A stretch of DNA of 64,000 nt, taken from Pyrenula massariospora. Taxonomy: Eukaryota > Ascomycota > Eurotiomycetes > Pyrenulales > Pyrenulaceae. The DNA lies in NCBI GenBank assembly GCA_021030905.1, contig JAGFMI010000005.1, positions 496,001-560,000 on the forward strand, given 5' to 3'. Under the pieces are notes generated by a model. The model saw only the letters and a program-made list of their open reading frames with translations, had not been told where the DNA came from and did no database searches. This document shows, piece after piece, positions 1-64,000 of this stretch. Every line of letters starts with the position of its first letter. Positions within the stretch are counted from its first letter, which is position 1. The translations under genes were made by a program, and so were the position numbers.

Positions 1-689
1 ATGATTCGGCGTTTGGGCAGGCGTTTCATCCGCCGGAGGAGGAAGGTTGACCCACGGGAGGACTTATACACGTTGTTTAGTCAAAATCGTTTTGAGATTA
101 TTAGCATATGCGGCGTTTTGCAAATACCTTTCTTTGACATTTTTGATCAGGATGAGTTCATGTAAGCCGTCTAGGGAAAGAGCAATGCTGGCTTGCAAAA
201 TGGAAGAACGGCATCTATTTTAGCGCTCGGATACTATCCGGTTAGGAGGTCTAACTGTGCTGGCAAGGTCCATGAGCTAGATATATGAATGGTCAGAGCA
301 TGATATGATACAGACAATGGATCAGAGCGATTTGCGTCTGCTTCTCGGCCCGGGCTTGATTGTAATAGGGGAAAGGCGACCAGGCGCCAACAGCGCGCCT
401 ACGGTGAAGCCCACACCGCAAAATCGAAAGGCCATCATGGGCAACCCCCATCAACTAATAGGGGCATGGAGCGAATCCCCCAGATCAGCCTACTATCTAG
501 GGTTAGTGAGTCCGGAGCCCGAAAGTTCTTCGGTTCTCTGTGCTCCCTGGGTTAGCCCCTGGGCATGGCCGCTTGGGTGTAGCCGCCTAGATGCTCCCCT
601 GCCAGCAGGTACAATTTTCCAGACGTAACCGGCTGCAGAGTAGCCTCACGTTTGATAATAACCCCTTAGTGAGTATTGAATTAGAGATG
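1..689. other. Left-edge intergenic sequence
   Basis: No gene could be supported here. A frame on the plus strand is open from base 1 to a TAA at 163-165 (54 codons, basic at its start) and might be the tail of a gene lying to the left, but it matches no family I know and could be chance. The rest is stop-rich in all frames. It lies downstream of the dehydrogenase gene that ends at 690, so it includes that gene's 3' flank. Confidence 0.4.
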
Positions 690-1791
690 CTAAGTACTAT
701 TCCTCCGCCCACAGATGCGTTCAAAGGTATCAACCGTATGCTTCCATACCAGCTCCCCTACACCGTCCTTCATGTATTCATCTAGTATTGCTCGGTTTCC
801 GGTAGGGTTTCCATTCCAGTCCAAAAGATAACCACCGCTCCCTTTGACACCATCACTCCCGGGTGCAGATGCGCTGTTCATAGCCCCCCTCGCCGAGTAT
901 ACCTCGCTTGTTGCCGCAAACAGATGTCTCTGTCCACTTTCTTCGATTGGGATGACCCATGGTCTCAACAGTACGTACGCTAAGTTCATGAGCGGACGCG
1001 AGAAGAAACCAAGTCCCTGCGAGATATTCGTGTGCACCCAGCCTGGAAACGCGTGCACAAACCCAACATTGGGGTGCTTGGTTGCAAGATAGCCAACCAT
1101 GAGACTGTTCATTGTCGTCGCATGGTCATGAGCGTGGCGCAGCGTGTAATTGCTCTCCTTCTTCAAGCTTAAATCGTCCAGGATCAGCTTACCTTCTTTG
1201 CCAGCGCTTAGGACAGACAGCACGCGGGCGGTCTGTCCACTCGCCGCAGCTGTCTGCAACAGAGGTAACAGATTCGTCACAAAACGCCAGCGGGAGTAAA
1301 AGTTGAGGGCGAGCTTCTTGTCGAGCCCTTCAGGAGTTTCATCGCGTCCGCGCGTACTTAGAAAGCCTGCACTGAGGCAGAGTACGTTGACCTTGCTCTC
1401 CTGAGCACAGATGTCGGTGCATACCTCGTCCACATTTTTCAGTATCGTAAAATCTCGAGCGATATGTCTGATAAAGCTGGATGGGTTGATCGAGCGCAGC
1501 TCAGCTGCCACCCTCGCCGCACGTTCATCCTGCCGTCCTATAATGTAGATCCTTGGCGAGACCGTGTGTCGTGCAAACTCTCTAGCAGTTGTCTCCCCGA
1601 TGCCACTGCTAGCGCCGACTGGGCGAAAGTCGTCATTACTAAGTCATTCCAGTAGATGAAAGAATAAGGAGGTGCAACAGGCTCGGTGAAAACAAACGCT
1701 TACCAAACACACCGACAAGCCCTGGACCGACATCTTTGAGTCTAGCGTTTGAAGTTCGGATGAAATCAAGAGAAAGTGGTTTCGGTGCCAT
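690..1791 (-). CDS. Short-chain dehydrogenase/reductase, cluster tailoring enzyme
   Basis: This is an NAD(P)-dependent oxidoreductase of the SDR superfamily. It has two exons, 1791-1704 and 1618-690, around an 85-bp GT..AG intron, giving about 338 residues. The start at 1791 is chosen because it puts the Rossmann glycine motif (VGASSGIG, about residues 30-37) across the splice in frame. An LSAG string stands where SDRs have NNAG, and a FPGWVHT string matches the usual PG motif. The expected catalytic YxxxK cannot be found at the normal spacing: the only YxxxK (YLATK) lies just 11 residues before the PG motif, too close to be the active site. The reaction is therefore uncertain. The family is known as divergent SDRs in fungal clusters. 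From position I infer tailoring of the polyketide. Confidence 0.85.
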
Positions 1792-2099
1792 CAGGAATAT
1801 AGAGCCTACAGCTTCAACTCGACCATGCGATTCAAGCAGAAATGTATAACGATGCTTTCATCTAAATGTGATGCAGGTCTGGTAGACAGTGTCATACCAG
1901 CTGCAGGACCTTCGGACTGAGGCCAGGCCGCTCCTCGCCGCTCCGACTCCGCGTAGGCCATGCTTGCTTATAGCGCAAGTTACTCTATTAAACCACAGAG
2001 ACTGTCGTGTAGATGTCGTTGGTGATATTATGTTTCTAGTTCTACATTTTCCCGTGAGACCCAATACATCTCAAGTAGGTGACGCCGCTGTCTAAACTA
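1792..2099. promoter_or_regulatory. Promoter region of the dehydrogenase gene
   Basis: This 308-bp gap separates the dehydrogenase start (minus strand) from the 3' end of the cupin gene, so it should hold the dehydrogenase promoter. I see no clear TATA box or paired regulator site. Two opposed 68-codon frames overlap here and look like chance. Confidence 0.4.
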
Positions 2100-2780
2100 T
2101 CAAGCGCTCGAATCCCAATAAGCTTTCAGGAGTTTTGGCTTCACCCCCTGCATCTTCCCAACAAGAGACAGACACCGTATTAGCGGCTCGAGAACAGCCC
2201 ACCGCTTCCCACAAGGCCGCACGTTAGCCATGACCACCATTGTACAACCCTGAAGCAGGCATTTTGGCTGCGCCTTGTCATCTAGCTTGCCGTCCCGGGC
2301 CAGCCCGCATAGGATGTATAACATCTGCTCGAATTCTACCCTCGCAGGACGAACCAGGACCTCGTACGAGATAGCGCGATCACTCAAGGGATTCGACCAC
2401 GCATGCGGTTCACGTGGACGAATTGTCGTCTCCTCGCCCGGCTGCATCACTCGCATCCCTTGCTTCTTCGAACCGAGATGAGCGCCCAGCGGGTCGATGG
2501 CCTTGATTGTCTCACTGAACTTGCGGCAGTAATGTCGGTTTGGTGGTGGAGAGGAGCCCGTCGTGTTCGGTTCAATAGTGAACTTGATGTGCGTGTATTC
2601 GCCGTTGGTCTCGGCACCGTATTTGAGGAACTCGGCATGGATGCGGGTCACCGGGTTATAGATGATGCGCTGCTTCTCATCTCGTACACCTGGTGGGAGT
2701 GTCCCGGTCTGCTTGGCAGGTGACTCTGTTGGCCCATCTGCACCCTTCGCAACCTTTTCCTTCTCCTGATCTTGTGCCAT
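2100..2780 (-). CDS. Cupin-fold protein, possible tailoring enzyme
   Basis: This is a single-exon gene of 226 residues. The central part (about residues 60-150) has the look of a small cupin beta-barrel: PNRHYCRKFSE, then a glycine turn, PGEETTIRP and a PHAWSN motif. In classical cupins the metal is held by HxH, E and H. Here the first motif reads H-Y-C, so the second histidine is cysteine, while the glutamate of FSE and the histidine of PHAW remain. The C-terminal 70 residues are helical-looking and basic. The N-terminal 35 residues are charged and probably disordered, with no signal peptide. It lies between a dehydrogenase and an MFS gene on the same strand, which suggests a role in the polyketide pathway as isomerase, cyclase or oxygenase. 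The exact reaction cannot be read from the sequence. Confidence 0.75.
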   Translation of the reverse strand: MAQDQEKEKVAKGADGPTESPAKQTGTLPPGVRDEKQRIIYNPVTRIHAEFLKYGAETNGEYTHIKFTIEPNTTGSSPPPNRHYCRKFSETIKAIDPLGAHLGSKKQGMRVMQPGEETTIRPREPHAWSNPLSDRAISYEVLVRPARVEFEQMLYILCGLARDGKLDDKAQPKCLLQGCTMVVMANVRPCGKRWAVLEPLIRCLSLVGKMQGVKPKLLKAYWDSSA

Positions 2781-3603
2781 CCCGACGGCTTAAAGTATAA
2801 GCTGCTTTGGGAGATGAGCACTACAGGTAAGGGAGGACGAGCAGAATTAGAGGTCCGGATAGAGAAAACCAAAACAAAAGAACTCTCGAGAGACAAAAAA
2901 TAGACAATGTTTGTAGATGATTGTTGCCTTCACCCGCCCAAGGCTACTACGTAGCTTAATCTGCTTCAGCGGCGTCTTCTCCGTCAGCGGTCCGCACCTC
3001 CCCGAGCCCCCAAAATGAAAGCTCACGCCAAATGGTGAGCGCAGAAAGGAACTGAAAGCCCAGGTCCATCTTTGTAGTTTCGTTGATGAATCATTGCCCA
3101 CTACTTTATGATTACGATGAGCTTGTAGTTCTAACGGTGTGAAAACTGCACTCCAGAAACTCGACACAAACAATCTTCTGGAAACCGGGGCACGAAAATT
3201 CGCTATGCTCCATTGACCCTTGAGGCCCGAAAGGCATGGTAGCGATGGTCACCATTTTTATAAGGAAAGTTAATAAGCTGCAGGAAAGCAAAAATGATGC
3301 TAGTGCCAATTTATTATCTCAAAGTTTTCTCTTGTGTAAAGAATAGCATTAGAGCATGCTGGTTCATGGGTGATGATAATGGAAGTCAATTCTATTTACT
3401 GCTGCCGCGGGGCCGACCATTCCCAACTTAGAAATGTCAGTCTTGGCAATTCCCTCATCCGTCAACGGTAATCCAGACTCTCACCCAAATAATCAACAAC
3501 GACCATTGAGAGTTGGTTAAGGCCAACCGGCTACCCCAGATATTGCTTATCACTGTTAGTTCGAGTAGGTGCCAACACAAACCATTCTCTAGTCGCGACC
3601 TTT
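2781..3603. promoter_or_regulatory. Intergenic: cupin promoter and MFS 3' flank
   Basis: This 823-bp gap lies between two minus-strand genes. It should contain the cupin promoter near 2781-3200 and the MFS gene's 3' untranslated region near 3603. Several 60-110 codon frames cross it but none has family motifs. No repeat was seen. Confidence 0.4.
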
Positions 3604-5523
3604 CTAATGTTTTTCTTCCATTTCTTTCGCCGACGATGAACTTGCGGTTTCGGCTAAATCCCCTTTCTCACGTGCAACCTCGCCAAGAGATGCCGGCTCA
3701 TGAGACTCAAGGTCGGCCTGCTCACGCTCTTCCTTCAACCCGAAATCTGTTTCCAACGTGGTTCGAAGTTTTATCTCCTTGATGATCAGGGCAAGTGGAA
3801 CTCCAGCCACGGTGAAAGCGATGAGGACCTGCCACACTCGCTTAAGTGCTTGGGTATAAATGTGGACCAGCGTTGCTTTCAGCACTGGATCATTGTTGAA
3901 TGACTTGATGAAGTCGGCGGTCGCATGTTGGTACGCACCGCCGGATGAGAGGAGGGCCTGGATCTCTGGATTGCCAATTTGGTAGGATAACTCATCGAAA
4001 CGAGAATTAAAGACCGCCGCAGGGATAGCGCCGCCCCAGATTGTGCCTAGAGATCGCACGAATGACCAAGTTGCCGTGGCAAGGGCAACGTCTTTCTCGG
4101 GCAATGCGGCTTGGATGGCCGGAATGGTGGTAGTTAGGATAATACCGCCCCCTAAGCCACCGAAAATCTGAAAGATGATCCAGCGAGCTGGCGAGGAGTT
4201 ACTGTCAAGAAGAGTCAAGAGGCCCGCAGAAAGAGAGAAAAAGCACCAGCCCAGGATTAAAGGAGGCTTGTATTTCCCTGTTATCGCAATAAACCACCCA
4301 CCGGCCATACCAGCTGGCATCAGAGGTATGACAATGGCGAGGAGATAGACACCAGACAATTCGGGTGTGACCTCAAGCAGTACTTGGAAATAGAGCGGGA
4401 GGAAGAAGCTCAGCCATGCCTAGAGATAATCAATTAACATATTGCTTGGGTGAGAAAACGATTTACTGACCATGGAAGTACCGTGTAAAAAAGTCATGAC
4501 ATATCCGATGGCCGATACACTGTTACCGAAGAGCCGTGCAGGCATAGAGGCACGTTCCTTGGCGAGAAATATTTCATGTGCCCCGAAAGAGAAGATGCCT
4601 GCGAATCCGATGAGGAGAGGGACCAAAACATGGTACGAAGACCATTTATAAGTCGTACCACCCCAAGTCAAGGGCACCAGCATAGAAACCACTGAGGCGA
4701 TCAATAAGGCATGTCCAAGAAAATCAATACGACGAGTGCGTTCAAGGATCGTGCCAATACGCCTATATTTCAGCCTCAAGAAGACAAATAGGAGTACGAT
4801 AGCAAGCCCGGCAATTGGAAGATTGATGTAGAACACCCATCTCCAAGATGTGTGCTGCGGACTAGCAGTTAGCTCTTTAACGTGATATGGAAACAAAGGG
4901 CCTCGAACGTACCGTGACGATTGCTCCGCCGATGACCGGGCCGATAAAGGTTCCTAACGCAAAAAAAGACTGAATTATTGACATACTAGATAGTCGTCAG
5001 TGATGTTCGAAAGTACGTGGAATGGCAAGACGTACAACTTCTGTCGATCACGCAAGGCAACAAGGTCTGCAACGATGATGGACACGAGCGAAAAGATACC
5101 TCCGGCACCAAATCCTTGGATGATGCGTGCGACGATCAGCATCACGGTCGAAGTAGCACCGCCGCATAGTCCACTCCCAAGCGCGAAGAGCGACACTGTT
5201 AGAAGCATTGGCCATCTTCGTCCAAAGATATCTGCCGCCTGACCGTACATCGGCTGAACCGCTGCAATTCCCACGAAGTATCCATTGATCATCCAGATGA
5301 ACAGTGATCCTGAGTCAAGCTTGGCTATAATCGTTGGGAGAGCGGTAGCAACTACGGACGTGTCGAGCGCTGCCAGGAGCATGGAAAAACAGAGACCTGG
5401 AAATACCATCCAAAAGCGCCATCCTCGCGTCTGCTTCTCAGGAGCTTTGTCCTTGGTGCTAGCTTGCTTTTGTAAAGGCTCGATGACGGGAGCTAATTCG
5501 TTAGGCGGTGCTGGTGTCGACAT
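3604..5523 (-). CDS. MFS multidrug-type exporter, 14-TM (DHA2/TRI12-like)
   Basis: This is a proton-coupled efflux pump of the major facilitator superfamily, expected in the plasma membrane. It has four exons (5523-5036, 4985-4913, 4854-4471, 4419-3604) with introns of 50, 58 and 51 bp, giving 586 residues. The start at 5523 (MSTPAPP) is preferred to an upstream in-frame ATG because the added residues look like leader sequence. Family marks are LDTSVVATALPTI in the first helix, the loop GRRWPMLL, RIIQGFGAGGIFS, a GPVIGGAIV stretch (antiporter motif C) and SWRWVFYINLPI. Both tails are hydrophilic; the C-terminal tail is Glu/Ser rich. The length and roughly 14 hydrophobic segments fit the DHA2 group, whose members often export fungal metabolites. 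I infer export of, or protection from, the polyketide product. Confidence 0.93.
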
Positions 5524-8459
5524 GATTGGCCTTTCAACAGCTACAAATCTGGCTGTAGAGGAAACTCTTCCTCGCCATCTATTTTCAAACAATGGGCTTT
5601 CAACCTGGGGAGGACCTTAAGAGAACAAATTGGTGCGATAAGGGCGTGTAAGACGATACGAAGATAGATAGCTGGTGATTGAAGATCGAGGGTTGCGAGT
5701 GAAGAATCAGAGTTGATGCGATTGAAGGAAGGGTCTGAGACAACCAGCCGGCGCGGCGACATTGCCGTCCATCGTGCGAATTTCCCGAAAGCAGACGTAG
5801 ACGCACGAACGGGGAAGAGAGAAGAGTGGAAAAGGACGAGATCAATATGTCGGAGAGACGGTATTGAAATGAAGGCAAAGGGCGGGCCGATGGCCGACCA
5901 GTCAGTTCGAGGATGATGTGGAAATAAGGCTTGCTGCTTACAAGAAGGGCTAACAACAGTCATGCGGGATAGGGTGACTGAATTGAGAATGACGGCATTT
6001 AGTCGGTCAGAACAAAGCGTATCAGACTTTAAAAAAAACAAGATGTCTGCATTCCTGTTACTAATAGTGATTAGAATGTAAGTTTGCTAATGTTTCGGCA
6101 TCTTTGCAACAGGATTGTCGGGTGCGCCAATTTCCAGCCACGCAATAGAACATGTAGTAGCTGGATCTGGTTGGTGTTAAACAAAGTTTCTGACAGTCAT
6201 ATATACATGTTCGTCAGGGATACAACATGCGACTTTTGAGGGGGGCGAAGGCTGACACTTTAAAAGACACTCCTTTATCTTAAAGCCACGCACAATCTAT
6301 CCTCTTTCACGCCCCCGGCCGAGCTTTTAGCTTTTGACTTCGGGTCGATCCCGCTCGCGGCCGCTGCTCTTGTATTTGTGGCGCAAGCCACCATTCAGGA
6401 CGACCGTTACCGCTGCCGCAATATACACAAGGATCACGACGGCGGCTCGTACCCGCTGTAGTACGAATCGTAATCGGAAGCAAGGATTACCATGAGGGAT
6501 CGTACTCGCACGACTTCGCCGATGTATACGGTATCTGGGCACAATGTCGGAATTCAGGGCGTTGAATGGCCGATTTGGGTAATAGTTGGACGCCTCAGCA
6601 GAATTGTTGTCACGCTTACGCTGAGCATTTGGCGCAATTCAAAGACGCCGGAAAAAGCTCCATTGGTGCTACGTAATTGACAGGTGGTCCTCCAGCGCGG
6701 TGCCAGTTGTACCAAGACGACCGTTTGAAGGTCGGTTGTCTCCACCACGCCTCAAGCGTCTGCGACCTCATGATAACTAACAGACTAGAGGTGGGTGGTT
6801 CTTAACCATCCAAAAATAGGTCCTCTGCAGCTCCTTCAATGATTTCAAACGTCCAAAAGTAAGCTGAGATGAGATGTTCTAGATGTTACAACATATAGTG
6901 TCTGGCCGCTCCAACATAGAATCATTAGCCGGAACGGTATGGGAGCAGACGGTAGGTATATCTACGGAGCGGGAAAATCTTGCTATCAGCCCGCACTCCT
7001 CCGATACATCCTGTCAATCAATGAGTGGCTTTGCCCCTTACATATTGGTTGTTCTCACAGGTCGCTTCGGACCCCGACCAACGCAGTTTACCCATCAGAT
7101 GGAAGCGCCACGTGCGACTAACGTAAGCAGCCATGAGAAACCTGCATACTAACTATCCTGTGCCTTTGTGAGCGGTAGCGGTTTTACTAGCCCTGAGCCA
7201 ATGACTATAGGTGGAAGTCCTTACTCAACCGGAGCTTTTTTCTATTCGCTGTTGCAGAAGTTCTCTGATCCCCAGAGCCGTTTTCCTCAGAGCCGTTTTT
7301 CACCTGTGAGGTTTCTCGATGATTTCTCGTGAAAAATTGCTAGCCATTAGGTGGGAACGAAATCAATCTTTTTGGAATCCCTTGGAATACAGCTATCATC
7401 ATTGATAAATAGAGGCAGGTATTCGTGCCCTGAAAGGTGTCAAATAGGTGATCTTGAACGAGGGACCACTTTAAATCGGTTGATGTCCCGCTTCCTTCTC
7501 GGCCACCTCGCCGGCTCGGGTACGCCTCCAGCAAGCCGTATCTATCTGCGAGCGTTTAGCCATGAGCGATGGCGTATTTTGTCTCTACAGCCTCAGCCGG
7601 CACTAAGTAACGGGATGAGGGTGGATCCTTGCTCCCGCAAGAGCCTTTACCCCATAAACAGTGCCTGCAACGTCTCTTGAGCAACAGCATTTGCTGGATC
7701 AGGTTATAGGCCCATGAAGTCCCTGAATGAGCGACACACGGGTCACGACCTATGTCCGGCCCCTACCAGCGACCAATCATCTCTCAAGAAGTGAAGCCAT
7801 CGCGCAATCGCAAAGGTTTGTACACGAGTAGGAGTATTTCTTTCAATAGTTCTTATCGCTTCTGTCTGTCTGGGAAGTACGCACGGGTAAGAGCTGTATG
7901 AGTCCTTCTTGGACACGAACGGGGTGACATCGAACGTGAGGCTGCATCACACAGCCGCTTAGGACTCACTAGAGGCATGCTTCAGGCAGCCGCCCGTCTA
8001 TCTTACCTCGATAGGTAGACTTGTGCTGCACTTGAGATAATCTACTCACCCTCTCACTGCCATCGTATGCGCAAAGTTTATCGATCTTTTCCAAAGCTAC
8101 TTGGCCCCCAGAATATAAGCTTTACTGCACGCGACAATACGCGAGGCGCATCCACAACAGTCCATGCTGACCTCCACCCGCGTCCCCCACTCTAACGTCC
8201 TCCAGCCATCTTTTCTAAGGTGCTTGGAGGCAGCCGTCAAGAAGTCCTAAGACGGGAAACTCAAGCGAAGGCGGCCTGATACAACACAAGACCCTGCTAA
8301 AGCATCCCGCCTGCAATGAAACTGTTGTAACCCTATAAATGCATCAACCCTTCGGTAGCAATATTTTTATCACTTTCCCTGCGCGGTCTCCCACGTGGAT
8401 CTCCAGGGGAGACCTTTGACCCTACGGCTGCCGATCCCGACGGCCGTAAGCGGAATGCC
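5524..8459. other. 2.9-kb divergent gene-free region between exporter and regulator
   Basis: This stretch separates the divergent MFS (minus) and Zn2Cys6 (plus) genes and must carry both promoters. The first 500 bp beside the MFS gene contain a 118-codon minus-strand frame that looks like leader sequence. From 6.1 to 8.3 kb all frames are short and none resembles a known protein. A CACGTG core lies near 8392, about 70 bp before the regulator's start, and a TATAAA-like string is at about 8335. The size is unusual for a promoter. It may be remains of a lost gene, but I could not identify one. Confidence 0.45.
7273..7301. repeat. Two-copy 15-bp direct repeat
   Basis: The string CAGAGCCGTTTT occurs twice, starting at 7273 and 7288, separated by three bases. 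It lies in the gene-free region and its role is unknown; it may be a chance duplication. Confidence 0.5.
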
Positions 8460-10713
8460 GTGAAGCCTACTATGGCCCAGATCAGTTCATCCACCTCTCC
8501 ACTCTCATGGGACGAAGTAGATGTCAGCGCTTGGCTTAATGAGAACGGTGTCGCCGAAGAGCCTCTGGCGGCCCTCGAAGCAGCATATAGCGCCGCCGAA
8601 GAGCCTTTGACCGCCCTCAGGGAACAGCATATACCACAGAATACAGGAGGCTTTGGCATCAATACCACTCCGCCAACTTCAAAACCTAGACGGCTGGCGT
8701 GCCTCGCATGCCGACACAGGAAGGTTCGATGTAGCGGTGGAAGCACCGGCTGCCAACGATGTACCCGATTAGGCCATGAATGTGTCTATGATAAGGGCTG
8801 GAACTCTGCTTCAGATCCCAAGTCCCAGTCTTTCGAACAGATGAGGGCTCGGCTCGGTAAGTCGGCATGCATCGGCACAGAGTGTACTAGTAGCTAACGA
8901 TCTGTAGATCAGCTTGAGAAGCTCTTCTGCCAGCAGAATTCACGCAATTCACCGGTCCCTGCTCGTCCAGCAGGAAGCGAAGAAGCCATCGTGCACATGA
9001 CCCTATCTGAAAAGAGTAAAGAACATGATCCGTCACTCGATAAGAATGTCTTTCTATCCGCAGTCGCCGCCCTGGACTCAAACTACGGTCTTCAAAATGG
9101 CACCTCAACTTATTTAACTAGAACCTTGGGTGAACAAGATGTGACCGGAACTGAATCTAGCCCTGAGCTTGCAAATTTGGGTTCCATAACACCACCAATT
9201 AGTTCAGACCCTTCTAATCCGTTTTCTATGCAATTGCCTCATGTAGAAGGCGTTGCTTTAAGAAGGAAAATCTCTTACGGTGGGAGCTTAACCACCTCAC
9301 CGCCACTTTTAACACTACTACAAAGTGGCTGGCATGGTTTGTAAGTTAAGCTTATTCTGGTTGAAACCAACAAACTCACAATCCACAGTCACCAGAAATA
9401 CTTCGAAATTGTGCATCCATCCATACCCATACTGGATGAGAATCACTTCCTCACAAACACTGCGAAGGAGCCTGTCGACCCCTATTCCGACCTCACTGCG
9501 CTTTGTCTAGCTGTGCACATGCATGGGGCTATGGTAGCAGATCCACAATCCAAATTACACGTACACTATTACCAATGTGCGCGGCAACTTCTTGAGCGAC
9601 TAGAAACCGACAGATGCAAGATCGGACTCGCAGCAGTCCAAGCGTGGGTTCTCATTTCCATATACGAGTTCAGGCAGCTACTATTTTCAGAAGCTTGGAT
9701 AAGCTCTGGAAGAACTTCACGCCTAGCTCAAATGATAGGTTTGCATCGACTTGATTCTGATGCAACTCAGAGAATGGAAGTGGATTCTCCGCTAGCTCAG
9801 CACGGTGATAGCAACCAAAGTCGTCAAACCTTCGCATTTGTCTTCATCCTGGACCGGTTCACCAGTATTAGCACGGGTTTGCCCATGGCGTTAGTGGAGA
9901 AACAGGTACAGTGTCTCCGTGGTCAGAAGTATCCTTGCATTTGCGGGCGGCTAACTGTTTTTAGATCACTACTACGCTCCCGTCACCCGATGGAAGCTAT
10001 TCATATGGGACTATCTGCTCTTCTATCAGTACCGGTCGAAACACCAAAGAGATCCCGGAATTCGCTCACCTGTCACCGGTAGGAAAGATGGTCATAATCG
10101 CAGAAGTCTGTGCACGCGTATGCGAACATGCAAATACACCACTCAACCATGTCACATCAAGCTACATCACCTCCCACGAGTACTGGTTCGGCCACTATCA
10201 CTTCGACCAAGTCCTTTCATCTCTCGCTCAAACCATGTCCTCCGATGGGCTTCCATGCCGAGAAGAACCCATCTCCCAATTCATCACGATAAGCATTCAC
10301 GCCGCCGAGATCCATCTGCAGAAGGGCGCCATTGATCACGGCAAGAAAATCCCCAGCATGGAGGCGCTTGTGAAAGAATCAACGAGGAAATGTCTGGAGG
10401 CGGCATTGGAGATTGCAAATATTGTCCAGATCATGAAAATCACCAAATCGACTCCGGTAAGGGGCACGCTGTTTGTATCTTCCCCCCACAGTCCCGCTGA
10501 TGACCAGTATAGATCCACCCCTTCTTTCCTTGGTCAATCTATTGCGCTACGAAAGTCACGTCGTACTTTGTGTCCAAGGATCCGAATAATTTGGGGATTT
10601 TGGAGAGGCAGAATCTGCTTGTTGCCGGTTTGACGGCCGTGGGAGGCAGGGTAGATCGATTGGACGGCCCACAAAATTCACCTTTCACGGGAGTGACGCA
10701 GCGGATATGCTAA
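8460..10713 (+). CDS. Zn2Cys6 fungal transcription factor, likely cluster regulator
   Basis: This is a DNA-binding regulator of the Gal4 type, acting in the nucleus. It has five exons (8460-8856, 8908-9340, 9389-9905, 9965-10456, 10513-10713) with introns of 51, 48, 59 and 56 bp, giving about 679 residues; a second ATG at 8472 could equally be the start. The zinc cluster spans about residues 81-108 (C-x2-C-x6-C-x6-C-x2-C-x6-C, beginning CLACRHRKVRC) and is followed by a short heptad-like linker (DQLEKLF) suited to dimer formation. The middle region, with HPSIPILDENHF and a FILDRF motif near 460, matches the fungal-specific transcription factor domain. Before the zinc cluster there is an imperfect 14-residue tandem duplication (AEEPLAALEAAYSA / AEEPLTALREQ). 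Position between exporter and PKS suggests it controls this cluster. Confidence 0.93.
8553..8636 (+). repeat. Imperfect 42-bp tandem duplication in the regulator's first exon
   Basis: Two copies start with the identical string GCCGAAGAGCCT at 8553 and 8595. They encode the repeated AEEPL block ahead of the zinc cluster. The copies have diverged, so the duplication is not very recent. Confidence 0.6.
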
Positions 10714-10994
10714 AAGTCTCTTTGTTATATTTTCTCCCGGTAATGCTATTCTATCTGGTAAGAGTATAGAGGGGAAAAGATGTAAGCGACTATACAACAC
10801 GCCCTAGCTCACCCGATAATTAATATTGGCGTCCACTCAGCTGATAATCGGATGCGGTTCATCTTTTGATATAAAGCCTTGATTGCTATGGTATTGCGAG
10901 CAGGATTAAATTGCACTTGTAAGATAGAAATTACCATATTCAACTTCACCCATGTCTCGATGTTCATAGTCTCCGACCAGGCCATTGCATCGGT

Positions 10995-12777
10995 TCACTC
11001 ATCAAGCGCGAAATCAAACTCCCTAAAAGCTTCCTTGAACGCCGTAGCGGCAGCTTCCTCCTCAGCGTCTGCCTGGATCACAGTCCGCCAGTCCAGTCGC
11101 TCATTTAGCTTTAGCAGGTTCGCCATAACCTCGCGCCCGAATTGGATGTTGAAGCTTTGCTCGGCGGGTATAGGCATGAACATGGATGATTCTTCGATAC
11201 CTGGATTGGATTCTACGCCATTGGTCGGTGTGATGGCGGCATCGGTTGAGGGAGACGGTGGCGCAGCGATCCAGATGCGGAAATAGTCTCCCCTCTCTGG
11301 CGAGATTTCCTCGTCAGGGCCGATGGCTTCAAAAGGTGGAAGATTCGAAGCCTCAGCTTTGACGCGGAAGGCGCCATCGATAAGACCCTTCGTGACGTAT
11401 GTGCCGGGAACGGGCATCCACTGCCACGCAAAATGGCGAACGCCACTGCGGCTAAGATCCCAACAGACGCTCCCGAGTTGATGCTCGTGCTGGCTATTGC
11501 TGAGATTGTGTACCATCGCTATCATGGCTTTTCGATAGCGACACATCTCAGTAAAGGTCTTCACTCGGACCTCAGGGTCAGGAATGGTGGATGCAGTGGA
11601 CGAGTGTGCGAACGGGATGATGAGCATGTGCCCTGGAAATTTGCTGTTGAGGGATGTGAATGTGGTCATCGTTGGGAGAGGACCGCGGGAGATGGTTAGA
11701 TAGGAGTCTTCGCCAATCGAGGTTACAAGATGCGTCTTTATGCTAGGGTTGGAAAGGCAAAAAAAACATGCTTCAGGGCCCGCAGGCGCAGGGCGAGGAC
11801 CGCGGCGTCTTCCATTCTTCTGGCGGCCGTCGAAGTGCGAATAGGAATCTCGTTCAATGTTATATGGGGCTCGGCGCTTTTGCGAGGGCGGAGCGAAAGG
11901 GGTCGCGGTTGTGCCAGGAGGTAAAGGGGTGGCGATTGTGGGGATTGACTCGGAAGGGTCGAGGCTGAAAGCATAATTGAATTTTACTCCTGCAGGATTT
12001 TTGTAGGAACCCAAACTCAGGAAGCGAGTTATCGGTCGGGATTCTGGACCTGCCTCGTTAGGGTAATGGAAGAATGGCTCCCTTTCGAAATAGGTTGATG
12101 GAGATGTGGTAAAATGGTAACGTGGTCTGAGGGTCGAGCAGAGAGTGGAGAGGCAGGCTTGCGAAGCTGGGATAGACTCAGGTGTGAATTTGTCCGCCTC
12201 CTTCGATCCAATAGTCACGGATTCAGGCCATTCACTAGTTAACAGAATGTCGCATGAATGAGCGCCATGTAGCACTCTAGTGTCGTTCTCCGTGAAGAAA
12301 GGCACGAAGCGAGATTGAGATTTTGTGACGGGTGGATCTTGCTGGACGTATGAGCCGCCGATATTAACTATCCGAACGCCCTCAGATGTCTTGAAGGTTG
12401 TCCTTCTCCCGAAGTAGCATAAATTGTGACACAATTGGTCGTCGTTCTGTTCTAGCTTCTCCAAAACTCGCTGCGGAAGAGAGCGTCCTCCAACTGTGAA
12501 GTAAGTCGGAAGTGGGACGGAAATTTCTCCATTAAGCAATGCCGTCAGTTCATTGTCATCTGAATCTGACACTTGCTCTCCGAAAAGATCTCCTAGAAGT
12601 ATAGCGAAAGAAAGATTGGACTTGGCTTGAATTTTTCCAAGTCTGTTGAAAGCGTCTTTGAGAGCTCCATTGACAGCACCTATGACAATACTAATCAATT
12701 GGTTAGCCGGAATATGAGATCAAGGTAATGAGGACTTGATGGTAGTCGTGAAGAGAAACCTACATTTTAGAAGCCAT
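10995..12777 (-). CDS. drn1: CWF19-like protein 1 / Drn1-like splicing factor
   Basis: Members of this family bind the lariat-debranching enzyme or late spliceosome and act in the nucleus. There are two exons, 12777-12764 (only 14 nt) and 12690-10995, around a 73-bp intron, giving 569 residues. The tiny first exon restores the conserved start MASKIIVIGAVNG. The N-terminal 230 residues resemble the calcineurin-like fold of CWF19L1 (LLGDLFGE, GGRSLP). A basic linker (about 275-305) leads to the CwfJ C-terminal domain 1, with CFFCLSNP, HLVTS and a HIT-like HFAWQWMPVP, and then domain 2 with GDYFRIWIAAP. The gene is a housekeeping gene lying inside the metabolite cluster, on the PKS strand, with its 3' end 281 bp from the regulator. 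Nothing in the sequence marks it as a pathway enzyme. Confidence 0.92.
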
Positions 12778-14068
12778 GACTCAACGTTATGGCTCGGTCG
12801 ATAGAGGTACGTCTTTAAATAGTATTTATCAAACCAACCCAGAACGCTGAAGAGCGCGCTTCTAGAAATTAGATCATGGTAGTCAGAAAATGCCTGAGGA
12901 ACTAAAGAGAATTCTTGGGGTAGAATGCTTCCAGATCAAAGCTTGCTAAAGGCAAGATTGATGTCGCAGACGAATTGTACCTGAAAGGAAAATGAGGATT
13001 TATGTAACCTCCAACTTTGTAATGACAAAGATTAACCACAGGGGCATTTGGGGGGTTGAGATGCTGCGTTGGGGGCTCCCAGGCGCCCTTCGGCCCAAAG
13101 GCCCAAGACTCCGCACCATGCACTCCGCCAAAAGAAGGCTTGCCAAGGCGTTCAAGAGGAAAGTTTCAACAAATATTGAGGGTTTATTAAATATGTATCA
13201 TGAATTATGTTATGGCTCTCCATTCCTCGAATGCTACCAATTGAATGCGCTACAACTTTTTATACCCAGGTAACGATCTGTGCTGTCGTAAGGTTATAAG
13301 CAAAGTCATTTCAATTGAATATATAATATCCAAAAATACCATTAGCAGGATCGCTAGGTAGACTGAATGCCTTGGAGCGAGAAGCCCATTGGACTTGGTC
13401 ACTGTATTGGCGATCGGAAATTTCTGCACTTGCCCAACCGAATTTTGTCAGTATTAGAACTGACAAGTACGAGCGAGTATCTTGAGTACCATGGGAGAGT
13501 GGAGGTAGAGGAAGACAATAACTGCTAAAGTATCACTTTAAGACAGATGACTACTTTAATCGCTCGCAGCCTGAGAAGATCTTGCCCTGTTGCTGAATGA
13601 CTAGCTCCACCTCCTCTTCCTTACTCGAATTTAAGAATCATAGCGAGAATTCCAGGCACTTCAGAGCTTTGGTCCTCCAGGCTAAGATCATGACTTACCA
13701 GCCAAATATTGAACGCAGGCCTATCCCTCATCGAACACAAACCGGCGTTCAAGTTTGAATAGCGGCCCTGATACGATCAAATGCGGAATCGCCTAAAATC
13801 AATCCCTAGAAAGTCCCATAGTCCACGAGTTGCCTGAGAATGTTGAGACAATTACTGAAATATTACAATTTGGTGTAGAAGTGCATTTATTTCCAAGCCC
13901 TACGACAAAATCTGGCCCGAACGCCTCCTTTCTATCGCCTTCGGTCTCGGCAGCCGAACGTGTCAAAACTCCACGGTGACCTTGAAGCAAAGCTAGCCTA
14001 GCCATTACGGCCTGGTACCCCTATTAACAAATCGTAGAATGTTTCTGACCATTTGTTCTAATCCCCAT
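12778..14068. other. 1.3-kb intergenic: drn1 promoter and PKS 3' flank
   Basis: There is no supported gene between drn1 and the PKS, both on the minus strand. A GC-rich island at about 13060-13110, which contains GGCGCCCTTCGGCC at 13082-13095, stands out in otherwise AT-rich sequence and is shared with 28.47 kb. Remaining frames are short and unlike known proteins. Confidence 0.45.
13082..13095. repeat. GC-rich 14-mer shared with 28473-28486
   Basis: GGCGCCCTTCGGCC occurs here and exactly again at 28473-28486. Each copy sits in a GC-rich patch inside intergenic DNA. It may mark remnants of one dispersed repeat family. Confidence 0.5.
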
Positions 14069-17000
14069 CTAGATCTCGCTGTCTCCCTTTAGCTCGGCAG
14101 GCAAGAGCGTGGAATTCAATGCGATCCTTGAGGAGAGCGATTCCAAGGGGGCATTGCTCAAGATATTGAAGACTGAAACATCGGATTTGACCTCCTTGAA
14201 GACCCAAGCGCGTATCTCCACGGCGACCAAGCTGTCGACACCATAAGCATTAGCAGGCCGACCAGGATCTATGTTCTCAAGCTCCATCATCATTGCCTTG
14301 GCCAGCTTCCTTACAAGCGCCTTACAGACGGCATCCGTGGCTTCATGTAGAGATTTGGCGTTTGTGATAGCATTTTGTAATTCCTCTGCGTTCTCGGCTT
14401 GCTGGGTCGTGAACTCTTGGGTGTCGTAGAGCCGAAGGTGGGCAAAGCGTGCGTCACTGAACCAATACGGTGGTTCATGTCCGTTCTGCTTGATCAGACC
14501 GCCAGTAGACAATCCAGCGAGGATCTGAGTCGGGAGTTTCCCGCCCATGGCCGATTGGACGATAGTAAGCAATTCAGTCTCTTTGACACCAAGCATCCAT
14601 CCGGTTTTGAGCAGGCCAAGAGTTTCGCTTCTCTCGGCAGTGATGCCCACACCCAGAACAAGCCCAAGGTTGATGCTAGTAGCTTTGAATCCATTGGAAT
14701 GACGATAATGCGCCAGAGCATCTTGATAGGTGTTGCCTAACACAGGTCAGAAATTTGAATGTCAGAAGTGATTATATCTACTGACCAGCATTGTAATTGC
14801 CTTGTCCTCGTGAGCCGACAATGCCGCCCACGGAAGAGAGGCAAATGAAAAACTCCAGATCTTTAGGGAGGAGATCATGCAGATTCTTGGTAGCCTGGAC
14901 TTTGGGACGAACAGCAGCCTTGAAGTCATCGACGGTCATGTTCTCAAAGAAGACATCCTATAAGATGTTAGCATCATTCGATACGATTAACAGGCTTTGA
15001 ATCACCTGAAGATGCATGGCGCAGGTAAGCACTCCGCGAATTGGGGGAAAGTGATCCTTGACCTGCTCGAGAACATGTTTGAAATCAAGGACATCGCTGG
15101 TATCGCACGCGAAAGCTTCAACATTAGCACCATGTTTTCTGAGATCTTCAATGAGCTGTTGCGCCTCTGGTCGCTGTGCACCAGAGCGCGAGGTAAAGAC
15201 CAAGTGTCTGGCACCTTGATCTACCATCCATGCAGCGATTGAGCGGCCAAGCCCACCCAAACCGCCAGGCATAATGTAGGTCCCATTGTCTGAGAAGTTA
15301 AATGGCCGAAGTTTCTCGGGCACAATCTGAGAGACGTAAACATTAGTGGAAAAAGGTGAAAGGAACAAAACTCACCGGAACGAGGTCGTTATCTCCAGCC
15401 TTCAAGACGATTTTTCCAATATGCTTACCACTCTGCACAGTGCGAAACGCCTCTTCAATCTGAGAATAATCTAATACCGTCACTGGATATACCGGCTTGA
15501 TCACACCTTTTCCAACAAGATTCATCACGTCGGCGATGATTCTTGAGAAAAGCTTTACATTCGTGCGGTAGACATTGAGCATGTTGACACCAGCGAAAAT
15601 TGTGTTGTGCATGAATGGAGCCATATCGATACCCGTATTCCCGACGATGTCACGTTTCCCTACCTCAATGAAGCGACCAAACTTAGCAACACACAGCCAG
15701 GACTGGCGGAGGGCTTCGCCAGCTAGCGAGTTCAAGACCACATCAACACCCTTTTGATCGGTCATTCGCTTGATACCTTGGGCGAAATCAAGGTTTCGGG
15801 AGTTGAAGATGTGATCCTCGTGAATTCCATATTTCTCGATCAGAAATTGCTTCTTGGCATCTGTAGAGACGGTAACAAAGATCTCGGCTTCAAGGTGCTG
15901 AGCAAGTATGATGGCAGCTTGACCAAGGCCGCCAGCTGCTGCATGTATCAGAATTGTTTCTCCGCGTTGGAGGCGGGCCATATCGACTAAAGAATAGTAG
16001 GCCGTCGTGTAAATGCAGGGAATTGACGCTGCGTCCTCGAAAGACATATCATCTGGGATCTTCTCACACATGTATTCTGAGTTCCGGTAATATGTGCGAT
16101 AGCAGCCAATGCCGAAGGTGATGATGCGATCGCCTGGTCTAAATTTGGTTACATTATGTCCAACGCGGGTCACCAATCCAGAACATTCAACTCCCAGATC
16201 GACGTCAAATATCTGTCCAAGAGCAACCATGAGATCGTAGAAGTTCATGCCAGTTGCCTTAACTTCAATTTCAACCTCATCACCCGCAAGGGGCTTTATA
16301 TGTTCCTTGTCCTCAACAAATTGGAATGTGTTCAGCATTCCAGGGCTGCGAATCGAAAGACTGAGGGCACGACCTGGTTGTTTGAAAGGCTGCATAATTG
16401 GTTGAGGGTCGGAAGTGCTGGACTCAAGGATCTCGTCGAGAACGATGTCTGGGTCCAGGCGTTGAATGCAGATTCTATCCTCTCGGACCGCGTACTCCCA
16501 GTCTGAAATTTCAATATTCTTCCCTTCAGTACAAGATCTGAGGACTTTGAGAATGGCCTTTTCGTTACTTTTTGAAGTGAGAGCCTCGGCAGGATCGAGA
16601 TCAAGCGTGAATAGTTGGGTTGCTGGACGCTCTCCTCTGATTGTACGGCCTAGGCCGGCAATCATGTTGGCTTCAGGGTACTTCGTGTCCATTTTTGCAC
16701 CTCGGGTTACCCAAAGGGTGCTCTCAGAGCCGAGAATCATATGCTTTACGGCCTCGAAATCGTGGGAGTTAATTTCAGATAACAAAGGTGATTCTGTCTC
16801 AATTAGTGATATGCAGGTTCTATCATTGAGATTCATTGACGCAAGCGCGTCGAGAGAGGCTGTCTGCACCTCGACGCCGCCTTTGCTAAGGGATTGCGTC
16901 AAATCCGTACGCAATTCACAACTCTCTGTAGTATCTGAGCGGCTCACAACCACGACCTTCTCTGGCAGTGATGAGTCTGGAAGTGGAAGATTCGACGAGA

Positions 17001-20000
17001 CCATAAGTGAGACGGAGAATAGTTTAGGATCGTCGTGGTCGCGGAAAGTCAAGTCGAGGCCGCTGAAGCCATTCGCTCTGAGTCGGCGATCCCATTCCAG
17101 CTCCGACATCCTTGGGCCGTACTTTCGACCATCATCCTCGCCTTCACGAGTTAGCATATGATCGTATCAAGTCAGGATTGGTAGGCTTCGCAGGACGGGG
17201 ATACGTACCATTCCACCATCCGCTCAAAGTACCGAAGATCATAGGAATACGAGCCAGTGTGCATGTAAGCTCTCCTAGAACAAGCACGCCCCCGCTAAAG
17301 ATAGTTAGAGAACTCGTTGCTCCCTAGAATGAGAGGGGAGACTTTACGGTTTCAGTAGACTCTTACAATTCTGTAAGCAGGCAGAAATAGAGCTAGTTGC
17401 GTGTAGTACATTGTTCGCAACTACCATGTCGTAGACACCGAGCTGCACGCCTTGCTTTGCCACATCCTGCTCAATATTGACAACCTTGTACTCAAGAAAC
17501 GACTCCCAGGTTTTGAAGTCCTCTGAAGCAGCTTCGAAAAAGCCACTACTGATATCGGTGAAAGTATAGGTATGTAGACGGCAGGATGTCTCGTCGCGGT
17601 TGCCGAGGGCTTCAAGAATAACCTTGGTCGTACCACCGGTACCAGCTCCAACTTCGAAGATTTTGAGTTCGGTTCGTTTGTGAGCCAGAGCCTGGACATA
17701 TCTTGCAAGAACAGGGCCCCATTTATCGGTCCCAATAGCATTACGGTAGTAATCAGTCAGGACGTCGTCTTCTCGCATGATCTGAAGAGGTTCAAGCTTC
17801 CCAAGGAAAATTTGTTCATAATTAGCTCCTAGTTTGACCATGAGCTTACCATCTACCGTTGTATCGGCAACACGGGCCAGCAATTCGTCCCCAAAAGAGT
17901 CTGTCGTGTCTAGCCAGTCGTGCTCCAGGCTCTGGCAATCAAGTTTCATCTGAAGAGCCCTGTCATATTGGTTCTTCATGTATTGATAGAAGAGATAATG
18001 GTGTGGAGCGAATTCACTAGCATCTTCTTCGCTGAAGCGCTTCAGAATGCGCTTGCACAAGATGAAAGAGGCTAATTCAAGCTCATAGACGACTTTGGAA
18101 TCAGCGTTCTGAATTATGTCTCCAAATCTTTCGAAGTAGGCCTGACTCTCGACTCTCTCGAGATGGTCAATATCAAGGTCCCAGACAGGATGGGCGCCTA
18201 ACTTTCGCAACGACTTTTGAATCGCTCCCTTCTCTGCTCCCTCGTCACCGGAGCCCATGGTCTCAAGCTCAATAATTCGACAGCCTTCGATCACGACTAG
18301 TGGTTCTTCCCAGTGTTTGGTCGAAGCAACCATGGTAGCAATTGACTCATTGAAGCCATAGGGTTGGGCTTTTGAATATCCGTAATATTTTGTGCCAGGT
18401 GTAGGGTCAAACTTCGAAGACTAGATGGAAGGTTAGCTGAAGGCAACAAGTCTCATTCATAAGGACCTACGATGTAGAAACTCTCGATAAACCTCGGAAT
18501 CTTCGCCTTTTCTAATGGTGTGTTAATTGGGGTAGACGAAGGGATCGTCATTTGGATGACGGAATCGAGACAAGCAGGATGTATGGTATGGGGATATTCA
18601 AATCCTTCTGGCATCCATTTCTTTGTGTCAGGGACTTCCAGAACACAGTGCGCTTCGTAATTGCCTGAATTAATAGCCGTGAGAGTTGTAAATGTGGGTC
18701 CCCATTGAAGGCCTACTTCACCCATCGTCGCATATATCTGTTTTGGATCTTCCACGGGCAAGTCTGCATTTACCAGTCGGTGATATTCAGACCTATGGTA
18801 TTTGATTGCGGCGGCCTTCTCGTCTGAAAAATCCTTGTTGGATTCTGTCTGATATCTTATTGCCACCAAACCAGAACAGTGCTGAGTCCAGACTCCTTGC
18901 GCAGTTCTGCAAGAAATCGTGAATTCTGTCCAGTGAGACGTTGGCAGACGTGTGCCCATTCGATAAGGCCTGCGCGCTGCTTAGTTCCATGACTCAATCA
19001 AAACAGAAAAAGAAAATAAAAAAGCAATAGCAACGTGAGTGAGCCTACCGGAATTGTAGCTTGGTTTCTACGGGGTCATCTGCAGGCACAATCATAGCCT
19101 GAAGCACAGCTATATCTCGAAGCCCGAAACCCTCAATCGCCATGGTCTTATCTGCAACCTGCTTTGCAGCCTCGATAACCATGACAATCATGCCAGAAAG
19201 TGGATAGAGAATCGAGCCTTGAACCTTGTGATGCTCCATCCAAGGCATTTCTTCAACACGGAGATAGTTTCTCCAAGCAGGCTCTTGACTAGTAGAGTAC
19301 TCGGAAAGAGCGCCTACCAAGTCAAGACGTGGAAGTTCTCGGTTGCGATAAGCCTTGCCGGCTGCTGACTCATACCAATAAGTCAGTTGTCTGTTCCACG
19401 CAAATGGAGGAAGATCAACCAATGCTGAAGTGTGAGAGCTGCCATCGATTCTATTCGCAGCGCTGACATGAGGGACTACTCCTTGGAGAATGAGTTTACC
19501 AATAGCGTCCAGTGAGCTCCTAACGGCATCGACACCCCGATATAGCATAGAGACATAGGGTATTTGGGCGCTTTTCCCTTCTTGAGCATCGAAGATTTGC
19601 TTCAAAGGTCCTTGGAGTGCCGAATGTGGGCCAACTTCGAGGAAGACGTAGAGATTGGTGTTCCTGGTAGTACGGCGCTTGCCACCTGAATATGACATTG
19701 CAGCTTGCACTGCCTGCGAAAATTTGACAGTCTTCAACATATTCGATATCCAGTAATGACTGTCCATAGCTGCTCCATCGATCAATTTTCCGGTGACGGA
19801 TGAGAACATCAGTGTGCCATTTCCAGAAACTGGCGCAGAAAGATCTCTCAGGGAATAGAGGTAGTCTTCTGCTACCTCCTTCATATACGCAGAGTGATAA
19901 GCATTCTTGACCAGAAGCTTTCTAGCAAAGACCTTGTCTGTTTCAAGCATGGAGAGGATCCGGTCGATACTTGAGACATCACCTGAAAGGGTAACGCTAG

Positions 20001-23000
20001 AAGGGCTGTTGATACAAGCGAGAGTAACAAAGCCATTATTAAGTCGTTCCAGATATGGTTGAACGGCAGTTTCTCCCAACCCAACGGCAAGCATGGCGCC
20101 ATCCGAAGAGACCAATGAAGATACTCTACCACGGTGATAAGCCACCTTCCAGCCATCTTCCCTACTTATTGCGCCTTTGGCATAAGCAGCTGCAATTTCT
20201 CCGCTTGAATGGCCGATGACCGTAGTTGGCTTGACACCAAAATCAACCAAAAGCTCAACCAAGGCTATTTGAATAGCGGTGCAGATAGGCTGGCTTCGAC
20301 TTGGCTCGTTAATTCTCGTTCCTTTAGCATCATGGGTCAATTCGGTGATTAAGTCCCAAGAACAACCCAAGCTTCTGAGATAGATAGCTGCCGCTTTCAG
20401 AGACTTTAGGAAAATTGGATAAGCAAGTAGTTCGAGCCCCATCGCATGCCATTGAGCCCCTTGCCCTGTAAATATGAATGCCAATAGAGGAACTTGGGAG
20501 GACCGAACAGCTTTATTGGGCGGCTTCTCTAACAACATTTTGAGCTCATCGATCGTTGAGGCTATACCGAAGGTTTTCCAAGGGAGACGACTACGCTTCT
20601 CGCTCAAAGTGAAAGCAAGCTGATCGAGAAAAATATCTTCTTCGGTGAAGGAAACTTCATGCTCAGCAAGATATCCTAGCATAGCTTTCGAGGAGCGAGT
20701 GACCCCACTTTGCTCGTTTGAAGACCAAACGAAGAGTCTAGGTAAACCCACTTGAGGGTGAGCGTCGTGGCCATGCGGTATGCCATTTCCGTTGGAGACA
20801 CCATTGCCGTTGGAGATATTGTTAACATTTGGAATGCTGTTGCCATTTGTCACGGCATGGCCATTAGATAAGTCGTCTATGGCAGTATGATGAAGATGGT
20901 GATCCATGATAGTTTTGTGGTAGCCTGTAATACTTCGAGACTCCAAATAATGGCCTGCATCATCTAGTATAGTGTGCGCATTCGTTCCTCCATATCCAAA
21001 ACTAAATCATGTTAACGGATTTCTTGAATTAGGGAGAGGGGGAATGAGGAATGGAATTAGAATGGATTTTCTGAACAAGACCCATTGTGGGTGATGACTT
21101 ACCTATTGACGCTAATTCGACGTAGCCCTTGTGCCGGCCAAGGCGAAAGGCTGGTTGGGATATCAACACCCCATTCTTTGAGATGGATGCGTGGGTTAAC
21201 CTTCTCAAACCACAAATTTGGGGGAACTAATCCTTGCTCGAGCATTTTCACCGCCTTGATCAAACCAGCGAGACCGCTTGCTCCTTCCAAATGACCAATG
21301 TTCGTCTTGACTGAACCAACAAGCAAGGGCTGGTCGCTGTGACGCATCTTGCCAAAAGTTGCCCCAATAGCTGACATTTCCAGAGGGTCTCCGGCGGCGG
21401 TACCGGTCTGTCGCAAGGAAGTGGCATTAGCATAAAATAAGCATGTAAACTCCAGCTGAGGATATGCCGAAGCAATCGAAATTATAGCATACCCCATGAG
21501 CTTCAAAGTAGTTCGTGTCCTTGAAGTCCAGACCAGCATTTTGATAGGTCGTACGAATCAATTCCTCCTGAGCTTCGGCAGAGGGTAGCGTGATACCAGG
21601 TGTCTTGCCATCTTGGTTCACACCTGTACCGCGTATCACAGCCCGAATAATGTCACCATTTTTGATGGCTTCAGCAAGCGGTTTCAAAATGACTACTGCT
21701 GTGCCTTCTCCTCGCGCGTATCCATTCGCCCGGTGATCAAACGAGTGACATTTGCTGTCTGGGCTAAGGAAGTTCAACGAAGTCATTCCACTAAGACAAC
21801 AAATCAGTGATCTATCCCTTTTAAAGCGCACACAAGTCTGTCCTGCTGCTCGCGTGTTCATAGCACTGCCTCACTTCCGCTTGGCGCTAGGTCTGTCAAA
21901 GGGACTTACATCTGCATCTCTGGCATCGTGATCACATTGGTTCCTCCAACAATGGCTTGTTTAGATTCTCCAGTCCTCAGGCTTTGACAAGCAAGATGTA
22001 ATGCCACCAGACTCGAAGAACAGGCGGTATCGAGACTCAAACTCGGCCCCTTCAAGTCGAAGAACCAAGATATCCTGTTACTGAACATCGCAGCCCCATT
22101 ACCTGTGCCTTCATAGCGAGGAATCCACTCTGGATCCCTAGATCGCATATTAGCATAATCACGAGTGAAGGATGCCATGTAGACTCCTGTTGAGGAGCCT
22201 AAAATATCCTCCATCCTGAGACCGGCTATTTGCTGTTAGTGAGAAACTTTAAAAAGCCATGATAATTCTCGAACCATTCTCCAAAGCTTCATATGCAACT
22301 TCGAGACCCATTCTCTGTTGCGGGTCCATAGCCTTCGCCTCGTTTGGGGTGATATTGAAGAATGGGGCATCGAATGCTCCAATATCTTGTTTCATATAAT
22401 GTCCCCCGCGGATATTCATAGTCCCAGAACGCTCCGCATGTGGATGATAGAAGGCATCTATGTTGAAACGAGTCTTGGGCACCTCTGTTCGCGCGCTAAT
22501 GCACAATTTTTAGTACAAATGATTACTAAGCTTGGATCAAAGGTAAAACAGAAGAAGAGAAGAAACTGAAAGAGAGAGGATTGGTGGAGAGGGCTGGACT
22601 AGGGATAATATTGAAGAATATGTTGAAAGATACATAAGGTGAATACCTTGGTCTTGTTCTGCAAGGGGTATAAGAAAAATAACTTACGTTCTTGCCTTGA
22701 TAATGAGATCCCACAGTTTCTCTGGATCAGATGCATCACCTGGGAAGCGGCCTGCCATTCCTATAATAGCGATTGGTATTGTTGCATCATCTTCGACAGA
22801 CGAGATATTCAATTCATTGTCAGGAGCGCCGGTCCCATTGGCAGAATGGTAATCGTCGCCATTGGCGACAAGATGTCCGTTTCCATTGGTGACGAGGTTT
22901 CCGTTCCCATTGGTGACAAGGTGTCCATTCCCATTGGCAGCAAGGTAGCCATTGCCATTAGCAGGGTGGTGACCATTGGTGCTTCTACCAAAATCGGACG

Positions 23001-23016
23001 AGTCAGAGGAAACCAT
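14069..23016 (-). CDS. Highly reducing polyketide synthase KS-AT-DH-MT-ER-KR-ACP
   Basis: This iterative type I enzyme builds a reduced, C-methylated polyketide from malonyl-CoA and SAM. Thirteen exons, 23016-22688, 22495-22275, 22225-21910, 21790-21493, 21407-21103, 21001-19049, 18969-18471, 18420-17348, 17294-17209, 17141-15376, 15326-15006, 14957-14786 and 14736-14069, join in frame into 2668 residues. The KS has Cys252 (DTACSSSL), His387 and His427. The AT has GQGAQW (669) and GHSSGE (Ser755). The DH has HxxxGxxxxP at His1081 and Asp1276 (LDSVIQ). The methyltransferase has EVGAGTGG at 1563. The ER has [10 protein letters not shown] at 2094. The KR has GGLGGLGR (2303) and YNAGN (Tyr2444). 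The ACP has GVDSL with Ser2615. All catalytic motifs are intact. There is no thioesterase, reductase or condensation domain. The start at 23016 has a good ACCATGG context, though the frame stays open to 23166. Asn-Gly repeats flank the KS. Confidence 0.96.
20770..20860 (-). repeat. Asn-Gly-coding repeat in the PKS KS-AT linker
   Basis: An 18-bp-period, imperfect repeat encodes runs such as SNGNGV and SNGNGI between the KS and AT domains, near residues 534-566. It is low-complexity linker sequence of the same flavour as the one before the KS. Confidence 0.65.
22865..22960 (-). repeat. Four-copy 24-bp minisatellite coding the PKS N-terminal NGNG run
   Basis: Four successive 24-bp units encode the octapeptides [24 protein letters not shown] and NGNGHLVA (about residues 21-52) ahead of the KS domain. 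Copies differ by a few bases. Such tracts can change copy number by slippage while keeping frame. Confidence 0.8.
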
Positions 23017-23461
23017 GGTAGTGGTCGTGGTTGAGCACAACAAGGTGACGTTAACCTTAGGATGATACTTAGCAAGATGGGCTTCAGACTTTCTATCGGG
23101 TATCCATGGGTAGGCATCTCTTAGCTTTGAAGTGGCTTTCCTGTCTAATGAGCTATAGATAGTCATCGCCTACATCCTAAGTTGGTCGTCTCTGCCGTTC
23201 GGAGCGGCGAAAGCTCCCCGCCATCTTGGTCTTTTGATTCTGAAGATTCATGAGGCAGCCCATGTCAGCACGGCAACTCGCCACCTCTCCTAAGTTTCGG
23301 CGAGCATCCAGGGCTCCATACCGTCAGAAGACGGATCGATAGACCGCCCGTCCCGGAGTGGATAGTGGAACAGTTGCCAAAGCCCAACGTGGATACCAAG
23401 CCACACCGAGAGTACCTTGAACTCCACAGAAGGTTACGGCAAACATAGATGCCAAGGTTTG

Positions 23462-23511
23462 TTCACGTGACTGGTTGTGAAATAGATCCTGGCAGGTACC
23501 AGTCACGTGAA
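23462..23511. promoter_or_regulatory. Perfect 14-bp inverted repeat with TCACGTGA cores
   Basis: The arms TTCACGTGACTGGT (23462-23475) and ACCAGTCACGTGAA (23498-23511) are exact reverse complements 22 bp apart. Each contains the 8-bp palindrome TCACGTGA, a classic bHLH/bZIP-type E-box, with flanking bases also conserved. It lies about 450 bp upstream of the PKS start and about 760 bp upstream of the hydrolase start. The symmetry suggests an operator for a dimeric regulator; which one is not shown. Confidence 0.7.
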
Positions 23512-23968
23512 TTACAGGGTCCAGACCGGTCCACCATCCCACCATGAATACATACTACTCCATTAGATGAGTATTAATCGCTTAGATCGCCGCATGAACT
23601 CCGTGGGCGGCGAGGTGGATGGCTTCAAAACCGAGCCGCCCGCCTTGCTTCGGAAACCTGCGAGTATCCGCTTTCGAAATCAGTGATAAGGTTGCTTGTC
23701 AAAGATCCTTATGAGACACGGCTCGGGGATTGACGGCGTCGTTCTGCTCCATACAGGACGGCAACTGCAAAGTGAGCCTATTCCCCTTCAGGTATCGTAC
23801 TGAAGAAGGTAACAACGGTGAAACAAAAGCCTGGCTGAGTAACTTTAAGGATGTGATCTGACACCAGCTTAGAGCATGAGGCGATACGATGTTGGAACGA
23901 AGCCATCGCGCAGAGTGGCTTGGGGCTAGCCCCCATATTTGACTTCAATCACTTGCTTTGAAGCGCGA

Positions 23969-23980
23969 GCGGGTCCGGGC
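23969..23980. repeat. GC-rich 12-mer shared with 28499-28510
   Basis: GCGGGTCCGGGC occurs here and exactly at 28499-28510, in intergenic GC-rich patches on either side of the hydrolase and P450 genes. It may be a remnant of a dispersed repeat. Confidence 0.5.
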
Positions 23981-24269
23981 CGCAGTCCGGCTATCTTTTT
24001 CGTATTGATATTGCTCTCATATTCCATTCCGGGCCGCGCAAGATCTAGCTTATCGTTCTAAACTAAGTCTTGGCTGTAAGGTATGCGCGTTCTTTAGGTG
24101 GGGAAAGAATGACCCTAGCGGATTCCTCAAACGGCAGATAGTCGGTCTGGAGTGACAGTATTCTTAGACGTCAACAACTCAGAGATTTTATCTTTAACCT
24201 TTGAATCTTTTGCTCCGCTATTCAACATACTTAGCTCTGTCCATTCGATTTCTGGACAAATTGCCCGAC

Positions 24270-25200
24270 ATGAGGTTTCTTTGTCTCCACGGTCATGGCA
24301 CGAACTCGACCGTTTTAGAAGCTCAATTAAGCCCGATTCGGGCTCTTCTTCCAGCAGATTGGCAATTTGAGTTTCTTGATGGAGAAATGGAGGTTCCACC
24401 AGCAAGTGGTAAGCTCGAAGGAGAAACGCATCGTTGATTTGACGTTGACTTGTCAAGGTATCGATGCCATTTTTCCAGGCCGTAAGTTTTATTCAACAGT
24501 TCAGAATATGAATGTCTTGGTAACAATTCCAGCGTTTCTTTGCTATCATGGCGAACCGATTCCCGAGGATGTTCAGGCCGCATACGACCTGGTCATGGAT
24601 GTTGTTCATGAAGAAGGGCCATTTGACGGAATCCTTGGGTTTTCGCAAGGGGCTGCCATTGGAGGAACGATTATGCTCACCGAGGCTCTCAGGAACCCTG
24701 GGAAACAGCCATTCAAGATGGGTGTATTCCTGAGCAGCACAATGCCATTCGACTTTGGATCCGGCATTCTTCGGCTAAAGGATGATGGGGTGAATGGATT
24801 GATGGCGACTCATCTCGACGACAATTTCCGAGAATTCAATTCCGAGAAGGGCAAAGTCAACTGGATGACCGATTGCAGGTCGAAGGGCGTTATTGATGAA
24901 TTTCAGGCTCGACGTCAGTCATATCAGCATCTCCGAAATGGGAGTGTTGAAGTTGACGTGCTCTTACGTTACAATCCGACCACACACGCGCAAAGGCTCC
25001 GTCTGCCTACCGTCCACGTGATTGGCACAAAGGATGATTACGCGGATCATGGAAGGGATCTGTACGGGATGTGTGATGCTCGTCAGGCAACTCTCATCAG
25101 TCATGACGGAGGGCATCAGCTGCCTAGGCATACAATATCCGTGGCAAAGATTGCCGACGCTATCATGAGAGCCGTTGAACAGGTGCGATGCCAATCATAG
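24270..25200 (+). CDS. FSH1-type serine hydrolase, candidate polyketide release enzyme
   Basis: This is an alpha/beta-hydrolase of the FSH1/ovarian-cancer-gene-2-like family, 276 residues, probably cytosolic. It has three exons (24270-24408, 24458-24481, 24533-25200) with introns of 49 and 51 bp. The start at 24270 gives the family's usual opening MRFLCLHGHG, with the oxyanion-loop HGHGTN. The nucleophile is Ser92 in LGFSQGAA. GTKDDYADHG supplies the likely acid and SHDGGHQLPR the histidine. The second exon is only 24 nt and completes the FPGPF motif. It diverges from the PKS across a shared promoter region. Family members in fungal clusters hydrolyse or transfer acyl chains from PKS proteins. 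Because this PKS lacks a release domain, that is the natural role here, but it is inference. Confidence 0.93.
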
Positions 25201-26053
25201 AATAGCGCTCAATTCTAGAGAGGATCCCAAAGAGGCCGAGAACGGAATGAACACGTATTTGGTCTTTGAAGATAATAGACCGTCTGCCGTCTAACTTAGC
25301 TTTGTCCCGAGGAAGTTGACATGATGGTGCTGTAGTTTCCCAGATTGGAGACGTCCAAGCCTTGGTCTCATTAGTGCCATATTTAGCATCGGCGGCCGAC
25401 TGGCTAATAATCAGATGGCGAACCTCTTCTGATCCAGCCCTGCCAGCGTTGTGCCCCACTTAAGACGCTGAGATCATTGGAGCATAAAGTTTCATACACA
25501 GGCGCCAAGATTCCTGAAGCTAGCTAGGGAGTGCCGCTCTGCCGTTATCTCTGGAACATCTGCCGGTAACTGGGAAGGCGCATTCCTTGTTCTCCGACCG
25601 ACGGTGCTGGCGTTAATACCCCCTTTCAGCAATCAGCGGCGCTGACTCGCTGAGAGCGGGCCTTTGCGGGGGCGGTCGGCCTCCTGCGGCGAGCATTCTC
25701 GGGGCGCTCTTCCGCGCCTTTTCCGGGCCGAGGCCGCTTATTGCTAAAGGGGGCCATTCACCAGGATAAGGGATGAGTTCTCATACATTTTATTACGATA
25801 GCTCCACAGTCTCACCTGCGTCCACGCCGCTTGCCCGACATAGCGGGTTCTTCCCGTCTGTTCGAAGTAAGAATTCATGGGAACCCAATTTGGAGTCGTA
25901 GGTCTGGCTCTCAGATGCCCGGCGCGCAAGATCAGTCTACTCTTTCCGTAGAGTGACCAGGCAATTTGTTCAAGTAGATGGAACGGTCGGCAGCTCTTGC
26001 TAATCTCCTTCAAACCTTCTCTCTTCCACTAGACAACATCGAGATCATTAACG
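25201..26053. other. Intergenic between hydrolase and P450
   Basis: This 853-bp gap between two plus-strand genes should include the P450 promoter. It contains the MITE-like element at 25619-25753. Other frames in it (up to 98 codons) show no family motifs. Confidence 0.5.
25619..25753. mobile_element. MITE-like short element with imperfect terminal inverted repeats
   Basis: A 135-bp GC-rich stretch is bounded by inverted repeats of about 22 bp. The left end reads CCCCCTTTCAGCAATCAGCG and the right end, reverse-complemented, reads CCCCCTTTAGCAATAAGCG. They differ by one gap and one or two substitutions. No coding capacity and no clear target-site duplication are seen. A non-autonomous DNA transposon is the simplest reading; a chance palindrome is less likely given the length. 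Confidence 0.5.
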
Positions 26054-28019
26054 ATGGATAAAATAGAAGGGCACATCGAAAGGCAAAATAGCGCACATCA
26101 TTCCCTAAGCCGTCTCCTGCCCCTTCTTACCATTTCAAATTTCCTAGCATTCGTGGCTTTGTTCCTAGTTGTCTATAATGTAGGCTCTGCTATCTACAAT
26201 ATCACTTTCCACCCACTCGCCAAGATTCCTGGGCCTAAGCTCGCCGGTGCCACCAAATTGTACCAAACTTTCTGGTCTGTTTACCAAGGTAAAAGCATAT
26301 ATTACTGCAAGATTGAAGATTTGCATCAAATATATGGCGAGTTTGGACTCAATGGACGTCCCAGATCTTTTCTAACTAAGCACAGGGCCAATTGTTCGCA
26401 TTACACCGTCCGAGGTCTCCTTGTATGATCCAGATGACTACGAGAAGATATACTTTATTGGCACCAAGTACTACAAGAGCGCTGAGCATTATGGACCCTT
26501 CGGCGCTCCAACTGGAATGTTTACCGCGGTCGATAATTCGCTCCATGCAAGAAGAAGAGCGCCGATGAATCCGTTCTTCTCAAAAAAGGCGGTGCTAAAA
26601 GTCGAGAATGTGGTCCAGGAAAAAGTCAAGACACTTTGCGAGAGACTCGAGACCGAACTCAGCGCTCATCAAGTTGCACCTTTACATCACATGTTCAATG
26701 CACTCAGCATTGATGTCGCGTCTGATTACGTCTTTAGCCGCAGCTTCGATTTCCTTTATACCCCAACATTCGCAAGAGAGTTCACAGTAAGTCTCTAATT
26801 TTTTTTGGGTACCATTATGAATCATCGAAGTTTGTTTTCAATCGCGATTTGATGCGATACTTCGAAACATTTTTGAATGGTCTCACGCTCCGTGAAAAAC
26901 GAAAAGGTTTCCCCAAACACTGACTGAGAACGAAGTCCATGATCCGTGATGTTCTACGAGCCTTCTGGATCATGGTCTTGTCACCTCTCGTCCGCGCAGT
27001 ACTCATGGGGTTACCTCATTTTATTACAGATATCCACCCCTCCATCAAAGGCTATCATCAACTTTTCAATGTAAGCTTAGTTTCCAAAACCGAAAAAAAG
27101 CAAAACCCTCTAACAAGTACAAGGATACGCATAAGTTGGTTTTGAGGGTGATTAATGAAGTTGACTCTGGCAAAACACCTATTCAACGACTCTCAATATT
27201 CCACACTCTCTTGGATCCGCCGATAACAGACGAGTACAAGAAACCAAAGGATTATAAGAAACCATCATCCATGCAGCTCACCGATGATGGAGTGAGCATC
27301 CTGGTTGCTGCGGCATTCACTACCGGAAACGCCATGACACTGTCAGCATACCATGTGCTGAATGACAAAGCGGTCTATTCTCAACTTCGGGACGAGCTTT
27401 TGCGCCTTTTTCCGGTGAAACCGGAGAAGCTCGATTATCAGTCCGTGGAAAAGCTTCCATATTTAGTAAGTCATTGATCAAGCACAAAATCGCGCGTGTT
27501 GGTGCTAAGAAAACTTAGACCGGGTGCGTCAAGGAAGGGCTTAGACTCTCATATGGCGTCATCGGCCGTCTTCCGAGGGTGGTACCTGCTGGTGGTGCTG
27601 TGTTTAATGGATATACTCTTCCTGCAGGATGCAAGGTCGGAATGTCTAGCTGGATGATGCATCGGCACCCAAGAATTTGGCCACAGCCTGAAAAGTTCGA
27701 TCCAACACGCTGGACTGATCCTGCAGAAGCGAAGCGACTTAACAAATACATGGTCGCGTTTGGAAAGGACAGTCGCCAATGTATCGGTATGAAGTAAGTC
27801 TCCAAGATTTAAAGTATGGCTTCCGGAATGGTACTGATTTCAACTTCCAGCCTCGCTATGTGTGAGCTGTATGTAATGATTGCGACTCTGGTCCTTAGGT
27901 TTTCTGACCTCGAAGTCTATGGAATGAGTGATAACGACCTTGTCTACGACGATCATTTCTCTGGGTACCAGCAGAGGCAGTGCCATGAGCTCCAAGTCAG
28001 ACGGGCACTCAGTGCTTGA
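26054..28019 (+). CDS. Cytochrome P450 monooxygenase, polyketide tailoring
   Basis: This is a membrane-anchored heme oxygenase of about 542 residues. Exons are 26054-26336, 26386-26786, 26831-26879, 26961-27070, 27124-27465, 27519-27793 and 27851-28019. The N-terminus has one hydrophobic anchor (about 20-50) followed by HPLAKIPGPK. The K-helix is EGLRLS, the PERF region is FDPTRW and the heme loop is FGKDSRQCIG with Cys483. The I-helix region carries AAAFTTGNAMT where AGxDT is usual, so the threonine is present but the acid is not obvious. Intron 1 appears to be GC..AG (GCGAGT donor, CTAAC branch), the only choice that keeps YGPIVRI in frame. The 49-nt third exon and its 81-bp following intron are less certain. 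It resembles trichodiene-oxygenase-like fungal P450s. Oxidation of the PKS product is inferred from position. Confidence 0.9.
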
Positions 28020-28777
28020 GAAAGTGTTCAATTCAAAGACACTCTTTCGAATGCGCGGAGAGTATCATCTGCACATGGACTAAACTGGGAGGAGATAGTG
28101 AGCAAACCAAAAGAACGATCGAACGCCATGAAAGTAGTCTTAACAGATGGTATTATTTCACGCTTGAATCCGTATACAAAGTGAGAGTTCAGTATAAGCA
28201 ATCTTTTCAGAGTACAATTCAAAGGCTTTCAGAATCGCTAAGGCTCGAACAAACCTGTCATTAATTTAAAGGCGTAAAGTATATTGTTCCAGGCCGTCAG
28301 GCCAAGTCAGCGAGGCCATGCATGGCGATGAGAAGTCGGTGGAAATCGAAAGCCGCTTGCTCCTTTCAAGGCTTGACTGGATCCATACCAAAAACCACTG
28401 AATCCTTACCTGTGTTGCTTTCGATAGTCCTGGATGCAGCGGCCAAAGAGCGGGCTGGCCCCGTTGCCTAACGGCGCCCTTCGGCCTTAGTACCCGGCGC
28501 GGGTCCGGGCTGGGCTAAGAACGTCTTCGCCTCCTTCGAAGACAAAGATCAAGCCGCTGAAGATGAGGCCCATAGAGCATTTTCCTAAAACTTGTCCGAT
28601 GGGGGAAAAGCTGCGTATATACCTGTGGTCCAGCCCTTCAGCCTAACAGTCTTGGCTGAACCCGCCAAGTAAAGTATTCCTACCCCCCCAAAAGATCCCA
28701 CTCGTGATACAGCGTAAGCTCTTAAGGATGCCTTGTAAGTCTGATCATTATTTCATTGTGCCCTTGCATATTTTCAG
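28020..28777. other. Intergenic between P450 and DUF7053 gene
   Basis: This 758-bp stretch has no supported gene. A GC-rich patch at about 28440-28520 contains both shared words, GGCGCCCTTCGGCC at 28473 and GCGGGTCCGGGC at 28499. A splice acceptor (TTTTCAG) ends at 28777, so a short first exon of the DUF7053 gene may lie in the last few hundred bases. Confidence 0.45.
28473..28510. repeat. GC-rich patch carrying both dispersed words
   Basis: It contains exact second copies of the 14-mer at 13082 and the 12-mer at 23969, 12 bp apart. This links those two patches to one repeat type, although the flanks do not align well by eye. Confidence 0.5.
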
Positions 28778-29323
28778 GTGGAAAGACTAAAGACTGGACT
28801 TGCTGTTGAAATAGTCTTTGCGACATCCAGCAAGCTGATCCATCGATTCTCACTTCCACCGACGGCATCCTTTTCTTCGGCCATTGCCATCCTTCGCGAC
28901 CATGACTGGCTTATCCGTCTCGACCCCGAGCTCGTTTCATACACGCTCTCCGATGCTTCCAACTTCAACAACCCAGCAGCAGAGAAGGAAGAAATCTCAA
29001 GGACGAAAATATACAAAGTCATAGATCACATGAGCGGGATTCCCAAATCAATCTATGACGCAAAAGTCAACATTGAGATACAGATCACCGACGTGGACGA
29101 TGGAGTTGACTTCCTGGTTCATGCACCGATGGGAGTGGTACAGAAGGCAAAGTGGCGGGTTGTTAATGACGTTGACAAGCCAGGGGTGTGGCAGCTCAGT
29201 ATCGAGACAGAGATAACATGCTCGAGGCTGTTGATGGGAATTGTAAAGGGCAAAGGTGAGACGAATGTGCCTATTATGGGGCAGACTTTGATAGAGTTAT
29301 TGGAAAAGGACAACCGGGACTAA
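28778..29323 (+). CDS. DUF7053 (SRPBCC-like) protein, 5' end unresolved
   Basis: This is a small protein of about 181 residues matching the fungal DUF7053 family, thought to have a START/SRPBCC-like fold. Family marks are the opening FATSSKLIHRFSLPP, then DHDWLIRLDPEL, a KIYKVIDHM strand, the paired-aspartate DVDDGVDFLVHAP turn, and the C-terminal CSRLLMGIVKG helix. No ATG begins this frame: it opens directly behind a good TTTTCAG acceptor, so one short upstream exon should supply the start. The nearest ATG (28728, ATGCCTT before GTAAGT) is in the wrong phase. Either the first exon is elsewhere or the gene is decayed at its front. Its function is unknown; family members are seen in fungal metabolite clusters. 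It ends 222 bp before utp20. Confidence 0.7.
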   Translation: MERLKTGLAVEIVFATSSKLIHRFSLPPTASFSSAIAILRDHDWLIRLDPELVSYTLSDASNFNNPAAEKEEISRTKIYKVIDHMSGIPKSIYDAKVNIEIQITDVDDGVDFLVHAPMGVVQKAKWRVVNDVDKPGVWQLSIETEITCSRLLMGIVKGKGETNVPIMGQTLIELLEKDNRD

Positions 29324-29545
29324 GAAGAGACAAGATAGTATCGCTAGTAGTAGCACGCTTTTCCAAATTCAGTAGCCGTCAAGCACGTCCGTGACGCAAA
29401 GGCGGTCTGCGGGGAACTTTTTAATTCTGCCATCTCCACAGCTCTGAATTTCTGCAAACGTACCCCGATGTTGTGCAGACCGAAACGCTGCTCTTCTCCC
29501 ATAGCTGCGACTAGTTGACCGCGATATGCCTTCTGTCATTCCACT

Positions 29546-32500
29546 ATGGTGGCAGCCACATCGAAAAAGCCCTCGAAGGCTTCCCTACATATCAGAGCTG
29601 GCGGTACCACAACCAAGAAGAATCATAAATTTGAGCCCTTCTCTCAGCGCATCGCCAGATTGAGGATCGATCCTATCCATCGCACGAGGAGCAACTCGCT
29701 TGCGATCGCTAATCACGCCAGCGAATCTCATTTCAGAGCCTGCCTCGACCATTGGAAAGACCTCAATGTCACTAAAACATTCACCGAGTTCTGTCGAACC
29801 GCCAGTCCACTGTGTGAAAGCCTGCCGCAACTGCTCTACCACGCAGATAAACTGTATCAACTTTTGTCGGAATCCATTGGGAAAAGAGATGTTCTAGCTG
29901 CGGAGCCACTGTTTAGCCTGCTTGCAGAGTTCGCGCACGACCTTGGTGCGAGCTTTGAGAAATACTTTCTAGAAGCAGTATCTTTAGCGGCGTCGGTCGC
30001 AGCGAGTCACGATGCCCCAGAGGTCATTAAGTGGAGCTTTACATGCTTAGCATGGATTTTCAAATTCCTGTCAAGGCTCCTCGTGCCCGATCTTCGTCCA
30101 CTCTTCAATGTAATGCTTCCATACCTTGGCAACGTTCGGCAGAAATCACATGTCATTAGATTTACAGCCGAGTCGATAGTATACCTACTGCGTAAGGCTG
30201 CTTCAAAATATGAATACAATCCAAAACCACTGGATAATGCCGTCTCTTTCCTACTGGAAGCTCTTGCCAATGTCCAAGATGGGCGAGACCGGCAATCCTT
30301 ATCTAAAAGTCTTATGACACTATTTTCCGAAGCTATTTCTGGCGTTGAAAGCAGCCTGCACTCAAGCGGATCTTCTCTGTTCAGGTGCTTGCTTATTCAA
30401 GCGTGTGAAGATGCGAACGCCGTTCCCTTACGCATTCCTGTCATCAAAGGAACGCTTATCAATCTCATCCACAAATCAAATGCGGCAGGCATTCTGCCTG
30501 CAGCGGAAACAGTTTGGAACTATTGTAGCCAAATTCGCATATCCGATCAAAAGCAGCTATCTTGTCTAGTGGAGCTATTGCTTGTACTGGTTGCCACTCG
30601 CAAGGGCTCGAGAATTGGAAGCTGGAAAGCTTCGCATGAGAGTGTGATTATGATCCTCACCGCGTCACATAAGCCACTCGAAGTATCGAAAGAGCTATTG
30701 GCAAGGGTTCAAATACTGGTTGCACAATCGATAGTTGCATCTCCTATGAGCGACCTGCTTCCAGTGCTGAATGTTTATGTTGATGCTATGTTAAGCGAGC
30801 ATAATTCAACTCAGTTCCTGTTTTGCGCCAATTTGGTTGCTGACCTAGACCAAGAACGATTTCAGAAGCTCCTGCTATCTCCTCTGCAACAATTTGTCGC
30901 TTCCCATTGGCAGGACAGCCCGATCGGCCTATGTCATTTAGTTCGGCAGCTGCAAACAGCTGAGACTCTAAATTCACGACACTGGCTTTCCTTCTTGAAC
31001 CAAATCCCATCAGCTTGGGAAGACTGGATGCTACAGATCGTTGAGTCAAGTGTAAGTACTATGACTGAGGTGGCTCTACAAGATACACTGCTTCATAACC
31101 TCTGTATCATGTCTTCATCAAAATCGTTGCGTCCTCGTCTTTCGCGCATCCTCCATGGGAGAATTATATGTGCTCTGGCTTCGGCTTCCTGCAGGAGTCT
31201 TGAGAATGACTTTGCCGTAGGCCAAGGGTTGAAAGCTTATATTCGGGAAGCCATGAAACTTGCATCGCTCGACAAGAACTTATTCCACCCGTTAATTGAT
31301 GCGGCCTCTGGGTGGCATGACTATGCCCCATTTCTAGAAGGTTTAGCGGAATACTTCGCTGCAGTTTCTGGTTATGATGTATTAGCCAGAGACCGGCAAG
31401 AGTCTCTGGCGAAAGTTTTGATTGAGAACCTCCTCCGGCCCGAGTTGCGGTTGAGATTGTCATCATTGGAGCTTTTGAAGAGGCTTTATGGGAAGGACAA
31501 TAGCCCAGTCGAGGAGGCGCTCTCGACGGCAAGCGAGATATTGAATACTCCTTATAGCCTTCACACGGTTCGTCAGACATCAATGATGGTGCGGAGACTA
31601 CCTGCTCTGCAAAAGCAGATCGATCAGGGATTGGCGGCACTCAACATTATTCCTCATTTGTGCCTTGGCATGCTGACAAGTAACGTACCGCAGTTGGTTG
31701 ATGACATATGTCAGGTTATTTCTGCTGTATGTGAAGAGAGGGCTACAGAAGATGCGGTAGCTTCTGTCGTATTGGCATGGTCAGCCGCAGATCCTCAGGT
31801 TAGCATACTGAAAAGCAGTACTGCTCCAGAAGCAGCAGAGTCTGAGCCGCAGGAACTATTGACTGAGTTTCAATGCTTCAATCTTGAGCGCATAGAGAAA
31901 GCAGCCTCTCGTCGATTTTCAGAGTACCATAATATCGACCTGAGCCTGGTAGCTGCGTTTGAGGTAGAAAATCGGGATTCGATCACTGGAACTACCTTTT
32001 TGAGATCGGTTGCTCTACGTGTACTCAATGCCTTACCAAGTCTAGCGGAAAAGAGGTCTAAAGTCGTCGTTCCATTGTTATTATCATCAATCTCTGATGG
32101 TCCAATTGAAGAGGAGAGAAGCAACTCTCGAATTAAGCCAGAGATGCGAAATGAAATCAGCAATGTCAGCCCGTGGACTCCGGTCGACAGAAAAGCCATT
32201 CTTCAGGTCTTTAGTCAGTTTGTCAATCCGAAGGCTCTCTATCGATCATGTGACGTCTACCACTACCTCCTCAATTCTCTCACAACGGGAGATAACGAAA
32301 CACAGAAGCTCGCGCTCAAAGCCATAGGAACCTGGAAATCGGCAGCTGTGAAACCCTATCAAGAGGAGATCACTGACCTTGCTGACGGGGCAAAACTTAA
32401 AGAACAGCTAACAAAGCTGCATGAAGATAAAATTGGAAGCTCGTTCATTCAAGCAGAGCACCGTGAAGAAGTAGTTCCCATCATCCTCAGTGTGTTGTAC

Positions 32501-35500
32501 GGACAGATGCTCAACAAAGGCGGTGCTCGAGGTAGCAGAGGCGACCAAGAAGACAAGCGCAAAGCGATTCTGCGTGCAATTTTCAGGATGCGGAATCATG
32601 ACATCGAGCAATTCATCTCTATTGCATTGGGTCCGTTGGCCAATCAAGACATTTCTATAGACGCTCCTACCAGGAATACTGATTTGAGACGGGACTTACT
32701 TTCGAATCAACAACAATATGGATTGCTCAACATGGTGCTCTCTATTCTCGAAACACAGAAAGCAAATATAGCTCAATACAGTGAAAGGCTTTTGAATGCT
32801 ACTCTGTACTGTCTCCTGCAAGCTTGCTGGACTTCATCAACGCGTGGCGGAAATACGGTTGACAAGAACAAAACTTCTGACAGTCTATCCCGAAGGAATA
32901 GACGTACAGGCATACAGTGTCTGAATCTCTTGTTCAAGACTTGTCCTGACCTTAACTGGGAGCGTTATGTGCCTCTTATTTTCTCTGAGCTTGTCACTCC
33001 GCGACTTGACGACTTCCCCATCGAGACTGCACAGGGCATCTCTGGACTCCTACAGCTTTTTTCAACTTGGGCCTCTTCCCCCTCCTATTTCCCTTTCTTA
33101 GCAGAGTATGAGACTTCGCTTTTAGACGTCCTGATTGACTGTGTCCTCGTTCCATCTGCGCAGGACAGCGTGAAAATCTTCATACTCGACCAGATATTTA
33201 CCCAACTGGCCCACGGCCTGCGTCAGTCATTGCAAGAGTCAGACCATATAGGAATTTCAGGTTCGACAGAAATCTACAATAATGTCCTAAATCCGCACAT
33301 GGGACACATATTAACACAGCTGTCACTACTCATTGAGAAGGCCGAAAACATTGCGCTATTGGACTCTGGTGTCAGCACACTTTGTTCATTAACTCATTTC
33401 GCAAACGCTCCATCTGTCGCCAGGAAAGTCTTAATTATAATTCCTAGACTTCTCTTACAGGACTTTCGGAGAATCAATCCTAAAATTAAGACGTTTCTTC
33501 TGCAAGCAATGCGGAATCTGCTTACAGTGCCGTCAATCGACATCGGACCGGAGTTACGGAGGACAATACTTGAATCTGTCTCGGTTTCATTTGGATACTT
33601 GAAGCTATATAGCAGCCGGAGCGTGTTGTGCGAAATTCTTACCCTCATCGCGGAAACTTCCCTCGACGCTAAAGCTGCTGAAATATGTGCTGATCTCAAT
33701 GCTCTGTCCACGGCTCGCCTTGACTCAATTGACTACGATAGAAGACTGGGCGCGTTCAATACGATCAATAAGGCCGCATCCGATCTGATTGCGTCAGCGC
33801 AATGGTTGCCAATCATTCAGAATCTGATTTTCTTTGCCAAAGATGCGGAAGATTTTGCCATTCGCTCTAATGCTATTGCTACTCTGAGGTATTCCATTGA
33901 GTACGACTACTCTTCCTGTGATAACTCAGCGGTGAATCTTATGCGAACGGTGCTGATGCCTGCGTTGAAGAAGGGAATAAGAGAAAAGTCGGAGACCGTA
34001 CGTGCAGATCATGTTGGGCTAATGGGACTTCTCGTGTCGAGGAGATCGGACTGGCCAGAACTCTCCGACATGGTTGGTCTCCTAGCTAATAACGACGAAG
34101 AGGCCTCTTTCTTTAACAACATCTTGCATATACAACAACATCGTCGTCTACGTGCTATACGTCGACTTGTCGGAGAGATCGAGCAGGGAAAATTGCGAAG
34201 CTCCAATATAACCTCATTCTTTCTGCCCCTTTTAGAAAGATTCATCTTTGACCAGGAGCTGGCGGAGAAGGATCACAGTCTCGTTGGGCAGAGTATTGAA
34301 GCTATTGGCATTTTGCTGAAGTGGGTCGAATGGCATCAATTCAAAGCTATCTTTCTGAAGTTCAAAAGACTCATGTTAAGCGAAGATCATGCTGAGAAGA
34401 ACACTGTCAGGCTTGTGACCACTGCAGCAGATGCCCTTCATCACGCTATCTCTTTAAAGCCACAAGGAGATTGCTTAGACGAAGAACAAGTAGATGTGAA
34501 TCCATCAGTGCCAAGAAGCCATTTATCGCTAACGTTACCGCCCATCGAGAAAATTGCTCCAGAACTCATGAAAACCATCATACCTGATCTTGCTTCGTTC
34601 GTGCACCACAAGGACGAGACGGAACTGAGTCTTCGAATACCAGTATGCCTTGCACTAGGGAAATTAGTAGTTGCACTGGATGCCAGCCAACAGGATCAGG
34701 TTCTACCTCCACTCTTCCTCGACATCGCTTGCATCCTTCGGAGTCGCTCTCAGGACTCCAGAGATACAGCACGGAGGACTCTTGGGGAACTCGTTGGAAT
34801 TCTGGGGCCGTCATGCCTGTCATTTGTCCTAAAAGAGCTTCGAACCGCCTTATCGAGAGGATATCAGCTGCACGTCCTTTCATATACAGTGCACTCAATC
34901 ATAGTCTCCAATGAGCAGCGATTGCAGCCTGGAGATCTCGATGAATGTCTTGAATCATTGGTGGCTATAGTGATGGATGATATCTTTGGCATGGTTGGAC
35001 AGGAGAAAGACGCAGAAGAATACACGAGCAAAATGAAGGAAGTGAAAAGCAGCAAGAGCTTTGACACCATGGAACTGCTTGCAAAATCCATTACAATAAG
35101 TCATTTAGTCAAGCTAATTACTCCGCTTCGATCATTACTGACAAACAGTCTAAGCCCGAAGCAGTCTCGTCAGATAGACGAATTATTTCGCAGAATAGGT
35201 GTCGGACTAACTCGCAACCCTGCAGCTGGAGCAAGAGACTCGCTTATATTCACGTACCAGCTCATCCAGACCTCTTATACATATGATACTTCTGGAATCA
35301 AAGGCTCATCTGCAGCAAAAGTGGTGAACGATCAACGAGTTCTCGCTCCTGTGGCATCTGATCATAGACCATTGAGTGGTGGAAGTAATATTGTTCCTCA
35401 CAAGCTAATGCGCTTTGCACTGGACACAGTCCGCTTGATCCTCCAAAAGCATGAGGCTCTCTGCACCGCCGAAAACGTCCATGGTTTCATCGCCATTATC

Positions 35501-37372
35501 GGCGATGCGCTGATGCAGAGCCATGACGAAGTCAGGGTGTCAGCAATACGTCTCCTCTCGGCTATTATTAAGTTACCTTTACAGGAATTAGACGACAATG
35601 CCAAATTATTCATTATTGAAGCTGTCAAAGTCGTGAAAGAGTCGGTCAGCACTAATTCTGAACCAGCGCAAGCAGCTTTGAAGCTTCTTGCCGCGTATCT
35701 CAGGGAAAGACGGCAAGTCACCATTCGCGAATCGGATTTAGCATATCTTTTGCACCGAATCACGCCGGACCTTGAAGAGCCTGATCGACAAGGAGTAACA
35801 TTCAATTTCATTAAAGCAGTCCTTGCCCGGAAATTTGCCTTACCCGAAGTATATGAGTTGATGGATAAGGTGGCTGTCATGATGGTCACTAACCATTCTC
35901 GTAACGCCCGAGACGTTGCGAGAGGCGCTTACGTGCACTTTTTGTTGGAATACCCCCAGGCAAAAAGTCGATGGGCTAAGCAAATCAAATTCTTGGTGAA
36001 GAATCTTGAGTACGAGCACGCAGAAGGGCGCCAGTCTGTCATGGAGGCAGTCAACACTTTAATGTCAAAGTGCCGGGGTGAGGTCGCCAACGACATAATT
36101 GACGGTCACTTCATACCTTTAGTTTTGCTACTATCGAATGATGAATCACAAAATTGTCGCGAAATGGCCGGAACCTTGCTTGTTCTGTTTTTGGAACGGT
36201 CGGGTGACGAGAAATCGAAAGTTTTGATGAACCCAATTCGCCACTGGCTCCAGCAACACGAGAACATTGCGCTTAGGACGGCCGGCATGCAAGTCTACAA
36301 TTTGTTCTTTGATGCGACCAATGTCAACAAGAAGTCCGAAACTCTGTTTGTGCGATCGTGCTTGTTCGACATAATTCGTGCACAAGCTGTTATTGAAGAC
36401 GAAGGAGCTTGGGAACTAGTTTTCAATGCTCTACAGTTGCTGTCGAAGCTTTGTACCTCTGATCCAGAAATGATCATGGATCAGGACTTTGCAGGTGAAT
36501 GGTTCAGGATAGGAATGCTCCTGAGCCACATACATCCATGGGTACAAGCCGTTGCAGCTGGCTTATTTGGTAAACTATTTCACGATTTGGCTAGAGTCAA
36601 CGCGAGTGCTGGCCTTGGCTCCTTGCCTCTTGTTGGATCCGGCGGCTTGCGGCTCGATGAGGAAATGATGTTTGATGTATTGCGTTCAAGTGTATCCGTT
36701 CTCCAGAGGAATTCGCTCAACAAAGATTTGTCCTCGCAAACAGTTCGAAATCTGGTGTTTTTAGGCCGTTGCTTCAAAGATAACAACTTAACGATGCCTG
36801 CCGTGAAGGAACCGGCGCAGTTGCCATTTGAAGACCCTACTAACGGATCCGAAGCAGAATATAGCAGAGGACTTGCACTTCATTACCTGTTTCATCGAGC
36901 AGCGATTGTCTTGAGGACAGAATCAAGCGTGTCCAAGGCCTCTGGATTTCTCCCTCGGATCTCTGGTTTGCAACTGCTTACAGCGCTGTGCCATCACACT
37001 GACGCGGAGCTGCTAAAGCCCTGCCTACATGAAATCCTTCTCCCTCTGCAACACCTGGCTGATCCATCAACGCCTTCACCAAGTTCCTTGAATGAAGAAT
37101 TCCAGGCGTCATACAAGGCATTGGTGGCTGGGTCTCACGAGCTGCTCGAAAACTTGCAGAAGAAATTAGGCACCACAGAATATATTGCGCAGATGAGTGA
37201 AGCGCAGAAATCCATTCGAGAGCGGAGAGAAGACCGCAGGACGAAGAGGAAGATCGAGGCGGTGGTCAATCCTGAGAAGCATGGCAAGGATAAGAAGAAG
37301 AAAGCAGATAGGAAGAAGACAAGGAACAAGGAGAAAAGCATGGAGTTTAGGAGTAGGCGGAGAGGGTGGTAG
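29546..37372 (+). CDS. utp20: U3 snoRNP component Utp20 (DRIM family)
   Basis: This is a giant HEAT-repeat scaffold of the small-subunit processome, working in the nucleolus in 18S rRNA maturation. It is a single exon of 2608 residues, within the normal size of about 2500-2800. The N-terminus has the conserved HKFEPFSQRIARLRID region. After it the block from CLDHWKDLNVTKTFTEF to SLPQLLYHADKLYQLL matches Utp20 orthologues. The middle (about 850-1500) corresponds to the DRIM domain, and alpha-helical repeats fill the rest. The last 70 residues are a lysine-rich tail (KDKKKKADRKKTRNKEK) suited to nucleolar targeting and RNA contact. Its long uninterrupted frame contrasts with the intron-rich cluster genes to the left and marks the edge of the conserved block. 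Confidence 0.96.
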   Translation: MVAATSKKPSKASLHIRAGGTTTKKNHKFEPFSQRIARLRIDPIHRTRSNSLAIANHASESHFRACLDHWKDLNVTKTFTEFCRTASPLCESLPQLLYHADKLYQLLSESIGKRDVLAAEPLFSLLAEFAHDLGASFEKYFLEAVSLAASVAASHDAPEVIKWSFTCLAWIFKFLSRLLVPDLRPLFNVMLPYLGNVRQKSHVIRFTAESIVYLLRKAASKYEYNPKPLDNAVSFLLEALANVQDGRDRQSLSKSLMTLFSEAISGVESSLHSSGSSLFRCLLIQACEDANAVPLRIPVIKGTLINLIHKSNAAGILPAAETVWNYCSQIRISDQKQLSCLVELLLVLVATRKGSRIGSWKASHESVIMILTASHKPLEVSKELLARVQILVAQSIVASPMSDLLPVLNVYVDAMLSEHNSTQFLFCANLVADLDQERFQKLLLSPLQQFVASHWQDSPIGLCHLVRQLQTAETLNSRHWLSFLNQIPSAWEDWMLQIVESSVSTMTEVALQDTLLHNLCIMSSSKSLRPRLSRILHGRIICALASASCRSLENDFAVGQGLKAYIREAMKLASLDKNLFHPLIDAASGWHDYAPFLEGLAEYFAAVSGYDVLARDRQESLAKVLIENLLRPELRLRLSSLELLKRLYGKDNSPVEEALSTASEILNTPYSLHTVRQTSMMVRRLPALQKQIDQGLAALNIIPHLCLGMLTSNVPQLVDDICQVISAVCEERATEDAVASVVLAWSAADPQVSILKSSTAPEAAESEPQELLTEFQCFNLERIEKAASRRFSEYHNIDLSLVAAFEVENRDSITGTTFLRSVALRVLNALPSLAEKRSKVVVPLLLSSISDGPIEEERSNSRIKPEMRNEISNVSPWTPVDRKAILQVFSQFVNPKALYRSCDVYHYLLNSLTTGDNETQKLALKAIGTWKSAAVKPYQEEITDLADGAKLKEQLTKLHEDKIGSSFIQAEHREEVVPIILSVLYGQMLNKGGARGSRGDQEDKRKAILRAIFRMRNHDIEQFISIALGPLANQDISIDAPTRNTDLRRDLLSNQQQYGLLNMVLSILETQKANIAQYSERLLNATLYCLLQACWTSSTRGGNTVDKNKTSDSLSRRNRRTGIQCLNLLFKTCPDLNWERYVPLIFSELVTPRLDDFPIETAQGISGLLQLFSTWASSPSYFPFLAEYETSLLDVLIDCVLVPSAQDSVKIFILDQIFTQLAHGLRQSLQESDHIGISGSTEIYNNVLNPHMGHILTQLSLLIEKAENIALLDSGVSTLCSLTHFANAPSVARKVLIIIPRLLLQDFRRINPKIKTFLLQAMRNLLTVPSIDIGPELRRTILESVSVSFGYLKLYSSRSVLCEILTLIAETSLDAKAAEICADLNALSTARLDSIDYDRRLGAFNTINKAASDLIASAQWLPIIQNLIFFAKDAEDFAIRSNAIATLRYSIEYDYSSCDNSAVNLMRTVLMPALKKGIREKSETVRADHVGLMGLLVSRRSDWPELSDMVGLLANNDEEASFFNNILHIQQHRRLRAIRRLVGEIEQGKLRSSNITSFFLPLLERFIFDQELAEKDHSLVGQSIEAIGILLKWVEWHQFKAIFLKFKRLMLSEDHAEKNTVRLVTTAADALHHAISLKPQGDCLDEEQVDVNPSVPRSHLSLTLPPIEKIAPELMKTIIPDLASFVHHKDETELSLRIPVCLALGKLVVALDASQQDQVLPPLFLDIACILRSRSQDSRDTARRTLGELVGILGPSCLSFVLKELRTALSRGYQLHVLSYTVHSIIVSNEQRLQPGDLDECLESLVAIVMDDIFGMVGQEKDAEEYTSKMKEVKSSKSFDTMELLAKSITISHLVKLITPLRSLLTNSLSPKQSRQIDELFRRIGVGLTRNPAAGARDSLIFTYQLIQTSYTYDTSGIKGSSAAKVVNDQRVLAPVASDHRPLSGGSNIVPHKLMRFALDTVRLILQKHEALCTAENVHGFIAIIGDALMQSHDEVRVSAIRLLSAIIKLPLQELDDNAKLFIIEAVKVVKESVSTNSEPAQAALKLLAAYLRERRQVTIRESDLAYLLHRITPDLEEPDRQGVTFNFIKAVLARKFALPEVYELMDKVAVMMVTNHSRNARDVARGAYVHFLLEYPQAKSRWAKQIKFLVKNLEYEHAEGRQSVMEAVNTLMSKCRGEVANDIIDGHFIPLVLLLSNDESQNCREMAGTLLVLFLERSGDEKSKVLMNPIRHWLQQHENIALRTAGMQVYNLFFDATNVNKKSETLFVRSCLFDIIRAQAVIEDEGAWELVFNALQLLSKLCTSDPEMIMDQDFAGEWFRIGMLLSHIHPWVQAVAAGLFGKLFHDLARVNASAGLGSLPLVGSGGLRLDEEMMFDVLRSSVSVLQRNSLNKDLSSQTVRNLVFLGRCFKDNNLTMPAVKEPAQLPFEDPTNGSEAEYSRGLALHYLFHRAAIVLRTESSVSKASGFLPRISGLQLLTALCHHTDAELLKPCLHEILLPLQHLADPSTPSPSSLNEEFQASYKALVAGSHELLENLQKKLGTTEYIAQMSEAQKSIRERREDRRTKRKIEAVVNPEKHGKDKKKKADRKKTRNKEKSMEFRSRRRGW

Positions 37373-37746
37373 AGTTTGTACTTTGATTTTGGCGGTTGCA
37401 TAGCGACGGCGTACAATCTCATGGCACGGGTGGAAGGGCTTCAGATAGAGAATTGCTTTTGGACATGAACGCTCGGTAGCGAAGAAGACCTCAGTATTGA
37501 CGCACATCATGATTGACAAGGTTGAGTGAGGTGTGAATCATTCGTTTATCTATATTCGACAAAGGTAGCTTCCCGTAGGAAGAAAAATCAACCAGTTCTC
37601 CTTTTTCCACATTTCCCACAGAAGTCAACAAACAACCAAAAAGCCATGCCTATTAAGTCCCAACGCCAAAAATGCGTCTTTTAGCCATTTCAAGTACAAA
37701 ACTGTCAAAATATCTGCCCAGAAGTGTAGAAGAATCTCAAGCTCTT
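37373..37746. other. Convergent 3' flanks of utp20 and zim17
   Basis: This 374-bp gap is shared by the 3' untranslated regions of two converging genes. No other feature was seen. Confidence 0.5.
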
Positions 37747-38415
37747 TCATGGCCCAATCTGCGCCCTCTGACTCTCCACTTCCTCAATGCCACCCTCTTT
37801 CACCCTCTCCGTCTGCGTCCCATCCTCCCAAAACTCCACGTCCTTCCCATCTTGTGTTCCCAGCGTTCCTTTCTTCACAAGTTCGCCATGTTTTTTCATG
37901 ATCTCCTCCAGATCTACCGGCTCATCCATGAAAATCTTCAAGTGGTCGCTGATGATATGCCGGCTCTTGCATGAAGGGCAGGATATCACGATGGTCCCCT
38001 TGTGATAGCCATGTTTAGAGATCTTGTGCGAGGAGCGCACCTGGCAAGGTTTGCAGGTGAATGTCAGTTCGTAGTGGTCGGTGGTAGGGAAAGACTGAGG
38101 TTTTTGCGGAGATGAGGTGGAGGTACTTTGGGAAGGAGTTGATGAATCTTCGGATGATGGTGAATTGGAAGGCGCGGATGATGGGGAGTGGTTGGAAGAT
38201 GAAGATGAAGATGAAGATTCAGGATATCCTGTGGAGACGTTCGCCTGGAACTGGGAGGTTTGAAAAGCTCGGGAGATCAGTGGAGGGAAGGGTGGAGGTT
38301 TTGGAAGGTTTGCGGAGGGAGCGACGGAGCGGAGATTCCGGCGCGATTGCGGTGGAAAGGCTCTGGATCGGGCGATCAGAAATCCTTGTCGATATGTTGG
38401 CCTGAGTGACTTCAT
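37747..38415 (-). CDS. zim17: DNL-type zinc-finger protein, mitochondrial Hsp70 co-chaperone (Zim17/Hep1)
   Basis: It keeps mitochondrial Hsp70 soluble and supports protein import in the matrix. It is a single exon of 222 residues. The start at 38415 (MKSLRPTYRQ) is chosen because it yields an arginine-rich, acid-free leader of about 40 residues typical of a mitochondrial presequence; the frame extends upstream but without such a leader. A Ser/Pro-rich low-complexity spacer (about 70-115) precedes the zinc ribbon, with cysteine pairs CKPC and CPSC about 25 residues apart. The DNL signature after the second pair reads SDHLKIF, so Asn is replaced by His. The C-terminal part is charged. It is divergently arranged with cul3. 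Confidence 0.9.
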   Translation of the reverse strand: MKSLRPTYRQGFLIARSRAFPPQSRRNLRSVAPSANLPKPPPFPPLISRAFQTSQFQANVSTGYPESSSSSSSSNHSPSSAPSNSPSSEDSSTPSQSTSTSSPQKPQSFPTTDHYELTFTCKPCQVRSSHKISKHGYHKGTIVISCPSCKSRHIISDHLKIFMDEPVDLEEIMKKHGELVKKGTLGTQDGKDVEFWEDGTQTERVKEGGIEEVESQRAQIGP

Positions 38416-38868
38416 TGCGAGTAGAAGGTGGTTGAAGTTGAACTTCCAGTGAAGCTGGTGAAGTGCGAAGAAATGCGCAGGCAAAGAAAAACGGCGCCAC
38501 TGACGCCACAGTTGAGGCTTCAAAATAAGCTTTTTGGAGGCTAACCAGATCCATGGCTGTGGGGGAGCCTGGCCGTGGACTGTGGAGACGTCGTTTCGCC
38601 GCACATTCACCGAGATGCTGATTTGAAGTGAGGGAAGAGGAGGAAGCTGGCTCACCGGCTGGCATCCAAATCATGAGCTTCTGTATAGATATGTTTAGCG
38701 CCGTAGCAGCAAATGTTCACTGTACCTACCAACAAGCTCTTCGACCACCAGCCGCCCTTGAATGATCGACCTCTTTCTGTCCGAAACATTGACTTTGCCC
38801 AGCACACGCAGCGAGGCTCGCAAACCGATTGATCACATATAATTGGAAAAAAAGAAAAGCTAGCAAAA
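38416..38868. promoter_or_regulatory. Divergent promoter of zim17 and cul3
   Basis: This 453-bp region lies between the two outward-facing starts. It also carries minus-strand frame continuing upstream of zim17 that I treat as leader. No distinctive site was recognised. Confidence 0.45.
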
Positions 38869-41723
38869 ATGCTCGCGCAGAGGGGGCGTGGGAAAATACG
38901 GGCTCCCAAGAAGGTAAGTGAACGGCCAGGTCGAGTGAGCTCATGTGTAGTTGGGTGTGGTGCGATGAATGACTGAGGTCCGAATTCACTCTCGTCTCAC
39001 TTCCCATTATAAGGCGCCCGGTCTCGTATTTTCCTCGCGGATATATGTCCACATCGTCTCTCTTGAGCCACCAACCCCGAGCTTTGAATTCTATGCAACG
39101 TTTCTCACTGCTCTCAAAGCTCTCTCGCTAACATGTTGTCTTGTAAACAGAGTCTCGTGATGAGAAATGATGACGTGGACCTCGAAAAAAACTGGCAGGA
39201 GCTTTCAACTGCCATTGAAGAAATCCATACACAGAACGCCTCGGAATTATCCTTCGAAGGTCTTTACAGAAATGCTTACCGCCTCGTGTTAAAAAAGATG
39301 GGGGACGAGTTGCACTCACGTGTGGTACATTGGGAAGAAGCGTTTCTTCAGGACCGAGTGCGGACCGACATCACACAAAATATTACCTCTAGTATTCTGC
39401 TAGCTGCACTTGGAGAGGCAGATATAGCGACGACAGAGAGGAAGGATGCCGGTGAACGATTTCTCAGGGCATCAAGAGGAGCCTATTCCACGCACGCGAT
39501 TTGTATGGGGATGATCACAGACGTTCTGATGTACATGGTACGAAATCCACGTCAACATCCCGTTGTCTTCGAACAACGAGCTTCTATAGTGCAAACAGGC
39601 TAAAATCATAAATCTTAGGATCGCGTTTGTTGTCGCGATAGAGGCAGGCCATCCATATACACGACGGCAATGGACTTATTTCGACGGAAAGTCCTCAACA
39701 CCCCTATTAATGCGAACACCCTCCTTACGACTATGGAGATTCTGCTGTCTGTGATCCTCAGTATGGTGCAGCTTGAGCGCAACGGCGAAATTATAGATCG
39801 TACGCTCATTAGAGGATGTGTGGAATCATTTGAAGGGCTATACGAATCTCTCTCCGAAGACGAAAACACTAAAATCTATCTCACCGTTTTTGAGCCAAGA
39901 TTTCTAGAAGCAAGCGCTGAATTTTACAGCAACGAGGGGCTTTCTTTGGTGAGAAGCGCCGACGCTGGAACATTTTGCAAACATGCCAAGAAACGTCTGA
40001 GAGAAGAGGAGGAGAGATGCAAGCAAACACTTTCAATGGTGACAGGACCTAAAATCCAGAAGGTAGTCGAACAACGACTGATTGGCCAACACATTAAAGA
40101 TGTGATCGAAATGGAAGGCACCGGTGTGAAGCATATGCTAGATACGGAACGTATCGATGATCTTTCCAACGTGTTTGAGCTGATTTCAAGGGTGGACGCA
40201 AAAAAGGAACTTTTGAGAATCGAAATGCAACATTGCATCATCACTCTAGGGAAGATGATCAACGAGAACGCCGGCGCAGTGCTCAGTGCACCGCCAAAAT
40301 CTGCTATCGACACAACAGCAATCAACGGTGCCAAGAAACCTGCAGAAAAGCCCCTCAATCAGCAGACGGCCGCTGCGATCCAGTGGGTGGAAGATGTATT
40401 GAAACTTAAATCAAAATATTACAGCATATGGGCACGTGCATTCAAGAGAGACACCCATCTTGAGAAAGGCCTTGAGATCAGCTTTCAGGAATTCATCAAC
40501 GCAAATTCTAGGAGCCCGGAGCATCTTTCGCTATTTCTTGACGAGTATCTGAAGAAGGGTGTAAAGGGCAAGACAGACGACGAAATTGATGTCCTTCTCG
40601 ACAACGGTATCACACTTCTACAGTACATTGCGGACAAGGACCTGTTTGAGACGTATTACAAGAAGCATCTGTCTCGAAGGTTGTTGATGAAGCGGTCTGC
40701 TAGCATGGATCTCGAACGTGGAATGATAGCCAAGATGAAATTGAAGGTCGGAAATCAGTTTACGCAGAAATTGGAGGCAATGTTCAGAGACATGGCGACA
40801 TCCGATGATTTGACTGCCGGCTACAAGGAGTATGTATCCAGCCTTGGTGATCCCGATCCCACCCGGATCGAGCTTGAAGCCAGCGTTCTGACTAGCACCA
40901 TGTGGCCCATTGAGCACATGGTGCGTGCCGAGCAAGATGGTCAGCCAAGGCAGAAGTGCATATTCCCCCCAGCTGTCGATCGTGTTCGAGAGGGATTCGA
41001 ACAATTCTATCTCCGAAAACACAACGGAAGAGCTCTTTCATGGCAAGGCAATATGGGAACGGCAGATGTTCGCCTGACCTTCAAGAAGCCTGGCACCGAG
41101 AAGACCATTAAGCACGAGCTTAATGTATCAACGTTTGCCATGCTTGTACTCCTGCTATTTAACGACCTGCCATCCGATCAGTCGCTCAGCTTCGAGGAGA
41201 TCCAAGCAAGAACTGGCATTCCCGAGAGCGAGCTGATCAGGAACCTTCAGTCTCTAGCCCTGAATCCGAAGACGAAAGTCCTGAGAAAAGAGCCGAAAGG
41301 CAAAGAAATCGAACCATCAGACCGGTTCTTCTTCAACGAAGATTTCCACAGCTTGTACTATAAAGTCAAGATTGGTGTCGTCAGCAACAGCGCCAGCAAG
41401 CTCGAGAGTGTTCAGGAACGGGCCGAGACAGAAAAGAGAACTAATGAGGAGCGCGGCGGTGCCATTGAGGCTGCTGTGGTCCGTGTAATGAAGTAAGTGA
41501 CCCAACTCTCTTCCTTTCCCCAATTAGACGGTTGAACAATATTTTTAGACAACGGAAACATCTATCGCACCAACGTCTCATGACAGAGGTCATCGGCCAA
41601 TTATCGTCTCGCTTCCAGCCTGACGTGCCGATGATCAAGGCTAGGATTGAGAGCCTGATTGAGCGGGAATACATTGAGCGGGCTGAGGATACGGAGCTAG
41701 CGTCGTACAACTACCTTGCTTAA
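38869..41723 (+). CDS. cul3: Cullin-3 scaffold of BTB ubiquitin ligases
   Basis: It forms the rigid backbone of CRL3 ubiquitin ligases, binding BTB adaptors at its N-terminus and Rbx1 at its C-terminus. It has four exons (38869-38913, 39151-39537, 39619-41492, 41549-41723), 826 residues. The 45-nt first exon encodes MLAQRGRGKIRAPKK, matching the conserved basic start of Cul3, and is followed by a long 237-bp intron. Cullin repeats run to about 400, and the cullin-homology domain follows (LFETYYKKHLSRRLL, STMWP). The C-terminal winged helix has the neddylation motif VVRVMKQRK and ends with the cullin signature YNYLA. The neddylated lysine should be Lys769, whose codon is split by the last 56-bp intron. 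Length and motifs are normal. Confidence 0.95.
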
Positions 41724-42178
41724 AACTAAAGGATGGAATTTTGCTAAATTGTGTGTTGTCACTTGGTGTGGAAAGAGCACATTTTTGGGACTTCTGGCAA
41801 TAGGCGCAACCATCTAGGTGGGCATCTGAGAAAGGCTCATTGACTGCAACGAGGACCAAAAGCGCGTATCTTGTTGACGTTCGAATTTGATAGGTCACGG
41901 ATCGGCGCAGGTGACACTGCTGTAGATGAAAAAATATCCAGAATCCATGACAACTGATATGTCAATTCTGATTTTGTCAATTTGCACATTTGCGTCCGGT
42001 TTTGTCCAGATCAATAATTGGCGTGGAAGCCTGGCGGATGGGCTGAGCCGACCACTTTGTGGCAATACGTATCCAGCATCCCCGAATGCCACCGGGCAGC
42101 AACCCCGATCCCCTCTACCTCATCTTCGCTCTCCGCTGCATTATTTTCGTCCTCCCCATCAGCCGCCATCTCCTTTAC
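41724..42178. other. Convergent 3' flanks of cul3 and apn1
   Basis: This 455-bp stretch lies between converging genes. Pyrimidine-rich sequence near the apn1 end gives long chance frames on the plus strand. No feature is supported. Confidence 0.45.
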
Positions 42179-43777
42179 CTACGCAGTAAACATCCCCACC
42201 AAGCTCTTCTGCCCCTTCTCCGTCTTTTCTGCTTTCTTCTTCCTCTTCTTCTCAGACTCCTCTACCTGTTTCTGCACTTTCACCCTCTCCGCCTTACCTT
42301 TGTCACTCAATTCCTTTTCCAGCCTCTTGAACTCCTCACTCTCGACATCCATGCCCACCAAACTCTCCAACAATTTGATCTCTCGTGCCCAGACATTCCT
42401 ATCCTCCAACGTCTTCTTCCCCTTCGCATCCGACGGATCGGGCCTCTCGCACGGCGTCTCCAGAATCAGCGGCATCCCCTCGAACCGCTTGTCATTCATG
42501 ACATTGTGGAACGCGCGGAGCCCGAGAAAGCCCAGCCCGATGTTCTGGTGCAGGTCCCGCTTGCTGTCGAGCGGGGCCTTCGAGTCATTGATGTGCAGCC
42601 CTTTGAGGTACTTGAAGCCGACCGTCTTGTCAAAGTCGTCCCAGACGGAGGCGTAGGTTGAGGGGGAGCGGAGGTCGTATCCCGCGGCGAAGGCGTGGCA
42701 CGTGTCGATGCAGACGCCGATGCGGTCGCGGTGTGCGGGCTCGATCTGGGCGATGATGTCGCGGAGGTCGGAGAAGGTGGAGCCGATCACTGTGCCCGAG
42801 CCGGCGGCGTTCTCGAGGACGGGGATCACGGTCTTGGTGCTAGAGAGGGCCTTGTTGAGCTGCCCGGCAAGGCGCGAGATGGCGGAGGGGAGGGGTGTGC
42901 CGCATGCGGCTCCGGGGTGGAAGTTGTAGAGCTTGATTCCGAGGGCTTCGCAACGGCGGAGGTCGTCGAGGAATGCGCTATAGGCCTGCTCGGCTTTGGC
43001 GGGGTCTTGTTGAGCGAGATTGACAAGGTAGGAGCCGTGGGGCATGACAACACGAGATGCGTCGTAGGATTGTTCTTTGCATCGTGCAACGAAGGCGTCA
43101 CGGTTTGTGTCTGCGAGCGGCGGGTTGTCCCACTTGCGCTGGGACTTGAGGAAGAGGGCAAAGGCGTTGCCGCCGATGTGGCGGGCATTGGTAATAGAAT
43201 TTTCGACGCCTTTAGCCATGGAGACGTGCGCTCCGACAAGCATGCGCATCCCAGAAGAACGAATGCCTAGAGGCATGGCTTCCGCTTCTTTCTCTTCCTT
43301 GGTCTTACGCCGTTTCTTGGGGGTGTCTTCAACGTCTCCGTTTTCTACATTGTCAGAGCCAATGTCACTCTCTTGTAGCACTTCCTTCTTCCTAATAGCC
43401 TTTTTCCCAGGGCTCGTCGCCTTCTTTGCCTTTGGTTTGACCTCATCGATGTCTTCATCTATGGCATCATCGTGCTCACCAATACCGGACTCGGCTTCTG
43501 GTCTCTGAGGGGCTTTTGGCTGGCCTTTCGATCGCTTAGGCGTAACCTGAGTCTCTACCTGGTCTGTCACTTCAAGCACGGTCGCACTAGCTCTGGGGAC
43601 ACTGTCTCCAGCTTTGAATGTGGTGTGTTGTTGGGCTTTCCGAATTTTCTTGGGGGTAATGGACTGTGGAACGTCATCAACCCGCTGTCGCTTTCTCTTT
43701 GTAGGAGAGACCAATTCCGAGGCTTCGGTGACGGTCACGTCGGCGTCAGAGGCACGCTCCCGCTTAGGTCTAGGCAT
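42179..43777 (-). CDS. apn1: AP endonuclease of the endonuclease IV family
   Basis: It cleaves DNA 5' to abasic sites and removes 3' blocks in base excision repair, in nucleus and mitochondria. It is a single exon of 532 residues. The first 185 residues are basic, with KRKR clusters likely to direct nuclear entry, and are longer than in bacterial Nfo. The TIM-barrel follows, with metal ligands visible in LVGAHVSMAKG, NFHPG, VLENAAGSG, GVCIDTCHAFAAGYD, HINDSK and HQNIGLG, and the final Glu in LILETPC. The C-terminal 70 residues are a lysine/glutamate helix ending QKSLVGMFTA, which is close to a PCNA-binding PIP box (Q-x-x-L-x-x-M-F). The start at 43777 is the first ATG and is followed by a basic, nuclear-looking segment. 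Confidence 0.95.
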   Translation of the reverse strand: MPRPKRERASDADVTVTEASELVSPTKRKRQRVDDVPQSITPKKIRKAQQHTTFKAGDSVPRASATVLEVTDQVETQVTPKRSKGQPKAPQRPEAESGIGEHDDAIDEDIDEVKPKAKKATSPGKKAIRKKEVLQESDIGSDNVENGDVEDTPKKRRKTKEEKEAEAMPLGIRSSGMRMLVGAHVSMAKGVENSITNARHIGGNAFALFLKSQRKWDNPPLADTNRDAFVARCKEQSYDASRVVMPHGSYLVNLAQQDPAKAEQAYSAFLDDLRRCEALGIKLYNFHPGAACGTPLPSAISRLAGQLNKALSSTKTVIPVLENAAGSGTVIGSTFSDLRDIIAQIEPAHRDRIGVCIDTCHAFAAGYDLRSPSTYASVWDDFDKTVGFKYLKGLHINDSKAPLDSKRDLHQNIGLGFLGLRAFHNVMNDKRFEGMPLILETPCERPDPSDAKGKKTLEDRNVWAREIKLLESLVGMDVESEEFKRLEKELSDKGKAERVKVQKQVEESEKKRKKKAEKTEKGQKSLVGMFTA

Positions 43778-44347
43778 GACACCGAATGAAAAGCTAGGAA
43801 AGTATTAGACAAGATCAAGTGTTTTGACTAAAGTCGTAAATTAGGTCTTGCGTTTCAATTTCACATCCATGAATCTGGCAGTTCCAAGCGGACCTTGGCG
43901 ACGCGTAGAAACGCGACACGCGCCCCTCGGCCATTTACTTCAGAAAAGGCCGACCAAAGTCTGCTCACGCTTGCGACCTTCCACATCACGAGTCTCTCCT
44001 CGAAGTACTTATTCTGATCGCCACCCTGGCCCCTGAAACATTGACCCAAGGTTCATGTAGATTCCAATATCCTCAAAGTGTAGAAGATTGAGAGCAGCTA
44101 TTGAAAACGAAAGATGTTGAATCCATAGAAAAGAATGCACTTCTAATCCGTTCCTGTTCATATCAACCGGACGAAGCACCTTCTGAGATCCAGCAACTAC
44201 GCCGCGATTCCCACATAATCTTCTTACTCCATATTTATCGCGTAATGCTACCCAACCCAGTTCCAACCTTCACAATTGGCGGCTGTGCCAAAATCGGCGC
44301 ACAATCACTCCTCGCCTTCTCGGCCCATTCAGACTTTCCATTTTCCA
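43778..44347. other. Intergenic: apn1 promoter and 3' flank of the ABM-like gene
   Basis: This 570-bp gap lies between two minus-strand genes. Short overlapping frames on both strands have no family signal. Confidence 0.45.
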
Positions 44348-44776
44348 TCATTGCTTGGAGGCTCGTCCATCTACATCCTCCATTAGCCCTGACCTCAATC
44401 GGTTGGTTAGGATGAAGGGAAAGTACTCCTGGAAGATGGCGATTTCGCCCTCAACAGCGCTCTCTGTCCAGCCCTTTTCAAAATTGGCAACATCGAGGGT
44501 CTTGGTGACACTCAAACCAAGACAGTTGGGAGCAGATTGGTGGTGACTGATGGAGTCAAGGCAGATTTTCTCGAGCTGGAAAAGTGAGTTAGCAGGACCA
44601 GGTAGCGGTTTGCGTTGCAGTAGCCTAGGAAAGAGGGCTGGTTGGATAGGGGGATCACGTGAAGAGATAGGTTATGCACTAGAATGACAGATGAATGCGT
44701 GCATAGGACATACTTCGGCCAACTTCCCCGGCTGTGGGGTCATTATGATGACGGCATGAACCTTTTCAGAAGCCAT
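44348..44776 (-). CDS. Small ABM-like dimeric alpha/beta-barrel protein
   Basis: There are two exons, 44776-44714 and 44575-44348, around a 138-bp intron, giving 96 residues. The opening MASEKVHAVIIMTPQPGK and the late strand GEIAIFQEYFP match the first and last strands of antibiotic-biosynthesis-monooxygenase (ABM) domain proteins, which form small ferredoxin-like dimers. Between them is a helix (LEKICLDSISHHQS) and a strand (CLGLSVTKTL). The exact splice is inferred from frame and a CTAAC branch before TTTTCCAG. Such stand-alone proteins act in quinone oxidation, heme handling or have no known role, and there are no residues here that decide between these. It is far from the metabolite cluster, so a cluster role is not supported. 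Confidence 0.7.
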
Positions 44777-45713
44777 ATCGGAGAGTTTTGAGCTGTCAGG
44801 TAAGGTAACACCTATTCTGAGGGTTGGAGAAAAGCCCGAAGGTAGTTAAAGGTGGTAGAGATGGTAAGACGACAGGAGCTTGAAATGTGAGAGAACAAGA
44901 GAAAATTAATATGAAAGAAGGGGTGAGAGTTTATCTTATAAGTTCTTTCATTGTTGGGTCTGGATCCTATGATATTTTCAGCAACGCGAGCACAGACGAT
45001 AGTTTGCTCACTTGGGACCTATCTGACAACGTCCTTGTCGGAATGGGACGAAGCATGAATCTCACGGGCGAAAATTGTCATTTGATTGTCAAGATCGCCG
45101 AATATGTCAGCGCTAGGATTAATGTTCTCCAGTGCATGAACGTCGGGCTCGGATTGAGAGCTTAAAACGATGTTAAAAGGTCTTGAAGCTTGATACGGGA
45201 GTTAGTAGGATGACACAGCTGGATAGCTGGATCAGGATTTTGCGTAGTCACGATCTCATTGCAGGCCGGCCCGTTCCGTTTCCTTAATGCCAGAGTCCAG
45301 GAGAGCATTACGACGCTCAGTCAGCGTAGACAAGCATAAAATGTTGGAGCTCGTACTTCTAGCAAGTATGCTGAGCGTCTGATGAGATATCCACAGTCTT
45401 CAAGCCCAAAGGCCGGGTGGTTCAAGCTCCGTCATGCTCCGCCGATGGCAGACGAGACATCTTACATTGCATCGCATTGGCGGGTATCAGCTTCAAGATG
45501 GATTGTGACATGGCCGTGATGATGACTTTGTCGGCCAGATACCCCCATCGAATGCGTAAGGTCTTGCTCACTGAATTGATTCGAGGTTGTCAGGTTGTCT
45601 TGTACATGTACTAACCGCAACAAAGCCCAGGTCAATTATTGCTAGAGCGGAAACAGCTACGGAAACCCTTAGTACCTTCACCCCACACCCCACTATACAA
45701 CACGCACCCACAC
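44777..45713. other. Divergent intergenic between ABM-like gene and sld5
   Basis: This 937-bp stretch carries both promoters. A 92-codon plus-strand frame (44887-45165) and a 65-codon one (45417-45614) show no family similarity or convincing gene structure and are left out. Confidence 0.45.
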
Positions 45714-46505
45714 ATGGACGACATTGACGATATCCTCCACTCTCTTGACCCTGTCGCAGACTTCTCTTCGCCTGAATCGACCACCCAAGACTATGAAGCC
45801 CTCACGCGCTTCTGGGTCGCTGAGCGCGCAGCGCCGGAGGTCCTCCATTGGCCATCCGAGCTGATGGAGCGCATGCTCGGACGCGTGAGGAAGCAAGTGA
45901 GCCTTACAGCCCACAAACACATCTCAACAAATTCCCCAATTGATTAACCATTCCTCCAGATCACCAAAATCGAAGACCTCACCTCCTCCACCTACGACCC
46001 CGCCACCACCAACCCACCCCCGAACCTAAACCTGACCCTCTCCATCCTCCAAACAGACCTCTCCCGCACCCAGTACATAATCCGCTCCCTCCTCCGCCAA
46101 CGCCTCGCAAAACTCACCAAGCACTCCCTCCACTACCTCAACAACCAACACTCCGTCCTCTCCCCGCAGGAGCAAAACTTCCTCTCGCACCACCAAGCCC
46201 TCTTGTCAAACCACTACCACGACGCGTTCCTCTCCGCCTTCCCGCCACAACTCCAAAGGCTGGATGACAACGCGGGGGGTTTGAACATGGTGGAAGGGCC
46301 GGACACCAAGGGGGCGGTGTTCGTGAGGTGTTTGGCGGGGCGGTGGGATTCCGGTGGCCCAGGCGGAGGGTGGGATGATGACGAGGAGGAGGAAGAGGGG
46401 TATGAGCAGAGTGGAAGGCTGAGGATGAGGAGTGGTGAGATTTGGGTGGTCAGGTGGGAAGAGGTCAAGAAAGGGGTCGAGGGGGGTAAATTGGAGGTGT
46501 TATAG
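45714..46505 (+). CDS. sld5: GINS complex subunit Sld5
   Basis: Sld5 is one of four GINS proteins that join Cdc45 and MCM2-7 into the replicative helicase. It has two exons, 45714-45896 and 45960-46505, with a 63-bp intron, 242 residues. The start MDDIDDILHSL is the conserved Sld5 opening; the upstream frame is not family-like. The helical A-domain (LTRFWVAERAAPEVLHWPSE, then RTQYIIRSLLRQRLAKL and HSLHYL) is clear. The C-terminal B-domain follows, with KGAVFVRCL and a short strand ending in WVVRWEEVKKG. A Gly/Asp/Glu insertion (about 190-205) interrupts the B-domain, as often in filamentous fungi. The second exon is strikingly C-rich in codon choice. Confidence 0.93.
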
Positions 46506-47616
46506 TAAAGTTCGACTTGATAGTTGCTACCTACTCTATTTACGAGGTGCTTGATTGGGGTAAACGGGCACCGTGAAAGATATACGTCCTAGCATAGATG
46601 CTCTATTGTACGGAAAGTTGAGGGTCGTGATGTGGCAAGAAGGTAAAAGTACATGCTTACGAAGGCGGTTTCATGGATGAGGACAGGGGTCTATAGGCTT
46701 CGACATCAAAGCATGATGTACGCCACCGGAAGGCAGCACGAATGATGATGATGAGACAAATTTCTTCTCGATTCAAGGCTCACTGCAAGACATCAATCAA
46801 AGTCAACTGATGTCGCCCTTCACCATCCCATTTTGTGCCCTTTTTCAAGAAACTTGGCACACTAAGTGATGAGTTTCTCCACCTCTGACTCAAAAATCAT
46901 GCTCATCGGCCTCTTTTTTCACCACAGACTATGCCAATGCGTACCAAAGAAGTGTTCGACCGCATACGCAATGCCACCAAAAGCACCAAAAAGTGCATGA
47001 GTAGAAGACGATGACGGATTCAAGGCAAGGCGAGGATCAAACTCCATGATTAAAATCACGTATGCTGAATGTGCGGGGCAAAAATGATCGTCTAAGAAGA
47101 CGGAAGGATGGCGTAGATATGTGCAGAAGCGCTTGTGTCGCAAGTCTCTTTTCGCTGTCTGCTCCTCTCTCGCTCCTCTAGAAAACGAAGGAAATTACTG
47201 CTACGACGCCGTAGCCAAGTAAGAAGAGCGCATTGCGTGGGCAGTCACCAATGCTCCACTTCCAAAGTGCGCGCCAGATGTGTGATGGTATTCAGTGAGT
47301 GTAATCGTGTCAAACGGTGTATCTGGTATCCTGCATCTGGCCCTGCTTAGATGCTAAAGTTTCTGTTGTACAGGTCGCGTATATGAGGGTATCGAAGCTC
47401 AGCTCAAAATTCACAAGCGAGTTTCACCAAGGGTCCAGTTTTAGAACCATGGTGGTGCTGGAGATAAGTGGTTCCAAAACAATTACTGACACATGGTCGT
47501 ATTCTTGGTGGCTGGTAAGAACGAGTGGTCAAGACATTGGTCATGATGGTCCAAAACTGGCGAGAAAGGGTATTATACGCGCATTGGCTGAACCAAGGTA
47601 GCCGGCAGCTCCAATG
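46506..47616. other. Intergenic between sld5 and cdc25
   Basis: This 1.1-kb region lies at the 3' ends of converging genes. The only protein-like frame is the 42-codon one at 46919-47047. The rest holds no recognised feature. Confidence 0.45.
46919..47047 (-). CDS. Possible microprotein of 42 residues
   Basis: A short frame starts at an ATG at 47047 and encodes MEFDPRLALNPSSSSTHALF followed by a glycine-rich, aromatic stretch (GAFGGIAYAVEHFFGTHWH). The composition, with a small hydrophobic segment suited to a membrane and aromatic ends, looks more protein-like than chance frames nearby. I do not recognise a family. It could also be one exon of a longer gene. There is no splice or neighbour evidence beyond this. 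Confidence 0.3.
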   Translation of the reverse strand: MEFDPRLALNPSSSSTHALFGAFGGIAYAVEHFFGTHWHSLW

Positions 47617-49451
47617 CTAGTGCGAATTCACTCGATTGGACGGCCGTCGAGTGGCATCCAAGAAAACCAAGTCTCTGGGAATAACTTTAAGGGAGGGGTA
47701 GTCAGGTCCAAGATCGAGATCCATTTCCATGGCAGACTCTGCCTTTCGCATTCGGCTAGGAGCTGTTGGACTATCTTCCATTTGAGGCGAGGAGTGCTGG
47801 CCGAAAGCAAACGTTTGAGCTCTGACCAACTTCGACCGCTGCTTAACTTTGCCAAGCCCTCGCTCGCACGCAAACTCATGCTCCTTCGCACCCATTTCAA
47901 CGTAGTTTTGAGGGAAGCATCGCTCGCGATAGTGACCAAAAAAGGAGCTATAACCGCCGTCTAGAATGTACAAATCAGGATACGTAAGATTTGGATAGTC
48001 ATTAGCGTTTACCATCCGATCCTTCTGACGGATGGAACGAGCCATAATAGGAGCTCGATGTGCCGAATACTCGCAATGAAAGATGAGTAAGGCTTTTTTG
48101 GTTGGCTCGAGATCGAATAGCTGAGCTGACAATTGCTCCTTGTCATTGAAGTTGACAGCGCCTTCAATGTGGCCACCATTATACTCATACTCAAATCGAC
48201 AGTCGACGACGACGAATTTGTCATATGTGTCGCTATACTTGTTGTCAAGGACATCGACCAATGTCTGCTTACTGATCCGAGGTAAGTTGTCCGACGGGTC
48301 GTTGGACATGAAGTGAGGCAACTGCGGTGTTTGGGCTTCGATGTCCGTAATCGAGGGGAGACCCGAGGTAAGACATGACTTGTCCTCCTTCATGACCTCA
48401 TCAGGATGCTCAAACATGCTCAGCGACCGTCGAAACTGTTTCCGGGGCCTCTGGAACGGATTTGACGGTCTCCTCACATGACCTGGCGAACCATTGTTGC
48501 GACTGCTACCAACTGCTGCTGCAAATGGCTGTTTAGTACGGATCGGACCCATCATCCCAGTTGTATTTGGGCGAGGAATCGTCTTATCCTGAGGGGGCGA
48601 CTCAACAAACGCCTCAGCGAGTGACAGATCCGATGAGCTCTGCTGCTTTTTAAACCCGTTGCCAAATTTGAACGGAGGAGCTTGACTTTCCGGTGAAGGT
48701 CGCACAGGAATAGCGCTCGCAGAAAGATTCTTGTTACGGAAAAGAGATGGACGAATAGGATTGGGTTTTCTGCGCCTAGTGTCTCGTTAGTTTTAATCAG
48801 AACGCTGGATCGAGCATGCCTACTCCGGAAATTGCAGGTTATCAAGAACCTCGAGTGTGGGCTCGGCCACAGGGGACGAGTCGGTAACCATGGACGAGTC
48901 GGCCGGTGTGAGGTCGGGAGTCGGTGACTGGAGCTGGACTTCTACTGTTGTGGCAAATGGCAATTTATGAGGCAACGGAGACATTTCCATACAGTCACTC
49001 GTAGGACCAGGAGAAGACGAAGGTGGCGGAGGCGTGGACATTGATTCTGACCCAGACTCAGCGAACGTAGGCTCCCTATAGACATATCACTTACCACGAA
49101 AACCAGGTCTAAAGACCAAGGCTCTCCTTGGGGTTGGAAGCTGGGGACTGGACGCCGTCAGAGAAAATAGTCAAAACCCGCGTGTAGACCATACCTCTGG
49201 TCAATATGAAAGTTTTGAGAAAGATCAGCTGCGAGGCTAGTCGTTGGAGACGATCCTCGCACAGGCTTCATACTGAAGTAGTCTGGTTGAGACTTTTTCA
49301 TGGAAAGATCCCTGAAGTTAAAACTGTTCTGACCAATTTGCTGAGAGGATGCAAAGGCAGGATAAGAAGTAGGATATTCCGCCTGAAAGCCACAGCCTTT
49401 GACATAATTTGTCGGATGCCGCAGAGCAGCTAACGGCGACGAAGTCTCCAT
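47617..49451 (-). CDS. cdc25: M-phase inducer phosphatase Cdc25 (NimT)
   Basis: This dual-specificity phosphatase removes inhibitory phosphates from Cdk1 to start mitosis. It has four exons (49451-49195, 49147-49095, 49046-48824, 48775-47617), introns of 47-48 bp, 563 residues. The N-terminal regulatory part carries the conserved strings ADLSQNFHIDQ, SPQLPTPRRAL and MEMSPLPHK, which fix the two small middle exons. SP/TP motifs are plentiful, as expected for kinase control. The rhodanese-like catalytic domain (about 345-480) has VVVDCRFEYEYNGGHI and the active-site loop HCEYSAHR with Cys412 and Arg418. The C-terminus includes CFPQNYVEM and a disordered tail. For the last intron a second AG six bases further in (GCGCAG) would also keep the frame, dropping two residues. 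Confidence 0.94.
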
Positions 49452-52400
49452 TGGATTATGTTTTCAGATGAGGGATTGAGGGATTCGTCCAAAATTTTCC
49501 AATTAACACGCCAAATCAAGGGCTGTCCCGCTGACTCTTGTTTTCCAATTGAGAATCGTGTAATGAAGGAAGACCAGGCTCTGCCACGCTACGGAGGTGC
49601 CTCCTCTTTGATCTCTTGATCTCTTGATCTCTCGAGCTCGAAATCCCTGTGGCCAGCTTGCTGCGTGGTACATTCGGCGGTCTGCTCCTAGGCTTAGAAC
49701 ATCGTGCCTTGGAAGAAGACTCGGCTGGTCAGCAAGCTTTGTGCGAAGCGAGTTGCATTCTTGGGGTTGTCGACAGGGAGGGAGACTGTCGACAAGAGTG
49801 TCCGGTGGAGGAGAGGCGGTTGGATAGGACGACCCGTGAACGAGTTGAAGGGAGAGAAGGTGAGAGGTAGGTCGAGGAAGGTGAAAGAGGCGTACAGTCT
49901 CAGAAGTTGAAGTCTTACTGTTGTCTATAGCAACACTTAGTTAACGGCAAGGGAGGTGGGGGTGACCCTGGTCGCTGTAGGATGCCAGTCGGGATGCTTC
50001 AAACGCTTTAGCGAGAGGCTAGGATGCTCGCACTGTTCACATACCTAGAGATTAATGCGCGGCCTGGACTCTGGAGCCTCAAGCGGCGGGTCCTTAGAAA
50101 TCTAGGACAATAGGAATTGAGCTTGAACGTGGATTGACCTCACGACGGAGGAGCAATTTAAGCTACCCGCGTCAAGACAGGTTTGTTTGCTCTCTAGAGC
50201 GGTGGAGATAGCAGTGGTGTTTTCCCCCAGTTCTCGCTGCAGGGGTCTGGCAGCGGCAAAGCGAATTGGCGGTTACAGCAAATGCGGTACGAACGGTGTA
50301 CTTCCGCTATGGTACTGGGTTTGCTGGGAGGGGGCTACGGAAAAGCAACGACACAGGCAATTCTGATTCAGCCTCGGGAGATCCAAGATCACCTGAGTTC
50401 CCAATTGAACCGACCCTCTACGCTTCCGCTGGGGGCCGCCTCAAGCCCTTGCTGCCGCCCTCGTAAAGCCTGAAGGGCTCGTCAGAGAGGCGCCCCAATC
50501 ATGGCTTGTACTCGTCGCTGCCATAGCGTTGCTCAGGAAATATCCGCCTTACTCAGACCGTCGTCACAAGCTGTAACACCTCCGCCCCGATGGACCTGGG
50601 GATTGTCGAAGCGATTAGACCTCTCTGGCGACCTGCTCCGCCCGGGCGACAATATTCCCCTCTGATCTGCTCGCATCCTTTAAAAATAGGAAGATCCTAC
50701 AGATGCTCGCCAAACAGAGCCACCAGTCAATCCACCAAGACCGAATGATGTCTGAAGCCTATCTCAAATGCCGAACATGCCCGAAGACCGTACATTCCAT
50801 AATTTTTACGCATGCTTTCTCGTCTTCTAGAAGCCGAACAAGAATGTGGCGTGCAGGCTCAATGCAGCTGTCGGGACAACTCCAAGCTATGAGCATAAAG
50901 AGCTTTCATCACCCCGAGAACTAGAAAGCAGATTCTATGCTGACGCTGGCGGGGTGATGGGAAGCCGGAGATGACCAAAAAGACTCTTCATTTTGTCGGA
51001 TCTTGGGGCCGACGAGGAGACGGTCTGTATCAGCTTGAGCAGGGCCTGGGCTGGCGGCGTAGGCTTGGATCACAACCTTGCATACGCTTGAGAGCGCCGT
51101 CTTTTGATATCTGCAACCAGAAAATCCTCTTGGAGCAAATCAGAGTTTGCTGGAGACCGCGGTGGAATTCGACGCGTCCACTTTGGGACGAATATGCCAA
51201 CAGCGCGCCTGGGTTTGACTTCTCGACCCGGACAGGATCATCTCTGGTGCAAGCCATGGTTGGCGCACTTACTCTACGCTAAGCATGACGAATTCCGGCT
51301 CTGGTACGGAGTACGTACGCGCTTGACTCTCCCACGGGTTGAAAGGTGAGGCTAACTAGTGAACACTACCACTCACTGGTGGTCTGTGATCCTGCGAGAT
51401 TGGTGGGCCGTCGACAGTCAAACCTGGGAAGAACCCCGCGAAGCACGGTGTATTTTCCGATGATCCTGCACATTTTCGATCTCATCCCTCCCCCTTGATG
51501 TCATCGAAATCTTACGACTTGCATTGTTATTGCAGAATTTTCTGTGTACGGCATCTCGTCACATCACTGGATGGATTCAAGGGTAGGATGCATAGGAGAC
51601 CTTAGACAGCAGATTTCCTCGACAACAATGGGCAGACTGAAACAGATCCACCGCCACATGGTCATTGTCAACACCAGTCATCTGAACATTCCCACAAAAC
51701 CTACAAAAACGGACCCCTACTCGTAGCCATAGATCCTGTGATTGCAGTAACGGTTACCGCGTTCTCTCCCGGGCTACAGCTCCTTACGGACACATCAACC
51801 ATGGTCGAGGCAAGTAGAAAAATGTCCACGATGGCGTTTGGGAGCTCCTCCACGTGGTGTGACTTTGAAGCCGCGCGGTAAGAATCTAGGTGGAGGGACA
51901 TGAAGGAGAGGCTGAGGGTAATGCGTCAATGCGACCGCGTCAGTGACGATTTGGGAAAAACCAAAACAAAGCGAAATAGTCGCGCGGTCCCGTGACTGCA
52001 GGATCGCGCATTGGTTCCTGACTAGGCTGCTTTGGGCCGATTGCGTTGGCGAAAATTCTATCGGGGAGGACCTCATGTCGGTCATGGCGCCCAGAACACA
52101 AACGAATCAGGTTTTTCTAGAATGCAATTTGGGAATGAGACAGCGCCTATTTTTGGCGCACATGGAAAGTCTCGCTTTGGCCTGTTTCTAACCCTGCTGC
52201 ACGCTGGCAGACGGTCGGAACCTTGGTGGGGTGTAATGTTTTGACCATCCAGCTTTGGGAACACGGCCGTGTCGATTAGAGACTTACCAGCACAACGACC
52301 TGGAGAGTTAGAACCGGTGCTCCAAGGCTCGGCAACAGTCCATGATGCTGAACTACGCAGGGAAACCTTCGGGATACTTGTTGTCTTCCCTGCTCTCAGA

Positions 52401-53042
52401 TCTGCTATGTTCTCAAGTAGCATCATCAAGACGTTCCCAGCGTGCTCTTAGCTTATCATATTACACGGTGAAAGATGGGTTCACATGTTAATATCTATAA
52501 AGATACGCCGGTGTCTTGGGTTGCCACAAGAAAGCGTTCCTAATTCTCACATTTGAAAGGAGAGGCTATGTCAAGATGTTGCTTTTGACCGTGAAATTTT
52601 ACTTAGAAGCTGTAGCTTAAATTAAGCATACAATTGCAGGTGTTATCAACCTGACTCCGCTATTAACATAACCCCTACAGTGAAATTCCGCCCTGCAGAG
52701 AAAAAATAAATCAATCTAACTCTAATGAATCTTATGCAGCACCCAGAGTCCAGAATTAGACAACGTTTAAATTAGACATTTGCACCCTGAACCTACATTT
52801 CAACGTCTTTGCAGCGATCCAGAGCTCCGTGGTCAACGTGCGTAGGGCCGCAGCCAAGATCTGAAAAAAATCTGTAGCATACCCACGACCACTTCTCCAA
52901 CTCAACCAATCGCCGCACAAAACATTGCAATGTTTTAGCTTGGAAGACTATCCCTTCTGAAAATAAAGCAGAGAATTCACCCATGTCTTAAAAATAGTCA
53001 TCGCCGGTGAAAAGGATCTTTGCGTGCGCGATGTGAAAGACC
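49452..53042. other. 3.6-kb gene-free divergent region between cdc25 and pol5
   Basis: This is an unusually long gap inside a block of housekeeping genes. Frames of 60-115 codons on both strands show no family motifs, no consistent codon pattern and no plausible splice partners. It must hold both promoters. A long cdc25 leader, as known for some fungal cell-cycle genes, or an unrecognised noncoding RNA are possibilities. No transposon ends were seen. Confidence 0.45.
49606..49632. repeat. Short tandem repeat of TCTCTTGATC
   Basis: The 10-bp unit is repeated nearly three times about 160 bp upstream of the cdc25 start. It is a microsatellite-like tract with no known role. Confidence 0.6.
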
Positions 53043-56000
53043 ATGAATAACAATACTAAAAAAAGGCAGCGCGAGGAGTCGGATATTGACGTTGAACTGG
53101 TAGAAACTTATGAAGATCTTTCCAATGAGGTCGAAGACATCAGACTAACAGCTGTACGCCGCCTTTGCTCGAAAGTCTTCGATCCAAGTTGTGTGAAAAA
53201 CGCTAGCCAAAGTACCGTCCTTCCGCGTCTCTTTAGAGGATTATGCAGTGGTCGAAAGGCCGCTCGAGTAGGTTTCTCGATTGCTCTTACCAATCTACTA
53301 TCCCAGAGATTCTCAATCTCTAGTATATCGGATGATCTTACGATCAAAATTGTTTTTGATTTACTTGGAACGCATACCACATATAAAGGGAAAGTATCGG
53401 GGCAGGTACAACATTCACTGCTTTAAAGCTTCGTAGCGAGCTCACACGATCCAGGATGAACGCGATCATGCTTTCGGAAGGCTCTTTGGAGCCAGTGCGA
53501 TCGTGGAGTCGCGGATACTCCTGGGAAAATCTGCATCCCAAGCAGACGTAAAGGCTCTAGCGGATGTCGTCTGTGACCTTGCTTTGAGAAAGCCATGGCT
53601 ACGAGAAGCTTGCGGATCCATATTGATGAATTTTCTGATCTCTACTGAAACAAACTGTCAAGGCTACGCAGAATTGCTACTTGATACCCTTGCCGCCCGG
53701 AAGATGGTCCGTACTCCTGAAACATTGGCGATCTGGCTGCAGACGAAGCGACAATATCCAAAGGCTAGGTTGCCCGCCAAGGTTTGGAAGAACGACGACC
53801 CTCTTCATCAAGTCAACAGAATCCTTCTTGCGGAAGTACTCAGAGATGTTAGGCCAAAGACGGAAGAAGATGACGTCCAAGACGAGTCCCGAGGGAAGAG
53901 CGTCTGGAGCGCTCAACTTCATTTTGTGTGGGATCATGTTCTGAATGAGCTCGAGGAGCTCGAGCAGACATCGAGCAAGCCGCAGAGCTCTGCGGCTCAT
54001 GAGCGCCGGATGAACTTTTCCTCTTTCTGGGCAGAGACTGTCGAGCGTATGTTCCGTCATTGTCTACGATCCCGAACATCAACTAACATCAGCAGGCGGG
54101 CTCCTAGACGCTAACAGTAGTGCTGAGCGCAAGCATTGGGGAATGCTCTTGCTCGGCAAAGTGCTAGGGCAGAAGTCTCCGAAAATGGTGAAATATGTCT
54201 TTACGGATAACGTGGTATCCACTCTCATGGCTCAGCTCGCATCTCCTGATCGCAATCTGCACCACGACGCATCGATGGTGATAAAGACTTTGCAAAATCG
54301 AGTTGAAAGAGACCCGGACTTAGCAGGCGCCCCTTTGCTGGGTTTTCTCGGCCCAGCTGGGTCCATTGATTTTGACCACACAACCAATACGAAAACCATT
54401 GAAAGCTTGATCAACAGGGCCTCCGCTGATGCTGCACGAGAGGTAGCCCAGTTTCTCATGTTGAAATTTCTGAATTCTGGCACTACCAGCGACAAATCTA
54501 CGGTCGCACAGAGGCAAGGTATTGCAGATTGCCTTGCATCTTTATTTACATTGCGGAGCCTCGAGGAGAAAGACTCGCAAATCTCCTCAGAGATTCTACA
54601 ATTCTTCATCCGCTATGGGTATTTCTCACCAAAAGACTCTGTGATCATGGCCGAAGTGGTTCCTAATCCCTTGGTAAACGACAACACTAGGACCAAGCTC
54701 CAAAGCGCGCTAGCGACTTGTTTGGAACATCTACTTAAAGGTGACGCTCAACCAGGTGCATGGCGTCTATTTTCTACAATCTTAGAACTCAGATCTCTCG
54801 AACAAAACCAAAAGATTTCCATTACTGCCATCGCCCAATTCGAAGGCGAGATTCAGTTGTCCATCGACAAGGCATGGAAGACCTTCCAGCGGGTCCAAAA
54901 GCGAGTAGCATCAGACGCTGCCTCTCCATTCGCCGCTTTAGCGCTGTTGTATAGTCTAACATTTCTACAAGCCTACAGCGGAGACACGGATGCCATCTCA
55001 ATCCTTGACGACCTCCAAGATTGCTATGAGAAGCTTAGAGAACAGGAAAAACGTGACCAAAAGAACAAGTCAGAGAAGTTATTGACAGACGCTAAGGAAC
55101 TCGAAGCAGCGGATACCATGACCGACATACTCTTAACCTACTCCTCTAAACCTTCGAAACTATTCCGCCGAGCGACTCAGCATGTATTCCAAACTATTGC
55201 TTCCCAGATTACCCCTGCCGGTCTGGACTCACTTTTCGGAGTCCTTCGAACGAGGGAAAATGTTCAAGGGCAGCGCGAGCTCTTCGATGAGGTGGACGAA
55301 GACGTGCCGCTAGAAGAGTCAGATGAGGATAGCGAGCTAGGGTTCGATGTCGAGATGGTTGAACCAGATGCCGATGCTCAACACGGAGACCCGGAGAGCG
55401 ATTCCTCCGAGTCCCAATCAGCCAGCCACAGCGACAACGACAGCGAAAGTAGCTCTGGTACAGAAAACAGCGATGCTAGCAACTCTAGTGATGCCGACCT
55501 CGCAGCCTTCGACGCCAAACTCGCCGCCGCCCTCCGTACCAACCGATCCCCCTCTTCCTCCAGCTCATCAACACCCTCGTCAATGTCCTCCTCCCAAATG
55601 GAAGCCCTCGACTCACACCTCTCAACCCTCTTCCGCACCCGCCTCTCCTCCTCCACCTCCACCGCAAATCCCGCCCGCCAAGCCCGCGATCATATCACTT
55701 CCTTCAAAAACCGCGTCCTCGACCTCCTCGCAATCTACCTCCGCCCCTCCCCCAAATCCTCAGATCCCAACCCGCACACCCTAGCCTGTCTCCCCTACCT
55801 CCTCGCCGCTGCCCGAGAAACACGCGTCAGCCAGATCCGCGACCGGACGCACGCTCTCGTCGAGGATTTCTGCCACAAGGCGAAGAAAGGCAGGACACCG
55901 CATTTTCCGTCCATGGAAACAGGGATGCGAGTCCTGCGGGACATCCACGCCGAGGCGCAGAAGGCCGACGCACATCGGCACTCAGAGGTGTGCGGGAAGG

Positions 56001-56392
56001 CGGCTGTGCTCGTTGTCAGGGTGTTGGTTGGCAAGGAGGAAGCGGGTGAAGGAGCTTTGAAGGGGGTGCTCAAGCGGGTTATCAGAATCTACGACGAGAC
56101 AGGACGGGCGGCGAGGGAAGAGGGTATTGTGAAGGAGGAATTCTTCAAGCCGTGGAGAGACTGGGTGGGCAACAACAGGAGTCGGTGGCCGGGCCTTTTC
56201 GAAGATACGGAGATTGGCTCGGCGACGACTGGTCAAGGGAAGGTGAAGGATGTCAACGGGGAAGGTACCATGCATGGGAAAATGACGAGAAAGGAGAAGA
56301 TGGCGAGGAAGAAGAGCAGGAAGAGCGAGCTGAATCGGCGGCGGAAGGAGAGGCTGAAGAAGATGAACAGCGGGGTGGGAAGCGGTACCTAA
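53043..56392 (+). CDS. pol5: DNA polymerase V / Mybbp1a-like ribosome factor Pol5
   Basis: Despite its name Pol5 is a nucleolar HEAT-like protein required for rRNA synthesis and pre-60S assembly, with no polymerase activity needed for growth. It has three exons (53043-53405, 53455-54046, 54096-56392), two introns of 49 bp, 1083 residues. The N-terminal RLTAVRRLCSKVF and LPRLFRGLCSGRKAARVGFS match the family's first repeats, followed by FGRLFGASAIVES and KHWGMLLLGKVL. A long acidic, serine-rich tract (about 745-830) is typical of this family, and the C-terminus is a basic tail (KMTRKEKMARKKSRKS). The second intron ends in a CAGCAG tandem acceptor, so two proteins differing by one residue are possible. 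No exonuclease or polymerase motifs are present. Confidence 0.94.
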
Positions 56393-57684
56393 GATATTAT
56401 TCAATTTTAACATCCCTCTCTCTTCTCAACTAGGAGTCTTTAGAGATAGACCCTTCTCGGCGGTGCGACGAATCTTCGCTGGCGTCTTCCTTCTCTGTTA
56501 ATGTTGTGAAACGGAATATGTACCTCGAAAGGAGACAAAAACAACCATAATGTAAAAGCCCCCAATTGTCAAAATATCGGCTGTCAGGTCAGAGCTGTGG
56601 TTGCTGTCTGACAAGTCAAAAAGCAGACGTAATCGAAGACCATTTCAATTGAGAACTTGACCGCAACGGACAGTCTAGCGACGACTTCTATTCGACATCT
56701 ACGTTTAAATCAGGGTACATAATCCATGATAGAACCTTATACGCCGCGTAAATGCTTATAAGAACGTTTTTTCCCTTCAATTGAGAATATCAACTCACAC
56801 CTGGACACCGTCTAAATTTTCATAGGGTAGAGTAAAAGAGCAGAAATTTCCATACATCGTGAATATCTATGCCTAAGCATTCTATCGTAAACTTGAATAC
56901 CTAAAAGTGAATCCCAGACCAGACTCCAAAAAGGGGCTAGTCAGACGCGACAATGCCGACCTCCCGCGCTCGCGTACACCTTGTCCATCAAAACACATGG
57001 CACACCGGCGCATGGCGATGAGAAGCATAATTTCAAGGTTATACGCGAGAAAACAGCAAGGTCTCCATAAATGGTGCGTCCAGCCCATCCGAACAAAATC
57101 CTCTCCACAAAATCTTCCGGCCGCGCCACTCCCCCATGCAGCGGACTAATGGACCCTAATGCGTGGTCGCGAAACGAAATCTGGATTTCTGAGCGCTTTT
57201 GCCGTGATCACATCTCCTTCATTCATATAGTCTCATGCGGCTGAACACCCGTGGAGGCCGAAACGACGTGGCGCGAAGGCAAAACTGTCAGAAAAAACAC
57301 AATATAAACCTTCGTTTCAAGGCTTCGGTCATTCACAACGTCAGAAATCATCGCCAATCCTCTTCGTGCAACCGAATTTCAAATTCCTGCCATAATCATC
57401 CATCGAAAGCATAAAATCATAGAAGTGCTGTCGCGCCTTCGGTGCGAAGCTAAAGAGATGAACTACTGAAGGTAACTCCAAGCCAAATTGAATCACCCTG
57501 AATATCCGAAGAGTTTGATCGGCAAACTTTTTTCTTTTTCCATATTCTCTTATGTTCATTGCGCCAAAGGTATAAAATCTTCGAAGCGGATCAACATACA
57601 AAGTCGTGATGTCATGATATAACTGGTACAAAGCTTGGTGGTGAGCGATGCTGTTTACGACGACGCAAAAAGCAAATATGCAGA
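56393..57684. other. Convergent 3' flanks of pol5 and the 662-residue gene
   Basis: This 1.3-kb region lies at the 3' ends of converging genes. A 96-codon minus-strand frame (57341-57631, rich in Phe/Tyr/Arg) lies just beyond the stop of the next gene. It has no family match and may be 3' untranslated sequence. Confidence 0.4.
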
Positions 57685-59673
57685 CTAATGCCGCTGCCGG
57701 TTGAATAGCAGCTGGCGGATACGGTCAGCGTCGGAAAGGTTGTTGAGGGCCTTGTCGCCATTTGCAGAAGAATCAATCTCGGACGACGCCAGCCTCTGCC
57801 CTAATGAAGAGGAACCTTCCGCCCTCGAAATAAATGGAGTGCTGATGAACGGATCGGACATCGATGGTGCGTGGCGCGGCGATCGATTCCGGAAGCTCTT
57901 GTTCTTGTCTGGTTCAAAAGGCGAGCCCAACCTCTTCTGATCTTCTGTGGATGGTGGAGCTAGGCCTGCGTTCTCATCCAGAGCGAGGCTCCCACTGTTT
58001 CCTGGACGACGGGGAGTGGGAGTAAAGAGGTGATCCAAGCCTTCGCCGCTACTGAATGCGCCCATTGTTACTCCTCGATTTCGAAGACGGACGCGTCGAT
58101 GACTGAGGTTGCCTTGAGGATTGCCTGAGAAAACAAGCTCGGGGACATTTGGACGCATAGAGCTGCCCCCAGGGCTGAGCTCATCCTCAAGCTGAAACTG
58201 AGCTCTCCGTTTATGGGCATTCGAGAATGGATCAATGTTCACGGGAGACAACAAGCGAGAGCCGGTTGCGTGAATCGTGTCGAAAGAGTTCAACGCTGGA
58301 CGAGTCTCGCGCTTTTTGCTCCTGGTCGGGCCCCAAGTATTGTACATAAAAGGAGATCCTAATCGTGGAATGTCTCCGCCAACATCGACTGCCTCCGTAC
58401 CATGGCTTTGGATCGACGGTTTATTTTGATAATATCTAGAACTGTGGACTGGGGTGTTGTTGAACCATTCGTCTGTATTTTCACTTTGTGGAGAGTCTTC
58501 AACAGCAAGCTGAGAAAGTACCCCGGTCGCTCCGCTCGCGACAAGTGACACGTTGAGGTCTCTTGTTAATGACGATGACGATTGACGTGAAGATCTTGCT
58601 AGAGATCCGTGTCGAGAAGAGCGATCCATGAATGGTGACGGGCTACGAGATTGCAAGAGGCGTTGGTAATGTGGTGCGATAGAGAATTTGCGCTTGCAAA
58701 GTTCTTTGAGACGCTTCCGTGTCACGTTCTCCTTGGGCCAAGCCGGTTTTGATGGCTCCCCAAAGATAGCAGTGGGAGTGCTACTTCCACTTCTATTGTG
58801 AGTGAATTCTGGAGACACGCTGGAGACAGCGTGAGCATCATCGTAAACGTCGCGCAGCGCTTCTCTTGCAGAAGCGGAGCGGCTGCTCTTGGAGGCTTTT
58901 GGCCATAAACGTTTGGCTTCTCTAGCGACTCGATGGCAAACACCGAGTGGAGGCAGGCTACCAGGAATGGTTTTGAATGGAGTAATAGTCGGATCTTGAA
59001 GGTACATCTGGTAGGTGTTCCAGAGGTGGTTGTCCATTTCAGTCGTCCAGTTCGTTCTTGGAGCGAAATGGATCTGGCTGCCTAGAGTGCGGCTTTGTCG
59101 AGATGGAGTATCCATCACAAAGCTCATGGCTCGAGGTTTCTGGCTATCTTGGATATCACTCTCTGGACTTGTGCAGCTTCCGCCAAAAGAAGGCCGCGAT
59201 GTGAACGTTTCGCCGGAAGAAATAGAAGAATCTGAGATGTTAGAACATGAGGAAGACGGCCTCTCCAATACCCATGCAGATGGAGCTTTTAGCTCGGGTT
59301 CTGAGGGTTGAAGCTGAGCAGGAGGCGTCTTTGGGGCTGGAGAACGTTGATACGCTGAAAGGTGAACGCGCTCACATGGGGATGGCTCATTGGTTCGATG
59401 TATATGGGATATTCCGCCGTCGTTGCTGTCCTGAGGAACCTCGATAGACGGTATCGGAATATCAGAGGCGAAAAGAGAGGGCAATTGAGTATTGCGAGGC
59501 ATTGTACGATCGAGCCGTGGCCTTCGAAACCGACATGTAGAGTGGGGAGGAGGTGGTGGGAGCTCTATTTCATCAAATGTCTGATTTGGAGTCCTGGGCT
59601 CGCCATCGCCTTCCCAATGGAATGCGAAATTCCGTGGCAGAGTAATTGATAGACCGGTGCTTCGTTGAGCCAT
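57685..59673 (-). CDS. Conserved fungal protein of unknown function with a W..LW / CHRVAREAKR block
   Basis: This is a single exon of 662 residues. Most of it is Ser/Pro-rich and predicted disordered, with many SP and TP sites. One compact block (about 208-262) is clearly ordered: WTTEMDNHLWNTYQMYLQDP, then TPFKTIPG, PPLGVCHRVAREAKRLWP. The tryptophan spacing and the basic second helix resemble a SANT/HTH-like DNA- or chromatin-binding unit, but I cannot name the family. Basic stretches (TRKRLKELCKRKF near 315; HRRVRLRNRG near 520) suggest nuclear location. No signal peptide or membrane segment is present. Lying between pol5 and a peptidase gives no clue to its role. A cell-cycle-phosphorylated transcription regulator would fit, as a guess only. 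Confidence 0.8.
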   Translation of the reverse strand: MAQRSTGLSITLPRNFAFHWEGDGEPRTPNQTFDEIELPPPPPHSTCRFRRPRLDRTMPRNTQLPSLFASDIPIPSIEVPQDSNDGGISHIHRTNEPSPCERVHLSAYQRSPAPKTPPAQLQPSEPELKAPSAWVLERPSSSCSNISDSSISSGETFTSRPSFGGSCTSPESDIQDSQKPRAMSFVMDTPSRQSRTLGSQIHFAPRTNWTTEMDNHLWNTYQMYLQDPTITPFKTIPGSLPPLGVCHRVAREAKRLWPKASKSSRSASAREALRDVYDDAHAVSSVSPEFTHNRSGSSTPTAIFGEPSKPAWPKENVTRKRLKELCKRKFSIAPHYQRLLQSRSPSPFMDRSSRHGSLARSSRQSSSSLTRDLNVSLVASGATGVLSQLAVEDSPQSENTDEWFNNTPVHSSRYYQNKPSIQSHGTEAVDVGGDIPRLGSPFMYNTWGPTRSKKRETRPALNSFDTIHATGSRLLSPVNIDPFSNAHKRRAQFQLEDELSPGGSSMRPNVPELVFSGNPQGNLSHRRVRLRNRGVTMGAFSSGEGLDHLFTPTPRRPGNSGSLALDENAGLAPPSTEDQKRLGSPFEPDKNKSFRNRSPRHAPSMSDPFISTPFISRAEGSSSLGQRLASSEIDSSANGDKALNNLSDADRIRQLLFNRQRH

Positions 59674-61991
59674 GGTTGGGTATAAAGTTTGGTACTAGAG
59701 GCTGGGTGCGGATCGTATCGTGAGGAATAGATGGTATCCTACGACGGCAAGGTCCAAGTGAGGTTGCGAGAGCAAAGTTGCGTTGCTTGAGACTAAGCGG
59801 AAAGAAGGCCAATTTGTTTCCCGAGAGCGAAGGTGAAGTGCTCGAGTCCAAAATCTTGTAGTCTGGAAATCCCTAATGACGGCTCGCGTTGGTCATGTTA
59901 TCTGGTCTTCATTCCTCGACCCGTATCGCTGCCCATCGATAGCACAATTCGAAGCTAGATTTTGCGCAACCTTGAAGCAGCGTACTCGCCAGGTGTGCGC
60001 CTGCCGGTCTCGTGAACTTTGAAGTAAGGCGTGCGACCAGCGGAGCGACCAAATGGAACAAATGTGAAAGGAGCGTCAACGTCTTGGGGTTGCGACAGCC
60101 CCAACGCGCTGTAAATTGGACGAGGGCTGGCGACGCAACGCGGATGAAGTGAACGAAAGCTTCGGCAACGGAAGGGAAGATCGAAGAGGTTGGAAATGGA
60201 GGGTGTGGTGTCAGGCGACCGGGGAGAGAGGTCGATAGCGCGAGCGCGAAGGCGATCGGCACTTCACAGCAGCTAGCTAGACTGGGGCCCTCTCGGTCCT
60301 GACCGGCGTCAAGAGGGGGCAAGTCGGTGTGCGATGGAAGTCGAAAGAGGAAATGGAGCAGTGATGAATTCTGGAGGGACGCTATCAGATTCAGGGGAGA
60401 AGGTGAGGTCGAGAAGAAGCGGCCTGGGAGGGTGTGCAGAAGAAGCTTTTCGGCCAGTTGGGAGGCGGGCCTGGCTCGGGGGCCCGCGCTACCACCAAAC
60501 AAGACCGCGTCTAAATTCTCGCCGCCCCAAACAGTGGCGTTCTTTAGCCTCTCCCCCCACCGTTGCGAAGAATGCAAGGCCAGCCGTTGTGCTGGTCGTT
60601 TCCCTTTTACGACAACGAGGGACGAGAATCGACCGTTGCAAAGGTACCAAGGCAGGACCAATTCTGAACGCGCAGGGCCTGACGATGCCTGGCCTTAGAC
60701 ACGCCGAAAGGGGCTGTTTCTCATCTGATTAAAACCCCAGCGAAAATCATCTTTCCCCACGTTTGGACAAGAGGTCACCGAAGGCCACTGGTGCCGTCTT
60801 GCTTCCATTTCACCCTGGATGCCTATGCAGTCTGGAACTCTACGAAACCGTGGGTTTCACTACTATTGCTCGAGCACACCGCTCGTCGCCCACCAAGACC
60901 TGCATCGCTCCATCTTCCGCGCCTCTTGTCTTGGAGCGATCGCTGGGAATGTAGCTTTCAACGCGACAGCGTCACAGACGCGTCGTGCCCTTCCGTGCCG
61001 TGAACTATTCGGCCAAGGGCTATAGCATTGAAAATGAAGACTCGGCACTCCCTTTGATCTCGATTACTGGAGAGTTAAACCGGTTCAGGTTGATGGAGAG
61101 GGCGAATGATAGAGTTGGCGGACTGCACGTCGCGCTTCCCTGGAGCGGGGACGCGCTAGAGGCACGGTCAGGGGCCACCAACTGAACAGGGGATAGGTGC
61201 AGCGCGTGCGAAGGTGGGAACGGTGTACCGGACTTTGCGTGCAGCTACCACGGAACCGGAGGTACAGGTCGCTGTGCATACGATTTGACCGGTGCAACGC
61301 GCGTCGGGAGGGCCAATAAGCTCCCTCAACATCTATCCTCGCGCCCTGCACGAAAAGCTCGAGGTCGCGACCTCAGAATAGCGCGCTTCATCGTGAGTTC
61401 CCGTGACGCTGCAGCCGCGGGGTGCCCACTGGTCACCGTGAGTCGGTTGAGATGCCACTTGATGCCTCACCTCAAGACACGGAAGCAATGATGCCTGAAC
61501 ATTCTGCAGTTGAGACTTTAGTTCCACTCGGCGAAGACGAACAAATACTCTGATTGTTGGCGATTTGCAATCCTACAGCTTCGTCTGTCAAGGCTACTAC
61601 AATTTGGTCATAGAGGTGACATTCATTCCTGTGACCTTAGCCCCAGCGTCCGTACGGACAACGTCATGGCTCTCATTTGGACAACTGCCTATCAACCGCG
61701 CGTGGTCAAAGTCTATATGCAATGAAAATGAGGATGCGCCTAGTTAAGAAATCCGTGGGCACTCAAACATGTCAGGACGGATTCCCTGATCTTCAATCGA
61801 GCTCGGAGAGAACCCGGTCTCAAGAACTGCCCTTTCTCGTTGTCAACATGCCCCAAAGGTCAAGAAGTCACCTATCCCCATTAACGAGTCGATCGAACCC
61901 GGCCCTTTGATGCTGTTGTAATACAGTGGCCATTTGACTAGCTATCTCCAGAGTCCTGACACAGTACCCATTATACGTCCAGACTTCATGG
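59674..61991. other. 2.3-kb intergenic upstream of the 662-residue gene
   Basis: The region is GC-rich and crossed by a 250-codon minus-strand frame (59909-60661) of low complexity, rich in Leu, Ser, Pro and Arg, with no family motif. I treat it as a chance frame in the promoter or leader. Other frames are shorter. No RNA gene was recognised. Confidence 0.45.
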
Positions 61992-62810
61992 TCAAAATCC
62001 ATCGCCATTGGCGGCGTCCTCAGCGTAAGCGATTTCTCTTACATGTTCCCCAAGGTCGCTCTCAGTCCCACTAGCTACCATAGCTCGAATCAGTGCGGAC
62101 GCAACCAGTGCTCCTTTGTCAATCGTCGCCTTATCTGACTCCCCGGGAACGTGCAGGAATAAAGCCTTTTTAGCTTCTGCTCGAATTTCCCTGGTTGCCA
62201 AGCTCGTGTAAAATGTGAAATCACAGAGATATCTCCCGGCATCAGTGCTGACCCTGACATCCGTTCTTTCGTCCAGATGACTCTTCCACCGCGCAAATAT
62301 CTCTTCCACATTCAGGTCCGGCTTCAGTATCTCCGAGCATTTCGCCTCGTCTTTCCAATATTTCTCCTCCGCTGTCGGCAATTTTCCGTCGACGTCTTTT
62401 ATTTTGTAACCCTCACGGTGAGCTTGGGATTCGACGCTGTAATATTTCCGACCGGCGGCCATTCCAATGCTGAGAATGTAGTCAATCTGGATTGGAAACG
62501 CGGAAAGTGTTTGCGGGATGAGTTCAAAGACGGTGGAATATGAAACGCGCACTTCACTAGGGTGGACGAAAACATGGATCGTTGGCCCGACAGCCCGGGA
62601 TGGATCATTGGGATCCAGTAATGGAGGGAGAATTCGCTCTAATTGTCGGGCAATGAGCCATGACGTGTTGACCTTGAAGTCCTTGAAGGGTCCAAAGCCT
62701 AGCACAAGGACGGTGACGATGCCGGGGGATTGTGCATCTGTTCGGGTATTGTCAGATCCGTCCCTGCGCGCGCCTATATCAAGCGACGTTGGACGGAGGT
62801 CGCCCATCAA
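61992..62810 (-). CDS. Pyroglutamyl peptidase I-like cysteine peptidase (C15)
   Basis: This family removes N-terminal pyroglutamate from peptides in the cytosol. It is a single exon of 272 residues, longer than bacterial Pcp (about 215), mainly through an N-terminal 30-residue extension and an insertion before the catalytic Cys. Visible marks are VLVLGFGPFKDFKVNTSW (the family's GF.PF...N.S motif), ILSIGMAAGR, the HREGY segment with the likely catalytic Glu, STDAGRYLCDF with the nucleophilic Cys, and LFLHVP with the catalytic His. The triad thus appears complete, so the protein is probably active. The start at 62810 has two adjacent ATGs. A fungal subfamily with this enlarged form is known. 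Substrate is not determinable here. Confidence 0.88.
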   Translation of the reverse strand: MMGDLRPTSLDIGARRDGSDNTRTDAQSPGIVTVLVLGFGPFKDFKVNTSWLIARQLERILPPLLDPNDPSRAVGPTIHVFVHPSEVRVSYSTVFELIPQTLSAFPIQIDYILSIGMAAGRKYYSVESQAHREGYKIKDVDGKLPTAEEKYWKDEAKCSEILKPDLNVEEIFARWKSHLDERTDVRVSTDAGRYLCDFTFYTSLATREIRAEAKKALFLHVPGESDKATIDKGALVASALIRAMVASGTESDLGEHVREIAYAEDAANGDGF

Positions 62811-63458
62811 TACTCCTGGGCGCCTCCTTTCGACGATGTGAAATGAACGTTTGAGGGGTCAGGATGCAGCTTGCATTTGTATTCTAAGGTATGTCTCCGA
62901 ACCCGCTCCAGATCTCTCGATGATCTGGTGGGGCAGCGCGTCTACTGGTGGGGAAAGTGTCCCGACGTGGGGTGCTCTCCCCCTTCGCTCGGAGCGAGGC
63001 CGAGATGGAGATACAGAGTGACCAAATAGAAGACGTAAATCTCTCGGCTTGCCTCCTAAATGGAAGCCAGAGAAGATCGAACGATGCGAACGCTACAGAG
63101 ACTCTCGTCATCTGACATAGAACTCAAATCAAACGCTGACACAAACGATTTCCCACGAGAGACAACACCGCGTCATAACTCTCCCGACCACCAGGCATAC
63201 AGAATTGTACGTGAGTATGGAGGTGGCTAATCAGCAGCTGGATGGAGAGAAGGATCCAATCTGTTTAACTGGTTGACAAAAACAAAAGACGAGGCCTCTA
63301 TCCTGTTGACTGAAGCAGACATCCATTGGACTACTAGACCCAGTCCTTCCACCTCCCAACCTTGAACAGATCCGTCCAAATCGCCGTACGCCAGGAAGAT
63401 GCGCTCAAACGCCATTCATGCCTGTCGAGATGAATTCACATATCTTGCCAGCCTCTCG
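62811..63458. promoter_or_regulatory. Intergenic: peptidase promoter and bub1 3' flank
   Basis: This 648-bp gap lies between two minus-strand genes. No protein-like frame or repeat was recognised. Confidence 0.45.
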
Positions 63459-64000
63459 TCATTTCTTGTTCTTCCCATAGCTCGCAACGAGCACCTCACA
63501 TCGCCTAATGGCTGCTCGCAATCCCTTCCTCTCCCCCTCCTCTTCCAACCACTTCTCCATCCTTTCCCTACATTTCTTCATCCCTTTCAACAACGGCATC
63601 TTCCTTCCCGCCTCTCCCTCCAACCTCTCGTCCTTGGTGGGATTCAGCAGCATTTCGAACAACTCGTCCCAAATCTCTTGCTGCCAATATCTCTTGAGTC
63701 GCTCTTTCAGCCGATACTGTTTTTTGGCACTTAAACCAATCCCACATCCTGCGACTTCTACCGTTTCGATGTACTGTCCGTATAGCAACGTGTAGATCGT
63801 TCCCGCAAGACCGAAATAATCGATCTGCCAAGTCCAAGGCTTCATGCTCCGGATCTCGGGACAATCCTGAGGACCCGTTTCCCAGTCAGCGATGAACGCC
63901 ACATCATCGCGGAATCTCCGCATGTCGATTCCTCTCCCGAAGTCGATGAGCGTAAGACCCTTTGACGCCCAGCCATTTGCACCGTCAGCGCGATACGGCT
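63459..64000 (-). CDS. bub1: Spindle-checkpoint kinase Bub1, C-terminal part (cut by window edge)
   Basis: Bub1 is a kinetochore Ser/Thr kinase that phosphorylates histone H2A and recruits shugoshin and Mad1. Only the last 180 or so residues lie in the window; the gene continues to the right. The visible part is the C-lobe of the kinase. It has the DFG-like LIDFGRGIDM, WETGPQDCPEIRSMKPWTWQ in the activation/P+1 region, and IDYFGLAGTIYTLLYGQYIE as helix F, a stretch very typical of Bub1/BubR1. It ends with a basic helix. No intron is seen in this part. The frame stays open to base 64000, so the full domain structure (TPR, GLEBS, KEN) cannot be judged. Confidence 0.92.
   Translation of the reverse strand, partial: PYRADGANGWASKGLTLIDFGRGIDMRRFRDDVAFIADWETGPQDCPEIRSMKPWTWQIDYFGLAGTIYTLLYGQYIETVEVAGCGIGLSAKKQYRLKERLKRYWQQEIWDELFEMLLNPTKDERLEGEAGRKMPLLKGMKKCRERMEKWLEEEGERKGLRAAIRRCEVLVASYGKNKK

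What the first reader, a model, noticed from the sequence alone, without database searches (positions are those of the whole stretch)
690..29323. Highly reducing PKS cluster with cupin, atypical SDR, FSH1 hydrolase, P450 and DUF7053 protein
Eight genes with pathway-type functions sit together: core synthase, release hydrolase, three candidate tailoring enzymes, exporter, regulator and a small SRPBCC-like protein. All PKS catalytic motifs are intact, including the C-methyltransferase and the enoylreductase. I do not recognise the combination as a named cluster, so the product may be new.
Basis: partly seen in the sequence, partly recalled or inferred. Interest (0 to 1): 0.75.

Follow-up and report, generated by a model that had tools for sequence, protein, structure and literature searches.

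The report
Ordinary uncharacterised fungal reducing polyketide cluster
A fungal genome stretch carries an intact set of genes that look fit to make, release, modify and export one unknown reduced polyketide; it is a typical uncharacterised cluster, interrupted by a housekeeping gene, in which two of the three candidate modifying enzymes have altered active sites.

Summary
The core is a 2668-residue highly reducing PKS (KS-AT-DH-CMeT-ER-KR-ACP) with its catalytic motifs in place and no thioesterase domain. Beside it lie an FSH1 hydrolase, a P450, a DUF7053 protein, a Zn2Cys6 regulator, an MFS exporter, an SDR-like and a cupin-like protein.

Corrections. (1) A ninth gene, a CwfJ/Cwf19-like (DRN1-type) RNA-processing gene at 10995-12777, lies inside the interval and splits the set into PKS-FSH1-P450-DUF7053 and regulator-exporter-cupin-SDR. 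(2) "Cupin" has no direct Pfam, NCBIfam or PDB sequence match; one bacterial bridge protein supports it, and the metal motif H-x-H is absent. (3) The SDR has His and Thr where the catalytic Tyr and Lys should be.

The right edge is firm (UTP20); the left edge is open, because the window ends. CGG repeats in cluster promoters hint weakly at shared regulation. No fungal genomes or MIBiG were available, so "unnamed cluster, new product" stays untested. Most likely a new member of a well-known kind.

The parts
690..1791 (-). SDR-like protein, 338 aa, exons 1704-1791 and 690-1618; cofactor motif VGASSGIG kept, catalytic Tyr/Lys positions are His/Thr
   Evidence: (adh_short 2.6e-11)
2100..2780 (-). 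Cupin-like protein, 226 aa, one exon; no H-x-H metal motif (reads NRHYCRKFSE there), third His (PHAW) kept
   Evidence: no direct family match; bridge to a Cupin_2 protein in L083
3604..5523 (-). MFS exporter, 586 aa, 4 exons
   Evidence: MFS_1 5.4e-46, TRI12 1.4e-13
5524..8471 (.). 2.95 kb divergent promoter region between exporter and regulator, no gene found
   Evidence: best gene-finder score 6.7; CGG repeats
8472..10713 (+). Zn2Cys6 regulator, 675 aa, 5 exons (3' end of the model less certain)
   Evidence: Zn_clus 1.3e-8, Fungal_trans 1.4e-17
10995..12777 (-). CwfJ/Cwf19-like (DRN1-type) RNA-processing gene, 569 aa; housekeeping by family, not counted as part of the pathway, splits the set
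   Evidence: CwfJ_C_1 2.4e-17, CwfJ_C_2 4.6e-12
14069..23016 (-). Highly reducing PKS, 2668 aa, 13 exons, KS-AT-DH-CMeT-ER-KR-ACP, no thioesterase domain (an in-frame ATG at 23166 is an alternative start)
   Evidence: alternative start
24270..25200 (+). FSH1 serine hydrolase, 276 aa, 3 exons; proposed release enzyme
   Evidence: (FSH1 1.2e-30)
26054..28019 (+). Cytochrome P450, 537 aa, 6 exons; heme motif FGKDSRQCIG
   Evidence: (p450 1e-55)
28728..29323 (+). DUF7053 protein, 171 aa, 2 exons (7-base first exon uncertain)
   Evidence: DUF7053 1.6e-24
29546..37372 (+). UTP20, housekeeping gene that bounds the set on the right (not part of it)
   Evidence: UTP20_N 1.9e-161

Best explanation
An ordinary, intact fungal biosynthetic cluster for one reduced, C-methylated, linear polyketide. 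The PKS builds the chain iteratively and reduces it with its own enoylreductase. The free-standing FSH1 hydrolase cuts the finished acid off the carrier protein, as LovG does for lovastatin. The P450 then oxidises the product, the MFS protein exports it and the Zn2Cys6 protein switches the genes on. The SDR-like, cupin-like and DUF7053 proteins act late, probably by non-redox or accessory chemistry (isomerisation, cyclisation or product binding), since the first two lack parts of their usual active sites. Shown: gene content, open frames, PKS motifs, the altered residues. Inferred: the release step, the order of steps, co-regulation, and membership of the left-hand four genes.
For: Domain order of the PKS and motifs, with LovB as the best PDB sequence match. 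The ACP match ends at residue 2651 of 2668, so there is no release domain, and a free hydrolase stands next door and divergent. The same logic is described in passages I read: LovG, the product-releasing thioesterase of lovastatin (PMC7870829); Fsl2 of fusarielin, whose loss abolished production (PMC6274466); an FSH-domain trans-thioesterase proposed for rasfonin (PMC10290801); an FSH1 protein in the fusapyrone cluster (PMC10512364). Right flank by Pfam: UTP20, DNL zinc finger, cullin, AP endonuclease, SLD5, a rhodanese-domain protein, DNA polymerase phi, pyroglutamyl peptidase (8 of 10 frames scanned matched). CGG direct repeats with 7 or with 8 bases between occur in 6 of 6 cluster promoter regions; 1 of 200 shuffled sets had any form in all six; in flanking intergenic regions 4 of 11 and 2 of 11.
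Against: A CwfJ-type housekeeping gene lies between the two halves. The CGG test was post hoc over 75 motif forms, the cluster promoters are richer in CGG overall (31.2 against 23.1 per kb), and no single extended motif emerged: spacing 2 has more sites (13) but only in 5 of 6 regions, the 8-mer CGGAGCGG is at 5 places, 2 of them outside the set, CGGMNCGG is in excess in the whole window (25, mean of shuffles 12.1) with 13 of the 25 outside the six regions, and few 12-mers are shared by two promoters (no control was computed for these). The passages read also say that an FSH hydrolase of the fusarin cluster was not essential (PMC10512364). No expression or co-conservation data.
Confidence: 0.72

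Rival explanations
1. Only the right-hand block (PKS, FSH1, P450, DUF7053) is the cluster. Regulator, exporter, cupin-like and SDR-like genes left of the CwfJ gene belong to another locus that runs off the window edge.
For: A CwfJ-type housekeeping gene lies between the blocks; the left block reaches the window edge; a 2.95 kb stretch without a recognisable gene lies between exporter and regulator.
Against: A regulator, an exporter and two tailoring-type genes are what a PKS cluster usually carries (general knowledge), and the right block has no regulator or exporter; CGG repeats in all six promoter regions, weakly.
Confidence: 0.19
2. It is a salicylaldehyde or epoxyquinoid type cluster, in which dehydrogenases and a cupin convert an HR-PKS chain into an aromatic aldehyde or a relative.
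For: HR-PKS, cupin, a Rossmann-fold dehydrogenase and P450s occur together in the amm cluster (PMC9430172 passages); two abstracts in the listing concern salicylaldehyde and epoxyquinoid pathways in papers that mention a cupin.
Against: The PKS here has CMeT and ER domains and a release hydrolase beside it. The single SDR lacks the catalytic Tyr and Lys. No prenyltransferase and no flavin oxidase family among the nine products scanned.
Confidence: 0.04
3. The cluster is decaying: SDR and cupin are degenerate leftovers and the pathway is silent or truncated.
For: Altered active-site positions in both; Asp for the recalled Gly in the P450 heme motif.
Against: All nine frames are open with plausible introns, PKS motifs are in place, no 1 kb piece of the window passed my RIP thresholds, and third-position GC is within the range of the neighbours.
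Confidence: 0.05

Closest known systems
Lovastatin nonaketide synthase LovB with LovG (passages of PMC7870829; LovB sequence match 7cpx)
   Same: Iterative HR-PKS with KS, MAT, DH, CMeT, KR, ACP and a separate releasing thioesterase
   Different: LovB's own ER is inactive and it ends in a CON domain; here ER families match and the chain ends after the ACP
Fusarielin cluster FSL1-FSL7 (abstract and passages of PMC6274466)
   Same: HR-PKS, trans-thioesterase, P450, regulator
   Different: FSL1 has an inactive ER and needs a trans-acting ER; an epimerase (FSL3); the word cupin does not occur in the main text
Fusapyrone cluster FPY1-FPY7 (passages of PMC10512364)
   Same: PKS with FSH1 protein, MFS, dehydrogenase and P450
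   Different: Has a putative C-glycosyltransferase; no cupin or DUF7053 in the passages read; gene order not compared
Rasfonin cluster rsf (passages of PMC10290801)
   Same: FSH-domain trans-thioesterase, MFS, P450s beside HR-PKS
   Different: More than one HR-PKS, three P450s and an O-acyltransferase; the words cupin and SDR do not occur in the main text
Fusamarin PKS8 cluster (passages of PMC10947347)
   Same: HR-PKS, alpha/beta-hydrolase proposed for off-loading, Zn2Cys6 regulator
   Different: Trans-acting ER; four genes; the words P450, cupin and SDR do not occur in the main text

Membership tests
Fungal highly reducing PKS | KS-AT-DH-(CMeT)-ER-KR-ACP in one chain | tested here: met
   Pfam matches in that order over residues 81-2651
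Fungal highly reducing PKS | Catalytic motifs of each domain present | tested here: met
   Recognised by eye in the model and located: [96 protein letters not shown]; the meaning of the motifs is recalled, not from a call
Fungal highly reducing PKS | Makes a reduced polyketide | not testable with these tools
   needs expression
LovG-type trans-acting release hydrolase | FSH1 family with GxSxG, Asp and His | tested here: met
   PF03959 1.2e-30; GFSQG, DDYADH, GGHQ present; which Asp and His are catalytic is inferred
LovG-type trans-acting release hydrolase | Releases the chain from its own PKS | not testable with these tools
   assay needed
Classical SDR | Glycine-rich cofactor motif | tested here: met
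   VGASSGIG aligned with TGANSGIG
Classical SDR | Catalytic YxxxK | tested here: not met
   His and Thr at the columns where four of five bacterial relatives have Tyr and Lys, in two alignment modes; the only YxxxK in the protein, residue 206, lies elsewhere
Cupin | Sequence match to a cupin family | tested here: inconclusive
   No direct match. Bridge: 25.9% over 174 aa, 49.7 bits to an ORF of L083; 100 shuffles against that ORF reach at most 23.1 bits; the ORF matches Cupin_2 at 8.4e-12. The other four ORFs fetched gave only 17.3 to 26.9 bits
Cupin | Four metal ligands (H-x-H, Glu, His; recalled) | tested here: not met
   No H-x-H in the protein. BLASTP puts Cys at the second His, with first His and Glu kept; MAFFT, local and global, puts Asn at the first His and Phe at the Glu; the third His is kept
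Cytochrome P450 | p450 domain with heme Cys, ExxR and I-helix Thr | tested here: met
   FGKDSRQCIG, KEGLR, AAFTTGN. Asp replaces the Gly of the recalled FxxGxRxCxG consensus
DUF7053 | Match to PF23155 | tested here: met
   1.6e-24 over profile positions 5-169 of 171; SRPBCC fold not established
One co-regulated cluster | Shared regulator motif or co-expression | tested here: inconclusive
   motif hints; no expression data
amm-type meroterpenoid cluster | Prenyltransferase and FAD-linked oxidoreductase with cupin | tested here: not met
   neither family among the nine products scanned; amm gene list from PMC9430172 passages

The most novel reading that the evidence does not exclude
The SDR-like protein without Tyr/Lys, the cupin-like protein without H-x-H and the DUF7053 protein form a non-redox tailoring set (isomerase, cyclase or pericyclase) acting on a released HR-PKS acid, which would give DUF7053 a function.
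Probability: 0.1. Interest if true: 0.6.

Novelty: new member of a known kind. Interest (0 to 1): 0.28.

Why it matters
If the product is made, it would be one more uncharacterised reduced polyketide with a compact, intact pathway suited to heterologous expression. The parts worth a specialist's time are the DUF7053 protein, a family named in no paper of the searched library, and the SDR-like and cupin-like proteins with altered active sites: a knock-out or expression series would show whether such proteins are catalysts, binders or relics.

Tried and rejected
Whole-genome search of the window's own genome: none is held. Relatives in viral contigs: none for the PKS KS region or the cupin. Cupin in bacterial genome contigs: no relative by the pattern scan; 1 of 20 genomes at E 0.009 over residues 138-215, where I recognised no cupin by eye among the six ORFs of at least 120 aa listed for that locus; 1 of 399 genomes at E 5.3e-4 through a stretch with six stops, not used. 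The bait search matched 5 of 148 genomes; of the five ORFs only L083 gave a clear score with the window protein (49.7 bits; the others 26.9, 21.2, 17.7 and 17.3), and Pfam was run on two of the five. PHROGs: one match at E 0.18, ignored. Single-sequence structure predictions of the cupin-like and DUF7053 proteins: mean pLDDT 41.2 and 41.4, so no fold search was made. A first gene finder with hexamer scores over-split the PKS and was replaced, then corrected by eye at splice sites. Rejected: an 84-base intron between CMeT and ER (the frame is open through it) and a spurious 67-base exon in the KS region. No tRNA or Rfam match and no RIP signal by my thresholds. Codon GC3: 0.49-0.63 for the eight genes, 0.53 for the CwfJ-type gene, 0.48-0.70 for six flanking frames, so no sign of foreign origin. 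A self-resistance role of the CwfJ-type gene was considered and set aside: no second copy could be looked for. The confidence of the two-block rival was lowered from 0.22 to 0.19 only so that the four readings sum to 1; no fact behind it changed.
Full report
What is there. I built spliced gene models across the interval with a small gene finder trained on long open frames of the window and corrected the splice sites by eye. All nine models have a start, a stop and no internal stop; their introns run GT..AG. In order: SDR-like (-), cupin-like (-), MFS exporter (-), Zn2Cys6 regulator (+), CwfJ-type gene (-), highly reducing PKS (-), FSH1 hydrolase (+), P450 (+), DUF7053 (+). Pfam confirms eight of the nine; the cupin-like protein has no match, even at E 10. 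Six stretches without a model, 1-690 included, gave gene-finder scores of 0.8 to 6.7 over both strands, against 11.3 to 56.8 for the finder's own models at five accepted genes scored in the same call, so I found no further gene.

The synthase. The PKS is 2668 residues in 13 exons. Pfam matches run KS (81-455), AT (665-996), DH (1051-1316), methyltransferase (from 1545), enoylreductase (1981-2273), KR (2297-2473), ACP (2579-2651). I recognised fourteen catalytic or signature motifs by eye in the model and located them; their meaning is recalled. The first models lost part of the methyltransferase and of the KS through wrong introns; reading the three frames showed the missing stretches ([55 protein letters not shown]) to be there. 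LovB is the best PDB sequence match. The chain ends 17 residues after the ACP match, so release must come from elsewhere.

Release and tailoring. The FSH1 protein next door, divergent from the PKS, has GFSQG, an Asp stretch and a His stretch. In passages that I read, free-standing thioesterases release the chain in lovastatin and fusarielin and are proposed to do so in rasfonin and fusamarin, while one FSH hydrolase of the fusarin cluster was dispensable. So release by FSH1 is likely, not shown. The P450 keeps the heme Cys, ExxR and the I-helix Thr, with Asp where the recalled consensus has Gly.

Two altered enzymes. Aligned with five bacterial relatives, the SDR-like protein has His and Thr where four of the five have the Tyr and Lys of YxxSK; the fifth, L092, has His and Val. 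Two alignment modes agree, and the cofactor motif is kept. The cupin-like protein has no direct family match in Pfam, NCBIfam or PDB sequences. I used a bait to find bacterial proteins of the suspected kind; 5 of 148 genomes matched it. One ORF, in L083, matches the window protein at 25.9% over 174 residues with 49.7 bits (E-values there are for five sequences only), against at most 23.1 bits for 100 shuffles tested on that ORF, and matches Cupin_2 at 8.4e-12. The other four ORFs gave 17.3 to 26.9 bits, near noise, so the cupin label hangs on one bridge. The protein has no H-x-H. BLASTP aligns its NRHYCRKFSE so that the first His and the Glu are kept and the second His is Cys; MAFFT shifts it by two, giving Asn for the first His and Phe for the Glu; the third His is kept in both. 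DUF7053 matches its family nearly end to end; the fold could not be predicted, and no paper in the searched library holds the word.

One cluster or two blocks. The gene at 10995-12777 carries CwfJ_C_1 and CwfJ_C_2 and is a housekeeping RNA-processing gene by family. It separates the regulator-exporter-cupin-SDR block from the PKS-FSH1-P450-DUF7053 block. The right edge is firm: UTP20 and then further conserved cellular genes; of ten flanking frames scanned, eight had a Pfam match and two had none. The left edge is open because the window ends. I searched the six cluster promoter regions for CGG pairs in three orientations and 25 spacings. Direct repeats with spacing 7 and with spacing 8 each occur in 6 of 6 regions (10 sites each); in 1 of 200 shuffled sets did any form reach all six. 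In 11 flanking intergenic regions, bounded by eye, the CwfJ and UTP20 ones included, they occur in 4 and 2. Against this: it is post hoc, the cluster regions are richer in CGG (31.2 against 23.1 per kb), spacing 2 has more sites in fewer regions (13 in 5 of 6), CGGMNCGG is in excess in the whole window (25, none of 100 shuffles) with 12 of the 25 in the six regions, and the longer shared words were not tested against a control. I count it as a weak hint.

Comparison. The logic is that of known HR-PKS pathways with a trans-acting hydrolase. None of the clusters whose passages I read (amm, fusapyrone, rasfonin, fusarielin, fusamarin) shows this gene set in those passages. Third-position GC and RIP indices give no sign of transfer or decay.

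Verdict. A real, intact and otherwise ordinary uncharacterised HR-PKS cluster, with a missed housekeeping gene inside it and two tailoring-type proteins with altered active sites. Interest 0.28; new member of a known kind.

Noticed in passing
10995-12777 (-): A CwfJ/Cwf19-like housekeeping gene lies inside the claimed cluster; whether it is the only copy in the genome could not be checked.
   Followed up: partly
22833-22978: Tandem repeats of a 24-base unit near the PKS 5' end encode an Asn-Gly-rich stretch; a second Asn-Gly-rich stretch lies between KS and AT.
   Followed up: no
5524-8471: A 2.95 kb region between the divergent exporter and regulator genes holds no recognisable gene and no RIP signal by my thresholds.
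   Followed up: partly
57685-59502 (-): A 605-residue single-exon open frame among conserved cellular genes has no Pfam match at E 0.001.
   Followed up: no
L092: A bacterial relative of the SDR-like protein also lacks YxxxK, with His at the Tyr column and Val at the Lys column, so the altered site may mark an old subgroup and not decay.
   Followed up: no
26054-28019 (+): The P450 heme-binding motif reads FGKDSRQCIG, with Asp in place of the usual Gly (consensus recalled).
   Followed up: no
whole window: CGGMNCGG occurs 25 times, against a mean of 12.1 in shuffles and none of 100 shuffles reaching 25; 13 of the 25 lie outside the six cluster promoter regions.
   Followed up: no
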